The translations under genes were made by a program, and so were the position numbers. Positions 1-64,000 of a stretch of 64,000 nucleotides of DNA are shown one piece after another. The DNA is from Crossaster papposus. Its lineage: Eukaryota > Echinodermata > Asteroidea > Velatida > Solasteridae. The DNA lies in NCBI GenBank assembly GCA_037893245.1, contig JBAIAA010000702.1, positions 558,001-622,000 on the forward strand, written 5' to 3'. Under the pieces are notes generated by a model. It searched no databases. It saw only the letters and a list, made by a program, of their open reading frames with translations, and was not told where the DNA came from. How positions within the stretch are numbered: the stretch's first letter is position 1; each line of letters begins with the position of its first letter.

Positions 1-259
1 AATGTTTGTTAGCTTTTCAACATGTTTAGAAAGTGAGAGCAAGATCGTGTTTTAATTGATACACACAGCTTGGTATGTTTGTGAGACGATTATGATTATT
101 GATGTGATTTGAAGAATTGGTTTTGTTCCGATTTTCTTTCTTTCTTTCTATCTTGGTAACATGGAAACATACATGTGTTTCATGAGAAACTAAAGAATCT
201 GGTTAGTTATTCCAAGCAAATTATACAGATGTTGTTAAAATGATATAGATTGACCCAGT

Positions 260-488
260 CAGTGTTCTCCACAATAACTTTTAGCAGGGTGGCCCGCCCT
301 GTGAACATTTTATGCCGTCCTGTCATATTTTACCTGGTTTTACCTTGCTTTCTTGCATGTAACAGAATGTGTGGTTTATAAAATCTATTATATGCTTATA
401 TTGTACACATGTCTAGTAACATGCAAACACTCACAGTTCACAGCCGTACAGGGGGGCCCTGTTAAAATTAGCCCTGTGAAGAACACTG
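260..488. repeat. short TIR element (hAT-like MITE)
   Basis: The two ends are imperfect inverted copies: the left end reads CAGTGTTCTCCACAATAACT and the reverse complement of the right end starts CAGTGTTCTTCACAGGGCTA. Both continue into GC-rich CAGGG blocks. No coding capacity is visible. The CAGTG start fits hAT-type non-autonomous elements, but I see no clean 8-bp target duplication, so the superfamily is an inference. Confidence 0.6.
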
Positions 489-1790
489 CCCTAATTATGT
501 AATTTTGCATAGTATGAAAAGAAATTGTATTAGAAAATGACATCGCAAGTTTTTAGTTTGTTTCAAATTGAAAGAAAGTCGGCGGTTTTATTTTGTTCAT
601 TTGGTTTTATAAAATTCAGACACCACTGCACAGTACACAATAAGCATGTTATTACTATGGCAGTAGTCAGGGCCTACAACATGTTTCCGTAGTGCAAGCA
701 AAACTAAATCCATTGTGTGACTTATAATTCATTATTTACACACTTGTGATTGGTATTTTTAATTGTGATTCATTTCAAGTTTCTGAAGTTCTTAATTCAA
801 GCTCAGACCACATTATTTGTTTTTCTGTCTACTAGTTCAGCCAGATTGTTTGGGGACCCAAAGAAAATAACTAAATATGTTTAGGTTGATTTTTTTATGG
901 AAACTAAGGTTTTCCCGGAAGGAATTCCAAATACAAGCACTGCCTTAAGACCCCATAAACAAACCGTATGTGCCAATTAATTTGTTCTAAAAAAACACTT
1001 TTACTTTATTTTTATTTAAAAAAAAAAAATTAGAAATGTTGAACATTTTTCTTGAAAATACTTTTCCGACATATCCGATAGACTTTTCACTACTTTGTAT
1101 CGTCTAGCAGACGACCCGTATCTTTTTCTGAAAATAGGGCTATTTCCCGACTACTGTGGTAATTCCCTAAGAATGCTCACCAAAAGAGGGCGCGCCCGGG
1201 CGAAACATAAGTTTCGGGTGTATGGATGAATTAGCAGTACACGCAGCAAATAAAATACAGCCGAATATAATTAATTGAGTGTAGATATGAGGGCCAACGA
1301 TGCATTTTATTTATTTTTATAATTTTCATCTTATTTTTATAGTTCAGGAACAAAACATGCTACATTTAAAATTATTTTGCATTGATTAGGTTTGACAGGT
1401 AATTTATATATTTGACAAATGTGACGTCATCGTAACGTCATCAAAAATTTGAAAAGTCCTGAAACTAGATGAGTGGGTAGAGGTGACGTCACTGTAAGCC
1501 CTTTTGGGTTTAAACGTGTCATGGATGAGTACAAGAAAAATAAAGTGACTTCATGGTGACGTCATCATACATTGGCATTTATATGAATTCCTTGTTTACC
1601 TTTAATCCATATCTCCTCAACCAACACGCTAAATTCAAAATATCTTTGGTAAAAGGGTTGTTAGGTCACACATATTAGAACAGTATTGTGTTGGGTGTGT
1701 GACGTCGTGATGACCTCATCAAAATATAACTTTTAAAAATCATGAATAAGATTAAAACTGTTTAAAACAGCATACTGGCTGGAATGACCG
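489..1790. other. gene-free stretch with a TGACGTCA cluster
   Basis: No coding region is supported here. The stretch holds a short A-run near 1018 and, from about 1420 to 1715, repeated GTGACGTCA-type palindromes. Perfect TGACGTCA lies at 1422-1429, 1484-1491 and 1557-1564, with near matches at 1433 and 1700. The surrounding text looks like a decayed repeat rather than a promoter, since no gene starts next to it. Confidence 0.5.
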
Positions 1791-1794
1791 GAAA

Positions 1795-2880
1795 TAATCA
1801 GTTGATTCGTGTGGCGAAGTTTGCGGAAATCACTTTATAATTGCAAGGAACTAAGTTAGGCCCTATACTATTTCTGGTCCTAGTTAACGATGCTGCTATT
1901 GGAAGCCATAGACGTTGGAAATGGACAACGTGACCCTCGGGGATATAGTTAAATATGGTGAAAATGCTCAACTTCAATCCCATCTTGATGATCTCTCAGA
2001 ATGGTCCAAAGCTAACGATGTTCTCCCCAAACCTGCTAAATGTAAAGTAATGAAGATCAGTTTCCTACGACGAGTTGCACCTAACCCCATGTTTACATAT
2101 CCCTAAACAAGGTTAATCACATGAAACTTTTGGAATTCACGATTCAGAGTGATCTTAAATGGGACATTCATGTTGCTGATATTGTCTCTAGAGCCTCTAG
2201 AAAATTATTTACCTTATGTATTTAACAAAAATATGACGCCCCCTTGGCTGACTTAGTTTCGGTCTTCACATGCTACATGAGACCAGTTTTAGAGTATGCC
2301 AGCCAAGTCTGGCATACCTCGATCAGTAAACAACTAGCTAATAGAATTGAAAATGTACAAAAACGTGCTTGTCGCATTATGTTAGGCTATCATCGGTATC
2401 ACAGTTACTCTAATGCTTTGGAAGTTCTAGGTATTTCTAGCCTTGAAACTAGGAGATATACCTTACTGTATAACTTTGGCACTAAACTATTACATTCCAA
2501 CAGATTTAGAAATATGCTCCCTCCTCTTAAATTGAATAACACAACTACCAGAATACTCAGAAACAGTTCCACTTCTACGCTAGTTGTACCCAAGTGCAAA
2601 ACTGATAGATACATGAAGTCCACAATTCCTGTTTTAGCTAAACTGTTGTAATTATTAATTGTTTACAATATAGGTGCAAGTGAGTACTTTGTGGTAATTT
2701 TTTACTCTTTTTAACTGGTATGTAACAATTTTTAATTTTTGTAAAGTGTAAACGTGGTTATTTCAGCCCCAGCTGAACGAGTGCAATAGGCGCTAACCAC
2801 AGTGTTTATATATTTGTCACGTGACCTAAATTTATGTAAATTTATGTAAATTACTAAAGACTAAATTGAAACAAATACAC
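1795..2880 (+). mobile_element. 5'-truncated LINE, end of reverse transcriptase plus 3' UTR
   Basis: Three stretches in different frames read as the C-terminal half of a non-LTR reverse transcriptase. They are QGTKLGPILFLVLVNDAA (from 1844), the region after the catalytic motif ending in LDDLSEWSKANDVLPKPAKC (1915-2106), and the thumb/C-terminal part with EYASQVWH and IENVQKRACRIMLG (to 2651). At least two frameshifts (before 1915 and near 2100) and an in-frame TAA at 2223 show it is dead. The tail to about 2880 is non-coding and ends in a repeated TTTATGTAAA motif, as LINE 3' ends often do. The clade (CR1/L2-like) is not resolved. Confidence 0.8.
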
Positions 2881-3195
2881 CGCTTTTCCACCGTTTGTAG
2901 AGACGGTTGGAATAAACCCCGCTAGCACAAGCGGGCGTTTTGCGTGTAGATTTTTAAAGATTAAACACAACTTGTAAAATTGTATTTTAACGTACAACTT
3001 CAAATTAGACTTACTTAAGAACTATTAAAGTATTAGGGCATGTAACTAGTTTAAATGGAGTCACAGCCGGTCGCTCCCAGCCAATTCCTGCCAAACGCGC
3101 AAAGCGCGCCCCACTGGGACGACTGGAAGTGCACTCCCCCAAACCCAGAGCCCGATGACTATAACCCAAATTAGCACAGACGGTAGGGGACAATT
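2881..3195. other. no gene seen
   Basis: Short spacer between the LINE tail and the next fossil. It has no supported coding region. A GC-richer patch at 3060-3140 may belong to the neighbouring Ngaro-like fossil. Confidence 0.4.
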
Positions 3196-3615
3196 TAAAC
3201 AAATGCTGCATCAATGCAAGCTCAAATATTGGCCCGAAATTCTATTTTTTCCGTAGGCGATAAATGGACGCCATCGTAGCGAAACAGGGCGAAGTCTGAC
3301 CATCTGAACTGGGGGTGGTTAAGTACCGACGCGCCGATGCGCTTGCTTATAGTGAACGGGCCCATTTTTTAACCGCCCGTCGTTTTAATTTCATTTTTGA
3401 CTGGTCATCAGTCGCACCGAAGTAGAAAGCGCGCGGCAATATATCTGACCAAACCACCCGAGTCTCGGGGTAGTTGTCGCGACAACGCTGCATAAAAGTA
3501 CAAATTCGCTGGCGAATACAGAACCAATCCGTGCCGCCTAAATCGTTAGTGCCCAAATTAATAATTAGCATGGCCGGCAGAGGCCATGGGGTTCGAAGTT
3601 TAGATACTATCAACA

Positions 3616-3840
3616 GTTAAGTTGTCCCAATGGCCTGGACCCCACCAGAGCCCTGTTTCGGCCCTCTTAAACCAAACGACCCTAGAGGCAATACATAATT
3701 AAGGCCGCATGGGCCTCAAATGATTTAACATTTCTTTCCCTTTGGAAACGAGAACAAATGCCCAAGGCCCGTAATAAACCCTAAGAAAAGTCCCATAGCG
3801 TTGTTAGGAGCCCTATGTATTGTTGTGCAGTGTTATGTAC
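3616..3840. repeat. direct repeat, copy 1
   Basis: This block begins GTTGTCCCAATGGCCTGGAC and includes CCTTTGGAAACGAGAACAAA. It recurs in direct orientation at about 4194-4440 with small differences, 350 bp further on. It probably belongs to the adjacent Ngaro-like fossil. Confidence 0.7.
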
Positions 3841-4193
3841 ACAAATAATACAATTGAGGCTTATTGCAGCGTTTATACATGTAATTAACTTCCACCAAGC
3901 TGATATTCAATTATGGGAAGGGCGAAAAACTCCTGACAAAACCTCATTTTAAGCTCTGACTTAATCATAAAATTTGAGGAGAAAAAACAGGAGGAAATTC
4001 CCTTCCGGCTCCAATTGGCAGCCGAGTATGCATACTCCAGAATTGATACCAGGCAAAAACGACAAACAATGTCTCATCTGACCGACCTTAACAGGCCAGA
4101 GGCACTGGAAAAATTGCTCAGACAAGAGTGACCGCTCCAGTCTTGCGGTCTTGACTATAGTACACCATACACAAACTTGCTGTCACTCAACAG

Positions 4194-4440
4194 TTGTCCA
4201 AATGACCTGGACCCAACGAGAGCCCTGTTTCGGCCCTATTTAACCAAACGACCCTATAGGGGTGATACATCATATGAAGCCGCATCGGCCTCAGATTATT
4301 TAATACGGAAATTTAACGGTACCCGTTAATTTCCTTTCCCTTTGGAAACGAGAACAAATGCCCGAGGCCTGTTAATTTGCTGTTATAAACCCAAATAAAA
4401 GTCCCACAATGCAAAAGGAGCACAATGTATTATTATGCAG
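4194..4440. repeat. direct repeat, copy 2
   Basis: Second copy of the block at 3616-3840. It carries an extra ~20 bp (around 4305-4325) and several substitutions. The spacer between the copies (3841-4193) shows no coding region. Confidence 0.7.
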
Positions 4441-5552
4441 TATCCGCATATTAAAGGCTGTGATATTAAAGGCTGATATCATAATGATAACACGTACATG
4501 TTCCACAAGAAGACAATGCTTCGTAACTGTGCACTGCTCCAAGGAAAGGCAAACAACAAAAACCTGCAGGAAAACCGCATATGGATTGAGAAACAAATGG
4601 CTAAACGTATTTCCAGCCCTTAGTGGCAGCGACTCAGTATCATGAAACTCTAGAATCAATCAAAGTGGGTAATGTGAAATAGATGGGCCTCGGCATTTTT
4701 TTCATTACTCCCATATGAACAAAATAAGTTGGTATAACTACATGTAGGCAAACGGTAGCCGTGCAATAAAATTATAAAATCCTTAAACACAACCCTCTGA
4801 CGTACATTATACACCAATAAAAACAATGTAATAACAGGAGATTCGTGCAACTCGTAACCCGAATGAACTCGAAACTGAAATCAAACTTAAGTGTGTCGCA
4901 TTGAAATATATTCACAGAAGTGTTACTGTTATTACAGATATAGATGCACATGTACATCTACATGCATCAACGTAGGCTAGGAGAAAACGACAAACCATAA
5001 GCAGGTCAAAAAGGATACATTGTAAAAGAACAAGATACATTTACATGTAGGTCACACACTCCGCTATGAACGGCCCATGCATGCCATACACGCTGCGCGT
5101 GTAACTTGCTACATTTCAAGGTCAAATGGCACGAGACGCAATGACGTCGCGCTCCGTTCACATGCGAGGTGCCCCTTTATGAGTCTGTCTCTACGTCGTC
5201 TGGCGTCTCGACTTTGCTCCCATAGAAAAACGTACATGTAAACAAACTAGCAATGACGCCCCTATAGCTCAGGTAGTAATGGTGGGCTATACATTACTGC
5301 CTGTTTTGCCACGATCAATAAAACTTCAATGTAAACAAGATGAACATTATAGCAGTAGAATATATCATACAATAGCTTACTCTACCTGTTAAGAACCAAT
5401 TAACTATTATAACTAAAATCACACAAAGGATACTTATACATTTGTCGACATATTTCCATCAAATTCCAGTAGTAGTTAGAGATAAATTGTCCCAGCACTT
5501 GACGACGGTTATCCACCGATTTCAACTTAATATCGAAATCCAAATCAATCCA
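4441..5552. other. no gene seen
   Basis: AT-rich DNA with scattered ACATGTA motifs and no supported exon. A tRNA-like A-box stretch near 5265 lacks a B box and a cloverleaf. Confidence 0.4.
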
Positions 5553-5732
5553 TCAAGCAATCAGACAAACTTCTGTCCAAACAGGTCGGACTTGAGGGCG
5601 AGAAATGTCCACACTGTGACCGATGTTTATGTCCTGTGTCCGGGTGAATGTTTGAGATCGTGGAACGCTGACTTTAGCCTGCACTTTAGTCCCTGTTCTT
5701 GATGAACTTTTGGAACCGCGTGGTCTGGCCAT
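5553..5732 (-). CDS. possible small terminal exon, unknown product
   Basis: I do not recognise this sequence. On the minus strand a pyrimidine-rich tract ending TTTGCAG is followed at once by GATGGCC and an open frame of 59 codons to a TGA. The peptide starts MARPRGSKSSSRTGTKVQAK and is basic, Ser/Thr-rich and low in hydrophobics, without a domain I can name. The splice-acceptor context and the ATG directly after it are the only reasons to list it. It could be the last exon of a gene lying to the right, or chance. No neighbouring exon was found. Confidence 0.25.
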   Translation of the reverse strand: MARPRGSKSSSRTGTKVQAKVSVPRSQTFTRTQDINIGHSVDISRPQVRPVWTEVCLIA

Positions 5733-8340
5733 CCTGCAAACAAAAAAGAAAACTCAACGCAGCAGTTGTCTGTTGTCAAGTACATATGCTGTGTTGCTCA
5801 AGTTCTGTTACTGAAAAATGCAGGCTATGGGTTTCACGGTTTTTCTTTGTAATTGTTAATGATAAGCATGAGGATTTCTTGGCCCGGATTGCAGGTTAAT
5901 CCTGACATTTTGTTTTTATTTATTTTTTATTTCTTAGTTAAGATTAAACATCGAAACACAGGGCAGAGATCTGCCACAAATACGTTTCAAACAGTAGATT
6001 AGTAGAATTAAACAAATAACGCTGTCGCCTGCGTACAAAATTGCCACAAAATTAGCAAATGTAAATATGTGACTAGGAAGTGAATAGCGAACTTCGGAAC
6101 AATTGTCACATGATTTTAGACAAAAGCAAGCCCAAGTGCTATAATTATATAAGAGAAAAATTACAACTGTCAAATACAAGGCGCTCAAATATTTAGTAGA
6201 CACAAAATGTTACAAGCCATGACCACCATTAAGAACCTGTGACCAGAGCTCACCATGGAGCAAATAAGACCGACCGAAATCAATACGAGTGAGCAGAAGA
6301 AACCACAAGCAGCTAAATGGAGGTCTGCCTCAACCTTAGAAGCAGTTTATACAATTCTGCATTAATTATATACTGTATATGAATGGGGAATAATTTCCTA
6401 CCTACCTACCCCTTTTTAAATGGCATGTAATCGCAAAAAGAGCATTCATTTATTTTTGTTATTTATTTATTTTGATATTTTTTCATTTTATTTTTTATAT
6501 TATTATTATTATTTTATTCACGTCTTTTTAGGCCTATTCTTAGTCGAAAATCTCATGCCTGTGTGACCAAAATTGCTTTGCTCCTATTTACCAATCCAGC
6601 AAATGAAAAGGTGGCCTCACTATAACTACTAGTACTAGGCCCTAGATCACAAACCAAATGCAGGAATTGTGGTCAACGCTTGCTTATGTTAGCTGTGAAC
6701 TTAATATGCTAATTAAGCCATGCAATACATGCTATAGTATACAAGCACATGTAGGCCTAGGCATATTGATACAGCCTAGGCCTAGCCTGTCATATTATTT
6801 CAACTAGGGCCTAAGAATGAGTCTACACACTATATGGCCGTGCAAATTAGTTAGAACTCAAACGTAAAATAAAATAGCCTAGGTAGCCTAGGGCTAGGCC
6901 CATGTACTCCTCTGTATTCCGAAAACCTTGTTTAAATTTAGGCTATCCCTTGGAACAATTTTTAATTCAACTAACTTGTGTAATTCTAAATAACGTTAGA
7001 CGAACAGGCATGTGCAGCTTAACATAATTTTTTGTCATGTTTTCCGGTTCAAAAGCACTAATCACAAGAGACTTGCGCCATGTAAACCGTGTCAGCACAG
7101 CCTACATCAAGTCACGTCACTGTTCGACAGTAAACACGGACAATGACGGCCGAACTGCAACAACAAAAACATTGCCCAGACTGCGGGCTAGAATAATGAT
7201 ACATGATGTAATTGGAAAACCCTCACCTCGAATTCCACTAAATTTTGACATGCTTGAACTTGAGTTGAAGCTATTCTGTATTCACGCCACGATGAACTCA
7301 CAAGTGAGAAAACGTCACTGAAGAGCCCACCACTCACTAGGGTTGTAAGTTTTTGAAAATGAACCATGCATGCTTGCTCCGAGTGGCTCGAACAAGGTGG
7401 GCACTGGGCGTGCGAACACACGCCGACCGTCGACCGTCGACTGCAGCTATGAACGGCGGTGCGTAGACCGGGGCTGTGACGCGGAGTACATCCGCGTTTA
7501 TTACGGGATCCATCGGTGGTCACAGTTTTGCTTGACTTATCCGGCAGCGACGACCACTAACCAAGGGTATGTGACGGCTTCTTCAGCTGGAGCAGCATTT
7601 GGAGCATCCCAGGAATCGAAAAGAAGAGGAATTCAAGTGACAAAACGTGTAGGCCCTTTACGTTTACGGCGTTTTTTTCTGCGGCTGTATTGCCCTACAA
7701 CAAGCGGAGCCCAGCTTAGGCCTAACGGTAACCGGCAACTGGGGAGGTCCGTACTCGATGTCTTCAAAAGGTCACGAAAACCACTGATAATATCATCAAA
7801 CCCGATAACATCGTTCCTGGGATGTCTATGAGACACTCTACTCAGTACATTTTAAAAGAAAACGAAAACAACAGTAGAAATCCGACCGGATATTTTGCTA
7901 TCTACGGAGAAAATTTTCTTTTTGTGTGGAGGCTTCGAAAATCTAAGCCGAAGTGTGACGCTTTACTGCGCGCCAGTAGTATGTAGTGGGTAAACCTGAT
8001 TTTGCTACATTGTATCAATTCGCTTTGTTTCAATGGGTAATTATCATGCAGACCCGCGCTCGTTGGCTTTCTGCCAGCAAGGTTTGGGCCAGGTGGCAGT
8101 TCATTCATAATATTTACTACTGCACCAAGGCAACCATCAGCTGATTCGCATAGCGTTTGGACCACCGTGTGTTTGTGGAGAATAATGTATTTTATCTTGT
8201 AGTGATAAAATTAATTAAATTCGTTTTATGTTAAATTCGTTTTAAATGGTACAACGAACAGTTCTATTTCTAAAAAATAAAAAATAAAAAGTGCAGAAAA
8301 ACCCTATGTTTTATGTTCATCAAACAGACATAGTTATAGT
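5733..8340. other. gene-poor stretch, GC-richer patch at 7370-7510
   Basis: No gene is supported. From about 6640 to 6900 there are many AGGCCTA-type short repeats. 7370-7510 is noticeably CpG-richer, with repeated CGACCGTCGAC. Open frames on both strands at 7037-7836 overlap each other and show no known domain. Confidence 0.35.
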
Positions 8341-8358
8341 TTATTTATTTATTTATTC
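8341..8358 (-). terminator. probable polyadenylation signals of the NLR gene
   Basis: TTTATTTATTTATTTATT on the plus strand gives overlapping AATAAA hexamers on the minus strand, about 210 nt past the NLR stop codon. This is a sensible place for 3'-end processing, though the run could equally be simple repeat. Confidence 0.4.
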
Positions 8359-8567
8359 ATTTTTTGTGGTTTTAATTTGTTGTGAGTAGTTTCCTCTCTC
8401 CTCTCTTTTCCCCTCACTCCCCTTTGTTTGTTTGTTTGAGGGGGGGGGGGAGTTGTGTCACAGATTTGTATTTGACATATATTGCCCCATGGTGCATACG
8501 GCGGGCTACTTGCTAGAACCAATGCGCCTTGTGAGCGGTGTATTCACATGGCATAGGGTGTAGGCTA

Positions 8568-10825
8568 TTACTTAGCGAGTGAATCAAACTTCCCCTCCAC
8601 TGTTTCCTTTAGCCAAAGGAGGTTTTGACCGACAACTTGTCTGACAAGCTCAGCATCGAGGCCGATGTTACGAAGTGACAACCTACGTAACTTAGGTAGA
8701 CCTCGGAGATGATGGGCGAGAGCCCTCACTGCATCCTCACTGAATGCATTGCCATCAAGGTCAAGTATTAGTAGACCGTGCCCAACAGGAAGGATCCTGA
8801 TTACGTCATTTACGTCATCATCGACCAACCTGCATGTAGGGAGTCCCAAGAAAGTAAGGGATGACGAGATGTGAACATGTTGGAACCGAGCATGCAGGTC
8901 AGTGCCACTCAGTACGAGCCATTCCAATTTGCATTTTTCCAACGCTTTCACTTCATCTACAACCTCGCCAGGTGATCGATAGTACATAACCAAACCAAGC
9001 GAGCCACTTTGATCATGCATGCGGAAAATTCTGCGAGATACACGCCATAAGTCATACATTTTGATCGCGCAAAGGTAGAAACTGAGTGGTAATCGAGCAC
9101 GGTGCTGTTGATCCACTTCACTAAGTATTTTTTCAAAGAATCCTAGCTTTTCCTGCTCAGATAAAAGGCAGTAAGCGACCACCCACTCAGTTGACTTCAA
9201 GATGTCACTCGCAAGAATTTCCCTGAGAAAAGAAAGTCTCTGCTTTGTGTATTCCAAGCACGAAACTTTACACTGAAGTGGCGGAGTGACATGCTGTATG
9301 TAGTAACTCAGTGGTTTAAGGTCTTCGGTACTATAGCTTGCTATACCAGTTACTCGGGCAAGTTTGGTAGCCAACTCTTCTGAACCTGACTCATACAACA
9401 ACAACCGAGCCAACCTATGCAATCTATTCGTATCACCTTGCATCTTTTGTATGTGATCCATAATGAGACCAGCAGCGTGTCTTGAACTACCGCAGCAAAA
9501 TCTCAGCAGATATTCCATTGCAAAAACATTGTGTTGTCCAATCTGCTTCAACTGATGACGATATTTGCCTTCGTCATCTTCTAGCAATTTCACCAGGTGA
9601 CATGCTGCGAAGTATTCTTGGATGGACTTGTGGGGGAAAGTGACCAACGTTTTTTCATCCGGGCCAATCGTGAACGTTTCACGTTGAACGAAGCCCACAT
9701 AACAACCCTCATTTAAGCAGGACTGACAATCTTGAAATTCAGTTTCATCGAACATGAGTCTTTCCTCTCCAGAGTCTAGTAATCCTTGCAATCCAACACG
9801 CCCCAAGCCATCAATGATTGACATCATAATGGACATCATCTTCTGCCGACCACGCATTTTTTTATTGCGGCGCTTGAAAAGAACCTCCGCAAACTGTGCA
9901 AACAGCTTGGTAATTATTTCAGGCAATGACTTTTGATTCTTCCAAACCAGGCAAATCATCTGGGAAATGATTGGAATTTCAGCCATCTCCTGAAGATTCC
10001 CATTGACTTCTAGATTTGAAATCAATGCCTGACCCATTTCAGCATCATCACTAAAGTTTAATCTGATGTACCGATCTCTGTCTTGTGGGCTGAAACCAGA
10101 TGTCTCAACCAGGGCATAGTTTGGGTAACCCCCGAGTACATCTTCAACCATATGTGTTCGGGTTGTTACCAGCACCCAGCTTTTTGTAAGGATTTTGTTC
10201 TGTAAGATATCCTCAACCCTATACACGCCCTTCTTGGATTGCAACAAGTGAGACGGAAATTCATCTAATCCGTCCAACAGCAAAGCAGTGCCCGATTCAT
10301 GAGCATCGATGAACCTTCTGACGTCTTCCGGTGTCAGTTTGGTATCAACTCGTAGGATTTGGTCAAATATGGCTTTTAGGACGCAGCTAGATTGCTGCAT
10401 TTGCCTCAGCTTTATCCAAAGCACAAGATCGAATCTACCAAGAAGGAGCTTTGAACTGGTTGTGATGCAGGAGTTTGCAATTTTCACCAACAGGGTTGAT
10501 TTACCCACCCCAGCCCCGCCATAGAGAAGAATCCTGAGTTCCTTCACTATTTCTGGATTGTACAAATCGTCTAAGGAATTTAAGGTTATTGTTTGGGCTT
10601 CATCCAATATTCCCCTTCCCTCTTTTAATGTCACCGACCTTTCTGATTTTGTTTTGCCTGGAATGTTCTTTTTGAGAAGCAGAGGAACAAAGATTTCATC
10701 AATACCCACAAGACGTGACTCCATGGTAGGGTGTCCTGGAATAGTCGTTGTATTTTGTTCGTAGCTGTCGTTAATTTGCTGCCTCATATACTCAAAGGTG
10801 CACGACTCCTGGAGTCCGGTGATTT
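8568..10825 (-). CDS. NLR immune receptor, last coding exon: NACHT, winged-helix and short LRR
   Basis: Large terminal exon of a NOD-like receptor, a cytoplasmic NTP-driven immune sensor. Counting from the first Met (at 10787): Walker A GGAGVGKST (90-98), Walker B LLLDGLDE (169-176), sensor VTTR (207-210), the conserved Pro/Cys helix IPIISQMICL (271-280) and the winged-helix signature FPHKSIQEYFAA (384-395). A short LRR-like end (about 669-725, LILDLDGN and LRRLSLRNIGL) closes the protein, so the LRR part is small for the family. That first Met is not the true start: the frame stays open upstream to a good acceptor (TTTCTTTCAG) at 10826, adding EITGLQESCTFEY. The acceptor is phase 1 and matches the donor of the DEATH exon at 13868. 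No internal stop or frameshift, so the gene looks intact here. Confidence 0.93.
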
Positions 10826-10942
10826 CTGAAAGAAATCGTACAAATATACTGAGAACTTACCGAACATACAAGTTATTTCAATGTACAATTCAACAAGACC
10901 TAACAATCTGTTGTTCACTAAGAAATATTGCCTATATTTACG

Positions 10943-11481
10943 TTTATAACACCTCACTCACAGATTGTGTCTTGATTGGCCGAAAGCGCGTCACGTGTCA
11001 CTTGCTATTTTTACTATTTTTTACTTGCGCTATCCAAAAAAGACTATACCACGCAAAAAAGGACTATGCGCATAGCTAGCAACACACGAACTACGCGCAT
11101 AGCAACGAAAGCGTGACTGAAACCCAGACGTGTGTTTCGGTGCATTGCGTAAACATTGCTCTATCACCTTCGCACCCGTTCATCAAGGCAACAAAGTACA
11201 CGTATGATCGAGAGACGTATAATTCGGAGATTTTTTGTCATTGCTGCCTCATATACTCAAAGGTGCACGGAAGCTTAAATTGTGCAGAATCTGTGAGTGA
11301 GGTGTTATAAAACAAATATTGACTGCTTTATTTCGCGGTATAGTAAAACTAGCCTCCCTCGGTGATCCATGGAGCATTCTATTTTCCCTCGGCTTCGCCT
11401 CGGGAAAATAGAATGCTCCATGGATCACCTCGGGAGGCTAGTTTTACTATACCACTCAAAGCAGTCAATATTTGTATAATA
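10943..11481. repeat. composite TIR element plus long palindrome, copy 1
   Basis: The left part (10943-11310) is bounded by inverted repeats, TTTATAACACCTCACTCACA at the left and its complement near 11290-11310. The right part (11311-11481) is a ~170-bp near-perfect palindrome centred on CTCGGCTTCGCCTCGGG. The same arrangement recurs at 59213-59733, so the two parts move or were copied as one unit. No protein is encoded. Confidence 0.85.
11241..11269. repeat. 29-bp copy of NLR coding sequence inside the repeat
   Basis: TTGCTGCCTCATATACTCAA and the next nine bases are identical to 10776-10804 in the NACHT exon, where the minus strand encodes CTFEYMRQQ. The other copy of this repeat (near 59507-59520) has unrelated bases at this place. 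Confidence 0.85.
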
Positions 11482-11599
11482 TTGTGATTTTGTATATAGC
11501 GTCCAAAGATCACATTGATAGACCCATGATGTGTATGAGGCTGATGTAAGAAGCATACAAAATTATTACGGTACCAACAAGATAAAACGTTTTTTTCAA

Positions 11600-11810
11600 A
11601 CGTTGTGTTTTTTACAAATCGGATGCTTTCCTAATTCAGATGTTTTCCTAATTCTGATGCTTTTTTTTAATTGGTATTTTCTTTTTAAATTGGTATTTGA
11701 TGCTTTTCTAAATCGGATGCTTTTCTAATTCGGATGCTTTTTGTAAAATCGGATTCTTTTTGAATTGAGATGTATTTTCTAATTCGGATGCTTTTTACAA
11801 ACCGAATGCG
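11600..11810. repeat. degenerate ~19-bp minisatellite
   Basis: Variants of TTCTAATTCGGATGCTTTTT repeat about eight to ten times with drift in length. The stretch is non-coding. Confidence 0.65.
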
Positions 11811-12225
11811 ATCGCCCATTATCGCGCATTCCTGCGCAAATTTGTGCAATGTCCCACGTTTTATCGCAAATATAAGTTTTCTCGGTCAATTTCGGTAAAT
11901 AAGCAGCCGATTAAATTTTCGTGCGTTCGAATTAAAGCTAATTTGCCTCACCAGTTTTTACTGCGTTTCAAATTCAGAATTCGGGCATTCAATTTCGTTT
12001 TGAGGCATTCAAATTTCTTTAGCACTGTGTTCAATTTAGCTATCGTCATTCTTTTTCGTGACGCACAATCATCATTTAATTTAGCAAAGCTGGTTCGACT
12101 GGACATTTTTACTGATTAATTTTTTTCAATTTCGTAAAATGAAAAAAAAATGCGAATAACAATAAACTGTACTAGGCAACTGTTTCACTTTAATTCAGGA
12201 CAACCTTTTTTTTCTTTATTTCCCG

Positions 12226-12331
12226 TTGATTTTACAAGGGGCCCAAGAGGTTTTTTCTTCTTTGTTTTCCTCTTTATTTTTTTTTTTTATTTTTTTTTAT
12301 TTTTTTATTTTTTTTTTTGGGGGGGGGGGTC
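12226..12331. repeat. T-rich run followed by G-run
   Basis: Long T-rich low-complexity sequence ends in a run of about ten G. The open frames across it come from composition alone. Confidence 0.7.
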
Positions 12332-12399
12332 TTTATTGGTTTACTGACCAAGACCTAATTTTGTATTGTGTTAGAGTGGTTTTTTTCTTATGTTGTTTC

Positions 12400-12960
12400 T
12401 TCCTCAACTTGATGGCATCAAGCTGTTGGCGTGCCAGACATCTTGGCATATATTGTTTGGGTATGGTCGTACCACTGCATGCAATTCACTCGGGTGATGA
12501 CATCAACGCTCTGAATGGCTGCTTGTTGAAGGAGATCGCACCTCCACTGCTGCATGTTCATTCCTTCTTACTGGGCAGTACTTTTTGTACGTCTGTCTCC
12601 GACACGTTGTTGCCACTCAGGTAACCCAAGGATGCCTTTAACTGCAGCCTTGAATGCAGAGTGTACCATCTCCGTGCTGTTCAGGAATGGGGAGGGAGGC
12701 GCTTCAGCTTGATCATTTGGTTGGCACCTTCAAGGAGTTGGGCTCGCACCTCCTCGAATCTCTCTCGCGTCACAGTTTGGAATGCGATTCGGTGGTGCAC
12801 CAAGCCTACTTCACTAGAAACAGCGATGGTGACATTGCAATTTCTCCCCCGTTATCTGTCGACGACTCGTCTTGCGGCGATCTCTCGCGAAGCTCTACTC
12901 TGGAAGCGTCAAGTCCAGACGTTATAACCGGTCTCGTTAACCGAAAATGGGGCATTTGGG
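12400..12960 (-). pseudogene. coding-like remnant, unidentified
   Basis: On the minus strand several frames read like broken protein. One includes VTRERFEEVRAQLLEGANQM (about 12770), another MVHSAFKAAVKGILGLPEWQ (about 12650), a third CMQWYDHTQTIYAKM (about 12450). Amino-acid composition is protein-like, but frames change and stops intervene. I cannot name the family; a dead transposon gene is the likeliest source. A plus-strand frame of 106 codons (12654-12974) overlaps it and is probably its shadow. Confidence 0.35.
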
Positions 12961-12974
12961 AGACATCTCCATAG

Positions 12975-13507
12975 AGACGTACACAAAATTTGTCATTCTT
13001 TATTGTAACCTAACCCGTTTTTACCTGGAGCTTTTTTTACTAAATTTCATATTTAAGCATTTTGGACCCTACTATATCCATCAAAAATATAAAAAATCTA
13101 CAAAATATTTTTTTATAAGGTAGCTGTGGAATTAGGGAGACACTAAAATGTCTCCCTAATTCCAATGTCTCCCAACTACCCAAAAAATAACGCTAAAATG
13201 TCCCCCGAAGGTGCTCATTGTAAATATAAATCGAACACAATGCTGAAGAATGTTGAATGCCTCAAAAATAAATTGAATGTGAGATATCTGAGTTTGAAAC
13301 AGGGTAAAAACTGGAAAAGCAAAATAGCTTTAATTCGAACTCGCACAAATTAAATTGGCTGCTCATTTGCTCAAATTGGCCGGAAAACCTATAATAAAGG
13401 ATTTGTGAACATTAAATAGAAAGTTATTCATGTTACCAAAAGTGTTCCAGGTGTACAGCTTCCTTCAGCACACCTACATTATGTTAATGGCCAGAAGGTG
13501 TTTTATT
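12975..13507. other. intronic spacer
   Basis: No exon is supported. Short inverted words GGGAGACA/TGTCTCCC recur at 12957-13170, perhaps a decayed palindrome. Confidence 0.4.
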
Positions 13508-13509
13508 TA

Positions 13510-13780
13510 GGGGGTTGCACCCTGAAAAATAGATTTTCAAATTAATAATCTTCTACCATTTTATTCGTTGTGAGCTTTTGAATGAGACATCGCACGAAAA
13601 AATCATAATAAATTGGCCCACGATTAATAATCAATAAATTATTTCTATTTTTTAATTGGGAGCGTCTCGCTCCTAATTCGTGGGGGGCATAGTATGCGCA
13701 TGCGACTGTATGCTCAGCGCACGTTGTACCCACATTATAATATCGCGCGTTGAGATGAAATTTTTCAGGGTGCAACCCCC
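13510..13780. repeat. MITE with TA target duplication (mariner-like)
   Basis: The ends are inverted repeats of about 20 bp (GGGGGTTGCACCCTGAAAAA and its complement) and TA lies on both sides (13508-13509, 13781-13782). That is the pattern of Tc1/mariner-type non-autonomous elements. It sits in the NLR intron about 85 bp from the DEATH exon donor. Confidence 0.8.
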
Positions 13781-13867
13781 TAGCCTATGCACGGACACGC
13801 CAACTGTATTCATGTACCGATGCTATAATGTCCTGGTAATAACGATTACCGTGGTTCATTCTGATAC

Positions 13868-14131
13868 CTACCTCCAATGCCTTCGACAATGTCCTTTCTG
13901 CCGATGTCACCGGCATCAGAGCTTTGAATAACACTTCCCTCTGATCGATGGTAGTGGGTTGTCGGCGCTGCCATTTGACCAGCATTTCGAAGATCTGGTT
14001 CTGTGTCTGGCCTGGGTCATCCATCCTAATGCGCTCAATCTCTGCAGCAATTAAACCAAGATTCGTGGCCAGCTCACGCCAATCGGAGCCAAGCCTTGTG
14101 GATATCTTGCGTAGAACTAGCTCACTGATAC
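13868..14131 (-). CDS. NLR immune receptor, DEATH-domain exon
   Basis: This 264-nt exon (88 codons, phase 1 at both ends) encodes a complete-looking DEATH fold: ISELVLRKISTRLGSDWREL, then the LGL...IERIRMDDPGQTQNQ helix, FEMLVKWQRRQ and REVLFKALMPV...AERTLSKALEV. The WRELA...I..I pattern and the MLVKWQ helix are hallmarks of DEATH domains, which recruit signalling adaptors by homotypic contacts. The acceptor is TTTTGCAG and two donors overlap at GAG/GTAG/GTATC. Only the second (exon end at 13868) joins in frame to the NACHT exon, giving LSKALEVEITGLQESC. The first would hit a stop soon after the NACHT exon begins. DEATH followed by NACHT is the architecture of many sea-urchin and amphioxus NLRs. 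Confidence 0.9.
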
Positions 14132-14229
14132 CTGCAAAACAGACACAAATTAGCTAACAAGGTAGAGGAAGTGTCAGTAAAAAAACTTCATTTTTGTTAA
14201 ACGCTTGTTTATAAGTGAATTAACCTTTT

Positions 14230-15135
14230 AAAGTTTTCGGAAGTATGAGTCCGATTATTTTCAATCTTGGTCAATAACATCTCTGGACCAAGCCTCAATA
14301 AAGGTGTTCACAGAATTTGGCCAGTGGTCATCTAATGGTCAGTAGGAGTGATTTTCTTCAAAATTACAAATGCCTTTTCTCCGAAAGTCTTGACCCGATC
14401 AATGTCAAACTTGGTCAGTTGCATCCCTGGACCAAGCCTCGTAAATAATTTGGCCAATGGTCACCTAATGGTCAGTGGGGGTCATTTTCTCTGCAATTAC
14501 GAAATGTTTCTTCTCCCACACTTTGGATCCAATTATTGTTGTTTTCATTGATCACCTAATGATCAGTAGGGGCCAGAATTTGGCCAATAGTCACTAGTAA
14601 TTGTCGGTAGAGGTAATTCTTTTTTCAAACTTACAAAATGCTATTTCTTTCACACTTTTAATCAAATTAATTCGGCCAATGGACACATAATGGTCAGTTG
14701 GGTCAGAATTTTGGCAATGGTCACCTAATAGTCAGTGAGGGTAATTTTCTTTAACATTATGAAATATGCTTCTTTTCTCGCAGTCTTTATTCATTTATTT
14801 TTGCAAATGGTCACCTAATGGTCATTTGGGGTCAGAATTTGGCCAATGGTCACCTAATGGTCAGTGGGGGTAATGTTCTTTTAAATTACGAAATCATGAC
14901 TTCTTCCCTCGCAGTCTTGATCCATTTAATTTGACCATTGTTCACCTAATGGTCAGTTGGGGTCAGAATTAGGCCAATGGTCACCTCAGTGACAATAGGG
15001 GTCGTTTTCTTCAAATTCACGAAAAGTTTTTTTTCTCCGACATCTTGGATCCAATTATTGTTGTCAATGATCACCTAATGGCCAGTAGGAGTCAGAATTT
15101 GGCCATTAGTAACCTACATGTATGGTCAGACCACT
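14230..15135. repeat. degenerate tandem repeat, ~130-bp unit
   Basis: GGTCACCTAATGGTCAGT and close variants recur about twelve times, alternating with GGGGTCAGAATTTGGCC and a TTACGAAAT...CTTCTTTTCTCGCAGTC half. The higher-order unit is roughly 130 bp, about seven copies. It lies in the NLR intron upstream of the DEATH exon. Confidence 0.8.
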
Positions 15136-15466
15136 ACCCACATATTGAAAGTCATTTTAGACACCGGAAACAGCTCTGTGTTTGTCCACATTTCTAGTTT
15201 ACTTTGATACTATATTTCTGTTTTCCTGTCTTATCTTTAGATAAGGATGTAGAAAATTCAAGTTTGATTATCCATAATAAAAACAAGCGGACAATTATAT
15301 TCACCGAAATGAAAGATTTTAACCCGGTCAATTTTTTCTTCATAAACGATTTTGGCATTTGTGTTAACGATTATAAAGTTCATTAAGAACGTTAATTCCT
15401 CAGGAAACAAAAACACGAATTCCGGATTTGGGATATATCCCCAAATTGGGCTCCAGCTTATGTGCA

Positions 15467-16246
15467 CTCTACAAACAGATTGGTTAAAAAGACCAACCAA
15501 TCTAATTGGTTGAGCTTGCAACTATAAGGTATCAACCAATCTATTGGTCATTCATAACCAATATGTTAGTTGTCATTCAACCAGTCATATTGGTTGAGCT
15601 TGTAATCAAGGTATTAACCCTTATATTGGTTATGAATAACCAATATATTGGTTGTCCTTCAACTAGTCATATTGGTTGAGCTTGTAACCAAGGTATTAAC
15701 CAATATATTGCCAATAGATTGGTTGGCCTTCAACCAGTCATATTGGTTGAGCTTGTAGGAAATGTACCAACAGCAACTGACCAATCAGAAGTGAGAAAAT
15801 TTATTTGGACAATAGTCGATGTTAAATTGTAGTATTTAGTCCAAAATGAACTTTTTTGACCATAATATGTAATTATTCAAACGATTCCATGATTGAATTG
15901 AGATTTGTGTGCAAACATAGTGAACAATTCACATTACATTTTATTTGTATTCAAACGTTGACATTATTTATAAAAAAAAATAGCTGTGACTTCGTCGTGG
16001 ACAAAAAATGCGAACTATAAAACTAACAACGACAATAGCTAAGTTTGTAGTGTTCAGTAGGTAATATCTAATAGGTTATTATTGTATGTATGCATAATTG
16101 CAATGTGTCAAAGTTAATTGGTTAAATAGGTAACCAATATCATATTGGTTATTTTAACCAATATTTTGGTTATCCACATATCTACCAACTGGATTGGTTG
16201 AAATCGACCAATATATTGGTTATTTTCAACCAATCTGTTTTTTGAG
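15467..16246. mobile_element. MITE rich in AACCAATATATTGGTT palindromes
   Basis: The ends are inverted: CTCTACAAACAGATTGGTT at the left and CTCAAAAAACAGATTGGTT as reverse complement of the right. The unit at 22960 shows the empty site, so the insertion is certain. The flanks share TG to TGTGCA, depending on where the ends are drawn. Inside, ATTGGTT/AACCAAT and CCAATATATTGG recur more than a dozen times near both ends. No coding region. Confidence 0.85.
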
Positions 16247-16723
16247 TGTGCATTAAGTTTAACTTCAAATGGGTAACTTCGGTAGATTCCCGTATATTTT
16301 ATAAATTGGTAGACATAAAAAAGTCGTCTGCTTGTAATAAGTCTAGTTTCGCGGTGTCGCTTGCGTGATGTGAACACATTTTCTGACGGTTAACAGACGC
16401 AAAAGATAAACGACACTCACACTGTACCGGCTGTTGTTGTATCATAGAAAATAGTAGCAAAAAAGTGAATACAAATCACTTTTCCACTCATTGGGGGACA
16501 TTAGATTTGTAGTATGTAAAAGCGTGATACTTCCCCCATGTGACAGTGTTAAAATAAATTATATTGCAATTACTTTTAGATTAGGCCCTATTTTTATGTA
16601 ATTGACCGGACTATGTTGCTTGGCAGCAAACGGCCAACAACAGATAAAAAAGCTCAAGACCTTCTGAATCTGATTGATTCCCTGTATCGGATCAAGATTA
16701 GAAGTACATGTATGCTGACTCAC

Positions 16724-16772
16724 GGTGAGAGGTAGCGAGAATGTCTTCAGCTGCTGGTGGAGATTATCTCTT
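16724..16772 (-). pseudogene. NLR micro-exon '48', copy A (disrupted)
   Basis: Flanked by the same acceptor (ATTTTAG) and donor (GTGAGT) as the intact copies at 23616 and 36311, but 49 nt long instead of 48. The extra T in GAGATTATCTC shifts the frame and brings a TGA within eight codons of the exon start. If spliced in, it would truncate the receptor, so skipping or loss of use is expected. Confidence 0.75.
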
Positions 16773-16964
16773 CTAAAATTACAAAGAAAAAAAGTAATAT
16801 AGATTAGTCTTCAACACAGCCCCTAGGCCCTATCTGCTTTAACAAAACTATTTTTGCTGGCAAGATGAAATAACGATTTCTAAGCAATAGATCTAGAGGA
16901 CCATCATAGTCTCAAAACTATGACCAATTAATCAATTCCCAAAAATGTAAGCTGTATAACTCAC

Positions 16965-17000
16965 CTTGAGCTTCGGGAAGCTCGTCGTCCAGTTTTCTAC
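16965..17000 (-). CDS. NLR micro-exon '36', copy A
   Basis: Acceptor CATTTCAG, donor GTGAGT, 36 nt, phase 1 at both ends. It encodes RKLDDELPEAQ plus split codons at each side. It is an acidic linker before the DEATH domain, with no fold of its own. Identity of boundaries with the other copies supports it as an exon. Expression data would be needed to prove use. Confidence 0.65.
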
Positions 17001-17110
17001 CTGAAATGAAACAATTATTATAAAATTACATGCGATTTCCATCAGGAGCAGCTTTTGATGTTGCTAAGTTGTTTAGATAAAATAGTCTAGCACTATATGT
17101 GCATTAAATA

Positions 17111-19039
17111 CACCCAATTGTGGGTTTTGGGGTACAAGCATGAAATTTGGCACACTTCTAGACCTCAGGGCCCAACGAATGTTTTCAGGATTGAACCCAC
17201 CTGGGAAAAGGCCTGTGTCAGCATTGACGGTAATTTTTTGTAAATGGCGTGCAAAACTCTTAAGTGACATAGGGAATGTTGTAATATAATGCTTACAAAG
17301 CTTTTTTAGATGTGATTTTCTATAAGAATAACAATTAGAATGTTAGAGTATTACTTAAAATGCAAACTGTCAACAACTCCCACCCCCCCCCCCCCCCCCG
17401 CCCTTTTTTTCAATGCAATAATTGCTGACTCGGCAAAATATCACAATTCACAATATAGCTGTATTTATATCAAACGTATCACTATCTCTCATTTGACCCT
17501 TCATAACATATGGAGCAAAAGGTTTTAGACTCCACAACAACGAGGGATCGCGCAAGTGTGAAGTGGACTTTTATTTGATTTGTTATTCTACAGGTACACA
17601 TAGGCCTCCTGTTGAATAACCCGGTCCATTGTTAACTGTGTGGTCCCTGGGTAATCCTCTGGCCTGTTGAACAGCTGTTGATTGGCTGTAAAATAACATT
17701 ACAAAACAGTTTTCTCATATGAGTAGTGCATCCTTCTACATCCCATTCATGGTAAAGTTGTGCAGCCCCATGTGTATTTACTTTAGCCCACACTGTGCCA
17801 TATAATTAAAGGACACGTTAAGAAGTGTTGTCTGAGTTTTGGAAAGTTTTCAGTTGTCTCGAGGCCATCATTAACTTGATTTGTTTCTGTATTATATACT
17901 TTGAGGGCTTTGCCAAGTTAAAGACAGCCTGGATAGGAGAATAATTCCTGTGTTAAATTTGAGAAGTTGAAGGGTTTTGGGATCATTATTTAGTTTCTTT
18001 GTAGATTTAATTTCGATGTTTGAGAATTATCCTCAAGTAATTACTTTTATTTATAACTAGAAAAGAATAATAGGAGATCAGGATGTAGTGAATATTTGAC
18101 CTTACTATTTGCCTTGTTTCTTTGGTTTTGAAAACTTTCAGTCGTGCCATACGTAGATTTTGTTGATAGATACCAAGATTCAACCAGATTTGTGTAAATT
18201 GTATAAATCAACCAAACATGGACGGACCATGCATGTGTATCACAAAGGAATAGACTGGCTAAGTCTAGGATAGATTATTATACACAGTAGTATGTAGGCC
18301 TTATGTAGTGTTATGCTAACTATAACCAAGTGGAGGACTGGAGCCAGTCTAATGTACAATAAACAGTTGCTTGTAGAATAATAAATACGCATGAAGGTCT
18401 GCCCAGATACAAGGAAAGTGATCTTATCATTGGTTAGACGTGTGATGACATTATCTATACTTGTTTATTAGTCATCTAAGTGTTGCTGGTGAAGTATGAG
18501 TTAAACTTTAAGAAATATTGTCATTGTTCTGATGGTTATGATTTTGATTCTTAATTTTGTATTTTGTTCTTTTGTTTTGTTTCGTTTGCAGGTTACAGTC
18601 TGATTGCCTATTTTAGCTATCCACTTGTTGGCACTGTGTTGGGTTTTGTTAATTTTTATATTTTTTTAGCATTTGTTTTGAGCTGTTTTAATTTTTTTAG
18701 CATTATAATTTCCTATTTATTGGCTGATAAGAATCAGATTGAAATCCCATTCTAGTATTCGACGCATTCTTGACACAAACCACTTTCAAATGTTGTTGCC
18801 GTCGTGGTTTGGAAAGTCACCAAATAAATATTTTGGTTGTTTCTCTCAGCTATATTTGTCCACGCTTCTATTTTGCCTTTTTGTGTCAATGTTGTTGTCC
18901 CAACCTTGAACATTTAAGCCGCGACCCAATCTTCTTGAACCAGGTGGAAATATATTGTTTTTGTGGATTGCTTTCTTACTTTAATTAGTATTAAATTTAT
19001 CTGTGTGACAAATTTCTAGGCTACATTTTGTTTCTTACT
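17111..19039 (+). other. gene-free; likely holds the 5' LTR of the Gypsy fossil
   Basis: No host exon is supported. A C-run lies at 17382-17399. The part just left of the primer-binding site at 19041 should be the 5' LTR and leader of the element that follows. Its left end cannot be drawn because no second LTR is in the window. A hydrophobic open frame at 18564-18755 lies inside it and is not believed to be a gene. Confidence 0.45.
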
Positions 19040-22000
19040 TTTGGTGCCGAAACCCGAGAGGATTGAATTTTCTTAGGAACTGAGCCACTTATTGTTATGG
19101 TTAGGACAAGCCCAGCACAGTGTCATAAGTCGGGGGGCTTTAGTGGTGCATGATGGCATATCCCTCACCCTACCCGTCCACATTCAATCATCCCTACTAC
19201 GGCCACCTTGACTGCCACCGCCTATGATGCCAGAGTCGAGTCCTTTATCCCAGTTACTGTTACCAAAAACAACACCCCCCGAGCATGTGTATCGGGCTGA
19301 TGAAGAACCCCCAACATTACTGCTTCCTGAACATGTGCCGGAATCCTCTCCCTGTTATCTGCCTTCGTTGCCAAAGACCAGAGTGCCAGTGACGAACATA
19401 CATCATGCCCCTGACATAGGGCAAGTATCATCAAATTCAGCCCTCCGCCACGGTCACCAGAGCCCATTCAACGGCCAACAGGCAGTCAGCCCCCTTCATC
19501 TAGCAGGTTTCGACCCACCCCATCCTGCAACAGGTCGACCTATACCATTCACGTACACCGCTCATCAGGTGAAGGATGTCCCAGCATTCTCTGGATCAAC
19601 TTGTGAGAGACACAGTCTGAAGGTGGAGGACTGGGCGCGTGATATTTCTTACCTTCTCGAAGCCAATTAAGGGACCATAGCCAGACAATGTTCGGTTCCA
19701 TGAAGTGGTACGACACACCAGAGGTAGGGCTCGTGACGTCCTGAATCTTGAAAGGTGAGGTGGAGAGGTAACAGCAGAGGTAGCACTTGCAGAACTTCGT
19801 GAGGAATTTGGTGAGGGGTGCACTGCAACAATACCAATAGCCAAATTCTTCTTCCGAGGAAACAACGACCAGAAGAAAGTGCCACTAAGTTTGCCATTGC
19901 ATTGGAGGCTCTGCTCAGACACACCGATGAAATCCAGCAGCGACAGGGTAGAGAGGCATCCCTTGGTGAAGTCAGAGATATCCTATTAACAACACAATTT
20001 ATGGCGGGCCTTCAAGATGAGTCAGTGAGGCAGCGTCTTGCCCCTATGCAGCCACGACACATGAATTTCAAAACTCTTCGACAGGAACCCTGGGTTATCA
20101 GCGAGGAACTTCAGCAGATGAAGGAGATGAGACGGCAGCACTTTCAGCTACAACAGCAATCTGTGGCTTCAGACCAAACCACCGTGACTTAAAGGGGACA
20201 GGCTGCCACACATAATGAGCCTGACCCCGCCACCCACAGCCACAAGTCCACCAATGACCAGTTAGTGGCGCTGACCACCCTGGTGCAGCAGCAGTTGACG
20301 ACACTGGACCATGTTCTACAGGGACAGTAGTACCTGGGTCATCGGGTACAACAGTTGGAGAACTACGTCGGCCAAAACCAGCCAAACCTTCACAATTTCA
20401 GACAGTCATCTGGCCCACCAATTCACCAATCCGGGATGAGACGAGATGGCCGCTTCTATACATGTGGGGCATCAGGTCACTTCGCCCGAAAGTGCCCCCA
20501 GCCGAATGGACCAACTACCGCCCCACAGATGATGTCCGGTCAGCATTTAAACTAGGAATACCCACTGATGCTGGGCAATCAGGGGGTACAGTATCACGGG
20601 AGAGCCCTAATGAATTTTCGAAAATGACAGGCTTTGATGCAGTACAGCGTGATATACCAGGACGGAAAGTAGAAGAGCAACTTGTTGGGCCGGTGAGCAC
20701 CACAGAAATCATGGTGTCGGTGAGAACGTGCCAGGCGCTGTTAGACACTGGATCTCAGGTGACGACAGTCACAGATGAGCACGTGTCGATGCACCCTGCA
20801 CTCTAACGCGAGGCCTTTCACAAGACAGATGTTCTCATTTATGGAGCTGGTGGCCAGAGTCTATCTCATCGTGGGTACCTCCTACTGGACATCGTCGCCC
20901 TCGGCCACACAGTTCGTAATGTTCCTGCTTTTGTTGTGCCAGTCACAGAGTTCCGTCATTTCACTCCTGTTATCCTGGGTACAAACTTCACCCTGGCCGT
21001 GCGAGATAAACTGCACACAAGACATGGGAGGTCGTTTATGCCAAGAACACGACGGCGATCCATACCATATGGTTTTCAGCTTTCCAGTGTGTAAATGTCG
21101 ACGGAACTGATCTGGCAAACAGACACGGTGAAATGCAGAATGATGTGCAATTGATGTGCAGAAATGATAAGCAGATGGTGCTCAAACCTGGTATAGAGGC
21201 CGATGTCCCAACACGCGGCCCTAGACGGATACAAAGGAGAACCTTCACTGCCCTGGTGGAGCCAAGTGATATAGCTTCCGAGGGACACCTGGCCGTGGGG
21301 ACAACCTTTGCTGAAGTTAAAAGGGGGTAAGTCAATGTCCGGGTATGTAATCTGTCGCAACAGGATGTCATCATCATGCCTAACACCCGTTGGCCACTTT
21401 ATCCGCAGTGCGAGAAGTATGCAGTGTCAGCAGAGGTTAGGATAAGTCACAAGATGGTCCAGGTCCTGCAGCTACATGCAACCAGTCAACTGTAGAGTCC
21501 CAAGGGGTCCCACATAGTTGATGTCAGCTATGAGAGTCTGAATACAGAAAAAGATGGCAAGATCAGACTTTGTGTCGACTACGGTCAATTAAACGCAAAG
21601 ACAGTGAGACGCCTTCCCTTTGCCCCCTATGGAGGATGCTCTTGATGCTCTTGGGAAAGCCAAATACTTTTCAAGTCTCTTTTCCATCTCAGATCTGGGT
21701 ACCTGCAGGTGTCAAAGATCCCCCTTTCTGCTGGAGTGAAAAGTGACAAATACCAATGCAAATGTCCTGTCACAAATCAACAGGAGTGAGATCACATGCA
21801 TCCTTGACACAAATGGAGCAGATAATGAACCTGAAGAGAGGCCACTGCACGGCAAACAACCAAGAGCCAAGCCCACACAAGCAGAGGTACACTTCCATGG
21901 GGCCAGACTCATGCAACAGTACACGGTAGTTCCATTTCAGACGGGGAGTCTTCTACGAGCTCAAGTGACACCCCTACCGGCACAATTAAGCTTCATGCAG

Positions 22001-22746
22001 GGAATCAACCTTCTCGATGCGCAACAAGATGAGTGGGCCATATGCCGAGTGGTACTCCTGAAGAATATGCAGCTGGCAAGGCCAAGTAGAAGGCAGATGG
22101 CACAACAGCCCAGTGTTGTCTGTCGACTACTTTGAAGTTCGGACCGACTGGTGGTGAAGGGTAATTTGCTCTTCTATCGTAAGGATGCCGATGCTGCAGG
22201 CCAACGCTATCTCTTTGTCATGCCAAGGAGGCTACGAAAGCTGTTGCTGGGACATGTTCATGATGCCATGTGACACTTGGGCCTGGACAAGACACTGCAG
22301 CAGGTCAAAAACAGATATTTCTGGCCTGGCCTGTACTCCGAAACACGTGCCTACATCAATAGGTGCAGACGGTGTACACTAAGGAAGACGCCGGGTACTA
22401 AGAGGCAGGTCACACTAGAAAACATCCGCACTACCCGCCCACTCGAGCTGGTGCGTATTGACATCCTCGGTCTCGAGCGATCAAAGGGAGGATATGAGCA
22501 CATCTTGGCGGTTACAGACCATTAACCTGTTACTCCCAAGCATAACCAACCAAAGACGAGAGATCAAAAACTGTGGCCAAAGTCCTTTGGGGAAAGTTTG
22601 TTGTCAACTGCGGTATCCCGGAGTGGTTGCATTCTGATCAGGGGAAGTGTTTTGAATCGGCGGTCTGATCAGGGGGAGTGTTTTGAATCGGCGGTAGTCA
22701 GGGAGCTGTGCACCCTGCTTAGCGTAAAGAAGACCAGGACTACCCC
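19040..22746 (+). mobile_element. Ty3/Gypsy LTR retrotransposon fossil, broken
   Basis: A primer-binding site TGGTGCCGAAACCCGAGA at about 19041 fits the 3' end of tRNA-Phe. In order there follow gag-like sequence (about 19200-20190), a CCHC zinc knuckle (about 20460), an aspartic-protease motif LLDTGSQ (about 20740), a reverse-transcriptase piece with KIRLCVDYGQLNAK (about 21560) and an integrase zinc-binding and core piece (about 22150-22730). The element is broken, with roughly ten or more breaks, and much of pol is absent. No 3' LTR follows; at 22747 it joins NLR-gene DNA. It appears old. Confidence 0.88.
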
Positions 22747-23615
22747 CTAGAAAATCAAGTTTGATCCTTAATATTAAAAACAAGTGGACAGTTATATTCA
22801 CCTACATTTTCAGTAAAAGATTTTAACCCGGCTCGTTTTTTTCTTTATAAACGCTTTTGGCGTATTTTTTAACGATTATAAAGTTTATTAAGAACGTTAA
22901 TTTCTCAGGAAACAAACACACGAATCCCAGATTTTGGATACATCCCTGAATTGGGCTCCAGCTTATGTGCATGGCCACCTAAGTTTAACTTTAAATGGGT
23001 CACTTCGTGCATATCATTGTCAGCCCGTGTTTTATAATTTGAACTATTTATGCCAAAACGTTCCAAAATAAATGGCTTATTTAACATGAGGTGATTTTTT
23101 TTTAACCAACAGCCGAAAATATCCAAATGTCTGACCGTTTTTAAGAAAATACCAAATATTATTGTTAGGCAAGGTAGATTCCCGTATATTTTATAAATTG
23201 GTAGACATAGAAAAGTCATCTGCTTGTAATAAGTCTAGTTTCGCGGTGTCGCTTGCGTGATGTGAACACATTTTCTGATGGCTAACAGACGCAAAAGATA
23301 AACGACATTCCCTCTGTACCGGCTGTTGTTGTATGATAGAAAATAGTAGCGAAAAAGTGAATACAAATCACTTTTCCACTCATTGGGTGACATTAGATTT
23401 GTAGTATGTAAAAGCGTGATACTTCCCCCACCTGACAGTGTTAACATAAATGATATTGCAATTACTTCATCAGGCCCTATTTTGATGTAATTGACCGGAC
23501 TATATGTTGCTTGGCAGCAAACGGCCAACAACAGATAAAAAGGCTCAAGACATTTTGATTCTGATTGATTCCCTTGTCTCGGATCAAGATTAGAAGTACA
23601 TGTATGCTGACTCAC

Positions 23616-23663
23616 GGTGAGAGGTAGCGGGAACGTCTTCAGCTGCTGGTGGAGATATCTCTT
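23616..23663 (-). CDS. NLR micro-exon '48', copy B
   Basis: Acceptor TTTGTAATTTTAG, donor GTGAGT, 48 nt, phase 1 at both ends, open. It encodes EISPPAAEDVPATSH with split codons. Joined after micro-exon 36 it reads PEAQEEISPPAAEDVPATSH; joined before the DEATH exon it gives ATSHRISELVLRK. It is a Pro/Ala/acidic linker. Confidence 0.65.
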
Positions 23664-23855
23664 CTAAAATTACAAAGAAAAAAAGTAATATAGATTAGTC
23701 TTCAACACAGCACCTAGGCCCTATTTGCTTTAACAAAACTATTTTTGCTGGCAAGATGAAATAACGATTTCTAAGCAATAGATCTAGAGGACCATCATAG
23801 TCTCAAAACTATGACCAATTAATCAATTCCCAAAAATTTAAGCTGTAAAACTCAC

Positions 23856-23891
23856 CTTGAGCTTCGGGAAGTTCGTCGTCCAGTTTTCGTT
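23856..23891 (-). CDS. NLR micro-exon '36', copy B
   Basis: Acceptor TTTTATTTCAG, donor GTGAGT, 36 nt, phase 1 at both ends. It encodes RKLDDELPEAQ, the same peptide as copy A despite third-position and flanking changes. Confidence 0.65.
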
Positions 23892-24002
23892 CTGAAATAA
23901 AACAATTATTATGAAATTACATGCGATTTCCATCAGGAGCAGCTTTTGATGTTGCTAAGTGGTTTAGATAAAATAGTCTAGCAGATATGTGCATTAAATG
24001 GC

Positions 24003-25860
24003 AAAAAGATGGCAAGATCAGACTTTGTGTCGACTACGGTCAATTAAACGCAAAGACAGTGAGACGCCTTCCCTTTGCCCCCTATGGAGGATGCTCTTGA
24101 TGCTCTTGGGAAAGCCAAATACTTTTCAAGTCTCTTTTCCATCTCAGATCTGGGTACCTGCAGGTGTCAAAGATCCCCCTTTCTGCTGGAGTGAAAAGTG
24201 ACAAATACCAATGCAAATGTCCTGTCACAAATCAACAGGAGTGAGATCACATGCATCCTTGACACAAATGGAGCAGATAATGAACCTGAAGAGAGGCCAC
24301 TGCACGGCAAACAACCAAGAGCCAAGCCCACACAAGCAGAGGTACACTTCCATGGGGCCAGACTCATGCAACAGTACACGGTAGTTCCATTTCAGACGGG
24401 GAGTCTTCTACGAGCTCAAGTGACACCCCTACCGGCACAATTAAGCTTCATGCAGGGAATCAACCTTCTCGATGCGCAACAAGATGAGTGGGCCATATGC
24501 CGAGTGGTACTCCTGAAGAATATGCAGCTGGCAAGGCCAAGTAGAAGGCAGATGGCACAACAGCCCAGTGTTGTCTGTCGACTACTTTGAAGTTCGGACC
24601 GACTGGTGGTGAAGGGTAATTTGCTCTTCTACCGTAAGGATGCCGATGTTGCAGGCCAACGATATATCTTTGTCATGCCAAGGAGGCTACGAAAGCTGTT
24701 GCTGGGACATGTTCATGATGCTATGTGACACTTGGGCCTGGACAAGACACTGCAGCAGGTCAAAAACAGATATTTCTGGCCTGGCCTGTACTCCGAAACA
24801 CGTGCCTACATCAATAGGTGCAGACGGTGTACACTAAGGAAGACGCCGGGTACTAAGAGACAGGTCACACTAGAAAACATCCGCACTACCCGCCCACTCG
24901 AGCTGGTGTGTATTGACATCCTCGGTCTCGAGCGATCAAAGGGAGGATATGAGCACATCTTGGCGGTTACAGACCATTAACCTGTTACTCCCAAGCATAA
25001 CCAACCAAAGACGAGAGAGCAAAAACTGTGGCCAAAGTCCTTTGGGGAAAGTTTGTTGTCAACTGCGGTATCCCGGAGTGGTTGCATTCTGATCAGGGGA
25101 AGTGTTTTGAATCGGCGGTCTGATCAGGGGAAGTGTTTTGAATCGGCGGTAGTCAGGGAGCTGTGCACCCTGCTTAGCGTAAAGAAGACCAGGACTACCC
25201 CCTAGAAAATCAAGTTTGATCCTTAATATTAAAAACAAGTGGACAGTTATATTCACCTACATTTTCAGTAAAAGATTTTAACCCGGCTTGTTTTTTTCTT
25301 TTTAAACGCTTTTGGCGTATTTTTTAACGATTATAAAGTTTATTAAGAACGTTAATTTCTCAGGAAACAAACACACGAATCCCAGATTTTGGATACATCC
25401 CCGAATTGGGCTCCAGCTTATGTGCATGGCCACCTAAGTTTAACTTTAAATGGGTCACTTCGTGCATATCATTGTCAGCCCGTGTTTTATAATTTGAACT
25501 ATTTATGCCAAAACGTTCCAAAATAAATGGCTTATTTAACATGAGGTGGTGTTTTTTTAACCAACAGCCGAAAATATCCAAATGTCTGACCGTTTTTAAG
25601 AAAATACCAAATATTATTGTTAGGCAAGGTAGATTCCCGTATATTTTATAAATTGGTAGACATAGAAAAGTCATCTGCTTGTAATAAGTCTAGTTTCGCG
25701 GTGTCGCTTGCGTGATGTGAACACATTTTCTGATGGTTAACAGACGCAAAAGATAAACGACACTCCCTCTGTACCGGCAGTTGTTGTATGATAGAAAATA
25801 GTAGCGAAAAAGTGAATACAAATCACTTTTCCACTCATTGGGTGACATTAGATTTGTAGT
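24003..25860. repeat. tandem unit C, left part
   Basis: Near-identical copy of 21548-23405 (Gypsy piece to about 25201, then NLR-gene piece). It stops at TTTGTAGTA, where a ~10.2-kb insertion begins; the rest of the unit resumes at about 36100. Confidence 0.9.
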
Positions 25861-26128
25861 AAAGTATTTGCATCGCTGCTTTGTTCGGACTCCAGAGTCC
25901 ACATTTGATCTTAGGTATGGGCAGAAGGATTCGAGCGTAGAGACTATAGAATCCGAACAGCAGGACCAACCAGTATGGGGAGGGTGGGTGGGATAAATAT
26001 TTTGGATCTTACCTGTCCTCGGAGCGACAAACCAAAGGCTTCTTCGACTTACCGTTCTCTCTCGTAGTGACCAAATTAACAAAGTGAATGTGGATCTTCC
26101 GACCGCTACGTCGCAGCGATGCAAATAG
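25861..26128. mobile_element. 268-bp TIR element, short relative of the large insertion
   Basis: It starts AAGTATTTGCATCGCTGC and ends GCAGCGATGCAAATAGTA. About 80 bp at its left end and 50 bp at its right end match the two ends of the 10-kb element next to it, so it looks like an internal-deletion derivative inserted side by side with it. AGTA occurs at each of the three junctions and once in the empty site of unit B. Confidence 0.8.
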
Positions 26129-27099
26129 TAAAGTATTTGCATCGCTGCTTTGTTCGGACTCCAGAGTCCACATTTGATCTTAGGTATGGGTAGAAGGATT
26201 CTTCGCTCCGAACTTAGACCCCCAATCCAATCCACTATCCTCTCTTCCTCTACCCCACAACCCCCATCCCATCCCATATCTCATCCCATTTCTCAGCCCT
26301 AATCTTACCCGTGATTATGCTCGGGATACACAGCCTTTGCCACCAATAGTTTTTGTATCGATTTGTCTACCAGTTAATGGTCTTGATGTGTTGTTCCCTG
26401 CCGACAGGATCCTCTAGCCGCTAACCCTCAAATGAGGACAAGCCCATGTTTTGCAGGTACCATCCTTGTTTGCACACTACCGCAAGGCGTTTGGCAACTT
26501 TCACTATTCCTCATTGAGCCGTCTCAAGCTGCCTTACCTTTCTGCATTGTACCTTTTCTCATTGTTCCCTTACTGCTGTAGCCGACCAATTCTTAATTTC
26601 GCTTTGTCACACGGTGTCGCCTCATCAGCCCTTGGCATGTTGCAAAATAGTGAAGGCCTGGACTACCCCGAGATGGATTGTAGCACTTTGACCATTCTTA
26701 CAATGCACATAGTTTGTCTTCGTCTCGACGACATATATACATGCTGAAATCTGAGCTGCCTAAAACGACCTCTCGTCTTGCCCGTCAGCAAAATTCGAGT
26801 GAAAACCGCTTTCTCACCGAGCCCATCCATCGGCGAAATTTGGCCGCCGTCCATTATACCTCCAGGTTGCTTCAAATTAAAGGACATCCTCATCCCAGTC
26901 GACCAGCGCTATTCGAATTCCCTCAAATGCTAAATGATATGTTGTACCATATAAATTGGACTTGTGTAAATTTAAACTAGAGCATCATAAATAAATCAAC
27001 CCCAACCGAATACAAGTGGATCCATTTCAATTTCCGCTGCGCCGACTACTCCCACTATCTATTAGATCGATGAGAAATCTGAGATCACCTCTAGGTATC

Positions 27100-27330
27100 A
27101 ACATATAATCTGAGCTGGAACAGTCAGACCCGACATGCAGCATTCAAAGCTACCCGCATCTTGAACTTCCTCATGTGAAACTTCTACCCAGCCTCAAAAG
27201 GCTGTCAAGGAGAAGTTGTACACTGCCTTAGTTAGACCAAACCTTGAGTAGGGGTTTCCCGCTTTGTCTGTGGTGATTTCTCAAGAAGAAGTAGCGTCTC
27301 AAAAAATGCTGGCAAACTAATGCTGGTTAT
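27100..27330 (+). mobile_element. LINE reverse-transcriptase scrap
   Basis: NLSWNSQTRHAAFKATRILNF followed in another frame by VKEKLYTALVRPNLE matches the post-catalytic region of Jockey/CR1-type reverse transcriptases (typically NxHI...KANRxLGFLRRN...LVRPxLEYA). Frame changes and a stop after LE show decay. No ends visible. Confidence 0.6.
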
Positions 27331-27954
27331 AACTGTAAAGCGAACCAACTCACCTACATATACAAAATCCTCCACAACATATTGTTAAAATTAAACCTAC
27401 CGTCCTGAAACCAAAACTTTGCTTGACTGCGCAGGGGGAACAACGAACAAATCAATGAAATCACAGCCAACACTAACATTTACCTTTAGTCCTTTCTTCC
27501 CAAAATTGTAAGAAAATGGAACAAGCAACAAAAGGAAACAAACAACAAAAGGAAACAAGCAAAATGCAGCATACTGTGGCGGGAACTCCCCAGGCCAACC
27601 TAAGGCTGTTAGGATAAGTCGGACACCCATTAAACCAACGACAATCTTCCCAACCCAAGGCTCTTCCCTATACGAGAGATCACTCAGAGCAACCTAAAGG
27701 CTAAGGGTGCAGGTCCGTTTTGGTGGACATATACCACCGATTATGATGATGGCGATTACTCTCTGTTAATTACACAATAAACCTGTGAACAAAGACACCT
27801 TTTTGTCGGTATAGGCCTACAAAGATCAACAATGACGATTTATTCTCAACAATCAATACAATGTACGATAATTACGATTCAATTGGGGCTGTTTCATTCT
27901 CTGAGTTCTTAATTACTGGGGAGGAAAACCTACTGCTTACAGCAGCAACGCGCA

Positions 27955-28200
27955 ACCGCATCAACAATGTGCCACGCCATGCGCAACGCGCGACAGCATC
28001 AACAATGTGCAACGCCATGCGCAACGCCCAACTACGTAATGTCCAACAGCATACGCAGTGCACAACAGCATACGCAGTGTACTGCAGCATACGCAATGTA
28101 CTACCGCATACGCAATGTACTACAACATATACAATGCACTATAGCGTACATAATGTATTATAGCATATACAATGCACCACAGCATATACAAAGCACTAGT
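27955..28200. repeat. ~20-bp minisatellite (GCATACGCAATGTACTAC type)
   Basis: About twelve imperfect copies running from a GC-rich form (GCAACGCCATGCGCAACG) at the left to an AT-rich form (CATATACAATGCACTATAG) at the right, a graded drift in composition. Open frames across it on both strands are repeat artefacts. Confidence 0.75.
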
Positions 28201-28613
28201 GGTGTGCGCAATGTACGTACAACTCAGAACACAAGTCGTGAACCTACATGTACTGTACTTCTTCCGGTGGCGCGGCACTCCACCAACTAACCATGAACAC
28301 GCATTACGTACCACCCAGGTAAACACGTACACCATGTAAAAACACCTACATGTACTTACACCTATATAATAGGCTTTGTTACACAATCTCGTGCATTCAC
28401 GCAGCGAGTCACTGAGCGGTAAGCTCCGCCCAGCCAGCGCGCGCAACTACAGGTCACGTACGCCCTGGGTTACATTTCATTCATAAGGTTATAATTACAA
28501 TAGCATAACAGCACTAAGTCATTGCACTTTCCGTTACAATGCCATTAACTTTGGGAGCACCAAGCTTCGACGGCAAAACAGAGTGGACCAGATGAGTCTG
28601 ACCTGTTACTTAC

Positions 28614-28742
28614 CAGCCTCACTGGACTGCTGGGCAGAATCTCCGTGTTATTTCGTTTCAAACAATACTCACAATCTCCAATACTTTCCAGATGTCCCTT
28701 CTTCATCGTAACCCCTTCAATTGGTGCGCCAGACGAGGCCAT
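28614..28742 (-). CDS. possible first coding exon, unknown product
   Basis: I do not recognise the product. On the minus strand an ATG in good context (ACAATGG) opens 43 codons, starting MASSGAPIEGVTMKKGHLES and including CEYC, up to an excellent donor (CTG/GTAAGTAA). The exon is 129 nt, phase 0. It lies inside the 10-kb insertion, so it may belong to that element or to cargo. No partner exon was identified to its left. Confidence 0.3.
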
Positions 28743-28799
28743 TGTTTTGAAGAGTACCCAATGATGTGCTTTCACTTCTGATGTGCCAAAGTTCTAAAC

Positions 28800-30120
28800 C
28801 TGACTTGCATCCTTCCTCCGTCCCTCGTAGGCGTGTTGTCACGCGGCCGTCGTCTTGTATGCCGAACGAGGTCAGTGCTTGCTATACAGCACTCTCCCAC
28901 TTCAATGCATCATGGTCCTTCCTGCAAAGTATTCTTATGCAAATCGGGTTAGCTCAGCTACAAATTTAAAATATATCTACTGATGCATGCTAGCCCCAAA
29001 GTATTCAAAATCACGATTTACCTCCTCCTTATGATTGATTAGCCGACAGTGGCCTTGATATTTATCTCCTGATAATGCGCTTTGCCTAACTCATTTTGCG
29101 GCCTGCTTCCTTTATTTACGGTACTCATTCCCCAATTATTATTGTTAGTCCCATTTCCCCGAGAGGTTTTATTATCTCATTGCTATAACCGGGGTTTATC
29201 CCCTCATTTGTTGTTTGCTTTATTTCTTAAACTTCACTGTTATTTGCAAGACAAAACCGTGGACATCAAAATTCATCGATTGGGCCAAGCCCGCCATAGT
29301 GAGTGTCTTGTAGCGTGACGTGGGCATGGCCAAACACTTGCACAGTGCAATTTTAACCTTCGTGTAATTTCATACAAGCAGGTAACTAAAACCTTGAAGT
29401 GCTTAAAGGTTTCCTTTTCTCTTTATTAACAGTAATGGGGGTCGCATTTACAAACGAAAAACCCCAACCATTACTAAAACCAAGTGGGTATAATTTGCCT
29501 ACAAGTGAAATACGTTAACTCAACCCAAGTGCAGAAAATCACGCTAAGGCGAAGAATCCCGCCGGACAGCATAGCGACCAATTGGTCAGACGTCAAAATC
29601 AAGCAATGCGAGTTGTCGACCTCCCGATAATCTGTGGCCACTGAATCGGCCTATCTAGCTTACATTTAAGGGGAATACAGAATACACATAAATAACCCCG
29701 TGCTATTTAAACTGGGGCTGTTGCCCCCATTGTCATGCCTCTGTTTTATTAGGCAATATCTACAACCTACAAGCGTCAAACCTTTTAGATCCAATTTACC
29801 ATAAATACCCGCTTCATTATTCATTTCATCTTTCTTGACTATTTTATGTTGGTATTGCCTCGTTCCTGTTTTGTCTTCTATTGTAACAACCTTGACTTCC
29901 TATTGCTGTCTAAGTAATATTCATAACCCTTTGCTTGACCTTGTTTGTTGCTTTGTTGCTTTATTACATTATTACATTATCCTACTTTCTGCACAAGCAT
30001 ATTGTTCGTTTGTTGCCATTCGTGGCCGAATAACTAATACAACATATAAAACATAACAGATACCTTTACCTGCCTTCTTAATTCACTGGGGCTATTCCCC
30101 TTTTTATAAATACATTATTA
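28800..30120. other. no gene seen
   Basis: Interior of the large insertion. Decayed GGGGCT...CCCC words (for example at 29716 and 30088) announce the minisatellite to the right. No exon supported. Confidence 0.4.
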
Positions 30121-30124
30121 CAAA

Positions 30125-30470
30125 TTGGGCCTTTCCCAACCTCTGCCTTGTGCCTTCGCCAACATCAATATCTGGGGCTCTTCCCCACATCTCTTTCTGG
30201 GCCTTTCCCCATCCCTGCCTGGGGCTTTTCCCCGCATCGATCTCCGGGGCTTTTCCCCACATCGATCTCCGGGGCTTTTCCCCACATCGATCTCCAGGGC
30301 TTTTCCCCACATCGATCTCTGGGGCTTTTCCCCACATCGATCTCTGGGGCTTTTCCCCACATCGATCTCTGGGGCTTTTCCCCGCATTTTTTTTTTTTTT
30401 TTTCTGGGGCCTTTCCCCCACCTTTCTGCCTTGGGCCTTTCCGCACATCAAATTAAATCAAATTAAACTC
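30125..30470. repeat. 25-bp minisatellite, array 1
   Basis: The unit GGGGCTTTTCCCCACATCGA plus TCTCC repeats with a 25-bp period. It contains a self-complementary GGGG/CCCC pair and an ATCGAT palindrome. The unit lacks stop codons on either strand and its length is not a multiple of three, so every frame stays open; the overlapping long frames here are not genes. A T-run interrupts it at about 30388-30402. Confidence 0.9.
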
Positions 30471-31130
30471 TGGGTTTTTGTCTCACATTAATCTCTGGCT
30501 TTTCCCCACATCTATACATCTATACATCTACACATTCTATACATATCTCCCTGGTGCCTTTCCCCACATTAACATCCGAGCCTTTTCCTCACATTAAAAT
30601 CTAGTTTTTTTCCTTACATTTAATTCCTTGCTTTTTCCCATTTCTCTGGGGCCTTTCCCCATCTCAACCTGGGGCCTTTCCCCATCTCAACCTGGGGCCT
30701 TTCCCCCACCTCTCCGCCTGGGGCCTTTCCCCACATCTATTTCTGGGGATTTTTCCCTGCATCGATCTCCGGGGCTTTTCCCCACATCGATCTCTAGGGC
30801 CTCCCCCCACACCCATCAATAGCCTTTCGCCTCAATTTATATCTTTGTATATGGGGCTTTCTATTTCATGCCTATCAACGGTGCTTTTGACCATTCATGT
30901 CTACAAATCAGGTTTTCCACCTGTCAAAAATAAACATCCATGTCTGTTGTTTTTTCCACATTAAACTCTGGGTTTTTTGCCTCACATTAATCTCCGGCTT
31001 TTCCCCACATCTATTTCTGGAGGTTTTCTATACATATCTCCCTGGGGCCTTTCCCCACATTAATATCCGAGGCTTTTTCTCACATTAAAATCTAGGTTTT
31101 TCCTTACATTTAACTATAGGGCTTTTCCCC
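30471..31130. repeat. divergent minisatellite and a ~490-bp direct duplication
   Basis: Words such as CATATCTCCCTGG and TCACATTAAAATCTAG at 30540-30605 recur at 31030-31095, and CTATTTCATGCCTATCAACG at about 30868 recurs at 31408. So about 490-540 bp, including the flanks of the 25-bp arrays, was duplicated in tandem. Confidence 0.7.
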
Positions 31131-31350
31131 ATTTCTCTGGGGCCTTTCCCCACCCCTCAGCCTGGGGCCTTTCCCCACATCTATTTCTGGGCATTTTTCC
31201 CCACATCGATCTCTGGGGATTTTTCCCCGCATCGATCTCCGGGGCTTTTCCCCACATCGATCTCCGGGGCTTTTCCCCACATCGATCTCCGGGGCTTTTC
31301 CCCACATCGATCTCCGGGGCTTTTCCCCACATCGATCTCTAGGGCCTTCC
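31131..31350. repeat. 25-bp minisatellite, array 2
   Basis: Same unit as the first array, about seven copies. Some read GGGGATTTTTCCCC in place of GGGGCTTTTCCCC. Confidence 0.9.
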
Positions 31351-31474
31351 CCCACACCCATCTATAGCCTTTCACCTCAATTTATATATTTGTATATGGG
31401 GCTTTCTATTTCATGCCTATCAACGGTGCTTTTGACCATTCATGTCTACAAATCAGGTTTTCCACCTGTCAAAA

Positions 31475-31476
<2 letters not shown>

Positions 31477-31527
<51 letters not shown>
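31477..31527. repeat. ~51-bp T homopolymer
   Basis: Uninterrupted run of T. It follows CCTGTCAAAAATA, the same words that at 30921 lead into non-T sequence, so the run expanded in one of two duplicated copies. Its exact length in an assembly is unreliable. Confidence 0.85.
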
Positions 31528-31530
<3 letters not shown>

Positions 31531-31539
31531 CTTCACCTC

Positions 31540-32175
31540 ATTTTCATGAATGGGACTTTTCACCTCTTTTCCATGAATGGGGCTTTTCACCTCATTTCTA
31601 TGAATGGGGGTTTTCACCTCATTTCTATGAATGGGGATTTTCACCTCAATTCTATGAATGGGGCTTTTCACCTCCTTTCTATGAATGGGGCTTTTCACCT
31701 GATCTTTATGAATGGGGCTTTTCACCTCATCTCTATGAATGGGGATTTTCACCTCATTTCTATGAATAGGGCTGTTCATCTCATTTCTATGATTGGGGCT
31801 GTTCACCTCATTTCTATGATTGGGGCTTTTTACCTCATTTCTATGAATGGGGCTTCTTAGCTCATTTCTATGATTGGGGATTTTTACCTCATTTCTATGA
31901 ATGGGGCTTTTTACCTCATTTTTTATGAATGGGGCTTTTTACCTCATTTCTATGAATGGGGCTTTTTACCTCATTTCTATGAATGGGGCTTTTTACCTCA
32001 TTTCTTATGAATGGCTTTTCACCCCATTTTTTATGAATGGTTTTTCACCTCATTTGTATGAATGCTTTTCACCTCATTTTGTATGAATGACTTTTCATCT
32101 CATTTTGTATAAACGGGGCGTTTCACTTCATTTTATGAATGGCTTTTTATGTCATTTTGTATAAACGGGGCTTTT
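31540..32175. repeat. ~30-bp minisatellite
   Basis: The unit TTCACCTCATTTCTATGAAT plus GGGGCTT repeats about twenty times with mild drift. Thirty is a multiple of three, giving long in-frame peptides such as HLISMNGAF on one strand; I regard these as artefacts. It shares GGGGCTTTTCACC with the 25-bp family. Confidence 0.88.
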
Positions 32176-35100
32176 CCCTGTCTATACCATGGTTACCTAA
32201 AGCATCCCCCAAAAATCTAAACAGAATTTTGGAGAAACCACAACACTCCGGAAAACACTAAACACCACAAAAGAAGGGGGGAGGGGTTACCTCTGCTCCA
32301 TCTGTTCCATCTCTTGCTTACCATGAAACTTGTTAGAGAAAACAATAAAACCAACCGCAAAACTTGCCAGCCCTCTTATCTATTTTATACCCTAGTCCAA
32401 ACACACATCCCCATGGGGTATGTTACTCCGATCATGCCAAAACACTGCCCTGCCTATGTACACGTGCATTACCTGTACATGTACACATTATGTACCGCAT
32501 ATCTTGGATTAGCAGCAGTATCGCCTAACAGGAGTCAGTTAAAGACATAGGAATTCACAAGATAAGATTCACAGTTAGAAGTTCTTGACATCGGGCTTAA
32601 ATTGAACTACTTCGTCCACACTGACGTACCTAAATTATTTAGGCAAATGCTTATCACCTGTAACCTTTGTTTAGCATTTTGCATCTTGACATGCGCATCT
32701 ACTGCATAATATCAACTGTAAGATTTTTTATTTATTTATCTATTTATTTTCCCAACAGTTTAACTGCAGCAAATTTGTTCGGCTTAAACCGATTCATTCC
32801 AAACATGCCTTAGTTGATAAAAGTATTATGCAGTAATACAATCCTTTATTAGGGTCAACAAAACATTATTTCCGGTTTTGGAAACAAACATACCATGGTG
32901 GCAACTTTCGTTAAGGTAAACTCACGCAACAGTTTGTGCACTAAGGATTAGCAAGGTTTAACAGCCAGAAAATATTCAATCGAAATCGAAATAACTCTTT
33001 GTTTAGGATATGACTCCTGAAGACCTTATTTTAGCCAAAACATTTGTATGCGGGGCCTGTGTTTGTTTCCTCCCACCATTTCACTACTATTTTCCATATC
33101 ATATAGGTACAGCACGTCTACTCTAGCAAAAGATCAAAAACCACTTCCGATTTTGACGCTCAGTGTCCATTGCTGTAATGCTTGCCGTTTATTAGACAGC
33201 AACAATTGTCTACTTTCAGTAATACTCTTCCAAGGAATTGACCACAATGTCATATAAATCGCCAGACTCCGAAATTTGTTGTCTGATATGCACATACAAT
33301 TTGTAAATAGAAAATTGTTCCCAGATACTAGGTTGCAGTCCTTTCACAGACATCACTTTCACATATTTCGTTGTGAGCCAAGCGTTACATTTATCATTAT
33401 CACTTTAAGGGCATTTACCAACTATTTACCAGACACCATTTTCTGGGTAATATTTGCCAACATCGGGGCGCCCAACCCCGCCGAGAGACCACACTTGAGT
33501 CTGACCCTTATCTTCTGTTCATTGTTACACTCTGCCAAGACTATGGTCATCTAGAGCAACCAAATCCTGCAAGTGCAACCACAACTGAAAATTAATATAT
33601 TCTCCTTAGACCTATACAGTTGCCTTTTACTGTACATGTTCCCATCGTACATGCCCACTGTACTTTCCACCAACACCGTTTGGGAACTTCCTCTCACCAA
33701 GATATACTACCTTTGTGTCTAATCCTTGATTAATATCTATATCTTTGCTAAACTTACTCTATACAATATTGTTTAACATCAACGCATGAGGAGGCATGGT
33801 TGTTCCCGGTCCACAAGTGCGAATTTTCTCCAATCTCGCTTGGAATACATTGAGCCACATGCTTCAAAAGAGTGAATACAATTCAACGGATGGAATGTGC
33901 CATTGCAAGGCAGCGCAAATGCGGCCTCTGTCTTCAGTTGAAATATTGAACTTTGATTGCAACCGATAGCCAAACGCATTAATTCACCGTTTCCCAGTCT
34001 ATTTCTTTGGTGAATTTTTTATCATGAACGGAATGTTAAAGTAAATATGCACGTATACTTCATCACCCTCTCATTCCTGTTTGCAGGTTAACACGATACA
34101 ACTTGCCTCATAAGGAACAACGCGTGGTTCTAAACCCATCTCATGCCCTGTGGCTTTGCCGTGGGGCTTCGCCGCCTTGCATATACACACTCCCATAACA
34201 ATCAAGGTCTGACCGCCTGGGCTGTGCCAAACATAAACCAATTTCAGGGACTAACTATAAATACCCTTTCTAGGGGCCTATTATCACTCCTAAACCTTGG
34301 AGACCCAGGGCAAAGCTTTACCCCTCTATCGCTCCAAGGACCTCCTCCATTGTGTTAGTGCCTCTGGTAATGAAGATTCTGCTTCACCAGACCCCTGCCA
34401 TACCAGTCATCACATGTCCTGTACATATGGGATTAAATCAAGAGAAACGTGAAATACATAAACGGTGCTGTGTCTGTTAAATCACAGAGGGATAAATCCA
34501 TCGGTCTAAACCTTGTCCATCCTACCTCTTGCTACCAGCATACACATATTCATGGTGAACTGCCTTTACAGTCACCAGTGATAATATTTTAAATTCAGAA
34601 AAGGTCTGACATATGTCCTTATATAGGACTACAAAGTTTTCCTCTGAGATAAACCACTCATTCTGAAATTAGACAAAGTTTGGAAAAAACAACCCCTCAC
34701 CTGGTAGTCACTTGGCTACCTACGGACTCATTCGCCGCATCTGATATGAAACATCCGCTAATGCCCATGAAGTTCCACTAACATAATTGCATAAGCTGGC
34801 GCTACGGTGGCCTAAGAGCTTGACAATTTCGTATATGCCTTTTCACAGCTATTCTCTGCAAATCTGCCCAAAGGTTTGCCAAATTCATTATTTCGATCAA
34901 CCTATTGGGGATCAAGCTTCCTTTTTATGCACAATTGTCACGAAGATATGAACGTGAATCATATGTTGTAAAGAACAAATCAATAACTGTGAAACAAAGG
35001 AGAACAACCATTTAATCATGTACCCATAACCAGGAAGGGTTTACTAAACCTGCTGGGTTTAACTGCCGTAGGCCTTACTTCCTCAAATCTCAGAATTGTC

Positions 35101-36099
35101 AGGAACGCCGAACATACGTAATAGCCGTACTATACTGTGCCAAAGCTACCACTAATATACTCACGGCGACGCTAAGAATTACAAATAAAATGTACATGTA
35201 CATGCTTTGCATTTTGAAAGCCACCTTACGTCTTCTTCATTTTAGACACCCTTGCATTACTCATAGATTTGGTATACTCTGATAACCGGACCGGCATTTT
35301 CTTTACTAAAGAGTACTACTATAAGAACCATGATAAAACCCGGTCCGACATAGGCCTACTTATAAATAACAAAATTCCCATATCCACATACCTTTGGACA
35401 ATACCCACGCCTTCGTGAAAATTCCGCAGGAATGCGAGGCCATCTTCTTCTCGCAGTGTCGTGTCGTGCATGCTTGAGCGCGTGCTATTATCCAAAGTAC
35501 AATATAGCTTTGTGCAATAGCGTTGTACAATAGCTTTGTACAATACAAAAGACTGCGTACGCCTACCCATGGCCTACCTAATGTACCACGCCCGTCGCGC
35601 TGACCCTGTCAGCCTCAACGTACGTATATACATTGAGGAATTCCTACATGGTATATGTGAAAACACACAAATGGTATTCAAAAAGAACGAATTTTAAACA
35701 AGAACTTGCCCAAATTCTTATTATGACCTTCCGCAGCCGAATAACCATAATCAAATTTCACATTGACAAAATGACATGGCTGCTCCATAAAATTGTACCT
35801 CCTTACCAGTGTCATGTTCGACCACCGGCAAAGATTTAGATATCTCCTACCTTGTTTCCTATTAAACGAACACCAATCCAGGCTCTACCTCCATCGGAAT
35901 CGCAAACCTGCACAATTCCCCACCATTAGGATCGAAGTCCTCCCTTTAGGCACCCGTTATGGCCAGCCGACCTAGTAATTGGCTGGTCAACGGGCCGGGT
36001 ATACATCAGCGGAGGCTACATGTACGTCTTGCTCATATTGATCAAATTCACAAAGTGAATGTGGATCTTCCGACCGCTACGTCGCAGCGATGCAAATAG
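32176..36099. other. right part of the large insertion, no gene recognised
   Basis: Almost 4 kb without a recognisable domain. One weak candidate is a 52-nt minus-strand stretch (35392-35443), MASHSCGIFTKAWVLSK, ending at a good donor (AAAG/GTATGT). Confidence 0.45.
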
Positions 36100-36310
36100 T
36101 ATGTAAAAGCGTGATACTTCCCCCACCTGACAGTGTTAACATAAATGATATTGCAATTACTTCATCAGGCCCTATTTTGATGTAATTGACCGGACTATAT
36201 GTTGCTTGGCAGCAAACGGCCAACAACAGATAAAAAGGCTCAAGACATTTTGATTCTGATTGATTCCCTTGTCTCGGATCAAGATTAGAAGTACATGTAT
36301 GCTGACTCAC

Positions 36311-36358
36311 GGTGAGAGGTAGCGGGAACGTCTTCAGCTGCTGGTGGAGATATCTCTT
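36311..36358 (-). CDS. NLR micro-exon '48', copy C
   Basis: 48 nt, phase 1 at both ends, same splice sites and same peptide (EISPPAAEDVPATSH) as copy B. Intact. Confidence 0.6.
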
Positions 36359-36550
36359 CTAAAATTACAAAGAAAAAAAGTAATATAGATTAGTCTTCAA
36401 CACAGCACCTAGGCCCTATTTGCTTTAACAAAACTATTTTTGCTGGCAAGATGAAATAACGATTTCTAAGCAATAGATCTAGAGGACCATCATAGTCTCA
36501 AAACTATGACCAATTAATCAATTCCCAAAAATTTAAGCTGTATAACTCAC

Positions 36551-36586
36551 CTTGAGCTTCGGGAAGTTCGTCGTCAAGTTTTCGTT
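36551..36586 (-). CDS. NLR micro-exon '36', copy C
   Basis: 36 nt, phase 1 at both ends, acceptor TTTTATTTCAG, donor GTGAGT. Encodes RKLDDELPEAQ; one silent change (CTT for CTG) separates it from copy B. Confidence 0.6.
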
Positions 36587-36699
36587 CTGAAATAAAACAA
36601 TTATTATGAAATTACATGCGATTTCCATCAGGAGCAGCTTTTGATGTTGCTATAAGTGGTTTAGATAAAATAGTCTAGCAGATATGTGCATTAAATGGC

Positions 36700-38725
36700 A
36701 AAAAGATGGCAAGATCAGACTTTGTGTCGACTACGGTCAATTAAACGCAAAGACAGTGAGACGCCTTCCCTTTGCCCCCTATGGAGGATGCTCTTGATGC
36801 TCTTGGGAAAGCCAAATACTTTTCAAGTCTCTTTTCCATCTCAGATCTGGGTACCTGCAGGTGTCAAAGATCCCCCTTTCTGCTGGAGTGAAAAGTGACA
36901 AATACCAATGCAAATGTCCTGTCACAAATCAACAGGAGTGAGATCACATGCATCCTTGACACAAATGGAGCAGATAATGAACCTGAAGAGAGGCCACTGC
37001 ACGGCAAACAACCAAGAGCCAAGCCCACACAAGCAGAGGTACACTTCCATGGGGCCAGACTCATGCAACAGTACACGGTAGTTCCATTTCAGACGGGGAG
37101 TCTTCTACGAGCTCAAGTGACACCCCTACCGGCACAATTAAGCTTCATGCAGGGAATCAACCTTCTCGATGCGCAACAAGATGAGTGGGCCATATGCCGA
37201 GTGGTACTCCTGAAGAATATGCAGCTGGCAAGGCCAAGTAGAAGGCAGATGGCACAACAGCCCAGTGTTGTCTGTCGACTACTTTGAAGTTCGGACCGAC
37301 TGGTGGTGAAGGGTAATTTGCTCTTCTACCGTAAGGATGCCGATGTTGCAGGCCAACGATATCTCTTTGTCATGCCAAGGAGGCTACGAAAGCTGTTGCT
37401 GGGACATGTTCATGATGCTATGTGACACTTGGGCCTGGACAAGACACTGCAGCAGGTCAAAAACAGATATTTCTGGCCTGGCCTGTACTCCGAAACACGT
37501 GCCTACATCAATAGGTGCAGACGGTGTACACTAAGGAAGACGCCGGGTACTAAGAGGCAGGTCACACTAGAAAACATCCGCACTACCCGCCCACTCGAGC
37601 TGGTGTGTATTGACATCCTCGGTCTCGAGCGATCAAAGGGAGGATATGAGCACATCTTGGCGGTTACAGACCATTAACCTGTTACTCCCAAGCATAACCA
37701 ACCAAAGACGAGAGAGCAAAAACTGTGGCCAAAGTCCTTTGGGGAAAGTTTGTTGTCAACTGCGGTATCCCGGAGTGGTTGCATTCTGATCAGGGGAAGT
37801 GTTTTGAATCGGCGGTCTGATCAGGGGAAGTGTTTTGAATCGGCGGTAGTCAGGGAGCTGTGCACCCTGCTTAGCGTAAAGAAGACCAGGACTACCCCCT
37901 AGAAAATCAAGTTTGATCCTTAATATTAAAAACAAGTGGACAGTTATATTCACCTACATTTTCAGTAAAAGATTTTAACCCGGCTCGTTTTTTTCTTTAT
38001 AAACGCTTTTGGCGTATTTTTTAACGATTATAAAGTTTATTAAGAACGTTAATTTCTCAGGAAACAAACACACGAATCCCAGATTTTGGATACATCCCCG
38101 AATTGGGCTCCAGCTTATGTGCATGGCCACCTAAGTTTAACTTTAAATGGGTCACTTCGTGCATATCATTGTCAGCCCGTGTTTTATAATTTGAACTATT
38201 TATGCCAAAACGTTCCAAAATAAATGGCTTATTTAACATGAGGTGATTTTTTTTTTACCAACAGCCGAAAAAATTCAAATGTCTGACCGTTTTTAAGAAA
38301 ATACCAAATATTATTGTTAGGCAAGGTAGATTCCCGTATATTTTATAAATTGGTAGACATAGAAAAGTCATCTGCTTGTAATAAGTCTAGTTTCGCGGTG
38401 TCGCTTGCGTGATGTGAACACATTTTCTGATGGTTAACAGACGCAAAAGATAAACGACACTCCCTCTGTACCGGCTGTTGTTGTATGATATTGATAGAAA
38501 ATAGTAGCGAACAAGTGAATACAAATCACTTTTCAACTCTGGACCTTAGATTTTTAGTATGTCAAAGAGTGATACTTCCCCACGTGACAGTGTTAACATA
38601 AATTATATTGCAATTACTTCTAGGTCAGGACCTATTTTGATGTAATTGACCGGACTATGTTGCTTGGCAGCAAACGGCCAACAACAGATAAAAATACTCA
38701 AGACATTCTGATTCTGATTGAATCA
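36700..38725. repeat. tandem unit D, truncated
   Basis: Third copy of the unit: Gypsy piece to about 37906, then NLR-gene DNA to about 38725. There CTGATTGAATCAACACAGCC shows a deletion that removes the stretch bearing the 48-nt exon. The 36-nt exon is also not found after it. Confidence 0.85.
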
Positions 38726-39144
38726 ACACAGCCCCTATCTGCAATGTAAATAACAGAGCTAATGAACTAAGTGTTGGCATCTTGTAGTACATGTAGTTGC
38801 AATATCAAAACAGGAATAAAACTGAAGAAAAGAAATTACTGAATAAAAAAACCGTTTTGTTCAATGAAAAAACAATCCCACCAGTGGTCTCAGTAACTTG
38901 AACATAAACCCGGCGCGCACTGGTAAAAGGGAAATCTGAAAATCATTAAATGAAGCAGGCCCATTTTGGTCAATAACTGCGTTGTTGCATTGTGAAATTA
39001 TTATGATTCTTACGTCGTGAAAGCGGCCTCCGTACGATGTTTGCTTTATTGTCACCGAGTACAACCTGGTTGCAAAAGGTATAGGTGCATTTTGTACAAT
39101 TGTTTCGACACCCAAGGGCCTCGCTGAACGGTATCGGACTCGGA
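38726..39144. other. no gene seen
   Basis: Spacer within the presumed NLR intron. Nothing recognised. Confidence 0.4.
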
Positions 39145-40325
39145 ATTAGCCTCTGTCATGACCTTTCTAAAAGGTCAACACGCGGAAAATTGTCAAAATG
39201 GCGGCGCTTACCAACAGCAACACGTGTGTCGTCGATGTCAGAACTTTATGGCTTACGACGGAGCTCTAAAGGCTGTGGCTATTTCGAAAGAATAAACCGT
39301 AGGCATAAGGCTGAATGTCACCCAAAACCGTAAAATTACGAAAGAGAAAGAAACAGCGACTGAAAAAATGGTCAGTTTGTGAAAGTGTGCTGCGCTATAT
39401 ACGTACATGTACGTGCGTAGCTAAAGCTGTACTTCGACGTTTACATTGTTTATAAACAGTTAATGTTGGGCCGACTTTCCTTATGCAATGTTCAGTTGCC
39501 AAACTTCTTTATTGACAAAATGCAAATTCATTGTACCTTTACCATGTTAATGTTATTAATGCTTGCTATTTACCCTCTGTTAACAATTGAGGTGTAAAAC
39601 CCAAAACGGTGGCGTCCAGAAATTTGGCACACAATCGACCGAGTGTTCCCTAAGTCGTGGCGCAATTAAATAATTCTCGGAAAATCCAAGTTTAATATTT
39701 ACGAACTTCTTTTAATAGTAAATGTCGTTTATGACCCATGTAAGGTTTCAGTCGATAAAAGGGTAAAATATTACTAGATTTCACAGGCGTCTACATTCAA
39801 TGTGACAGTATTTAAAACTGGTTGGTTTTTAAATTAACGTTGCAGGATCAGGAATGTTGAGGTTTAACGTCCATATAGTAATTATGTGAACAAAGTGCTT
39901 GTGTGTAAAGCCCCAAATTTAGATGTAAAAACAAAATATTAAAAATGCAAAAAGAATATTGCTTGTATCAAGTTGTATGAATTGGCCCCAGTTTATTGTA
40001 TGGCATTCAAATATATGGTATTCAAATAAAGCTTCAGTTCAGTGCCACTGAAAAAAAGAAATTGTTAAAATGTTGGGCCTAACCGCGGTGTTCTAAGGAG
40101 CATAAATACACGGCGGGTCTTTTCAAGTGCAGGAAAGGAAATCTAGTTTTATGATTGGCCATTTTTTATTAAGTATTTCCCCGCAAATCACTAACTATCT
40201 GTTGTCTTTCCTCCATGGTATAGCTAATTACGTTAGTCTTACGCGAGAGCTCGGAAGCCATATTGACAAATTTCCGCAAAACGCCCTCTTCGGTTGATTT
40301 TCGTCATTTCATGACAGAGGCTAAT
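39145..40325. mobile_element. ~1.2-kb TIR element
   Basis: It starts ATTAGCCTCTGTCATGA and ends with the complement. The inverted similarity continues in blocks (CGCGGAAAATTGTCAAAATGG at the left, its counterpart near 40255-40285). No transposase is seen, so it is non-autonomous. Confidence 0.75.
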
Positions 40326-40799
40326 GATACGATGCTATGTTTATTACTCCGATTCGAACCAAGTAGTCACGTACCAGGTCACGTAGGCATGCGTTCTGTG
40401 CAACAAGCGATATTGCCGTTTTCCTAATGTTAGCTTAGGCTCCGGCCCTTCGGGCTCCATCACTAATTGCCGAACTGCATGAACGAAGCCAAACTAGAAA
40501 CGAAGGTTTGGAAAACGGCCCATATAAAAGGTCGGCTTCGTCGCATTGCAATCGTGCGCATCGCGTAATCAACGTAATCAACCGTGGAGGAAGGAATCGT
40601 TTACATAGCGCGTCGATTTCACAGATCAGTCAAGAAAATCCGAAGCGGAAATATTGAGACACATACATACAAAAGACAGAATGCACAGATATATCTATCA
40701 TTTGTTTTTTCTATTCCACTTATCATACATGTACGTGTGAGGCGGCGATATTGGCCAAAAAAAGCATTTAGAAGGCGGTCTCCAAAAAATTGAATGGGC
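40326..40799. other. no gene seen
   Basis: Contains a short GC-rich patch (GGCTCCGGCCCTTCGGGCTCC near 40438). No exon supported. Confidence 0.35.
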
Positions 40800-40847
40800 A
40801 GGGGAAACGCTGGCGGGAATGTCGTCCACTGGCTAAGGTTGTCTCTT
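40800..40847 (-). pseudogene. relic of NLR micro-exon '48'
   Basis: The acceptor (AATTCTAG/AAGAGA) aligns with the intact copies. Later words (GACGACATTCCCGCCAGC) match GAAGACGTTCCCGCTACC only after a one-base shift. The expected GTGAGT donor is absent. It is a decayed exon. Confidence 0.5.
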
Positions 40848-40935
40848 CTAGAATTATGAGATACAGTAAAGCAATTTAGTCTATTTAGTTTATTAAGTTG
40901 CAGAAAAAATTGAAATAAATTGCTGTATAACTTAC

Positions 40936-40971
40936 TTCGAACTTGAGGGCGTTCATCATTCGATTCTTTTC
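40936..40971 (-). CDS. NLR micro-exon '36', diverged copy
   Basis: Exactly 36 nt between TTTATTTCAG and GTAAGT, phase 1 at both ends, open. Encodes KESNDERPQVR against RKLDDELPEAQ in the other copies: length, charge pattern and phase are kept though the bases have diverged widely. It predates the recent tandem units. It may be the ancestral upstream exon and could still be used. Confidence 0.5.
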
Positions 40972-41038
40972 CTGAAATAAAATCATATGAACTTTACAAG
41001 ATTCTCCTTTACAATTTAAATGATACACTCTACTTCTT

Positions 41039-41206
41039 TTCAAATGTGCCCGGCAGTGATGCGCACCCATCGTGTTTTACATAAAATTTGCTTAAAGAGT
41101 GACGTCGCAGGTCAGATCGCCTTTGAATTATGTGACCTCTGATGTCATCTCTCAACCAAATTTATGTAAAACATAATGCGTGCGCATATTGACGGGCACA
41201 TTTGAA
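41039..41206. repeat. 168-bp palindromic MITE
   Basis: Arms of about 55 bp: TTCAAATGTGCCCGGCAGTG at the left, TTCAAATGTGCCCGTCAATA as the complement of the right, both running on to TTTTACATAAATTT. The centre holds GTGACGTCGCAGGTCAG. Non-coding. Confidence 0.85.
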
Positions 41207-41845
41207 TACAGATGTAAACAGAGGCACATCGTCTATCGACAAGAGGGGATACCCCCATCTGCCACATATCGTGCTGGGAATTCTTGTCAAATAACTAACA
41301 CTGTGTCGCCTTTCAAAGGCCTCAATGAGCGACAGTGCTTGAAATGAGTGATGTTGCTTGAAATGACGACGAACTGATGAGTGGGAGATTTGGCAGGTTT
41401 TCTTTACCAGAGAGTAAACGTGTTTGTGTTATTAAATAGCCGGTTACAATGTTACTTCTGAGCACTGAGCTCTTATCGAGCTAATACTGAATGCGTTTTA
41501 ACGAACCTTTTCCCGCGAATTTATTCGGAAGGTTTTCCATTGTTAGTCAGAGTAGGCTCTCATGATCCAACACACATCAACGATTCGATTCCCTGCAGAT
41601 AGATATAAAACAAAAGCAAAAACTTAACACGAACGATATTGATCAATGCAGAGGTACATGCAACATTTGTTTGTGCGTTATCAATTCATTCTACATTGTA
41701 CATCAACACTGGTATATTTTTGACATTTAACAAAGAAAACGGTAAGCCGAGCAAAAAAAATTGATCTGCGCATGCGCTAAACCGAACTCGTCTCTGTCCT
41801 GTTGTGTTTGGGAACGGATCTCATGTGAAATAGCGTCCTGCCTGT
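41207..41845. other. no gene seen
   Basis: Contains one copy of the CTGCCACATATCGTGC word (41260) that also marks an element at 47.9 kb. No exon supported. Confidence 0.35.
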
Positions 41846-42436
41846 ACACCCCGTCACACCGGAGGCGCGGTGCCACTACGGTTTTTGGCCAAAACCGCCA
41901 TCACCGTAGTGACGCCGCCAGTACTTTTTAATAGTTTTTCCCCAACCCGTCACACATGTGTTTTTCTTCGCGGTGCTACTGAGGAACCAGGGCGGAATCA
42001 CGGCGGAACCACGGCGGTGTTTGGCGATCCCATTGAGTTACCACTGCGGTTTGACGGCGGTGCCACGGCGATCATTGGCGGCAGGACTGCGGTGTTGGCG
42101 GCAGTGCTCATGTGGTAGCACCGTGGTAGCACCGCCATAACCGCAGTAGAACCGCCACGGGATCGCCGTAGGGTCGCCAGTCTACTTTTTCGGCGATTGC
42201 ACAGCGGTTGTTCTGCGGAGGCACGGCGGGGATGGAGGTGCTACTGCGTTCCTTTTACGGTGCCGCGGCGATCCCACTGCGGATTGGCCCAACCCGCAGT
42301 GGCACTGCGGAAGTTTTGAACTTCTTCAAAGTTTACGCCGTGCCACCGCGAAGGTCCTTGGTTTTGACATTTTTCCGCGGTTTATGCGTACAAGCACCGC
42401 AGTGCATGGCACCGCACCTTCGGTGTGACGGGGTGT
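41846..42436. repeat. GC-rich 591-bp TIR element
   Basis: ACACCCCGTCACACCGGAGG at the left and ACACCCCGTCACACCGAAGG as the complement of the right define the ends. The interior is CpG-rich and made of GCGGT/ACCGC words in both orientations (for example GCGGTGCCACGGCGATC), in sharp contrast to its AT-rich surroundings. Open frames in it are compositional. The superfamily is unclear and no clean target duplication is seen. Confidence 0.8.
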
Positions 42437-43138
42437 TAGCACTACGGAGCGGTACATCGTGTACACTAGTTGGGTCCATATGTCATCAGGTATTTTCTAA
42501 GACCCAAAAGTGAGCTGAACAGATTTTGAATGCTTAGAACTCTTTACATATTTTATGTTTCAACAATTTCTTTTTGGATTTGGGTAATATTTGCGGCCTT
42601 TATGGAAACATAGTGTTGGGGTGGGCAAAAAGTGAAAAACCGCCATTATGTCCATTAGCAAATTTTCTAAACATGGTGGTTTTGAGTTCTTAATGGTTAT
42701 GCAAATATGAAAACATTTCCACAAGAATTTTAAAATAGTGATAAATCATGTTTGAAAAAAAAAGCTTCTAAAAAAAGAAGGCCACGCCCCTTTTAGGTTT
42801 TTTTTTACCTGAGCCTATTTCAAACAACAGGCTCAGGTGTTTTCTAAGACCTAGAAGTGAAATGAAAGCAGTTTTTGGATCTTCAAAAGCTATATTTAAA
42901 TGAATTCACATGTTCAAAAATTTATGTTGGAAAACATCCATTTTTTTGGCGAAAACAATTGAAAATCAATAGCCGTGATTTTTATACTAGAAATCCGGAA
43001 TACTCGGTGCATTGATGTCATTCAGAAGCATGAACTCTTCATCGTCCGAAATGTCGCATAAATATGCACTGACAAGGGTGTCTCTATAGGCCTTGTCCGA
43101 AAGGTATTAAACCTGTACGCTTACTACAGCGTTTTTAA
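42437..43138. repeat. gene-free; two copies of a ~45-bp word 347 bp apart
   Basis: CAGGTATTTTCTAAGACCCA at 42487 and CAGGTGTTTTCTAAGACCTA at 42834 are in direct repeat and followed by similar text. This suggests a satellite-like repeat with about 347-bp unit, one full and one partial copy. No exon. Confidence 0.5.
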
Positions 43139-43395
43139 AGGTAGTATACACCATTTGCATATATCGAAAATATTTATTACCGAATTATTAAGAAAAATCT
43201 TACTCAATTGAAAGTAAATAATGATTCTAGGCATCCAGCAAAATGATGGCGCTAGATATCCTGTAATTATTCCGAAAAATATAATTAAAAAAAAAAAATT
43301 CGCGATCGCGAGAAAACAAAGATAACATAAGAATAACTGCCCAATGCCGGTTGAAAACAAACGCTGTTTTTCTCACTTTTCTCGGCATCCATGAT

Positions 43396-43622
43396 TGTAA
43401 AACTTCAGACAGGTCAGTTAAATGATATTTACTATGAAATCCAACCCCCTAAATCTACCCATTCATGATAATTCAAGCAATTACTAATGGTGTATCTTAA
43501 CTTTAAGTGGGATACACTATTGGTAATTGCATGAATTATCACGCATGTGTGGATTTTGTGTGTGTTTTTTTTTGGTTTATAGTAAATATCGTTTAACTGA
43601 CCTGTCCAAAGTTTTACAATCG
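43396..43622. repeat. foldback MITE nested in the left arm
   Basis: The two halves are inverted: TAAAACTTCAGACAGGTCAG at the left and TAAAACTTTGGACAGGTCAG as the complement of the right, continuing through GATATTTACTAT and GATAATTCA. The uninterrupted right arm of the host element near 45065 gives the empty site, proving nesting. Confidence 0.8.
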
Positions 43623-43956
43623 TGGTAGCCTTGGTCAAGGCGAGTTCGTCGTTATCCTTTAGTCGCTATCCGTCTAGAAATACACGCCACGCGCGCCCCG
43701 CATATGCTGCTACAGCGCGAACAGCGACCTCTTACGGCCACTATTTATGCAAATCTACTGAGGCTACTTTTTCGCCTTGGATCATTGGATTTTGAAATCT
43801 TATGTTTTTCCTATATTTTGCGCTACATTTCTAGCGCATGACCTCGTATGCCAATACAGATAAGTATAGGCGGGGCTAAGATGTTGAAGTGTCCAATCAC
43901 AACGCGGTTGAATCCCGACGTCATCAAATTTGATGCAGCATAACATTCAAAACAAA

Positions 43957-44226
43957 ATGGCAGATATTCAGCGTCGTCTGTCGTCCGAAAATCTGTCGTG
44001 TTGTATTATCCTCGAAGATTTTAGACCCGAGCAGCGAAAGGCCATTAATCCTTTCTTCGTGGTCACGGTACGTGTTTTTGTGAATTTGCCGACAGGTTAT
44101 GGGAAATCCGTCATTTTTCAGGCAGCCCCATTTTGCTCGGAGCTCGTTCCATGGAGAAATAATGCTCGTACGTACGTACGGCCAGGTACTCAGCGTCAGC
44201 TTTCAGCGTGTTCGGTCAGTTTCTAA
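43957..44226 (+). pseudogene. RecQ-like helicase, N-terminal fragment
   Basis: Starts at ATGGCAGATATT (an upstream in-frame ATG at 43930 is less likely). The protein begins MADIQRRLSSEN and shows a Q-motif-like block FRPEQRKAI and helicase motif I VNLPTGYGKSVIFQAAP, as in RecQ/BLM family DNA helicases. The frame ends after about 90 codons, and motifs II-VI are not seen downstream within the element. It is either a first exon whose partners are lost or a captured gene fragment. Intact RecQ helicases are several hundred residues longer. Its place between long inverted arms suggests transposon cargo, not a host gene. Confidence 0.65.
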
Positions 44227-45236
44227 CGCCGCATAATCGGCATTAACCCAGGCATGCTGGTCTGTGCGTTATCGCCACATTGTATGGTCCAAGCATGGTC
44301 CAACGCTGTGGGGAGGGGGCATGTTTACGGCTGCAGAACCAACCTTCAAAGTGATCTCAATATCGTAATTTAAACAGGGACAAGTGTCTTATATTCTCAA
44401 TAACTCCTCAGATTGTTTTCTTGGCAAAATTCAGCCGGCAAGGCATTTAATTATCAGAGTTCCGCGTTTTACAGAGCCACGGTTTTCAAGATCAGCTGGA
44501 TTAGATGCGTGCGATATAATGTAGGGCCGAGTTCGACACGTTTCGAGTCGCGGCCTTCTCCAGTCACCGCGGTTGAAAACTCAAAACTAAGCAGCTAAAC
44601 ACAACTAGTTCTGACCATAACATTGTCAACATTCAAGAAAATACCAAGCAAAACGAGCGAAAATAACTGCGACCCTCATCAATCAACCAAGACATTTAAA
44701 ATCTTCATGTGTAATTCCTACAAGCCTTCGTAAAAATCACTCAACTTTCTCCGATAAAATATGTCAACGATGGCGGTGTTCGTAAACACTTGCGAGCTAG
44801 CTATGACCTTTCACCGCTAGCTCAAATTATGCAGTTTCTTCGCAACGATCGACCAATAAGAAAACGACTATAAAGGTCAGCTTAATCTATTAGCATAATG
44901 AGCACCGCCCCCAAAACCTCAACTTAACCAATGATCCAAGGCGTTCAAGTATCCTCAGTTAGTTTGCATATAATAGTGGCCGCGTGAGGTCGTTGTTTGA
45001 GCTCAGATTACCGCTGCGCTGTACGTACGGACGGGTAACGATGAACGCCTCGACCAAGGCTACAATCGTGGATGCTGAGGAAAGCCAGAAACAAAAACGT
45101 TGTTCGATTTCAGTCGGCGTCGAGCAGTTGTTCTTATGGTCTTGTTTGGATGCTGGATGCCTACAATCATTATTTACTTTCAAAAAGGTAAGCTATTTCT
45201 TAATAATTGCAAATGATGTGTCCTATAGGCCTACCT

Positions 45237-46586
45237 TTACATATTTTACAATGCTAATTTGCTATGCTAATGAGGTACATGTACCATTCTAGGGGCCATT
45301 TCCCTAAAACACTTTATGGTTGTTTTGCTCATATTTATTAACCAAAATAATAACTTTTACAAACTCATTTAAATATAATCTTTCAATTAAGCTAGTAAAA
45401 AACAGATTACATAGACCCTTTCAAAAAGGTGAGATATTTCTTAATAATTTGGTAGTCAAAATGTTCGAGACCTGCAAGTGGTGTATCCTAGACACCCACC
45501 ATCGCACTACACTTCACCTCTCCTCTTTTCCTTCTCCTTTCGCCACTCTCTCCACCCTCTACCACTCCATCACTCCCTCCACATTTTCACCCTCCACCAT
45601 TCCCTCTTTACAAAAGGGTGCGATACCCGCTATAAACTACTCCTAATGGTACAGATAGTCGGTGTTTTGTTTACGCTGCCAACCAAATCGAATGCTGAAT
45701 CGCGAGTTGAATCTTCGGAAGAGAACAAGCCTACCGCGGATAGTAATGTAGGTATACCGGGATGTCTGCACAGAAATAATCTCTTGCCTGTGTACTTTTT
45801 TTCTTTTCTTTTCGCACTTGAACAACTTTCATTTTAAATTCTTGTACTGACTAGCAGACATACATGGAAATCGCCCCCTGCTAAACACGTCAGTGAAACC
45901 CCTTTGTCTTACTTTGGTCATAGCAAGGAAGCTTTAGATTGCATTCAACATGTGCCCGTAATCATGGTAGTGGCAGTGATTTATTAGGGAATCTAGAAAA
46001 AGAAACGACAAATTAATTAAAGGGCATTTAACAGCTTTCATTAATAATTGTGTGCATTGTGGTTGTACTTGATTTTAAGTGATGGTCGTTTGAATTAATG
46101 TATTTAAAACAGATGTTACATGTAATAGCAATGGTCATGATGGAAAAATGTTATTTTTTATTTAAACATAATTTTGTTCAATCTTGTTTGAAAATGAATG
46201 TTCTGTCCGTTTCCATTAGCATTCAACCGTCTAAATGAGAATTCAATTTTGGCAGTTAGCATTCACTGGCCAAATAAGATTATTTAAATTTATGAGGTCG
46301 CAAAGATCATTCAAATTGTAAAAGCCAGCAGCAAGAAAATCGGATTTAAATCGGAGCTCCGACATGTCATCTGTTAGATATTATGCCAATTGTGCTGATC
46401 TACGGAGTTAGAACTTGGTTGCCACTATAATGTGGAGCCGGATAGGAATTTCCCCTTCTTATTTTTCCCCCAAAAGGTTTGGTTTTTTTTTGTTTTTTTT
46501 GCGGGTTTTTGCCTATCTCGTATAAAATCAGAATTAGTATTAATGTTTTGAATTCCTTGTATTTATAATATGTACTGTTATTTTAT
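45237..46586. other. gene-free; solo TIR fragment at 45419-45490
   Basis: 45419-45490 repeats an end of the preceding element (TTTCTTAATAATTTGGTAGT ... GTGGTGTATCCTAGAC). A C/T-rich stretch lies at 45500-45600. No exon supported. Confidence 0.45.
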
Positions 46587-46668
46587 TTGATGATGTATGC
46601 AGGGCCCCAATGAAAACCAGTTTTAAACTGTTTGGGCACACCCTGGGTAAAGAAATGGAATAAAATAA
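46587..46668 (+). mobile_element. probable LINE 3' end
   Basis: Text like CTGTTTGGGCACACCCTGGG followed by TAAAGAAATGGAATAAAATAA resembles the 3' terminal region of Jockey/CR1-type LINEs of marine invertebrates. No coding part remains. Confidence 0.35.
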
Positions 46669-47194
46669 GAGGCCGGTCAACCATGCAATTTCATCAATTG
46701 GCAAACATTTTTCAAATGTTCACATTTAAATTCGTTTATTATGGTATTTGCTTTCTGATTGCGTATTTGCCGATATAAAAGGCATATATTTTAGGAATTT
46801 ATGTTCACACTAATTCTGGCTGCCTTTACCTTCAAGTATAGAGCCCGTAGTCATGTGAGGAAATCCCTGTCTTTGGATCAGGCCCTCGGGCAGGGTCCAG
46901 GTGAGACCCTCAAGTTTTTGACTAGGATGAGAAACAAAAGCCTGGAGTTTAGCCTTCACTTCAGTTCAATTGAGATGATTTATTAGTTTCTTCTCCAAGA
47001 TGGACCCTGTAAATCCAAAATAAATAAATAAAACTTAGTATGTACTATTAAAAATCATTCCTAAAAATAATTTTGTAAAAATCCCTGTGATTATGCAAAA
47101 AAAGGAAAATATTGTCCACTTTGTTGAATATTTAAATAAATCTGCCAATACGACTCTTACCCAGACACGAGTTACTGGTGTTAGGTAGTCCGAT
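46669..47194. other. no gene seen
   Basis: Nothing recognised on either strand. Confidence 0.35.
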
Positions 47195-47795
47195 GGTTTA
47201 AACATAGAGAAATAAGTCACAGGGAGTTTGAACGGCCCGCTAATCCCCAACAGGGTATTCACTGACCAATTAGCGACCCTGGATGACCAGTGGTAAAGGC
47301 ATGGAGGCCTCCCGATTTACGTCCGCGATAAGATCTCTCACATCGCAAGGTTTGGTACCGCTCGCCACCACTTACTGGAGAAACGAATTGCTCGTGCGGT
47401 CAATAGTTAATAGTTCACTATCAAGCAAACGAACCAGTTTTTGCATGCGCAGTAGCTCTCTGTCGTCGAAACACGTGAGCCATTGTGGAAAATCAATGCG
47501 CCTTGAAAAACTGAATCTGCCGATATTTTTGTTGTCGAAATCCGATATTCTGATGGCAAGTTACGTTTGTTATCCTTTTAAAATATGAACGGTACAATCA
47601 TGGAAATATGGTAGCATATTTTTATGATTTTGACGACTTAAGGCCGAGTTTGGCCGGCCAGAAATGGAAGGGTTTGCTCGTTGAGGCTTTTGTCTGCCCA
47701 TTCGTGTATCACTCAACGTTGTGCGGCGTGTTGCGTTTATTTTTTTTGCATAAGAAAATCTAACTTTTTTTAGAAACTTGCGTACTATTTCGATA

Positions 47796-47839
47796 TGCGC
47801 CTGCGCACTAGCGTGAGTGCGCGCTAGTGCGCAGGCGCA
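47796..47839. repeat. perfect hairpin of TGCGCCTGCGCACTAGCG
   Basis: Two exact inverted 18-bp arms are separated by 8 bp. Each arm contains TGCGCCTGCGCA, close to the NRF1 binding consensus YGCGCAYGCGCR. Function unknown; inside a mobile element. Confidence 0.85.
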
Positions 47840-47845
47840 CATCTT

Positions 47846-48058
47846 CCCGAATTCGTGTATACCCGGCACGATATGTGGCAGAGGGGTACCCCCCTCTTAT
47901 CCCTATACTTTATACGCACTCAACACTATTGTAACCTAACCCATCCCCCCCTTGAAACCTGAAAGGAATTCCTGAGATTCCGGGAACACAATGATCAACA
48001 CAAAAAAAGGGGGGGGGGGTTTCTCTGCCACATATCGCGCTTCATATGAATTCGTGTG
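47846..48058. repeat. nested MITE (GATATGTGGCAGAG type)
   Basis: GAATTCGTGTATACCCGGCA ... GATATGTGGCAGAGGGGTAC at the left is inverted at the right (CTGCCACATATCGCGC ... GAATTCGTGTGG). A related end sits at 41260. Confidence 0.7.
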
Positions 48059-48196
48059 GCTGCGGTCGCGAGATTGCCCGCGGGGTGTTTACAGTCAATT
48101 ATCCATTGTTGTTTAACGACCGCGGTACCAGAGCCTAAACGTTTGATCCAAAGGTCGTTGTAACTCCCTGTGACTTATTTCTCCATGGTTTAAACC

Positions 48197-48900
48197 CCAA
48201 CGGTGCAGCCCATGGCTTATATGGCACTATGTCTTGGTCGGGTCCACAATGGCGGAGCGCCTAAAACAAAGGCACAATGTACGTAACGTATTCACATGAA
48301 CATGAACACAACGCTCATATCATGACCAACTCATCAACCAGAAAAGATTTGCACCATAAAATAATGCGCAATAATTGTGCAAAGCAGCAAATAACTTGGC
48401 CTGTACTAATGGCAGACTGGCTGAAAGATTCTTCTACAACCTTAAATATAAGAATAAAACCAGACTGCTTGCCAAACTTACAGAAGTTTCTGGAAAAATA
48501 AATGTTCCTCTCCAAACCGAAGTGAAAACAGCAAGAGTCCGAAGCCGCGCATTTGTATGTACCGTACCGGGCAATCCGACCACATGGGCTGTTCCGTTAC
48601 TTCGGTTTTACCCCCTCTTGATTACTACAAAGAGAGCCCATTATTTATTAATGTTCTAAATAATGTTGACGGTAAATCATACGAAATAAATGAATTATCC
48701 CATTTAATAAATCCACATTATTTGTCAGTGTCTGTTTTTGGCCCCTGTATCTCCACAATTTCAGTGAAAATGAAAGTGCATGCCAACACGAACGGAACAA
48801 AATAGCAGGTTCGTCGCCGGCACGGAAATGGGGGGCGGGGGCGGGGGGGGGGGGGGGGCACCTCCCACTTGAGCATGATTGCAACCGTGTATATTATTTT
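48197..48900. other. no gene recognised; G-run at 48842-48858
   Basis: Overlapping open frames on both strands at 48277-48805 show no domain I know. I do not call a gene. Confidence 0.35.
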
Positions 48901-48916
48901 CGTTGCTGCCTCCCAG

Positions 48917-49160
48917 GGTTAAAGGTAGGATACACCATTGACAATTGCTTGGAAGTTGGATTATTATGAATGGGTGGATTGGGAGGTGGGGCAGGGGGGG
49001 GGGTGTTTTATAGGGATATGTTCGAAGTTTTACAATTATGGTTTTCAACCGGCGTCGGGTAGTGATTCGTATGTAGTTCTGTTCTTTTTATTTATAAAAT
49101 TCAATTTTTCAGAACAATTATAGGATGTCTAGCGCAATCATTTAGCTAGATGCCTACAAT
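48917..49160. repeat. MITE-like relative of the RecQ-bearing element
   Basis: Begins TTAAAGGTAGGATACACCAT, the same end motif as the element at 43139, and ends in ATGCCTACAATTATGGGCGG, which resembles its arm. Interior differs, so it is a diverged or rearranged copy. Confidence 0.5.
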
Positions 49161-49469
49161 TATGGGCGGCCGTAAGGGCAAACATAGACAACCGCAAAAT
49201 TAAGGTAAAGCAAAAATAAAATTTAAATAAAATGCTAAAAAGTAAACAGTAAGCCGCAATCAACAATGAGAACAAAACAAAATTAAAACGTAAACAAAAA
49301 TTAAAAACACACAAAATATAAAATATATTTTTGTTAAATATACAAGAAAACAAAAGTAAAATACTTGCATTGGAAAATAACAAATCCACCGACAATCGAA
49401 AGCTCCGCCACGACAAAGTAAACGCAATCAGCAAAAAAAGCCCCGCGACTAGTAACGGAAACCCCGCGC
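49161..49469. other. A-rich, no gene seen
   Basis: Low-complexity A/T-rich DNA; frames on the minus strand are Phe/Leu-rich by composition. Confidence 0.4.
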
Positions 49470-49630
49470 TCCGGCATCATTGAAAGCCACGCAAAAAACG
49501 AAAGCCACGCTCCCCTAAACCCTCAACGAATGAGAGCCATAGCCACACAGCGAATAAACGCCACGCAACGAATACAAGCAGCGCAACGAATGAAAGCCGC
49601 GCAACATATGAAAGCCCCACAACGAATTTC
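49470..49630. repeat. ~18-20-bp minisatellite (GCAACGAATGAAAGCC type)
   Basis: About eight imperfect copies of CGCAACGAATGAAAGCCA. Gives a Cys-rich repeat peptide (IRCVAF-type) on the minus strand that I regard as an artefact. Confidence 0.7.
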
Positions 49631-50249
49631 ATTTTGTACAGGATTACAAACAATAAAAATATAAATACAATTACAAGAGTTGATTTTTTTATAAGAACAG
49701 GACAAAGCAACACAGATTATAAAAGAAAACACCCTTACAACATACATGTAACAAGAAAAACAACAATACACATCCCTGCGGGATTGCCAAGTAAACAAAT
49801 TAAATTACTATCGAGTGGCTCTCTCAAAGTGCGACTTCTGTAAAAAATATATAATTAAATTTAAAACAAAAAAATATACATAGGGCCTATATTAAAATAA
49901 CACCATTGCACTCAATTACTTGTAAAAACAACATGAAGCAAACAAAAACACATCCCAAATTAGGACAAAAGTCTCACAAAAACAAACACCGTCATAAAAC
50001 CTGCCCACCTAAAAACACCCAAACAAGCGAAATAATACATGCCAATACAAAATTAAAAAAGTCCCACTGCCCCCAGCTAGGTATGTCGGAGCTCAGTCGG
50101 GACTATTAATTCATGGCTCAGAGACTCGAAGTTTTGGGATTCGAGTCACCACGTTCGACTTTTTTTAAGTCAGACTTTTCCTCTACAATTTGCGACTGGT
50201 TATTTACATGTGAAATACAGTCAAAAATTCCATTAGCTTCGAAATCTGT
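49631..50249. other. no gene seen
   Basis: A-rich spacer up to the next transposon. Confidence 0.4.
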
Positions 50250-50444
50250 TTGTACACCAGTGGCGTAACTCGTATGTGCTCTGGGGGGGGGGGGGTTACC
50301 CGGGGACCCGGGCACCCGGGCACCCGGGCTAGTAGTCAGGTGGCTTAGCAAATTTAACGTTACCGGCCGGACAAAAGTACCAAATTTGGCATGGAGTTTC
50401 TTTTCGACCTATCTATTGATTTTATCCGTGGAACCCACTTGATT

Positions 50445-50870
50445 GGTTCTGATTTTCCAAGATGGCGGCTAAAATTCAAGATGGCCGCCAGAAACAAAGG
50501 AAATGTCATATATCTGGCTGTAAAAATTGGAAATGAACAAATGAGGCGTCAATTCAGGTGTTTCCGGGGTCACTGAAACAGATGCTGGTCATGGCATGTT
50601 GCTCGGGTCACCCATTTCCAAGATGGCGGCCAAATTTTAAAATGGCCGCCCCCCAAAAAGGAAAATACATATATCTGACTGTGAAAATCGGAAATGAACA
50701 AATGAGGTGTCAAATCAGGGGTTTCTGGGGTCACTGAAATAGATGCTGGCCATGGCATTTTGCTCAGGTAACCCATTTCCAAGATGGCTGCCAAATTCCA
50801 AAATGGCCGCCAATACTACATTTAAGATATATGACAGAAATTTGTATATAGAGGTGTAAAATCATTTTTA
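50445..50870. repeat. ~158-bp tandem repeat with AAGATGGCGGC motifs, left arm
   Basis: Two full and one partial unit: CCAAGATGGCGGCCAAATT ... AATGGCCGCC ... GAAATGAACAAATGAGG ... GGGGTCACTGAAA ... ATGCTGG. Each unit has AAGATGGCGGC (a match to the YY1 consensus) and a facing ATGGCCGCC. The inverted counterpart is at 53650-54010. Confidence 0.85.
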
Positions 50871-50934
50871 GATTCAGCACAGCTGAATCTTATAAAGTGG
50901 TATGGATATGTTAATGTGATGTAGGATGTGAAGG

Positions 50935-53340
50935 ATTAACTCCGACAAAATTGGGGGTCAAAATGGGGGTCAAAACTGGCGCTTCTTCCTGCACCAACTT
51001 GCCGTCCAAATAGGTGTTCCTTGGTGATGGCTAATCTAATCCCTATATCTGGCGGGAAGCCTATGCTTCCTCTGAGGATACCTCCTTGCAGGTTTCCTAG
51101 AGTGTCACACCGAGGGAGTGGCCCCAGCAAGTCCACAGCCACTCTCTCCATGGGCTTGCCCACCAAATACTGTTTGAGCGGGGAAACTCTTCCCTTCGCA
51201 GGAGATTTCCTCCTCCCACACAGCTCGCAACATCTAGTCTGATAAATTACCTCACATTCGCGGTCATTCCGGGCCAATAGTATCGCAACTTGACCTTGGC
51301 CAAATTCTTATTGACCCCTAAATGGCCACTCGTCCGGCCACCATGCAGCTCCTGAAGTACGACCTCTCTAAATTTGTCAGGAAGTACTAGTCGCAACCTC
51401 ACGGACTTCCCATCGCCGGACTCCCAATTTCGAGGACACCGTCCTGCACCTCAAACTGATCAGAGGACCAGAGGGTCTTGTGTGCCAAGGAGGCGGCTGA
51501 CACAATCTCCCAACTGGGACGACTGCCCGACTCCTTTGCCCTAATCATCCAACCAATACTTCCGTCACCAAGTTGACCCTCTCTGACTGCATCCTTAGGC
51601 AAATGTGGTTGAGCAAAGATGCCCTCACCCTCGCCTCTGGGATCGGCACGTCAGAGTCAACCTCATGGCGACCATCGTCAACCTCACTGATCGTTGTCAC
51701 CTTGGCCTTATTTGAAGCCTTAACGGTCTCTGGCGCTTCATCAGCGTCAGCACGATCACAATGTTTGCAGGCCCCACAGGACAACCCATCAGCATTTCCA
51801 TGTTTCCGCCCAGGTCTGTGTTGAATCGTCAAATCGTACTCGCTGATCACTTCCAGCCACCTGGCAAGCTGATCCTCGGGGTCCTTAAAATTAAGCAACC
51901 ACCTAAGAGCAGCATGGCCGGTTCGGAGTAGCACCTTCTGACCATACAGGTACTGTCTAAACTTCCTGATGTAGACAACTACCACCAGAAGTTCTCTCCG
52001 GGTAACACAGTAGTTCCTCTCTGCCTTGCTGAGTTTACAGCTCGCAAAGGCGAGAACATTCTCTTCCCAATCATGGATCTGAGACAAAACTGCCCCAATC
52101 CCATCCCCACTAGCATTTGTATCTAAGATGTAGTCGCTACCAGAAACGGGGTATTCCAACACCGGTGCTGTCTGCAGCCTCTTCTTAAACTCAACAAATG
52201 CCTGTTGGAAGGCATCTGTCCACTGGGACTCACGCGACTTTTCAGTCAGCGCATGCAACGGTGAAGCAACCTCCGCAAATCTCCGGACAAACTTTCGATA
52301 ATAGGAAGCGAGGCCTAAAAAGCTTCGAACTTTCTTAACCCACTTAGGTGTTGGCCAATTGGCCACGGCCCGAACCTTCTCAAGGTCGATATCCACACCT
52401 TCAGGCGACACGATATGTCCAAAATAGCCCACTGATCTCGGAAACAAGAAGCACTTACTAGGCTTCAACTTTATAAAGCAGCTCGCCTCAACCTGGAGAA
52501 GACGACTCACAGTCGTTCAATCTCCTCTTTCACAGTCTTGCCAAACACAATGACATCGTCCAGGTATATCAGCAGGATGTCCCACTGAAGACCTGCCGAC
52601 CTTCTCCATCAACCTTTCAAATGTCGCAGGGGCGTTGCACAGACCAAAGGGCATGTAGCGCTACCTGTATAAACCGTTCCGCACCACAACGGTTGACTTC
52701 TGGCTGGCGTCCTCATCGAGGTCGACCTGCCAATACCCGGACGTTAAATCGAGAGTGGAAAACCACTCTGCATCCACCAACGCATGCATGTCTCGTCGAT
52801 ACGATGGACATGGTAAGCATCTTTGATTGTTACCTTATTCAGACCCCGATAGTCAACACAAAATCGCTTAGTTCCGTCCTTCTTTCGGACTAACACAACA
52901 TTTGCAGCCCAGGGACTAGCCTATAGGATGGCTTGATAAACCCTCGCTTCTTCAAATCTCTAACCTGCCTCATATTTCCTCCTGATTACACAAGGGATGG
53001 CGCCGAGGCCTCTCCTAGGTAGCCTAGGCCTCGCATCGCCCGTACTGATGTGGTGCTTCAGAAGAAAATACATCCTGAAATTCTATCAGGCATGCCTTCA
53101 CCTCCTCATGATATTCCTCAGCGGGGTTGATCTTCCTACGGTCGTACATATCATGCAGGTAGCTTGGCAAGCCTCCGGAGGCTTGCAAGGCCTTGACCCT
53201 CACACCAACGACTCTCACCCGGCACCACTACCGAGTCAACCTCAACTGTCGCAATTGTGCCCAAAGTAATTTGTTGGGTACTTCAGGTACTTCTTCTAGC
53301 ATTGACGCCATCCACCGAACTGACTAGAAACGGCGCAAAA
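50935..53340 (-). mobile_element. second Ty3/Gypsy fossil, minus strand
   Basis: From right to left on the minus strand: a piece upstream of reverse transcriptase (about 53020-53220), reverse-transcriptase sequence, then a long open stretch with the connection and RNase H parts (51545-52510: HIVSPEGV, SFLGLASYYRKFVRRFAEVA, RELLVVV, QHRPGRKHGNADGLSC). An integrase start follows (about 50936-51300: CCELCGRRK, VDLLGPLP). Broken, with several breaks. One 321-codon stretch is still open, so it is younger or better kept than the first fossil and not its close copy. LTRs were not identified. Confidence 0.88.
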
Positions 53341-53649
53341 GGCCCCAGAAGTCGCGAAAATGCGCTACGGCGATTGGTCACCACGCGCTAATTATCTTCG
53401 CAGTTACCGGGCAGAAGCTACGTGCACCGGTAATTGGTTGCTTAACCCTGACCATGCAGCCGCGCGTTGATGATTGGCCGCTGCGCCGCAGTAGGAGCAC
53501 GTGATCCTACATAAGCAATATATTTGTAGATTAACTAGACGTGCATACGAGTCGGCATATAGGCCCTACCCAGTTCCGTTACAATACATTTTATTAAAAC
53601 ATTGTAGATAGAATTCCTGAATACTACCAGTATGTACTTAACAGTAACA
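53341..53649. other. spacer, possibly LTR or leader of the Gypsy fossil
   Basis: ATTGG/CCAAT words and CACGTG occur at 53360-53510. This could be regulatory sequence of the element, but no terminal repeat pairs with it. Confidence 0.3.
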
Positions 53650-54010
53650 ATGTGTATTTTTTGTTATATTGGCCGCTATCTTGGAAATGGGTGACCTGAG
53701 CAAAATGCCATGACCAGCATCTGTTTCAGCTAGTGACCCAAGAAACCCCTGAATTGACACATCATTTGTTTATTTCCGATTATTACAGTCAGATATACGT
53801 AATTTCCTTTTTTGGGCGGCCATTTTTAAATTTGGCCGCCATCTTGGAAATGGGTGACCCGAGCAACATGCCATGACCAGCATCTGTTTCAGTGACCCCG
53901 GAAACACCTGAATTGACACCTCATTTGTTCTTTTCCGATTTTTACAGCCAGATATATGACATTTCCTTTGTTTCTGGCGGCCATCTTGGATTTTAGCCGC
54001 CTTCTTGAAA
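53650..54010. repeat. AAGATGGCGGC repeat, right arm (inverted)
   Basis: Inverted counterpart of 50445-50870, with GGCCGCCATCTTGGAAATGG and TGACCAGCATCTGTTTCAG. The arms flank the Gypsy fossil, so together they form a large interrupted palindrome. Confidence 0.85.
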
Positions 54011-54204
54011 GGCTGTGAAGTTTTTATTTCTGAAATAAACCAAACAATAATAGGCCAATACGAACATCATTCTCCCACTGAGTATGACGACCCGTGATTA
54101 GTTATTTAAAACATAAATAAAAATTGATTGGAAGGGAAGTATCATTTGTAAGTGCACGGGGCTTTCAAAACTTAATTCGCTCTGCTGCATCATGCGCACC
54201 CAAC

Positions 54205-54240
54205 CCATTCTTGCCCCCCCCCCCCCCCCCCCCCCCCCCC
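54205..54240. repeat. C homopolymer
   Basis: Run of roughly 30 C between two copies of ACCCATTCTTGCCCC near the right end of the hAT-like element. Confidence 0.8.
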
Positions 54241-54295
54241 AAACCCATTCTTGCCCCCGGGCACCCTGAACCAAAGTTACGCCGCTGGTGTACAC

Positions 54296-55149
54296 CCAAC
54301 TTGGGTGTCGTTTGTGAACAAAATAATATTCGCGCCCGGGCCCATGGTGGGGATTTGGTTCAATCACATAGTCACAAGCATGGCGCAATTGGGATATGGG
54401 GGAGGGAGGCTATGTATATACATGCCGGAGATTGTCATTAAAATCTTGCCCCTATGGTGGGCATGGTGGGGATTTCGTCATTTCAGTAGGGATTACTGTG
54501 CTAGCTAACTGACTACTGTTGCTGAAAAGAATTACATGGGCATCGCCAATTTTTCCTATACTTCAGCCATCAGAAAGCAATGGTGTCCTAAAAACTCAAA
54601 TTTGGCTCAGAAAATATCAAAGCATTTAACTGAGAAACACGAAATGTTTCACACTCTGAAAAGTTCCCGCGCGATTCCCACGATGTGTATGGAAGCCACT
54701 TATGTGAGTGAACATACGATATTAATAAGTTTTCTTGTATACATGGAGGAGGAACACGGAACATTAAGATCACTCTAACGGTTAGCAACACTGACAATAA
54801 TGGCGGAGTTGAACCAACAAGACATGGAGTCACGACTGGAGGCGGAATACGTACATGCGGGATGGATATGGGTTACGTCAAGTCAATCAATGGTTTACTA
54901 AAAGGCAACCAAATCGTAAGTCGTTTTGTCTATTTTCGTTTATTACTTCGATAGAGACGGTTACGGGTCCAAAGGCGAATCAGCAATGACAGGGCGCCCG
55001 TGATAAAGGCTAAACTGTGATATAATAGCGGGGTTATGTTTTGCTCATCTGAGTGAAAATTGAAGTGAATAAAATATGTATGTCATCATTAGAACGATAT
55101 TTGGCTACTAGGCCATCGAAGGGCCCTATATCCAAATATCTTTCTCATG
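54296..55149. other. no gene established
   Basis: A short plus-strand frame from ATGGCGGAG at about 54800 (MAELNQQDMESRLEAEYVHA) ends after 33 codons and has no clear donor in frame. No other candidate. Confidence 0.35.
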
Positions 55150-57140
55150 TGTGCTAAATTGTATGCTTGATGTATACCAAGTAAGTAGTAGTTGGCAGAC
55201 GTCTGTCGCGGACGACAATGTCAAGTTTAGATGCATCCATCAAGGACATCTTCCTCTCCTCATCTTGTTGTCAGTTTGTTGGTGATCATGCCTCATCCCA
55301 TCATACAGCATAGACCTCCAGCTGGAGCGGTGGCTAACCAACTGAGGGGATTTTAAAGTCTACCAAATCTCTCTTCAAGACATCTTTGAAACTTAGTTTG
55401 GGACGTCCAACTGGTCGGTCTCCATTTTTGAGGACTCCATAAAGTATGGAGCGGGGAATTCGGTGTGATTCCATACGGGTCACATGACCAGCCCAGCGGA
55501 GACGGATGAACTTGAGCCTTGATGACAATGGCTGAGAATTGGTTATCCTGAACAGTTCCTCATTGGGTAGTTTGTCCTTCCAGGTGACTCCTAGAATGGA
55601 GCGGAGACATCTTGTGTGGAACGCACTCAGTCTGCTTTCTTGTCTTCTGTATGTCGGCCAGGTTTCAGCACCGTAAAGCAGTACACTAAGCACACAGGCA
55701 TCATAGATGCGGACTTTGGTTCAGATGGAAAGTTGTTGGTTATTCCATACACGCTTAGAAAGGCGCCCAAATGTAGAAGCAGCCCTTCCAAGCCGAACAG
55801 AGATTTCCGGGTCAAGAGTAGCGTTGGAGGTAATTGCAGAGCCGAGGTATGCGAACTTGTTTACTCGGTCCAGTGTAGTGTCATTGACGGTGAACTGGTG
55901 GTTGTCAAGTAGCTCAGAGGACAGGGTCACAGTCTTCTTCAGGCTGATATTTAATCCAAAGTCGGCACAGGACCGTGAGAACCCATCAAGCAGCTCCTGA
56001 AGTTGTCTGGGACTGTTTGCACATAGTGCTGCATCATCAGCATAAAGTAGTTCTCTAGTGACGAAATGTTGCACTCTGGTTTTTGCTTGAAGCGAGATAC
56101 ACTGAAGAAGTTACCATCATCCCTTGTAAGAAGTGATACTCCAGTAGAGGCAGGTAGATTGATGAAGGCCCTCCGAAACATGAAGGAGAAGTATACACCA
56201 AACAGCGTCGGAGCCAATACGCACCCCTGCTTGACTCCTCTATTGATCGGAAATGTGTCAGATAGATCGCCATCATACTGGACACAACCCTGCATCCCCT
56301 CATGAAAGGATCTTATCAGAGATAGTAGAGTTGGTGGGCAACCTGCCTTCTGAAGGACAACAAATAGAGATTGGCGATCGACAAGATCAAATGCCTTTGT
56401 TAGATCCACAAAAGCTAAGTGAAGTGGTTGTTGCTGTTCACGAGCTTTTTCCTGCAGTTGCCTCAGAGAGAATATCATGTCTATTGTTGATCGACCTGCT
56501 CTGAAGCCGCATTGAGCTTCTGGGTAGATCTCCTCCGCAAGAACTTGTAAACGGGCAAGAATCAGCCGAGCTAGCAGTTTCCCAGTGACACTCAGGAGAG
56601 AGATACCTCTGTAATTATTGCAGTCTCCTCGATCTCCTTTTCGTTTGTACAACGTTATTATTTTTGCATTCTTGAACTCCTGAGGTACACTTTTGGCAGA
56701 CCAACACAGGGAAACAAGGTGGTGTAGTTTCTCAGCTAAGGGATCAATGCCAGCTTTCAGAATTTCCGCAGAAATGGCATCTGTACCAGCAGCCTTACCA
56801 AGTGGCATTCTTTTGATGGCAGCCGTCACCTCTTCTAGATCAGGTTCTAAATCTAAGTCAATCTTTGGTGGTGCATTAGGGAGAGAGGCGATTGTATCGG
56901 ATGAGACCCGACTCTGTCCTGTGTAGAGTTCACTGTAGTGCTCAATCCAGCGATTCAGTTTGTTGGATTTGTTTTTGATTACTGTACCATCCTTCTGTTT
57001 GAGTACTCCACTGGACTGAGTAGTTGGTCCTGTGGTCCTCTTAATTCCTGCGTACATCCCTCTGGTGTCACCGCGGTCCCTTGCAGTTTGAATATCCAGG
57101 CAGATGGAATCTCAGTACTCACGAGCACAGGGCGAACTGC
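55150..57140 (-). mobile_element. LINE, 5'-truncated, nearly open reverse transcriptase
   Basis: Minus strand. 57057-55951 gives an open stretch with LNRWIEHYSELY, GKAAGTDAISAEILK, NYRGISLLSVTGKLLARLIL, the catalytic FVDLTKAFD block and GVKQGCVLAPTLF. A one-base frameshift near 56085 leads to LLYADDAALCANS (the YADD site), and a TGA at 55721-55723 (likely CGA decayed) precedes LLYGAETWPTYRR and GHVTRMESHRIPRS. The sequence begins at QTARDRGDTRGMYAG, with no endonuclease upstream, so it is truncated at the 5' end, as is usual for LINEs. So few lesions suggest a young copy. Clade unresolved. Confidence 0.9.
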
Positions 57141-57300
57141 TCTTTTAGTCTAGTGAGATTTCTGAAAAATGTGAATGCTAGGGGCATTTTTAGGTAAAAG
57201 TTGGGAACCAGACTTTTGAGCATAATTCAGGTATGCTGAATCCGATAAACCCGGTTCCCAAGCGAAATTTTGAGTTTTTGACCGTCTAATTTGCATAATC
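57141..57300. other. spacer
   Basis: No gene seen. Confidence 0.3.
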
Positions 57301-57655
57301 AAAATGGCCGCCAATTTGCCAGTATCTGACATTTTTGTTACTATTTGCTAGACTAACTTTGTAACCAGGCAGGTAAAAATGGCAAATAAAGTGTCTATAC
57401 CTATGTTGTAAGGGTCAGGGAATGTGATAAATGCATTTTTTAAGTAAAATAGTGATAACAATACTCTTAAATATGCAAATTAGCCGCCGCCATTACATAA
57501 ATATAAAATTTCTCAAATATCTCTCCAACTAGACGAGTAAACACGTCAAATTTAGTGTCTACACCTATGTTTTGAGGGTAAGAGAATGTGATAAATGCAT
57601 TTTAAATGTATTCAGTGGTAACCCTACTCTTAAATATGCAAATTAGGTTGGCCTG
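57301..57655. repeat. tandem repeat, ~168-bp unit
   Basis: GAATGTGATAAATGCATTTT and CTCTTAAATATGCAAATTAG recur at 57420-57483 and 57588-57649; a partial copy with GCATAATCAAAATGGCCGCC precedes. About two and a half units. Confidence 0.75.
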
Positions 57656-58311
57656 ACGTTAGCTCAACGTTAGACCACTAACGTTGAACCAACATTGCGC
57701 CATCGAAGTTTAATGTGTTCATTAGCCAGCACAAACATATTGGGCCAAACGTGGCAATAATAGGCTAATCTTGAAAGCCAATCTTAACCAACATTGGTAC
57801 CTGAACGTATGTTTTGCTCATTGGCACAACACTTGTGCTATATTGGAAACAATGGCAATATCGACAAAACATTGGTTACATATTGACAAGTGGCCCGTAC
57901 TATACAGGGTTGTCCCCCCAAAAAAAATCGGAATGCCCTATTGTTAATACCTTCCGACAAAAAAAATCTTTCTACATAACAAATGATACCAAGATCACCT
58001 GATTCGGTCCAGTAGTTTTCATTCTAGCGATTGCAAAAGGGGCTAATTCTCGAAATAAACAACAGATTATGAAGGGCTTAAATATTTTGCCAAACACGGG
58101 GCAGGTGGAGAACAGCGGACGCAACTTCACGCAAGTCGGGTACATTGGAAATGAAAACATAAGTAAAACTGGCCCAGGTTGAGTACAGCGGGCGCAGGTC
58201 AGGTACATTAAAAATAAAAAAAGAGAAGTATAAAATGGGTGCTGGTGGAATACAGCGGGCAGCGTAATTTCTTTCCTAGGAGGTTTACGGGCAATTGACC
58301 ATTTGCGTGTG
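57656..58311. repeat. decayed short repeats (AACGTT; GTACAGCGGGCGCAG)
   Basis: AACGTTAG/CTAACGTT words cluster at 57655-57700, and GGTGGAGTACAGCGGGCGCA-like words recur at about 58105, 58188 and 58242 (and near 59850). No gene. Confidence 0.4.
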
Positions 58312-58893
58312 GAATTTAAATAATATCTGGTACACTGACTTGTTCACACAGCTTGGCACAGTTTGACTTTAAATTATCCAGACCAAATACACAGTTGCTA
58401 TATCACGTGATTCGGGGCAAGCTCTTGTATAGTTACGTTAGAGACGCTCAGCACCAATACATTGTTCACAATGGTTGAGAATGGTACAGACACCAGACCA
58501 TTCCAGAGCCGGGGGTTGCTAGCGTAAGGCTTGCCTCGAATCACGTGATATAGCAACAGTGTCTTTGGTCTGGAGAATTTAAATGTAAACTGTGCCAAGC
58601 TGTGTGAACAAGTCAGTGTACCAGATATAGACGCTGTTGCTATATCACGTGATTCGGGGCAAGCCTTACGCGTCATACGCTAGCAACCCCCAGCTCTGGA
58701 ATGGTCTGGTGTCTTTTTGCCATTCTCACCCATTGTATACAATGTATTGGTGCTGATGAGCGTCTCTTACGTAACTATGCAAAAGCTTGCCCCGAATCAC
58801 GTGATATAGCAACAGTGTCTTTAGTCTGGAGAATTTAAAGTTAAACTGTGCCAAGCTGCGTGAACAAGTCAGTGTACCAGATATTATTTAAAT
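58312..58893. repeat. nested palindrome with four TCACGTGA sites
   Basis: Outer arms AATTTAAATAATATCTGGTA...GCTTGGCACAGTTT are inverted at the two ends. Inside, TTGCTATATCACGTGATTCG occurs four times in alternating orientation, placing TCACGTGA at 58403, 58541, 58645 and 58797. It looks like two MITE copies joined head to head. Non-coding. Confidence 0.88.
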
Positions 58894-59212
58894 TTAACTC
58901 GGGGTCACGCGCAAATGGCTTATTGACTAGGCGTATCCAGACCAAACTGAGCGGGAGACACTTACGTTCTCGGAGCCTTGCTTTCCTTTATATTAAACTC
59001 ATCCCGGCAAAAAACTTGGAGACCGAAATAGTCAGAGAATAGACATAATTCGAACCCACCTTACGATCTATAACTCAACTAATTATTTACTAATAAGAGG
59101 TCGAGAGAAGCCGTTTTGCAAATTATTGATGTAACTACATGTAGTTGATTAATAGCAATATATTATCGTCATTATTATCACTACTGAATAATCATGCCGA
59201 GATCTAGATGGG
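58894..59212. other. no gene seen
   Basis: Spacer between two palindromic repeats. Confidence 0.4.
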
Positions 59213-59733
59213 TTTATAACACCTCACTCACAGATTCTGTGTCTTGATTGGCCGAGAGCGCGGCACGTGTCACTTGCTATTTTTACTATTTTTTACTTGC
59301 GCTATCCAAAAAGACTATACCACGCAAAAAGGACTATGCGCATAGCAACACACGAACCATGCGCATAGCAACGAAAGCGTGACTGAAACCCAGACGTGTG
59401 TTTCGGTGCATTGCGTAAACATTGCTCTATCACCTTCGCACCCGTTCATCAAGGCAACAAAGTACACGTATGATCGAGAGACGTATAATTCGGAGATTTG
59501 TTGTCATTACTATACTTTCAGGAAGCTTAAATTGTGCAGAATCTGTGAGTGAGGTGTTATAAAACAAATATTGACTGCTTTATTTCGCGGTATAGTAAAA
59601 CTAGCCTCCCTCGGTGATCCATGGAGCATTCTATTTTCCCTCGGCTTCGCCTCGGGAAAATATAATGCTCCATGGATCACCTCGGGAGGCTAGTTTTACT
59701 ATACCACTCAAAGCAGTCAATATTTGTATAATA
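59213..59733. repeat. composite TIR element plus long palindrome, copy 2
   Basis: Second copy of 10943-11481, in the same orientation, with few differences. It lacks the 29-bp insert of NLR coding sequence found in copy 1. Confidence 0.88.
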
Positions 59734-59804
59734 GAGACGCCCATTTATAATTACCCCTAACCCTCCTATGAGAGACTGAAGTCGGCGTTCGCAAGTGGGT
59801 GTAT

Positions 59805-59823
59805 TGGGGGGGGGGGGGGGGGG
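59805..59823. repeat. G homopolymer
   Basis: Run of about 18 G. Confidence 0.8.
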
Positions 59824-61348
59824 GAATACATATATACAAAAAAGCAGGCGTAGGTGGAGTACATCCGGCCAAAAAGCCGACTCCCCGTCTCCCAATTATC
59901 GAATGATTTTATTCATTACACTAAAATTGCCGCTTTATTATTTTTCTACGCTACGAGTCATCGCAATGAGGAGAGTCTTATTGTTACATAAGATTACAAA
60001 CTGGATGTTGAGGTTATATTCTTGAATCAGTAATTTGGCCCTCAATTTATTGTTGAATTTGTTCAAGTTTGGCTATGAGATAGCCCAGACATGTCTAACA
60101 TAATATCTAAAGCTGAGGGCACTAGGCGATTTCTTGTAGGGGTGTGGTCCTCAACACAAGGGTTACGATTTGGGGGACCCCCGTGGATAAAACATATAGG
60201 CCTACAAATGTATAATGTCAACAAAAACTGGCTCATCTTTGATCTATATAATCTGACACAATGATTGCAATAGTTTATTTAAGCATTATAATTAAGCAAT
60301 ATAAAAGATAATGTTCATAGATACAATATATATTTTTCAAAATAGAACGTAATATACCAAAGCTATAATCACTAATACTACGGTAAATAATTATCATGGT
60401 CCCATATCAAGTGCACAATATAATTGTACACAATATAATTTCATATAATATCTTCTTTAAAAAAAAATTTAATTCATCAAATATTGAAATGATTACACTT
60501 TATACTGAAAAACTTTTTGGGAAAACATTTTAATGACTATTAAATTTCAGCTATATATTTTCAAGATTATTTATCATACAAATTCTAATTAAACTTTGAT
60601 TCAAACATTTTTCATTGATTGTCAAAGTGGATATGAAACAAATATACAGAATTTAGACTGCAGTTTATTTATTTATTTATTTATTTCTTATTTACCCTGT
60701 GGAAACCTTTCAGTGGATCACTGTTTTTAAAAGGTGCCCAACAATTACAAACATTTGGAAATATAAAGAGTAAAAACATTAATTAAAACTAGAAATATAA
60801 ACAATAAAACATTAATTAATTACATTCTTAATTCGTATTCCCATTCCTGTTCTATAATTCCCATTCTTAAGTCCCTAATATGTCTTAAGAAAAACAAAAC
60901 TTTAAAAACTATTTCACTAAAAATATTGTTAAAACAAATTTTGCAGGCAATTTGGCACAATCTAAAAAAATATGCAGAGAGGCAATTGGTCACAATTCAA
61001 CCTTCGAGTAAACACTTGAGTACATTGGCGAAGCATGTCTAATATTAAAAACTTAAGACATTTAACGAGGAGTTCCTCGAGTTCCTGAATGAAAATGCAC
61101 TCATGTTTACGTTACGTTTCTAAATTTGGTACCCTGTGGAGACCAACAAATAATTAAAGACAAAAGAATGATATGGTCTCCACAAGAAAATTATAAAGAG
61201 TCTATTGGTTAGTGCTTAAGCACATGATCAATGGAAAGATCAATTCCTTTTCTCCACAGGAATATACATTTTTGGTTTTGTGTAGTTAAGAAAAAACGGA
61301 GGAAAAACTCATGACGGAAACTCTTTCAAAGCAAAGTTGTGATCATGA
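59824..61348. other. AT-rich, no gene seen
   Basis: No supported exon. Simple TTTA repeat at 60664-60686. Confidence 0.5.
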
Positions 61349-61354
61349 TTTATT
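61349..61354 (-). terminator. polyadenylation signal of the acyltransferase gene
   Basis: AATAAA on the minus strand about 105 nt past the stop codon. Confidence 0.55.
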
Positions 61355-61458
61355 GAGTGTTCCCCTTCAGTTTGCAGACAATTAACCCTCATTCCTAGGT
61401 ACAGGAGCTCCTCAATAAAGTACCCTCTAGAGGAAACTTTGCACCTATGCCACATACT

Positions 61459-61725
61459 TTATCGCATCACTTCCCTGGAATCAGCGACTCCCCTTTTGTA
61501 GGCATCGTCATTGTATCCGACATGATTTCCAATCCGAGACCCGGTGACCACAGTGACTGTGTCACTACTTGCCTTGTCTAGGTCGCTGCGTCCCTTCACT
61601 TCCTTAGCCCTTGGCGGGGTCGGGAGAAAGATCTTCTCCAAGTTAGCAACTGGGTACTCAATGGCTAAGGCTACCAGAATGGCCACGAAATAAGAAACGG
61701 CAACCAAACCGGCAAAGTAGAAAGC
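61459..61725 (-). CDS. NRF-6-like acyltransferase, last exon
   Basis: Last coding exon of a nose-resistant-to-fluoxetine-6-like protein, a multipass membrane protein of the acyltransferase-3 family. The acceptor CTGACAG starts a phase-0 exon: AFYFAGLVAVSYFVAILVAL is the final membrane segment, followed by the family's typical EYPVANLEKIFL turn. A hydrophilic tail ends at TAA (61459-61461). The tail (PPRAKEVKG...REVMR) is cytoplasmic or lumenal and not conserved as far as I can judge. It joins in frame to the exon ending at 62416. Confidence 0.85.
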   Translation of the reverse strand, partial: AFYFAGLVAVSYFVAILVALAIEYPVANLEKIFLPTPPRAKEVKGRSDLDKASSDTVTVVTGSRIGNHVGYNDDAYKRGVADSREVMR

Positions 61726-62094
61726 CTGTCAGGTTAAAAACAACTAGAATTTGTCACGAAATAAAATTAACCCCTTGATGACAGCATTATCACAGTGTCC
61801 CTTTCTTCACTACACCAGATTAAATACGGATGACTGCACAGAAGCCTTTGTTTAGTAGCTGCACTGCAGATTAGACTGAGTGTACAGCTGCCACACAGGC
61901 CGTGTTCTACGGCATAGCACAGATAGCCAAAGCATTTCTGACGGATTAGCGTGCCGCGGTTAAAGCCGCTCCCCGGTGTTTAATGATTAAATGAACGTAT
62001 AAGTGAAATGAAATGAAAAACACATACAAGCAACATTTGGTTGTGGTACCTGCTGCTATTCAGATTCTAGCCAGCCAGCCAGCCGAACCCGGCT

Positions 62095-62166
62095 AGCTCG
62101 GTGGTCGAGTGGTAAGACATCTGCACTGGTAAGCAAGAGGTCGTGGGTTAGAGTCCCACCCGAGTC
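62095..62166 (+). tRNA. tRNA-Thr-like sequence (GGT), degenerate
   Basis: 72 bases with a good A box (TGGTCGAGTGG), a CTGGTAA anticodon-like loop (GGT, Thr), an altered B box (GGTTAGAGTCC, consensus GGTTCGANTCC) and CCCAC/GTGGG T-stem. The acceptor stem pairs mostly (CTCGG/CCGAG). The anticodon stem does not pair well. It lies in an intron of the acyltransferase gene on the opposite strand and is followed by TTTT. A tRNA pseudogene or SINE head is likelier than a working tRNA. Confidence 0.5.
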
Positions 62167-62415
62167 TTTTGTTGTATTAATCTCTTGTACTGATCATACA
62201 GTGTTTATAAAATACGTCGGTGAAGCAATATTGAATTGACACGGAGAGTATGGAGTATGGAGTGGGTAGGTAATAAAGATTGTATTTAGAGATTCTGAGA
62301 TTTCCCCTCTGCAGGATAAAAAAGAAAGAAACTAAGATTCTCCCTCGTTTTCGAAAACTGGTACGATCCAGGAGAAAATCGCGAGACTCCAGCGATTAGG
62401 GGTAAAACAACTCAC

Positions 62416-62558
62416 CATCAGATAGACGGAGAAGTGGAACGGGGATGCAAAGTTGTTGTAAAAGACGGTCATGACGATAGGATGGAACATGTAAGCTGAG
62501 AATGTGACTCGAGACAACGGGACCCAAGCACTCCATGACAGGAAGCTATTGATCCAAC
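62416..62558 (-). CDS. NRF-6-like acyltransferase, exon
   Basis: 143-nt exon, acceptor CTCTCAG, donor GTGAGT. It encodes WINSFLSWSAWVPLSRVTFS then AYMFHPIVMTVFYNN and FASPFHFSVYLM. The FLSW...PLSR.T..AY..HPI pattern is characteristic of the last third of NRF-6-type proteins, where a conserved His follows the LSR.T segment. Phases agree with both neighbours: G/GT from the exon at 62772 gives YGGWINS, and phase 0 leads into AFYFAG. Confidence 0.9.
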
Positions 62559-62771
62559 CTGAGAGACAACAATTAGGTCAGATACTCCTTCAGATTAATG
62601 GCTCCGATTGTATTTATAGAATTCCTAAAATGCACCTGTATCTCAAGTCAGGCAGATTTGAGATTGCTGAAAAAAATGTTGAATAAAATGATAAAAGAAT
62701 TGCCTAAAATGCAATTTCTTTTTGCAAATCCTGCAAAAGATATATTGACCACACGTATACATGATACCCAC

Positions 62772-62958
62772 CTCCGTATCCATATTTACAAGCGAATACA
62801 ACCCATGCTAGAGCCAATGCCCAGACGAATCGACTGACAGAGCCATAGACGATGTTAGCTGCCTGAGACATAGGTGGCGCATGGATAGTTGGATAAAGAC
62901 CATAGAGAACACTCAGTGCCAAACCAGCTGCAGCTAACCAACCCATCAATGCAACAAC
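62772..62958 (-). CDS. NRF-6-like acyltransferase, exon
   Basis: 187-nt exon, acceptor TTTTTTCTAG, donor GTGGGT. It encodes two membrane segments: VVALMGWLAAAGLALSVLYG and, after LYPTIHAPPMSQAANIVYGS, VSRFVWALALAWVVFACKYG. The order membrane segment, short polar loop, YGS..R..WALALAW..FAC is as in NRF-6-like proteins. Confidence 0.9.
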
Positions 62959-63179
62959 CTAGAAAAAAACCAAAGAATTATATTATTATTATATTTTTTT
63001 TTTTTAGATTGACTGGATTGGAGCTTGATCCTGCTACATCCGGATCACCCGGACAATGTCAAAATAATCCAGGCGCGAACTGGGTAAAACCTCAGGATTT
63101 TTAGAATTCGTAAGGGATTCAGTATAAATCCTACAATCAGGAAAGCTTGTGAAACATCTCACCCTAACTTTGAACTTAC

Positions 63180-63318
63180 TGGCGACATTTTGACTCGGCG
63201 CTTGCCAATCCAATACATGATGTAACCGAGACCAATCCCGACTAGATACGGAGCGATGCGGCAGTAAGGCTTGCCATACACCAGGCTTGAGAAATCTTCG
63301 CCAAGCTGTTTGCTTTGC
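63180..63318 (-). CDS. NRF-6-like acyltransferase, exon
   Basis: 139-nt exon, acceptor TTTTTTTCCCAG, donor GTAAGT. The correct frame reads QSKQLGEDFSSLVYGKPYCR then IAPYLVGIGLGYIMYWIGKR. KPYCRIAPYLVGIGLGY is a strong family signature (usually KPWCRIGPYLVGMGLGY). A different frame is also open here and misleading. The exon enters with two bases from an exon outside or unrecognised in the window. Confidence 0.9.
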
Positions 63319-64000
63319 CTGGGAAAAAAACATAAATTACGTCAACATTTTTTTTAAATGAGGGTGACAACGCTTTTCTCTGTACAAACATGATAACATC
63401 TGTTAAAGTTCGTTAACTTAAAGGAAGGTAGCTGTATACATGTTATTTATCTATGTTTACAGAAGGAACTTATGAAAATGGGATTAAATAAAAATAAATA
63501 TTAAAACAAAAACCAAAAGTAGACTTCCAAAAAAGGTAAAGGCTGGTAAAAGCGGTATTAAACAGAGTGATTAATACCGACCAAACACACATTTATTCCC
63601 ATTCATAAATACCTTTTTTGGTAAAATTCAGCCAAAAAAGCCCTGAAAATCCCGAAAAATTGTCGCAAGTAAATTTCGGTGTTTCGCCATTCTGTGTGTC
63701 AAATGACATGTTTCCGCCTCTATTTCTCTACACAATACATGCAATAAAGCATACTTACTATGAACCAGACTATTACTGCCAGACTATTACTGCCATTGGC
63801 AACCTCGTTCCCAGGGTGTCGAGCTGTACGCGCTCAACACTACCCGCTCTTACTATTGGAGACGAGGTACGGTTGGAAATAGAGTGAGCCCTGGGGACGG
63901 GTATAATGCGACATCGCGTTGTTGCCAGCTGGCTTTAAACACTTCCAGCCATGTCTTTATCATCCGTTTAATACCGGCCACGTGACAGGCTCTCGACCAA
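63319..64000 (-). other. intron of the acyltransferase gene
   Basis: No exon found before the window ends. Around 63760-63990 are fragments that look like a repeat (CTCGTTCCCAGGGTGTCGAG). Confidence 0.5.

Follow-up and report, generated by a model that had tools for sequence, protein, structure and literature searches.

Tandem exon duplication, in which adjacent frame-neutral copies of exons lie within one gene, is described in PMC9013439. The locus reported here shares this arrangement, but its repeated unit is a pair of micro-exons carried in a retroelement-bearing intronic segment, and the array differs between what are most likely two haplotypes. According to PMC4852459, zebrafish NLR-B30.2 proteins bear several N-terminal repeats of about 30 residues; in both systems a short peptide (about 28-30 residues) is repeated several times ahead of the NACHT region. 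In contrast to the zebrafish proteins, the peptide here would be encoded by two exons and would precede a DEATH domain, and the DEATH and NACHT exons matched neither FISNA nor B30.2 in Pfam at E <= 0.1. The likeness is one of layout. Sea urchin, amphioxus and Nematostella likewise have genes with DEATH placed directly before NACHT (PMC2575513). The NACHT exon here, to which the comparison was confined, gave 10 Pfam matches at E <= 0.1, none of them to an LRR family. Among the titles listed for the literature on echinoderm and sea urchin NLRs, none names such an array, and we make no claim to a first description.

The window, a 64,000-nt stretch of Crossaster papposus contig JBAIAA010000702.1 (C702), carries the gene on the minus strand. 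The sequence-only reading had proposed a DEATH exon and a NACHT exon, and both identities were confirmed by Pfam. The NACHT exon (8568..10823, minus; PF05729, E 2.7e-21) has a phase-1 acceptor and is open to its stop, and is open also in a second contig, C787. The DEATH exon matched PF00531 partially (E 2.1e-9, profile positions 6-62, 37.8 bits), while its 255-nt counterpart in C787 matched positions 4-82 with 49.2 bits. The end formerly assigned to this exon, 13868, did not hold: with the splice matrices that underlie all splice scores given here, the donor for that end scored -1.6, compared with 5.8 for the donor at 13872. Up to the strong donor, the exon spans 13872..14131 (minus) and 260 nt, 5 nt more than in C787. 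Its use leads to a frameshift, with a stop reached once 13 residues of the NACHT exon have been read, while the poor donor 4 nt further on keeps the frame into NACHT. With this +4 donor the window allele stays open if a 49-nt exon described below is skipped, as in three of six joins tried, all with this donor. In C787, DEATH and NACHT lie in one frame, and the three joins tried (no pair, the pair at 317 kb, all copies) were all open. The window allele probably makes little normal DEATH-NACHT protein, although the 1-nt insertion in the 49-nt exon and the 5-nt insertion in the DEATH exon could be assembly errors. Positive selection was considered for NACHT codons 450-600 and rejected (dN/dS 1.8; dN versus dS not significant, Fisher p 0.15).

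Pairs of a 36-nt and a 48-nt exon had been reported at three sites upstream of DEATH. Two of these stood: the pair farthest from DEATH (36551..36586 and 36311..36358, minus) and the middle pair (23856..23891 and 23616..23663, minus) consist of open exons flanked by AG and GT, with phase 1 at both ends. At the third site, nearest DEATH, the 36-nt exon (16965..17000, minus) is intact with the same flanks and phases, but its partner (16724..16772, minus) has 49 nt and reads EEIISTSS* in phase 1, with a frameshift and an in-frame TGA, so only two of the three young pairs in the window are intact. For the 48-nt exon the acceptor is good (4.4) but the donor mediocre (1.9). A diverged pair further upstream was also partly borne out. 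Its 36-nt exon (40936..40971, minus) is phase 1-1 with both splice sites (acceptor 3.8, donor 4.2), and the C787 counterpart at 286696 has both as well; the supposed partner (40800..40847, minus), however, is a relic that keeps the acceptor but lacks a GT where the homologous donor would be, and its C787 copy carries an in-frame TAA. Upstream of all of these, a candidate 34-nt start exon with an ATG and a phase-1 end (41507..41540, minus) has a weak donor (1.15) and is open and in frame when joined; its two genome matches are in C702 and C787. The array had been described as in frame with DEATH and NACHT. This is correct in that the intact exons are frame-neutral and lie upstream, but the 5 extra nucleotides of the DEATH exon break the frame at the strong donor. 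The suggestion that the pairs vary the length of a linker was not upheld: because the peptides precede DEATH, and the 34-nt candidate start and the old 36-nt exon are all that was found ahead of them, an N-terminal tail would be lengthened instead. At least two homologous adjacent exons lie within one gene, as in tandem exon duplication.

Two of the window pairs belong to an intronic unit of 2.46 kb that also holds a retroelement fragment and has been copied in tandem at 97.9-99.1% identity. Two tandem units, each made of pair and flank, spacer and retroelement fragment, occupy 21548..25861 (minus), with 99.1% identity between 21548-23406 and 24003-25861, and the fragment contains an integrase zinc-binding domain (PF17921, 22274-22522, plus). 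Further unit material accompanies the pair at 36.6/36.3 kb (36097..38721, minus), being 98.8% identical to 23402-25861 and 97.9% to 21548-23568, while the 17-kb copy is 94-95% identical to the tandem units. The unit match stops at 36097 and resumes at 25861, leaving an insertion of about 10.2 kb inside the array (25862..36096; inverted ends were read by eye), which is younger than the duplication that it splits. The pairs are not independent recurrences, their repetition being attributable to segmental duplication.

Over about 60 kb, C787 runs collinear with C702. In addition, a multi-exon RtcB gene occurs on two contigs, with five matches on each. Both observations point to retained haplotypes, so C787 most likely represents the second allele of one sequenced animal and not a recent paralogous segment. 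Its array comprises a lone 48-nt exon, a pair in which the 48-nt exon ends at a GC donor and an intact pair adjoining DEATH; the counterpart of the window's broken exon, at 317350, is intact. The window copies at 23.9 and 36.6 kb differ at 2 of 598 positions, compared with 4.6-6.5% between window and C787 copies, and that duplication would therefore postdate the split of the alleles.

Other origins of the pairs were considered and rejected. A dispersed mobile element is not supported, as the DNA of the pair gave six genome matches, three in C702 and three in C787, in a search that skips very common words. An origin from entire tandem genes, each with its own start and DEATH exon, is not supported either: each of the two contigs holds a single match to the start exon. 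For the DEATH exon, too, there is a single close match on each contig, and the next best is 39% identical among the 150 of 370 candidates scored. A third near copy, on contig C45, does not carry the array in the 20 kb examined, where the match to this locus covers the NACHT exon and sequence 3' of it (about 3.2 kb to C787), plus short scattered pieces. When 11 loci, 7 of them NACHT loci taken with 1.5-kb flanks, were searched for DEATH, no hit was better than E 0.25, and none of the 150 scored DEATH hits (370 candidates) fell on contigs of the 13 listed NACHT relatives (74-80% DNA identity). For 5' exons, 10 kb was examined in 2 of these 13, which makes a weak test.

We consider it fairly likely that the array is a haplotype-polymorphic tandem exon duplication, partly decayed, in the long 5' intron of one DEATH-NACHT gene. 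A symmetric 36+48-nt exon pair was duplicated as part of an intronic segment, along with a retroelement fragment. The 36-nt exon would be truly spliced and code for a short acidic N-terminal tail before DEATH. Since frame-neutral exons can be added at little cost, copy number would drift, by unequal recombination, and the extra pairs would be by-products. The arrays on the two contigs differ, and some copies are broken in various ways (the 49-nt exon, the GC donor, the missing donor, the missing partner exon). The former description had the array either feeding the receptor or drifting, and "drifting" fits better, copy number differing between the probable haplotypes.

Whether the exons exceed chance was assessed on the minus strand over 8568-42000, using open phase-1 candidate exons of 24-60 nt. 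With acceptor >=1 and donor >=3, five candidates were found, four of them 36-nt exons, compared with a mean of 1.0 in 40 first-order Markov simulations. At thresholds of 0/0 there were 16 candidates versus 9.3 simulated, and five neighbouring pairs, mutual duplicates included, versus a mean of 0.575 (maximum 3). The 36-nt exon exceeds chance. In all 10 comparisons of old and young 36-nt exons, 23-24 of 25 splice-flank positions were identical, where the background was 45-50% (post hoc binomial p 8e-6 to 5e-8, with the 25 columns picked after the alignment was seen and the comparisons mutually dependent).

These results bear on an explanation that we regard as improbable, though the best placed of the alternatives, namely that the pairs are not exons and that splice-like sites of an ordinary intronic segment were copied with it. 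The exon bodies diverge between copies as fast as introns, the 48-nt donor is mediocre and the young copies stem from duplication, all as this explanation expects. However, length, phase and splice flanks have been retained between old and young 36-nt exons, whose remaining sequence is 45-50% identical, and the phases match the start, DEATH and NACHT exons. The best reading of the sequence is that the exons are real and code for an unconstrained N-terminal tail.

A working array, in which alternative inclusion of varying numbers of pairs gives N-terminal tails of differing length over a range that differs by haplotype, seems slightly less probable still. The frame-neutral intact exons, the uniformly open C787 joins, the conserved splice flanks of the 36-nt exon and the zebrafish repeats mentioned above (PMC4852459) are consistent with it. 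Against it, the window pair nearest DEATH is the frameshifted one, one C787 pair has the GC donor, no constraint is seen on the exon bodies, and the copies are recent and near-identical. Since arrays differ by haplotype and some copies are broken, copy-number drift is likelier than a tuned splicing device. It is similarly doubtful that an array of symmetric micro-exon pairs, changing fast and specific to each haplotype, determines the tail length and keeps its splice signals but not its coding letters, so that the length of a free tail varies between alleles and isoforms. Near-identical tandem units with retroelement sequence are difficult to assemble, but arrays produced by repeats collapsed or misjoined in one or both contigs are very unlikely, given that the contigs carry differing arrays with distinct junctions and copy-specific substitutions and that one unit is split by an insertion.

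On the drift explanation, the locus would be a tandem exon duplication caught in progress in an immune-receptor gene, with two haplotypes, most likely of one animal, bearing differing arrays of frame-neutral exons whose copies range from intact to dead. A repeated in-phase exon array on one contig can stem from recent segmental duplication, and the other haplotype offers a quick check on such an apparent array. If transcripts use several pairs, the locus could serve to study how tail length differs by allele in NLR-like receptors, as a model case.

A genome search with the DNA of the exon pair (36-nt and 48-nt micro-exons, minus strand, ahead of the DEATH and NACHT exons) gave six matches in the assembly (1.02 Gb, 1841 contigs), three on C702, which holds the window at C702:558001-622000, and three on a second contig, C787. 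C787 was collinear with about 60 kb of C702 in reverse orientation, with insertions between blocks of about 80% to 98% identity (blocks of at least 250 bp counted, shorter ones dropped), and we infer that it is the other allele of the window locus. The RtcB family showed five matches on each of two contigs, as expected if the assembly retains both haplotypes, plus two on the bacterial-looking C8. C8 is at least 5.2 Mb in length, its RtcB and COX1 matches are long and open, and it is probably a bacterial chromosome within the assembly. The cox1 gene on C1841 was compatible with NCBI table 9, the table of echinoderms: AAA stood at the expected Asn of the cox1 motif FSTNHKDIG, ATA stood at an expected Ile, and AGA read as Ser.

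On C787, the candidate start exon (C787:285993), an old, diverged 36-nt exon (C787:286696) and a lone 48-nt exon (C787:294033) were followed by a pair whose 48-nt donor is GC (C787:307146/307373; B307), an intact pair (C787:317160/317350; B317), the DEATH exon (C787:320561) and the NACHT exon (C787:325489-327759). Self-comparison of the window aligned 21548-23406 with 24003-25861 (99.1% identity), 23402-25861 with 36097-38559 (98.8%) and 21548-23568 with 36700-38721 (97.9%); a further copy, 16281-17109, was 94-95% identical to two of these units. The unit comprised the pair with its flanking DNA, a spacer and a fragment of a plus-strand retroelement that includes an integrase zinc-binding domain (PF17921, E 5.4e-13); a zinc knuckle (PF00098, E 2.9e-5) lay beyond it in that element. 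The piece read by eye as reverse transcriptase had no such match in Pfam, so the Ty3/gypsy type is only our reading. One unit was later split by an insertion of about 10.2 kb (25862-36096) with inverted ends ATTTGCATCGCTGC, recognised by eye; a short element sharing these ends lay beside it (about 25862-26130), and minisatellites of 25- and 27-bp period lay inside (about 30.1-32.1 kb). Because the units are nearly identical, recurrence of the pair is duplication and not independent evidence of function.

The window copies at 23.9 and 36.6 kb (A23.9, A36.6) differed at 2/598 positions, less than window copies from C787 copies (4.6-6.5%), and their duplication therefore postdates the contig split, unless gene conversion homogenised them. 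The 17-kb copy (A17) differed from both by 4.4%, B307 differed from B317 by 6.5%, and the copy tree had mixed support (52-93).

The sequence-only reading of three intact phase-1 pairs held for the 36-nt exons (36586, 23891, 17000) and two 48-nt exons (36358, 23663), all open on the minus strand with phase 1 at both ends; the third partner (16772-16724), at 49 nt, reads EEIISTSS*, and both joins tried with it stopped, after 43 and 99 residues. In the diverged pair near 40.97/40.85 kb (minus strand), the 36-nt exon retained both splice sites, while its 48-nt partner lacked a donor at the homologous place and had an in-frame TAA in C787. With splice-site matrices, the four 36-nt exons scored 2.5-3.8 (acceptor) and 4.2-7.9 (donor), and the 48/49-nt copies 4.4 and 1.9. 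Five micro-exon candidates with acceptor of at least 1 and donor of at least 3 were found in 33.4 kb of minus strand, against a simulated mean of 1.0 (n=40), and the 36-nt exons were four of these five. An open 54-nt phase-1 candidate at 38882-38935 (minus), also above these cut-offs, is probably due to chance, because its donor position is GGTGGG in the window and GGCGGG in C787.

Exon bodies diverged between copies as much as introns: A17 and B317 differed at 3/36, 3/48 and 9/154 positions (36-nt exon, 48-nt exon, intron), and B307 and A23.9 at 2/36, 3/48 and 10/189. Old and young 36-nt exons were identical at only 17-20/36 positions, near the 45-50% background, whereas their splice flanks agreed at 23-24/25 columns in all ten comparisons (binomial p 8e-6 to 5e-8, for columns chosen post hoc and non-independent comparisons). 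The 48-nt flanks were much less conserved (acceptor 8/11). The simplest reading of flanks kept around near-background bodies is that the 36-nt exon is spliced and that its peptide can vary freely.

The C787 DEATH exon was 255 nt, ending LMEIGRKDIVEGIG (Pfam Death positions 4-82, 49.2 bits), and the window exon 260 nt to the same donor (positions 6-62, 37.8 bits). Joined at this strong donor, the window reading stopped after 13 residues of NACHT-exon sequence. The DEATH end proposed earlier, at 13868, did keep the frame, but its donor scored -1.6 against 5.8 for the strong donor four nucleotides earlier. Of six window joins tried, three read through to the NACHT stop; each of these used the weaker donor and omitted the 49-nt exon. 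On C787, joins of the candidate start exon and the old 36-nt exon with no pair, the 317 pair or all copies were open to the NACHT stop (3/3). As proposed, an intact window pair would contribute 28 residues (net charge -6, 4 prolines); lying ahead of DEATH, it would lengthen an N-terminal tail, not the suggested DEATH-NACHT linker, and from composition we would guess that this tail is disordered.

The dN/dS between C702 and C787 was 0.78 over the first 71 DEATH codons, which on its own suggests no clear constraint. The NACHT exon was open in both contigs; in consecutive windows of 150 codons its dN/dS was 0.20-0.34 for each of the first three, 1.80 for the fourth and 0.65 for the fifth, with 0.68 overall, and the core looks to be under constraint. 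Among three near copies, nt ~1350-1950 of this exon (8568-10823, minus) formed a high-difference block, with 65/600 differences between C702 and C787 versus 41/1350 before it. Most changes there altered an amino acid, with about 46 nonsynonymous against 7 synonymous in codons 450-600; dN did not differ significantly from dS in these codons (p 0.15). The third copy, C45:169926-172201 (L041), was 94% identical and had 2 nt inserted when compared with the window copy, and no matching upstream sequence was found in the 20 kb fetched.

In the NACHT family search, 100 of 422 candidates were scored and all 100 exceeded the cut-off. Upstream of one related NACHT exon, an open region (L043:4400-4760, on C195) contained a hydrophobic segment resembling a transmembrane one, and no DEATH exon was detectable. 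At C164:3494386-3496975 and C428:207140-210125, DEATH-like matches recurred at multiples of about 400 bp, mirrored between the two contigs; these are perhaps tandem DEATH-exon arrays on two haplotypes.

Tandem exon duplication is already a known class (PMC9013439), zebrafish NLR-B30.2 proteins carry several N-terminal repeats of about 30 residues (PMC4852459), and sea urchin, amphioxus and Nematostella are reported to have DEATH-NACHT combinations (PMC2575513). Compared with these known relatives, the distinctive feature of the Crossaster papposus locus is the difference in the array between the two probable haplotypes.
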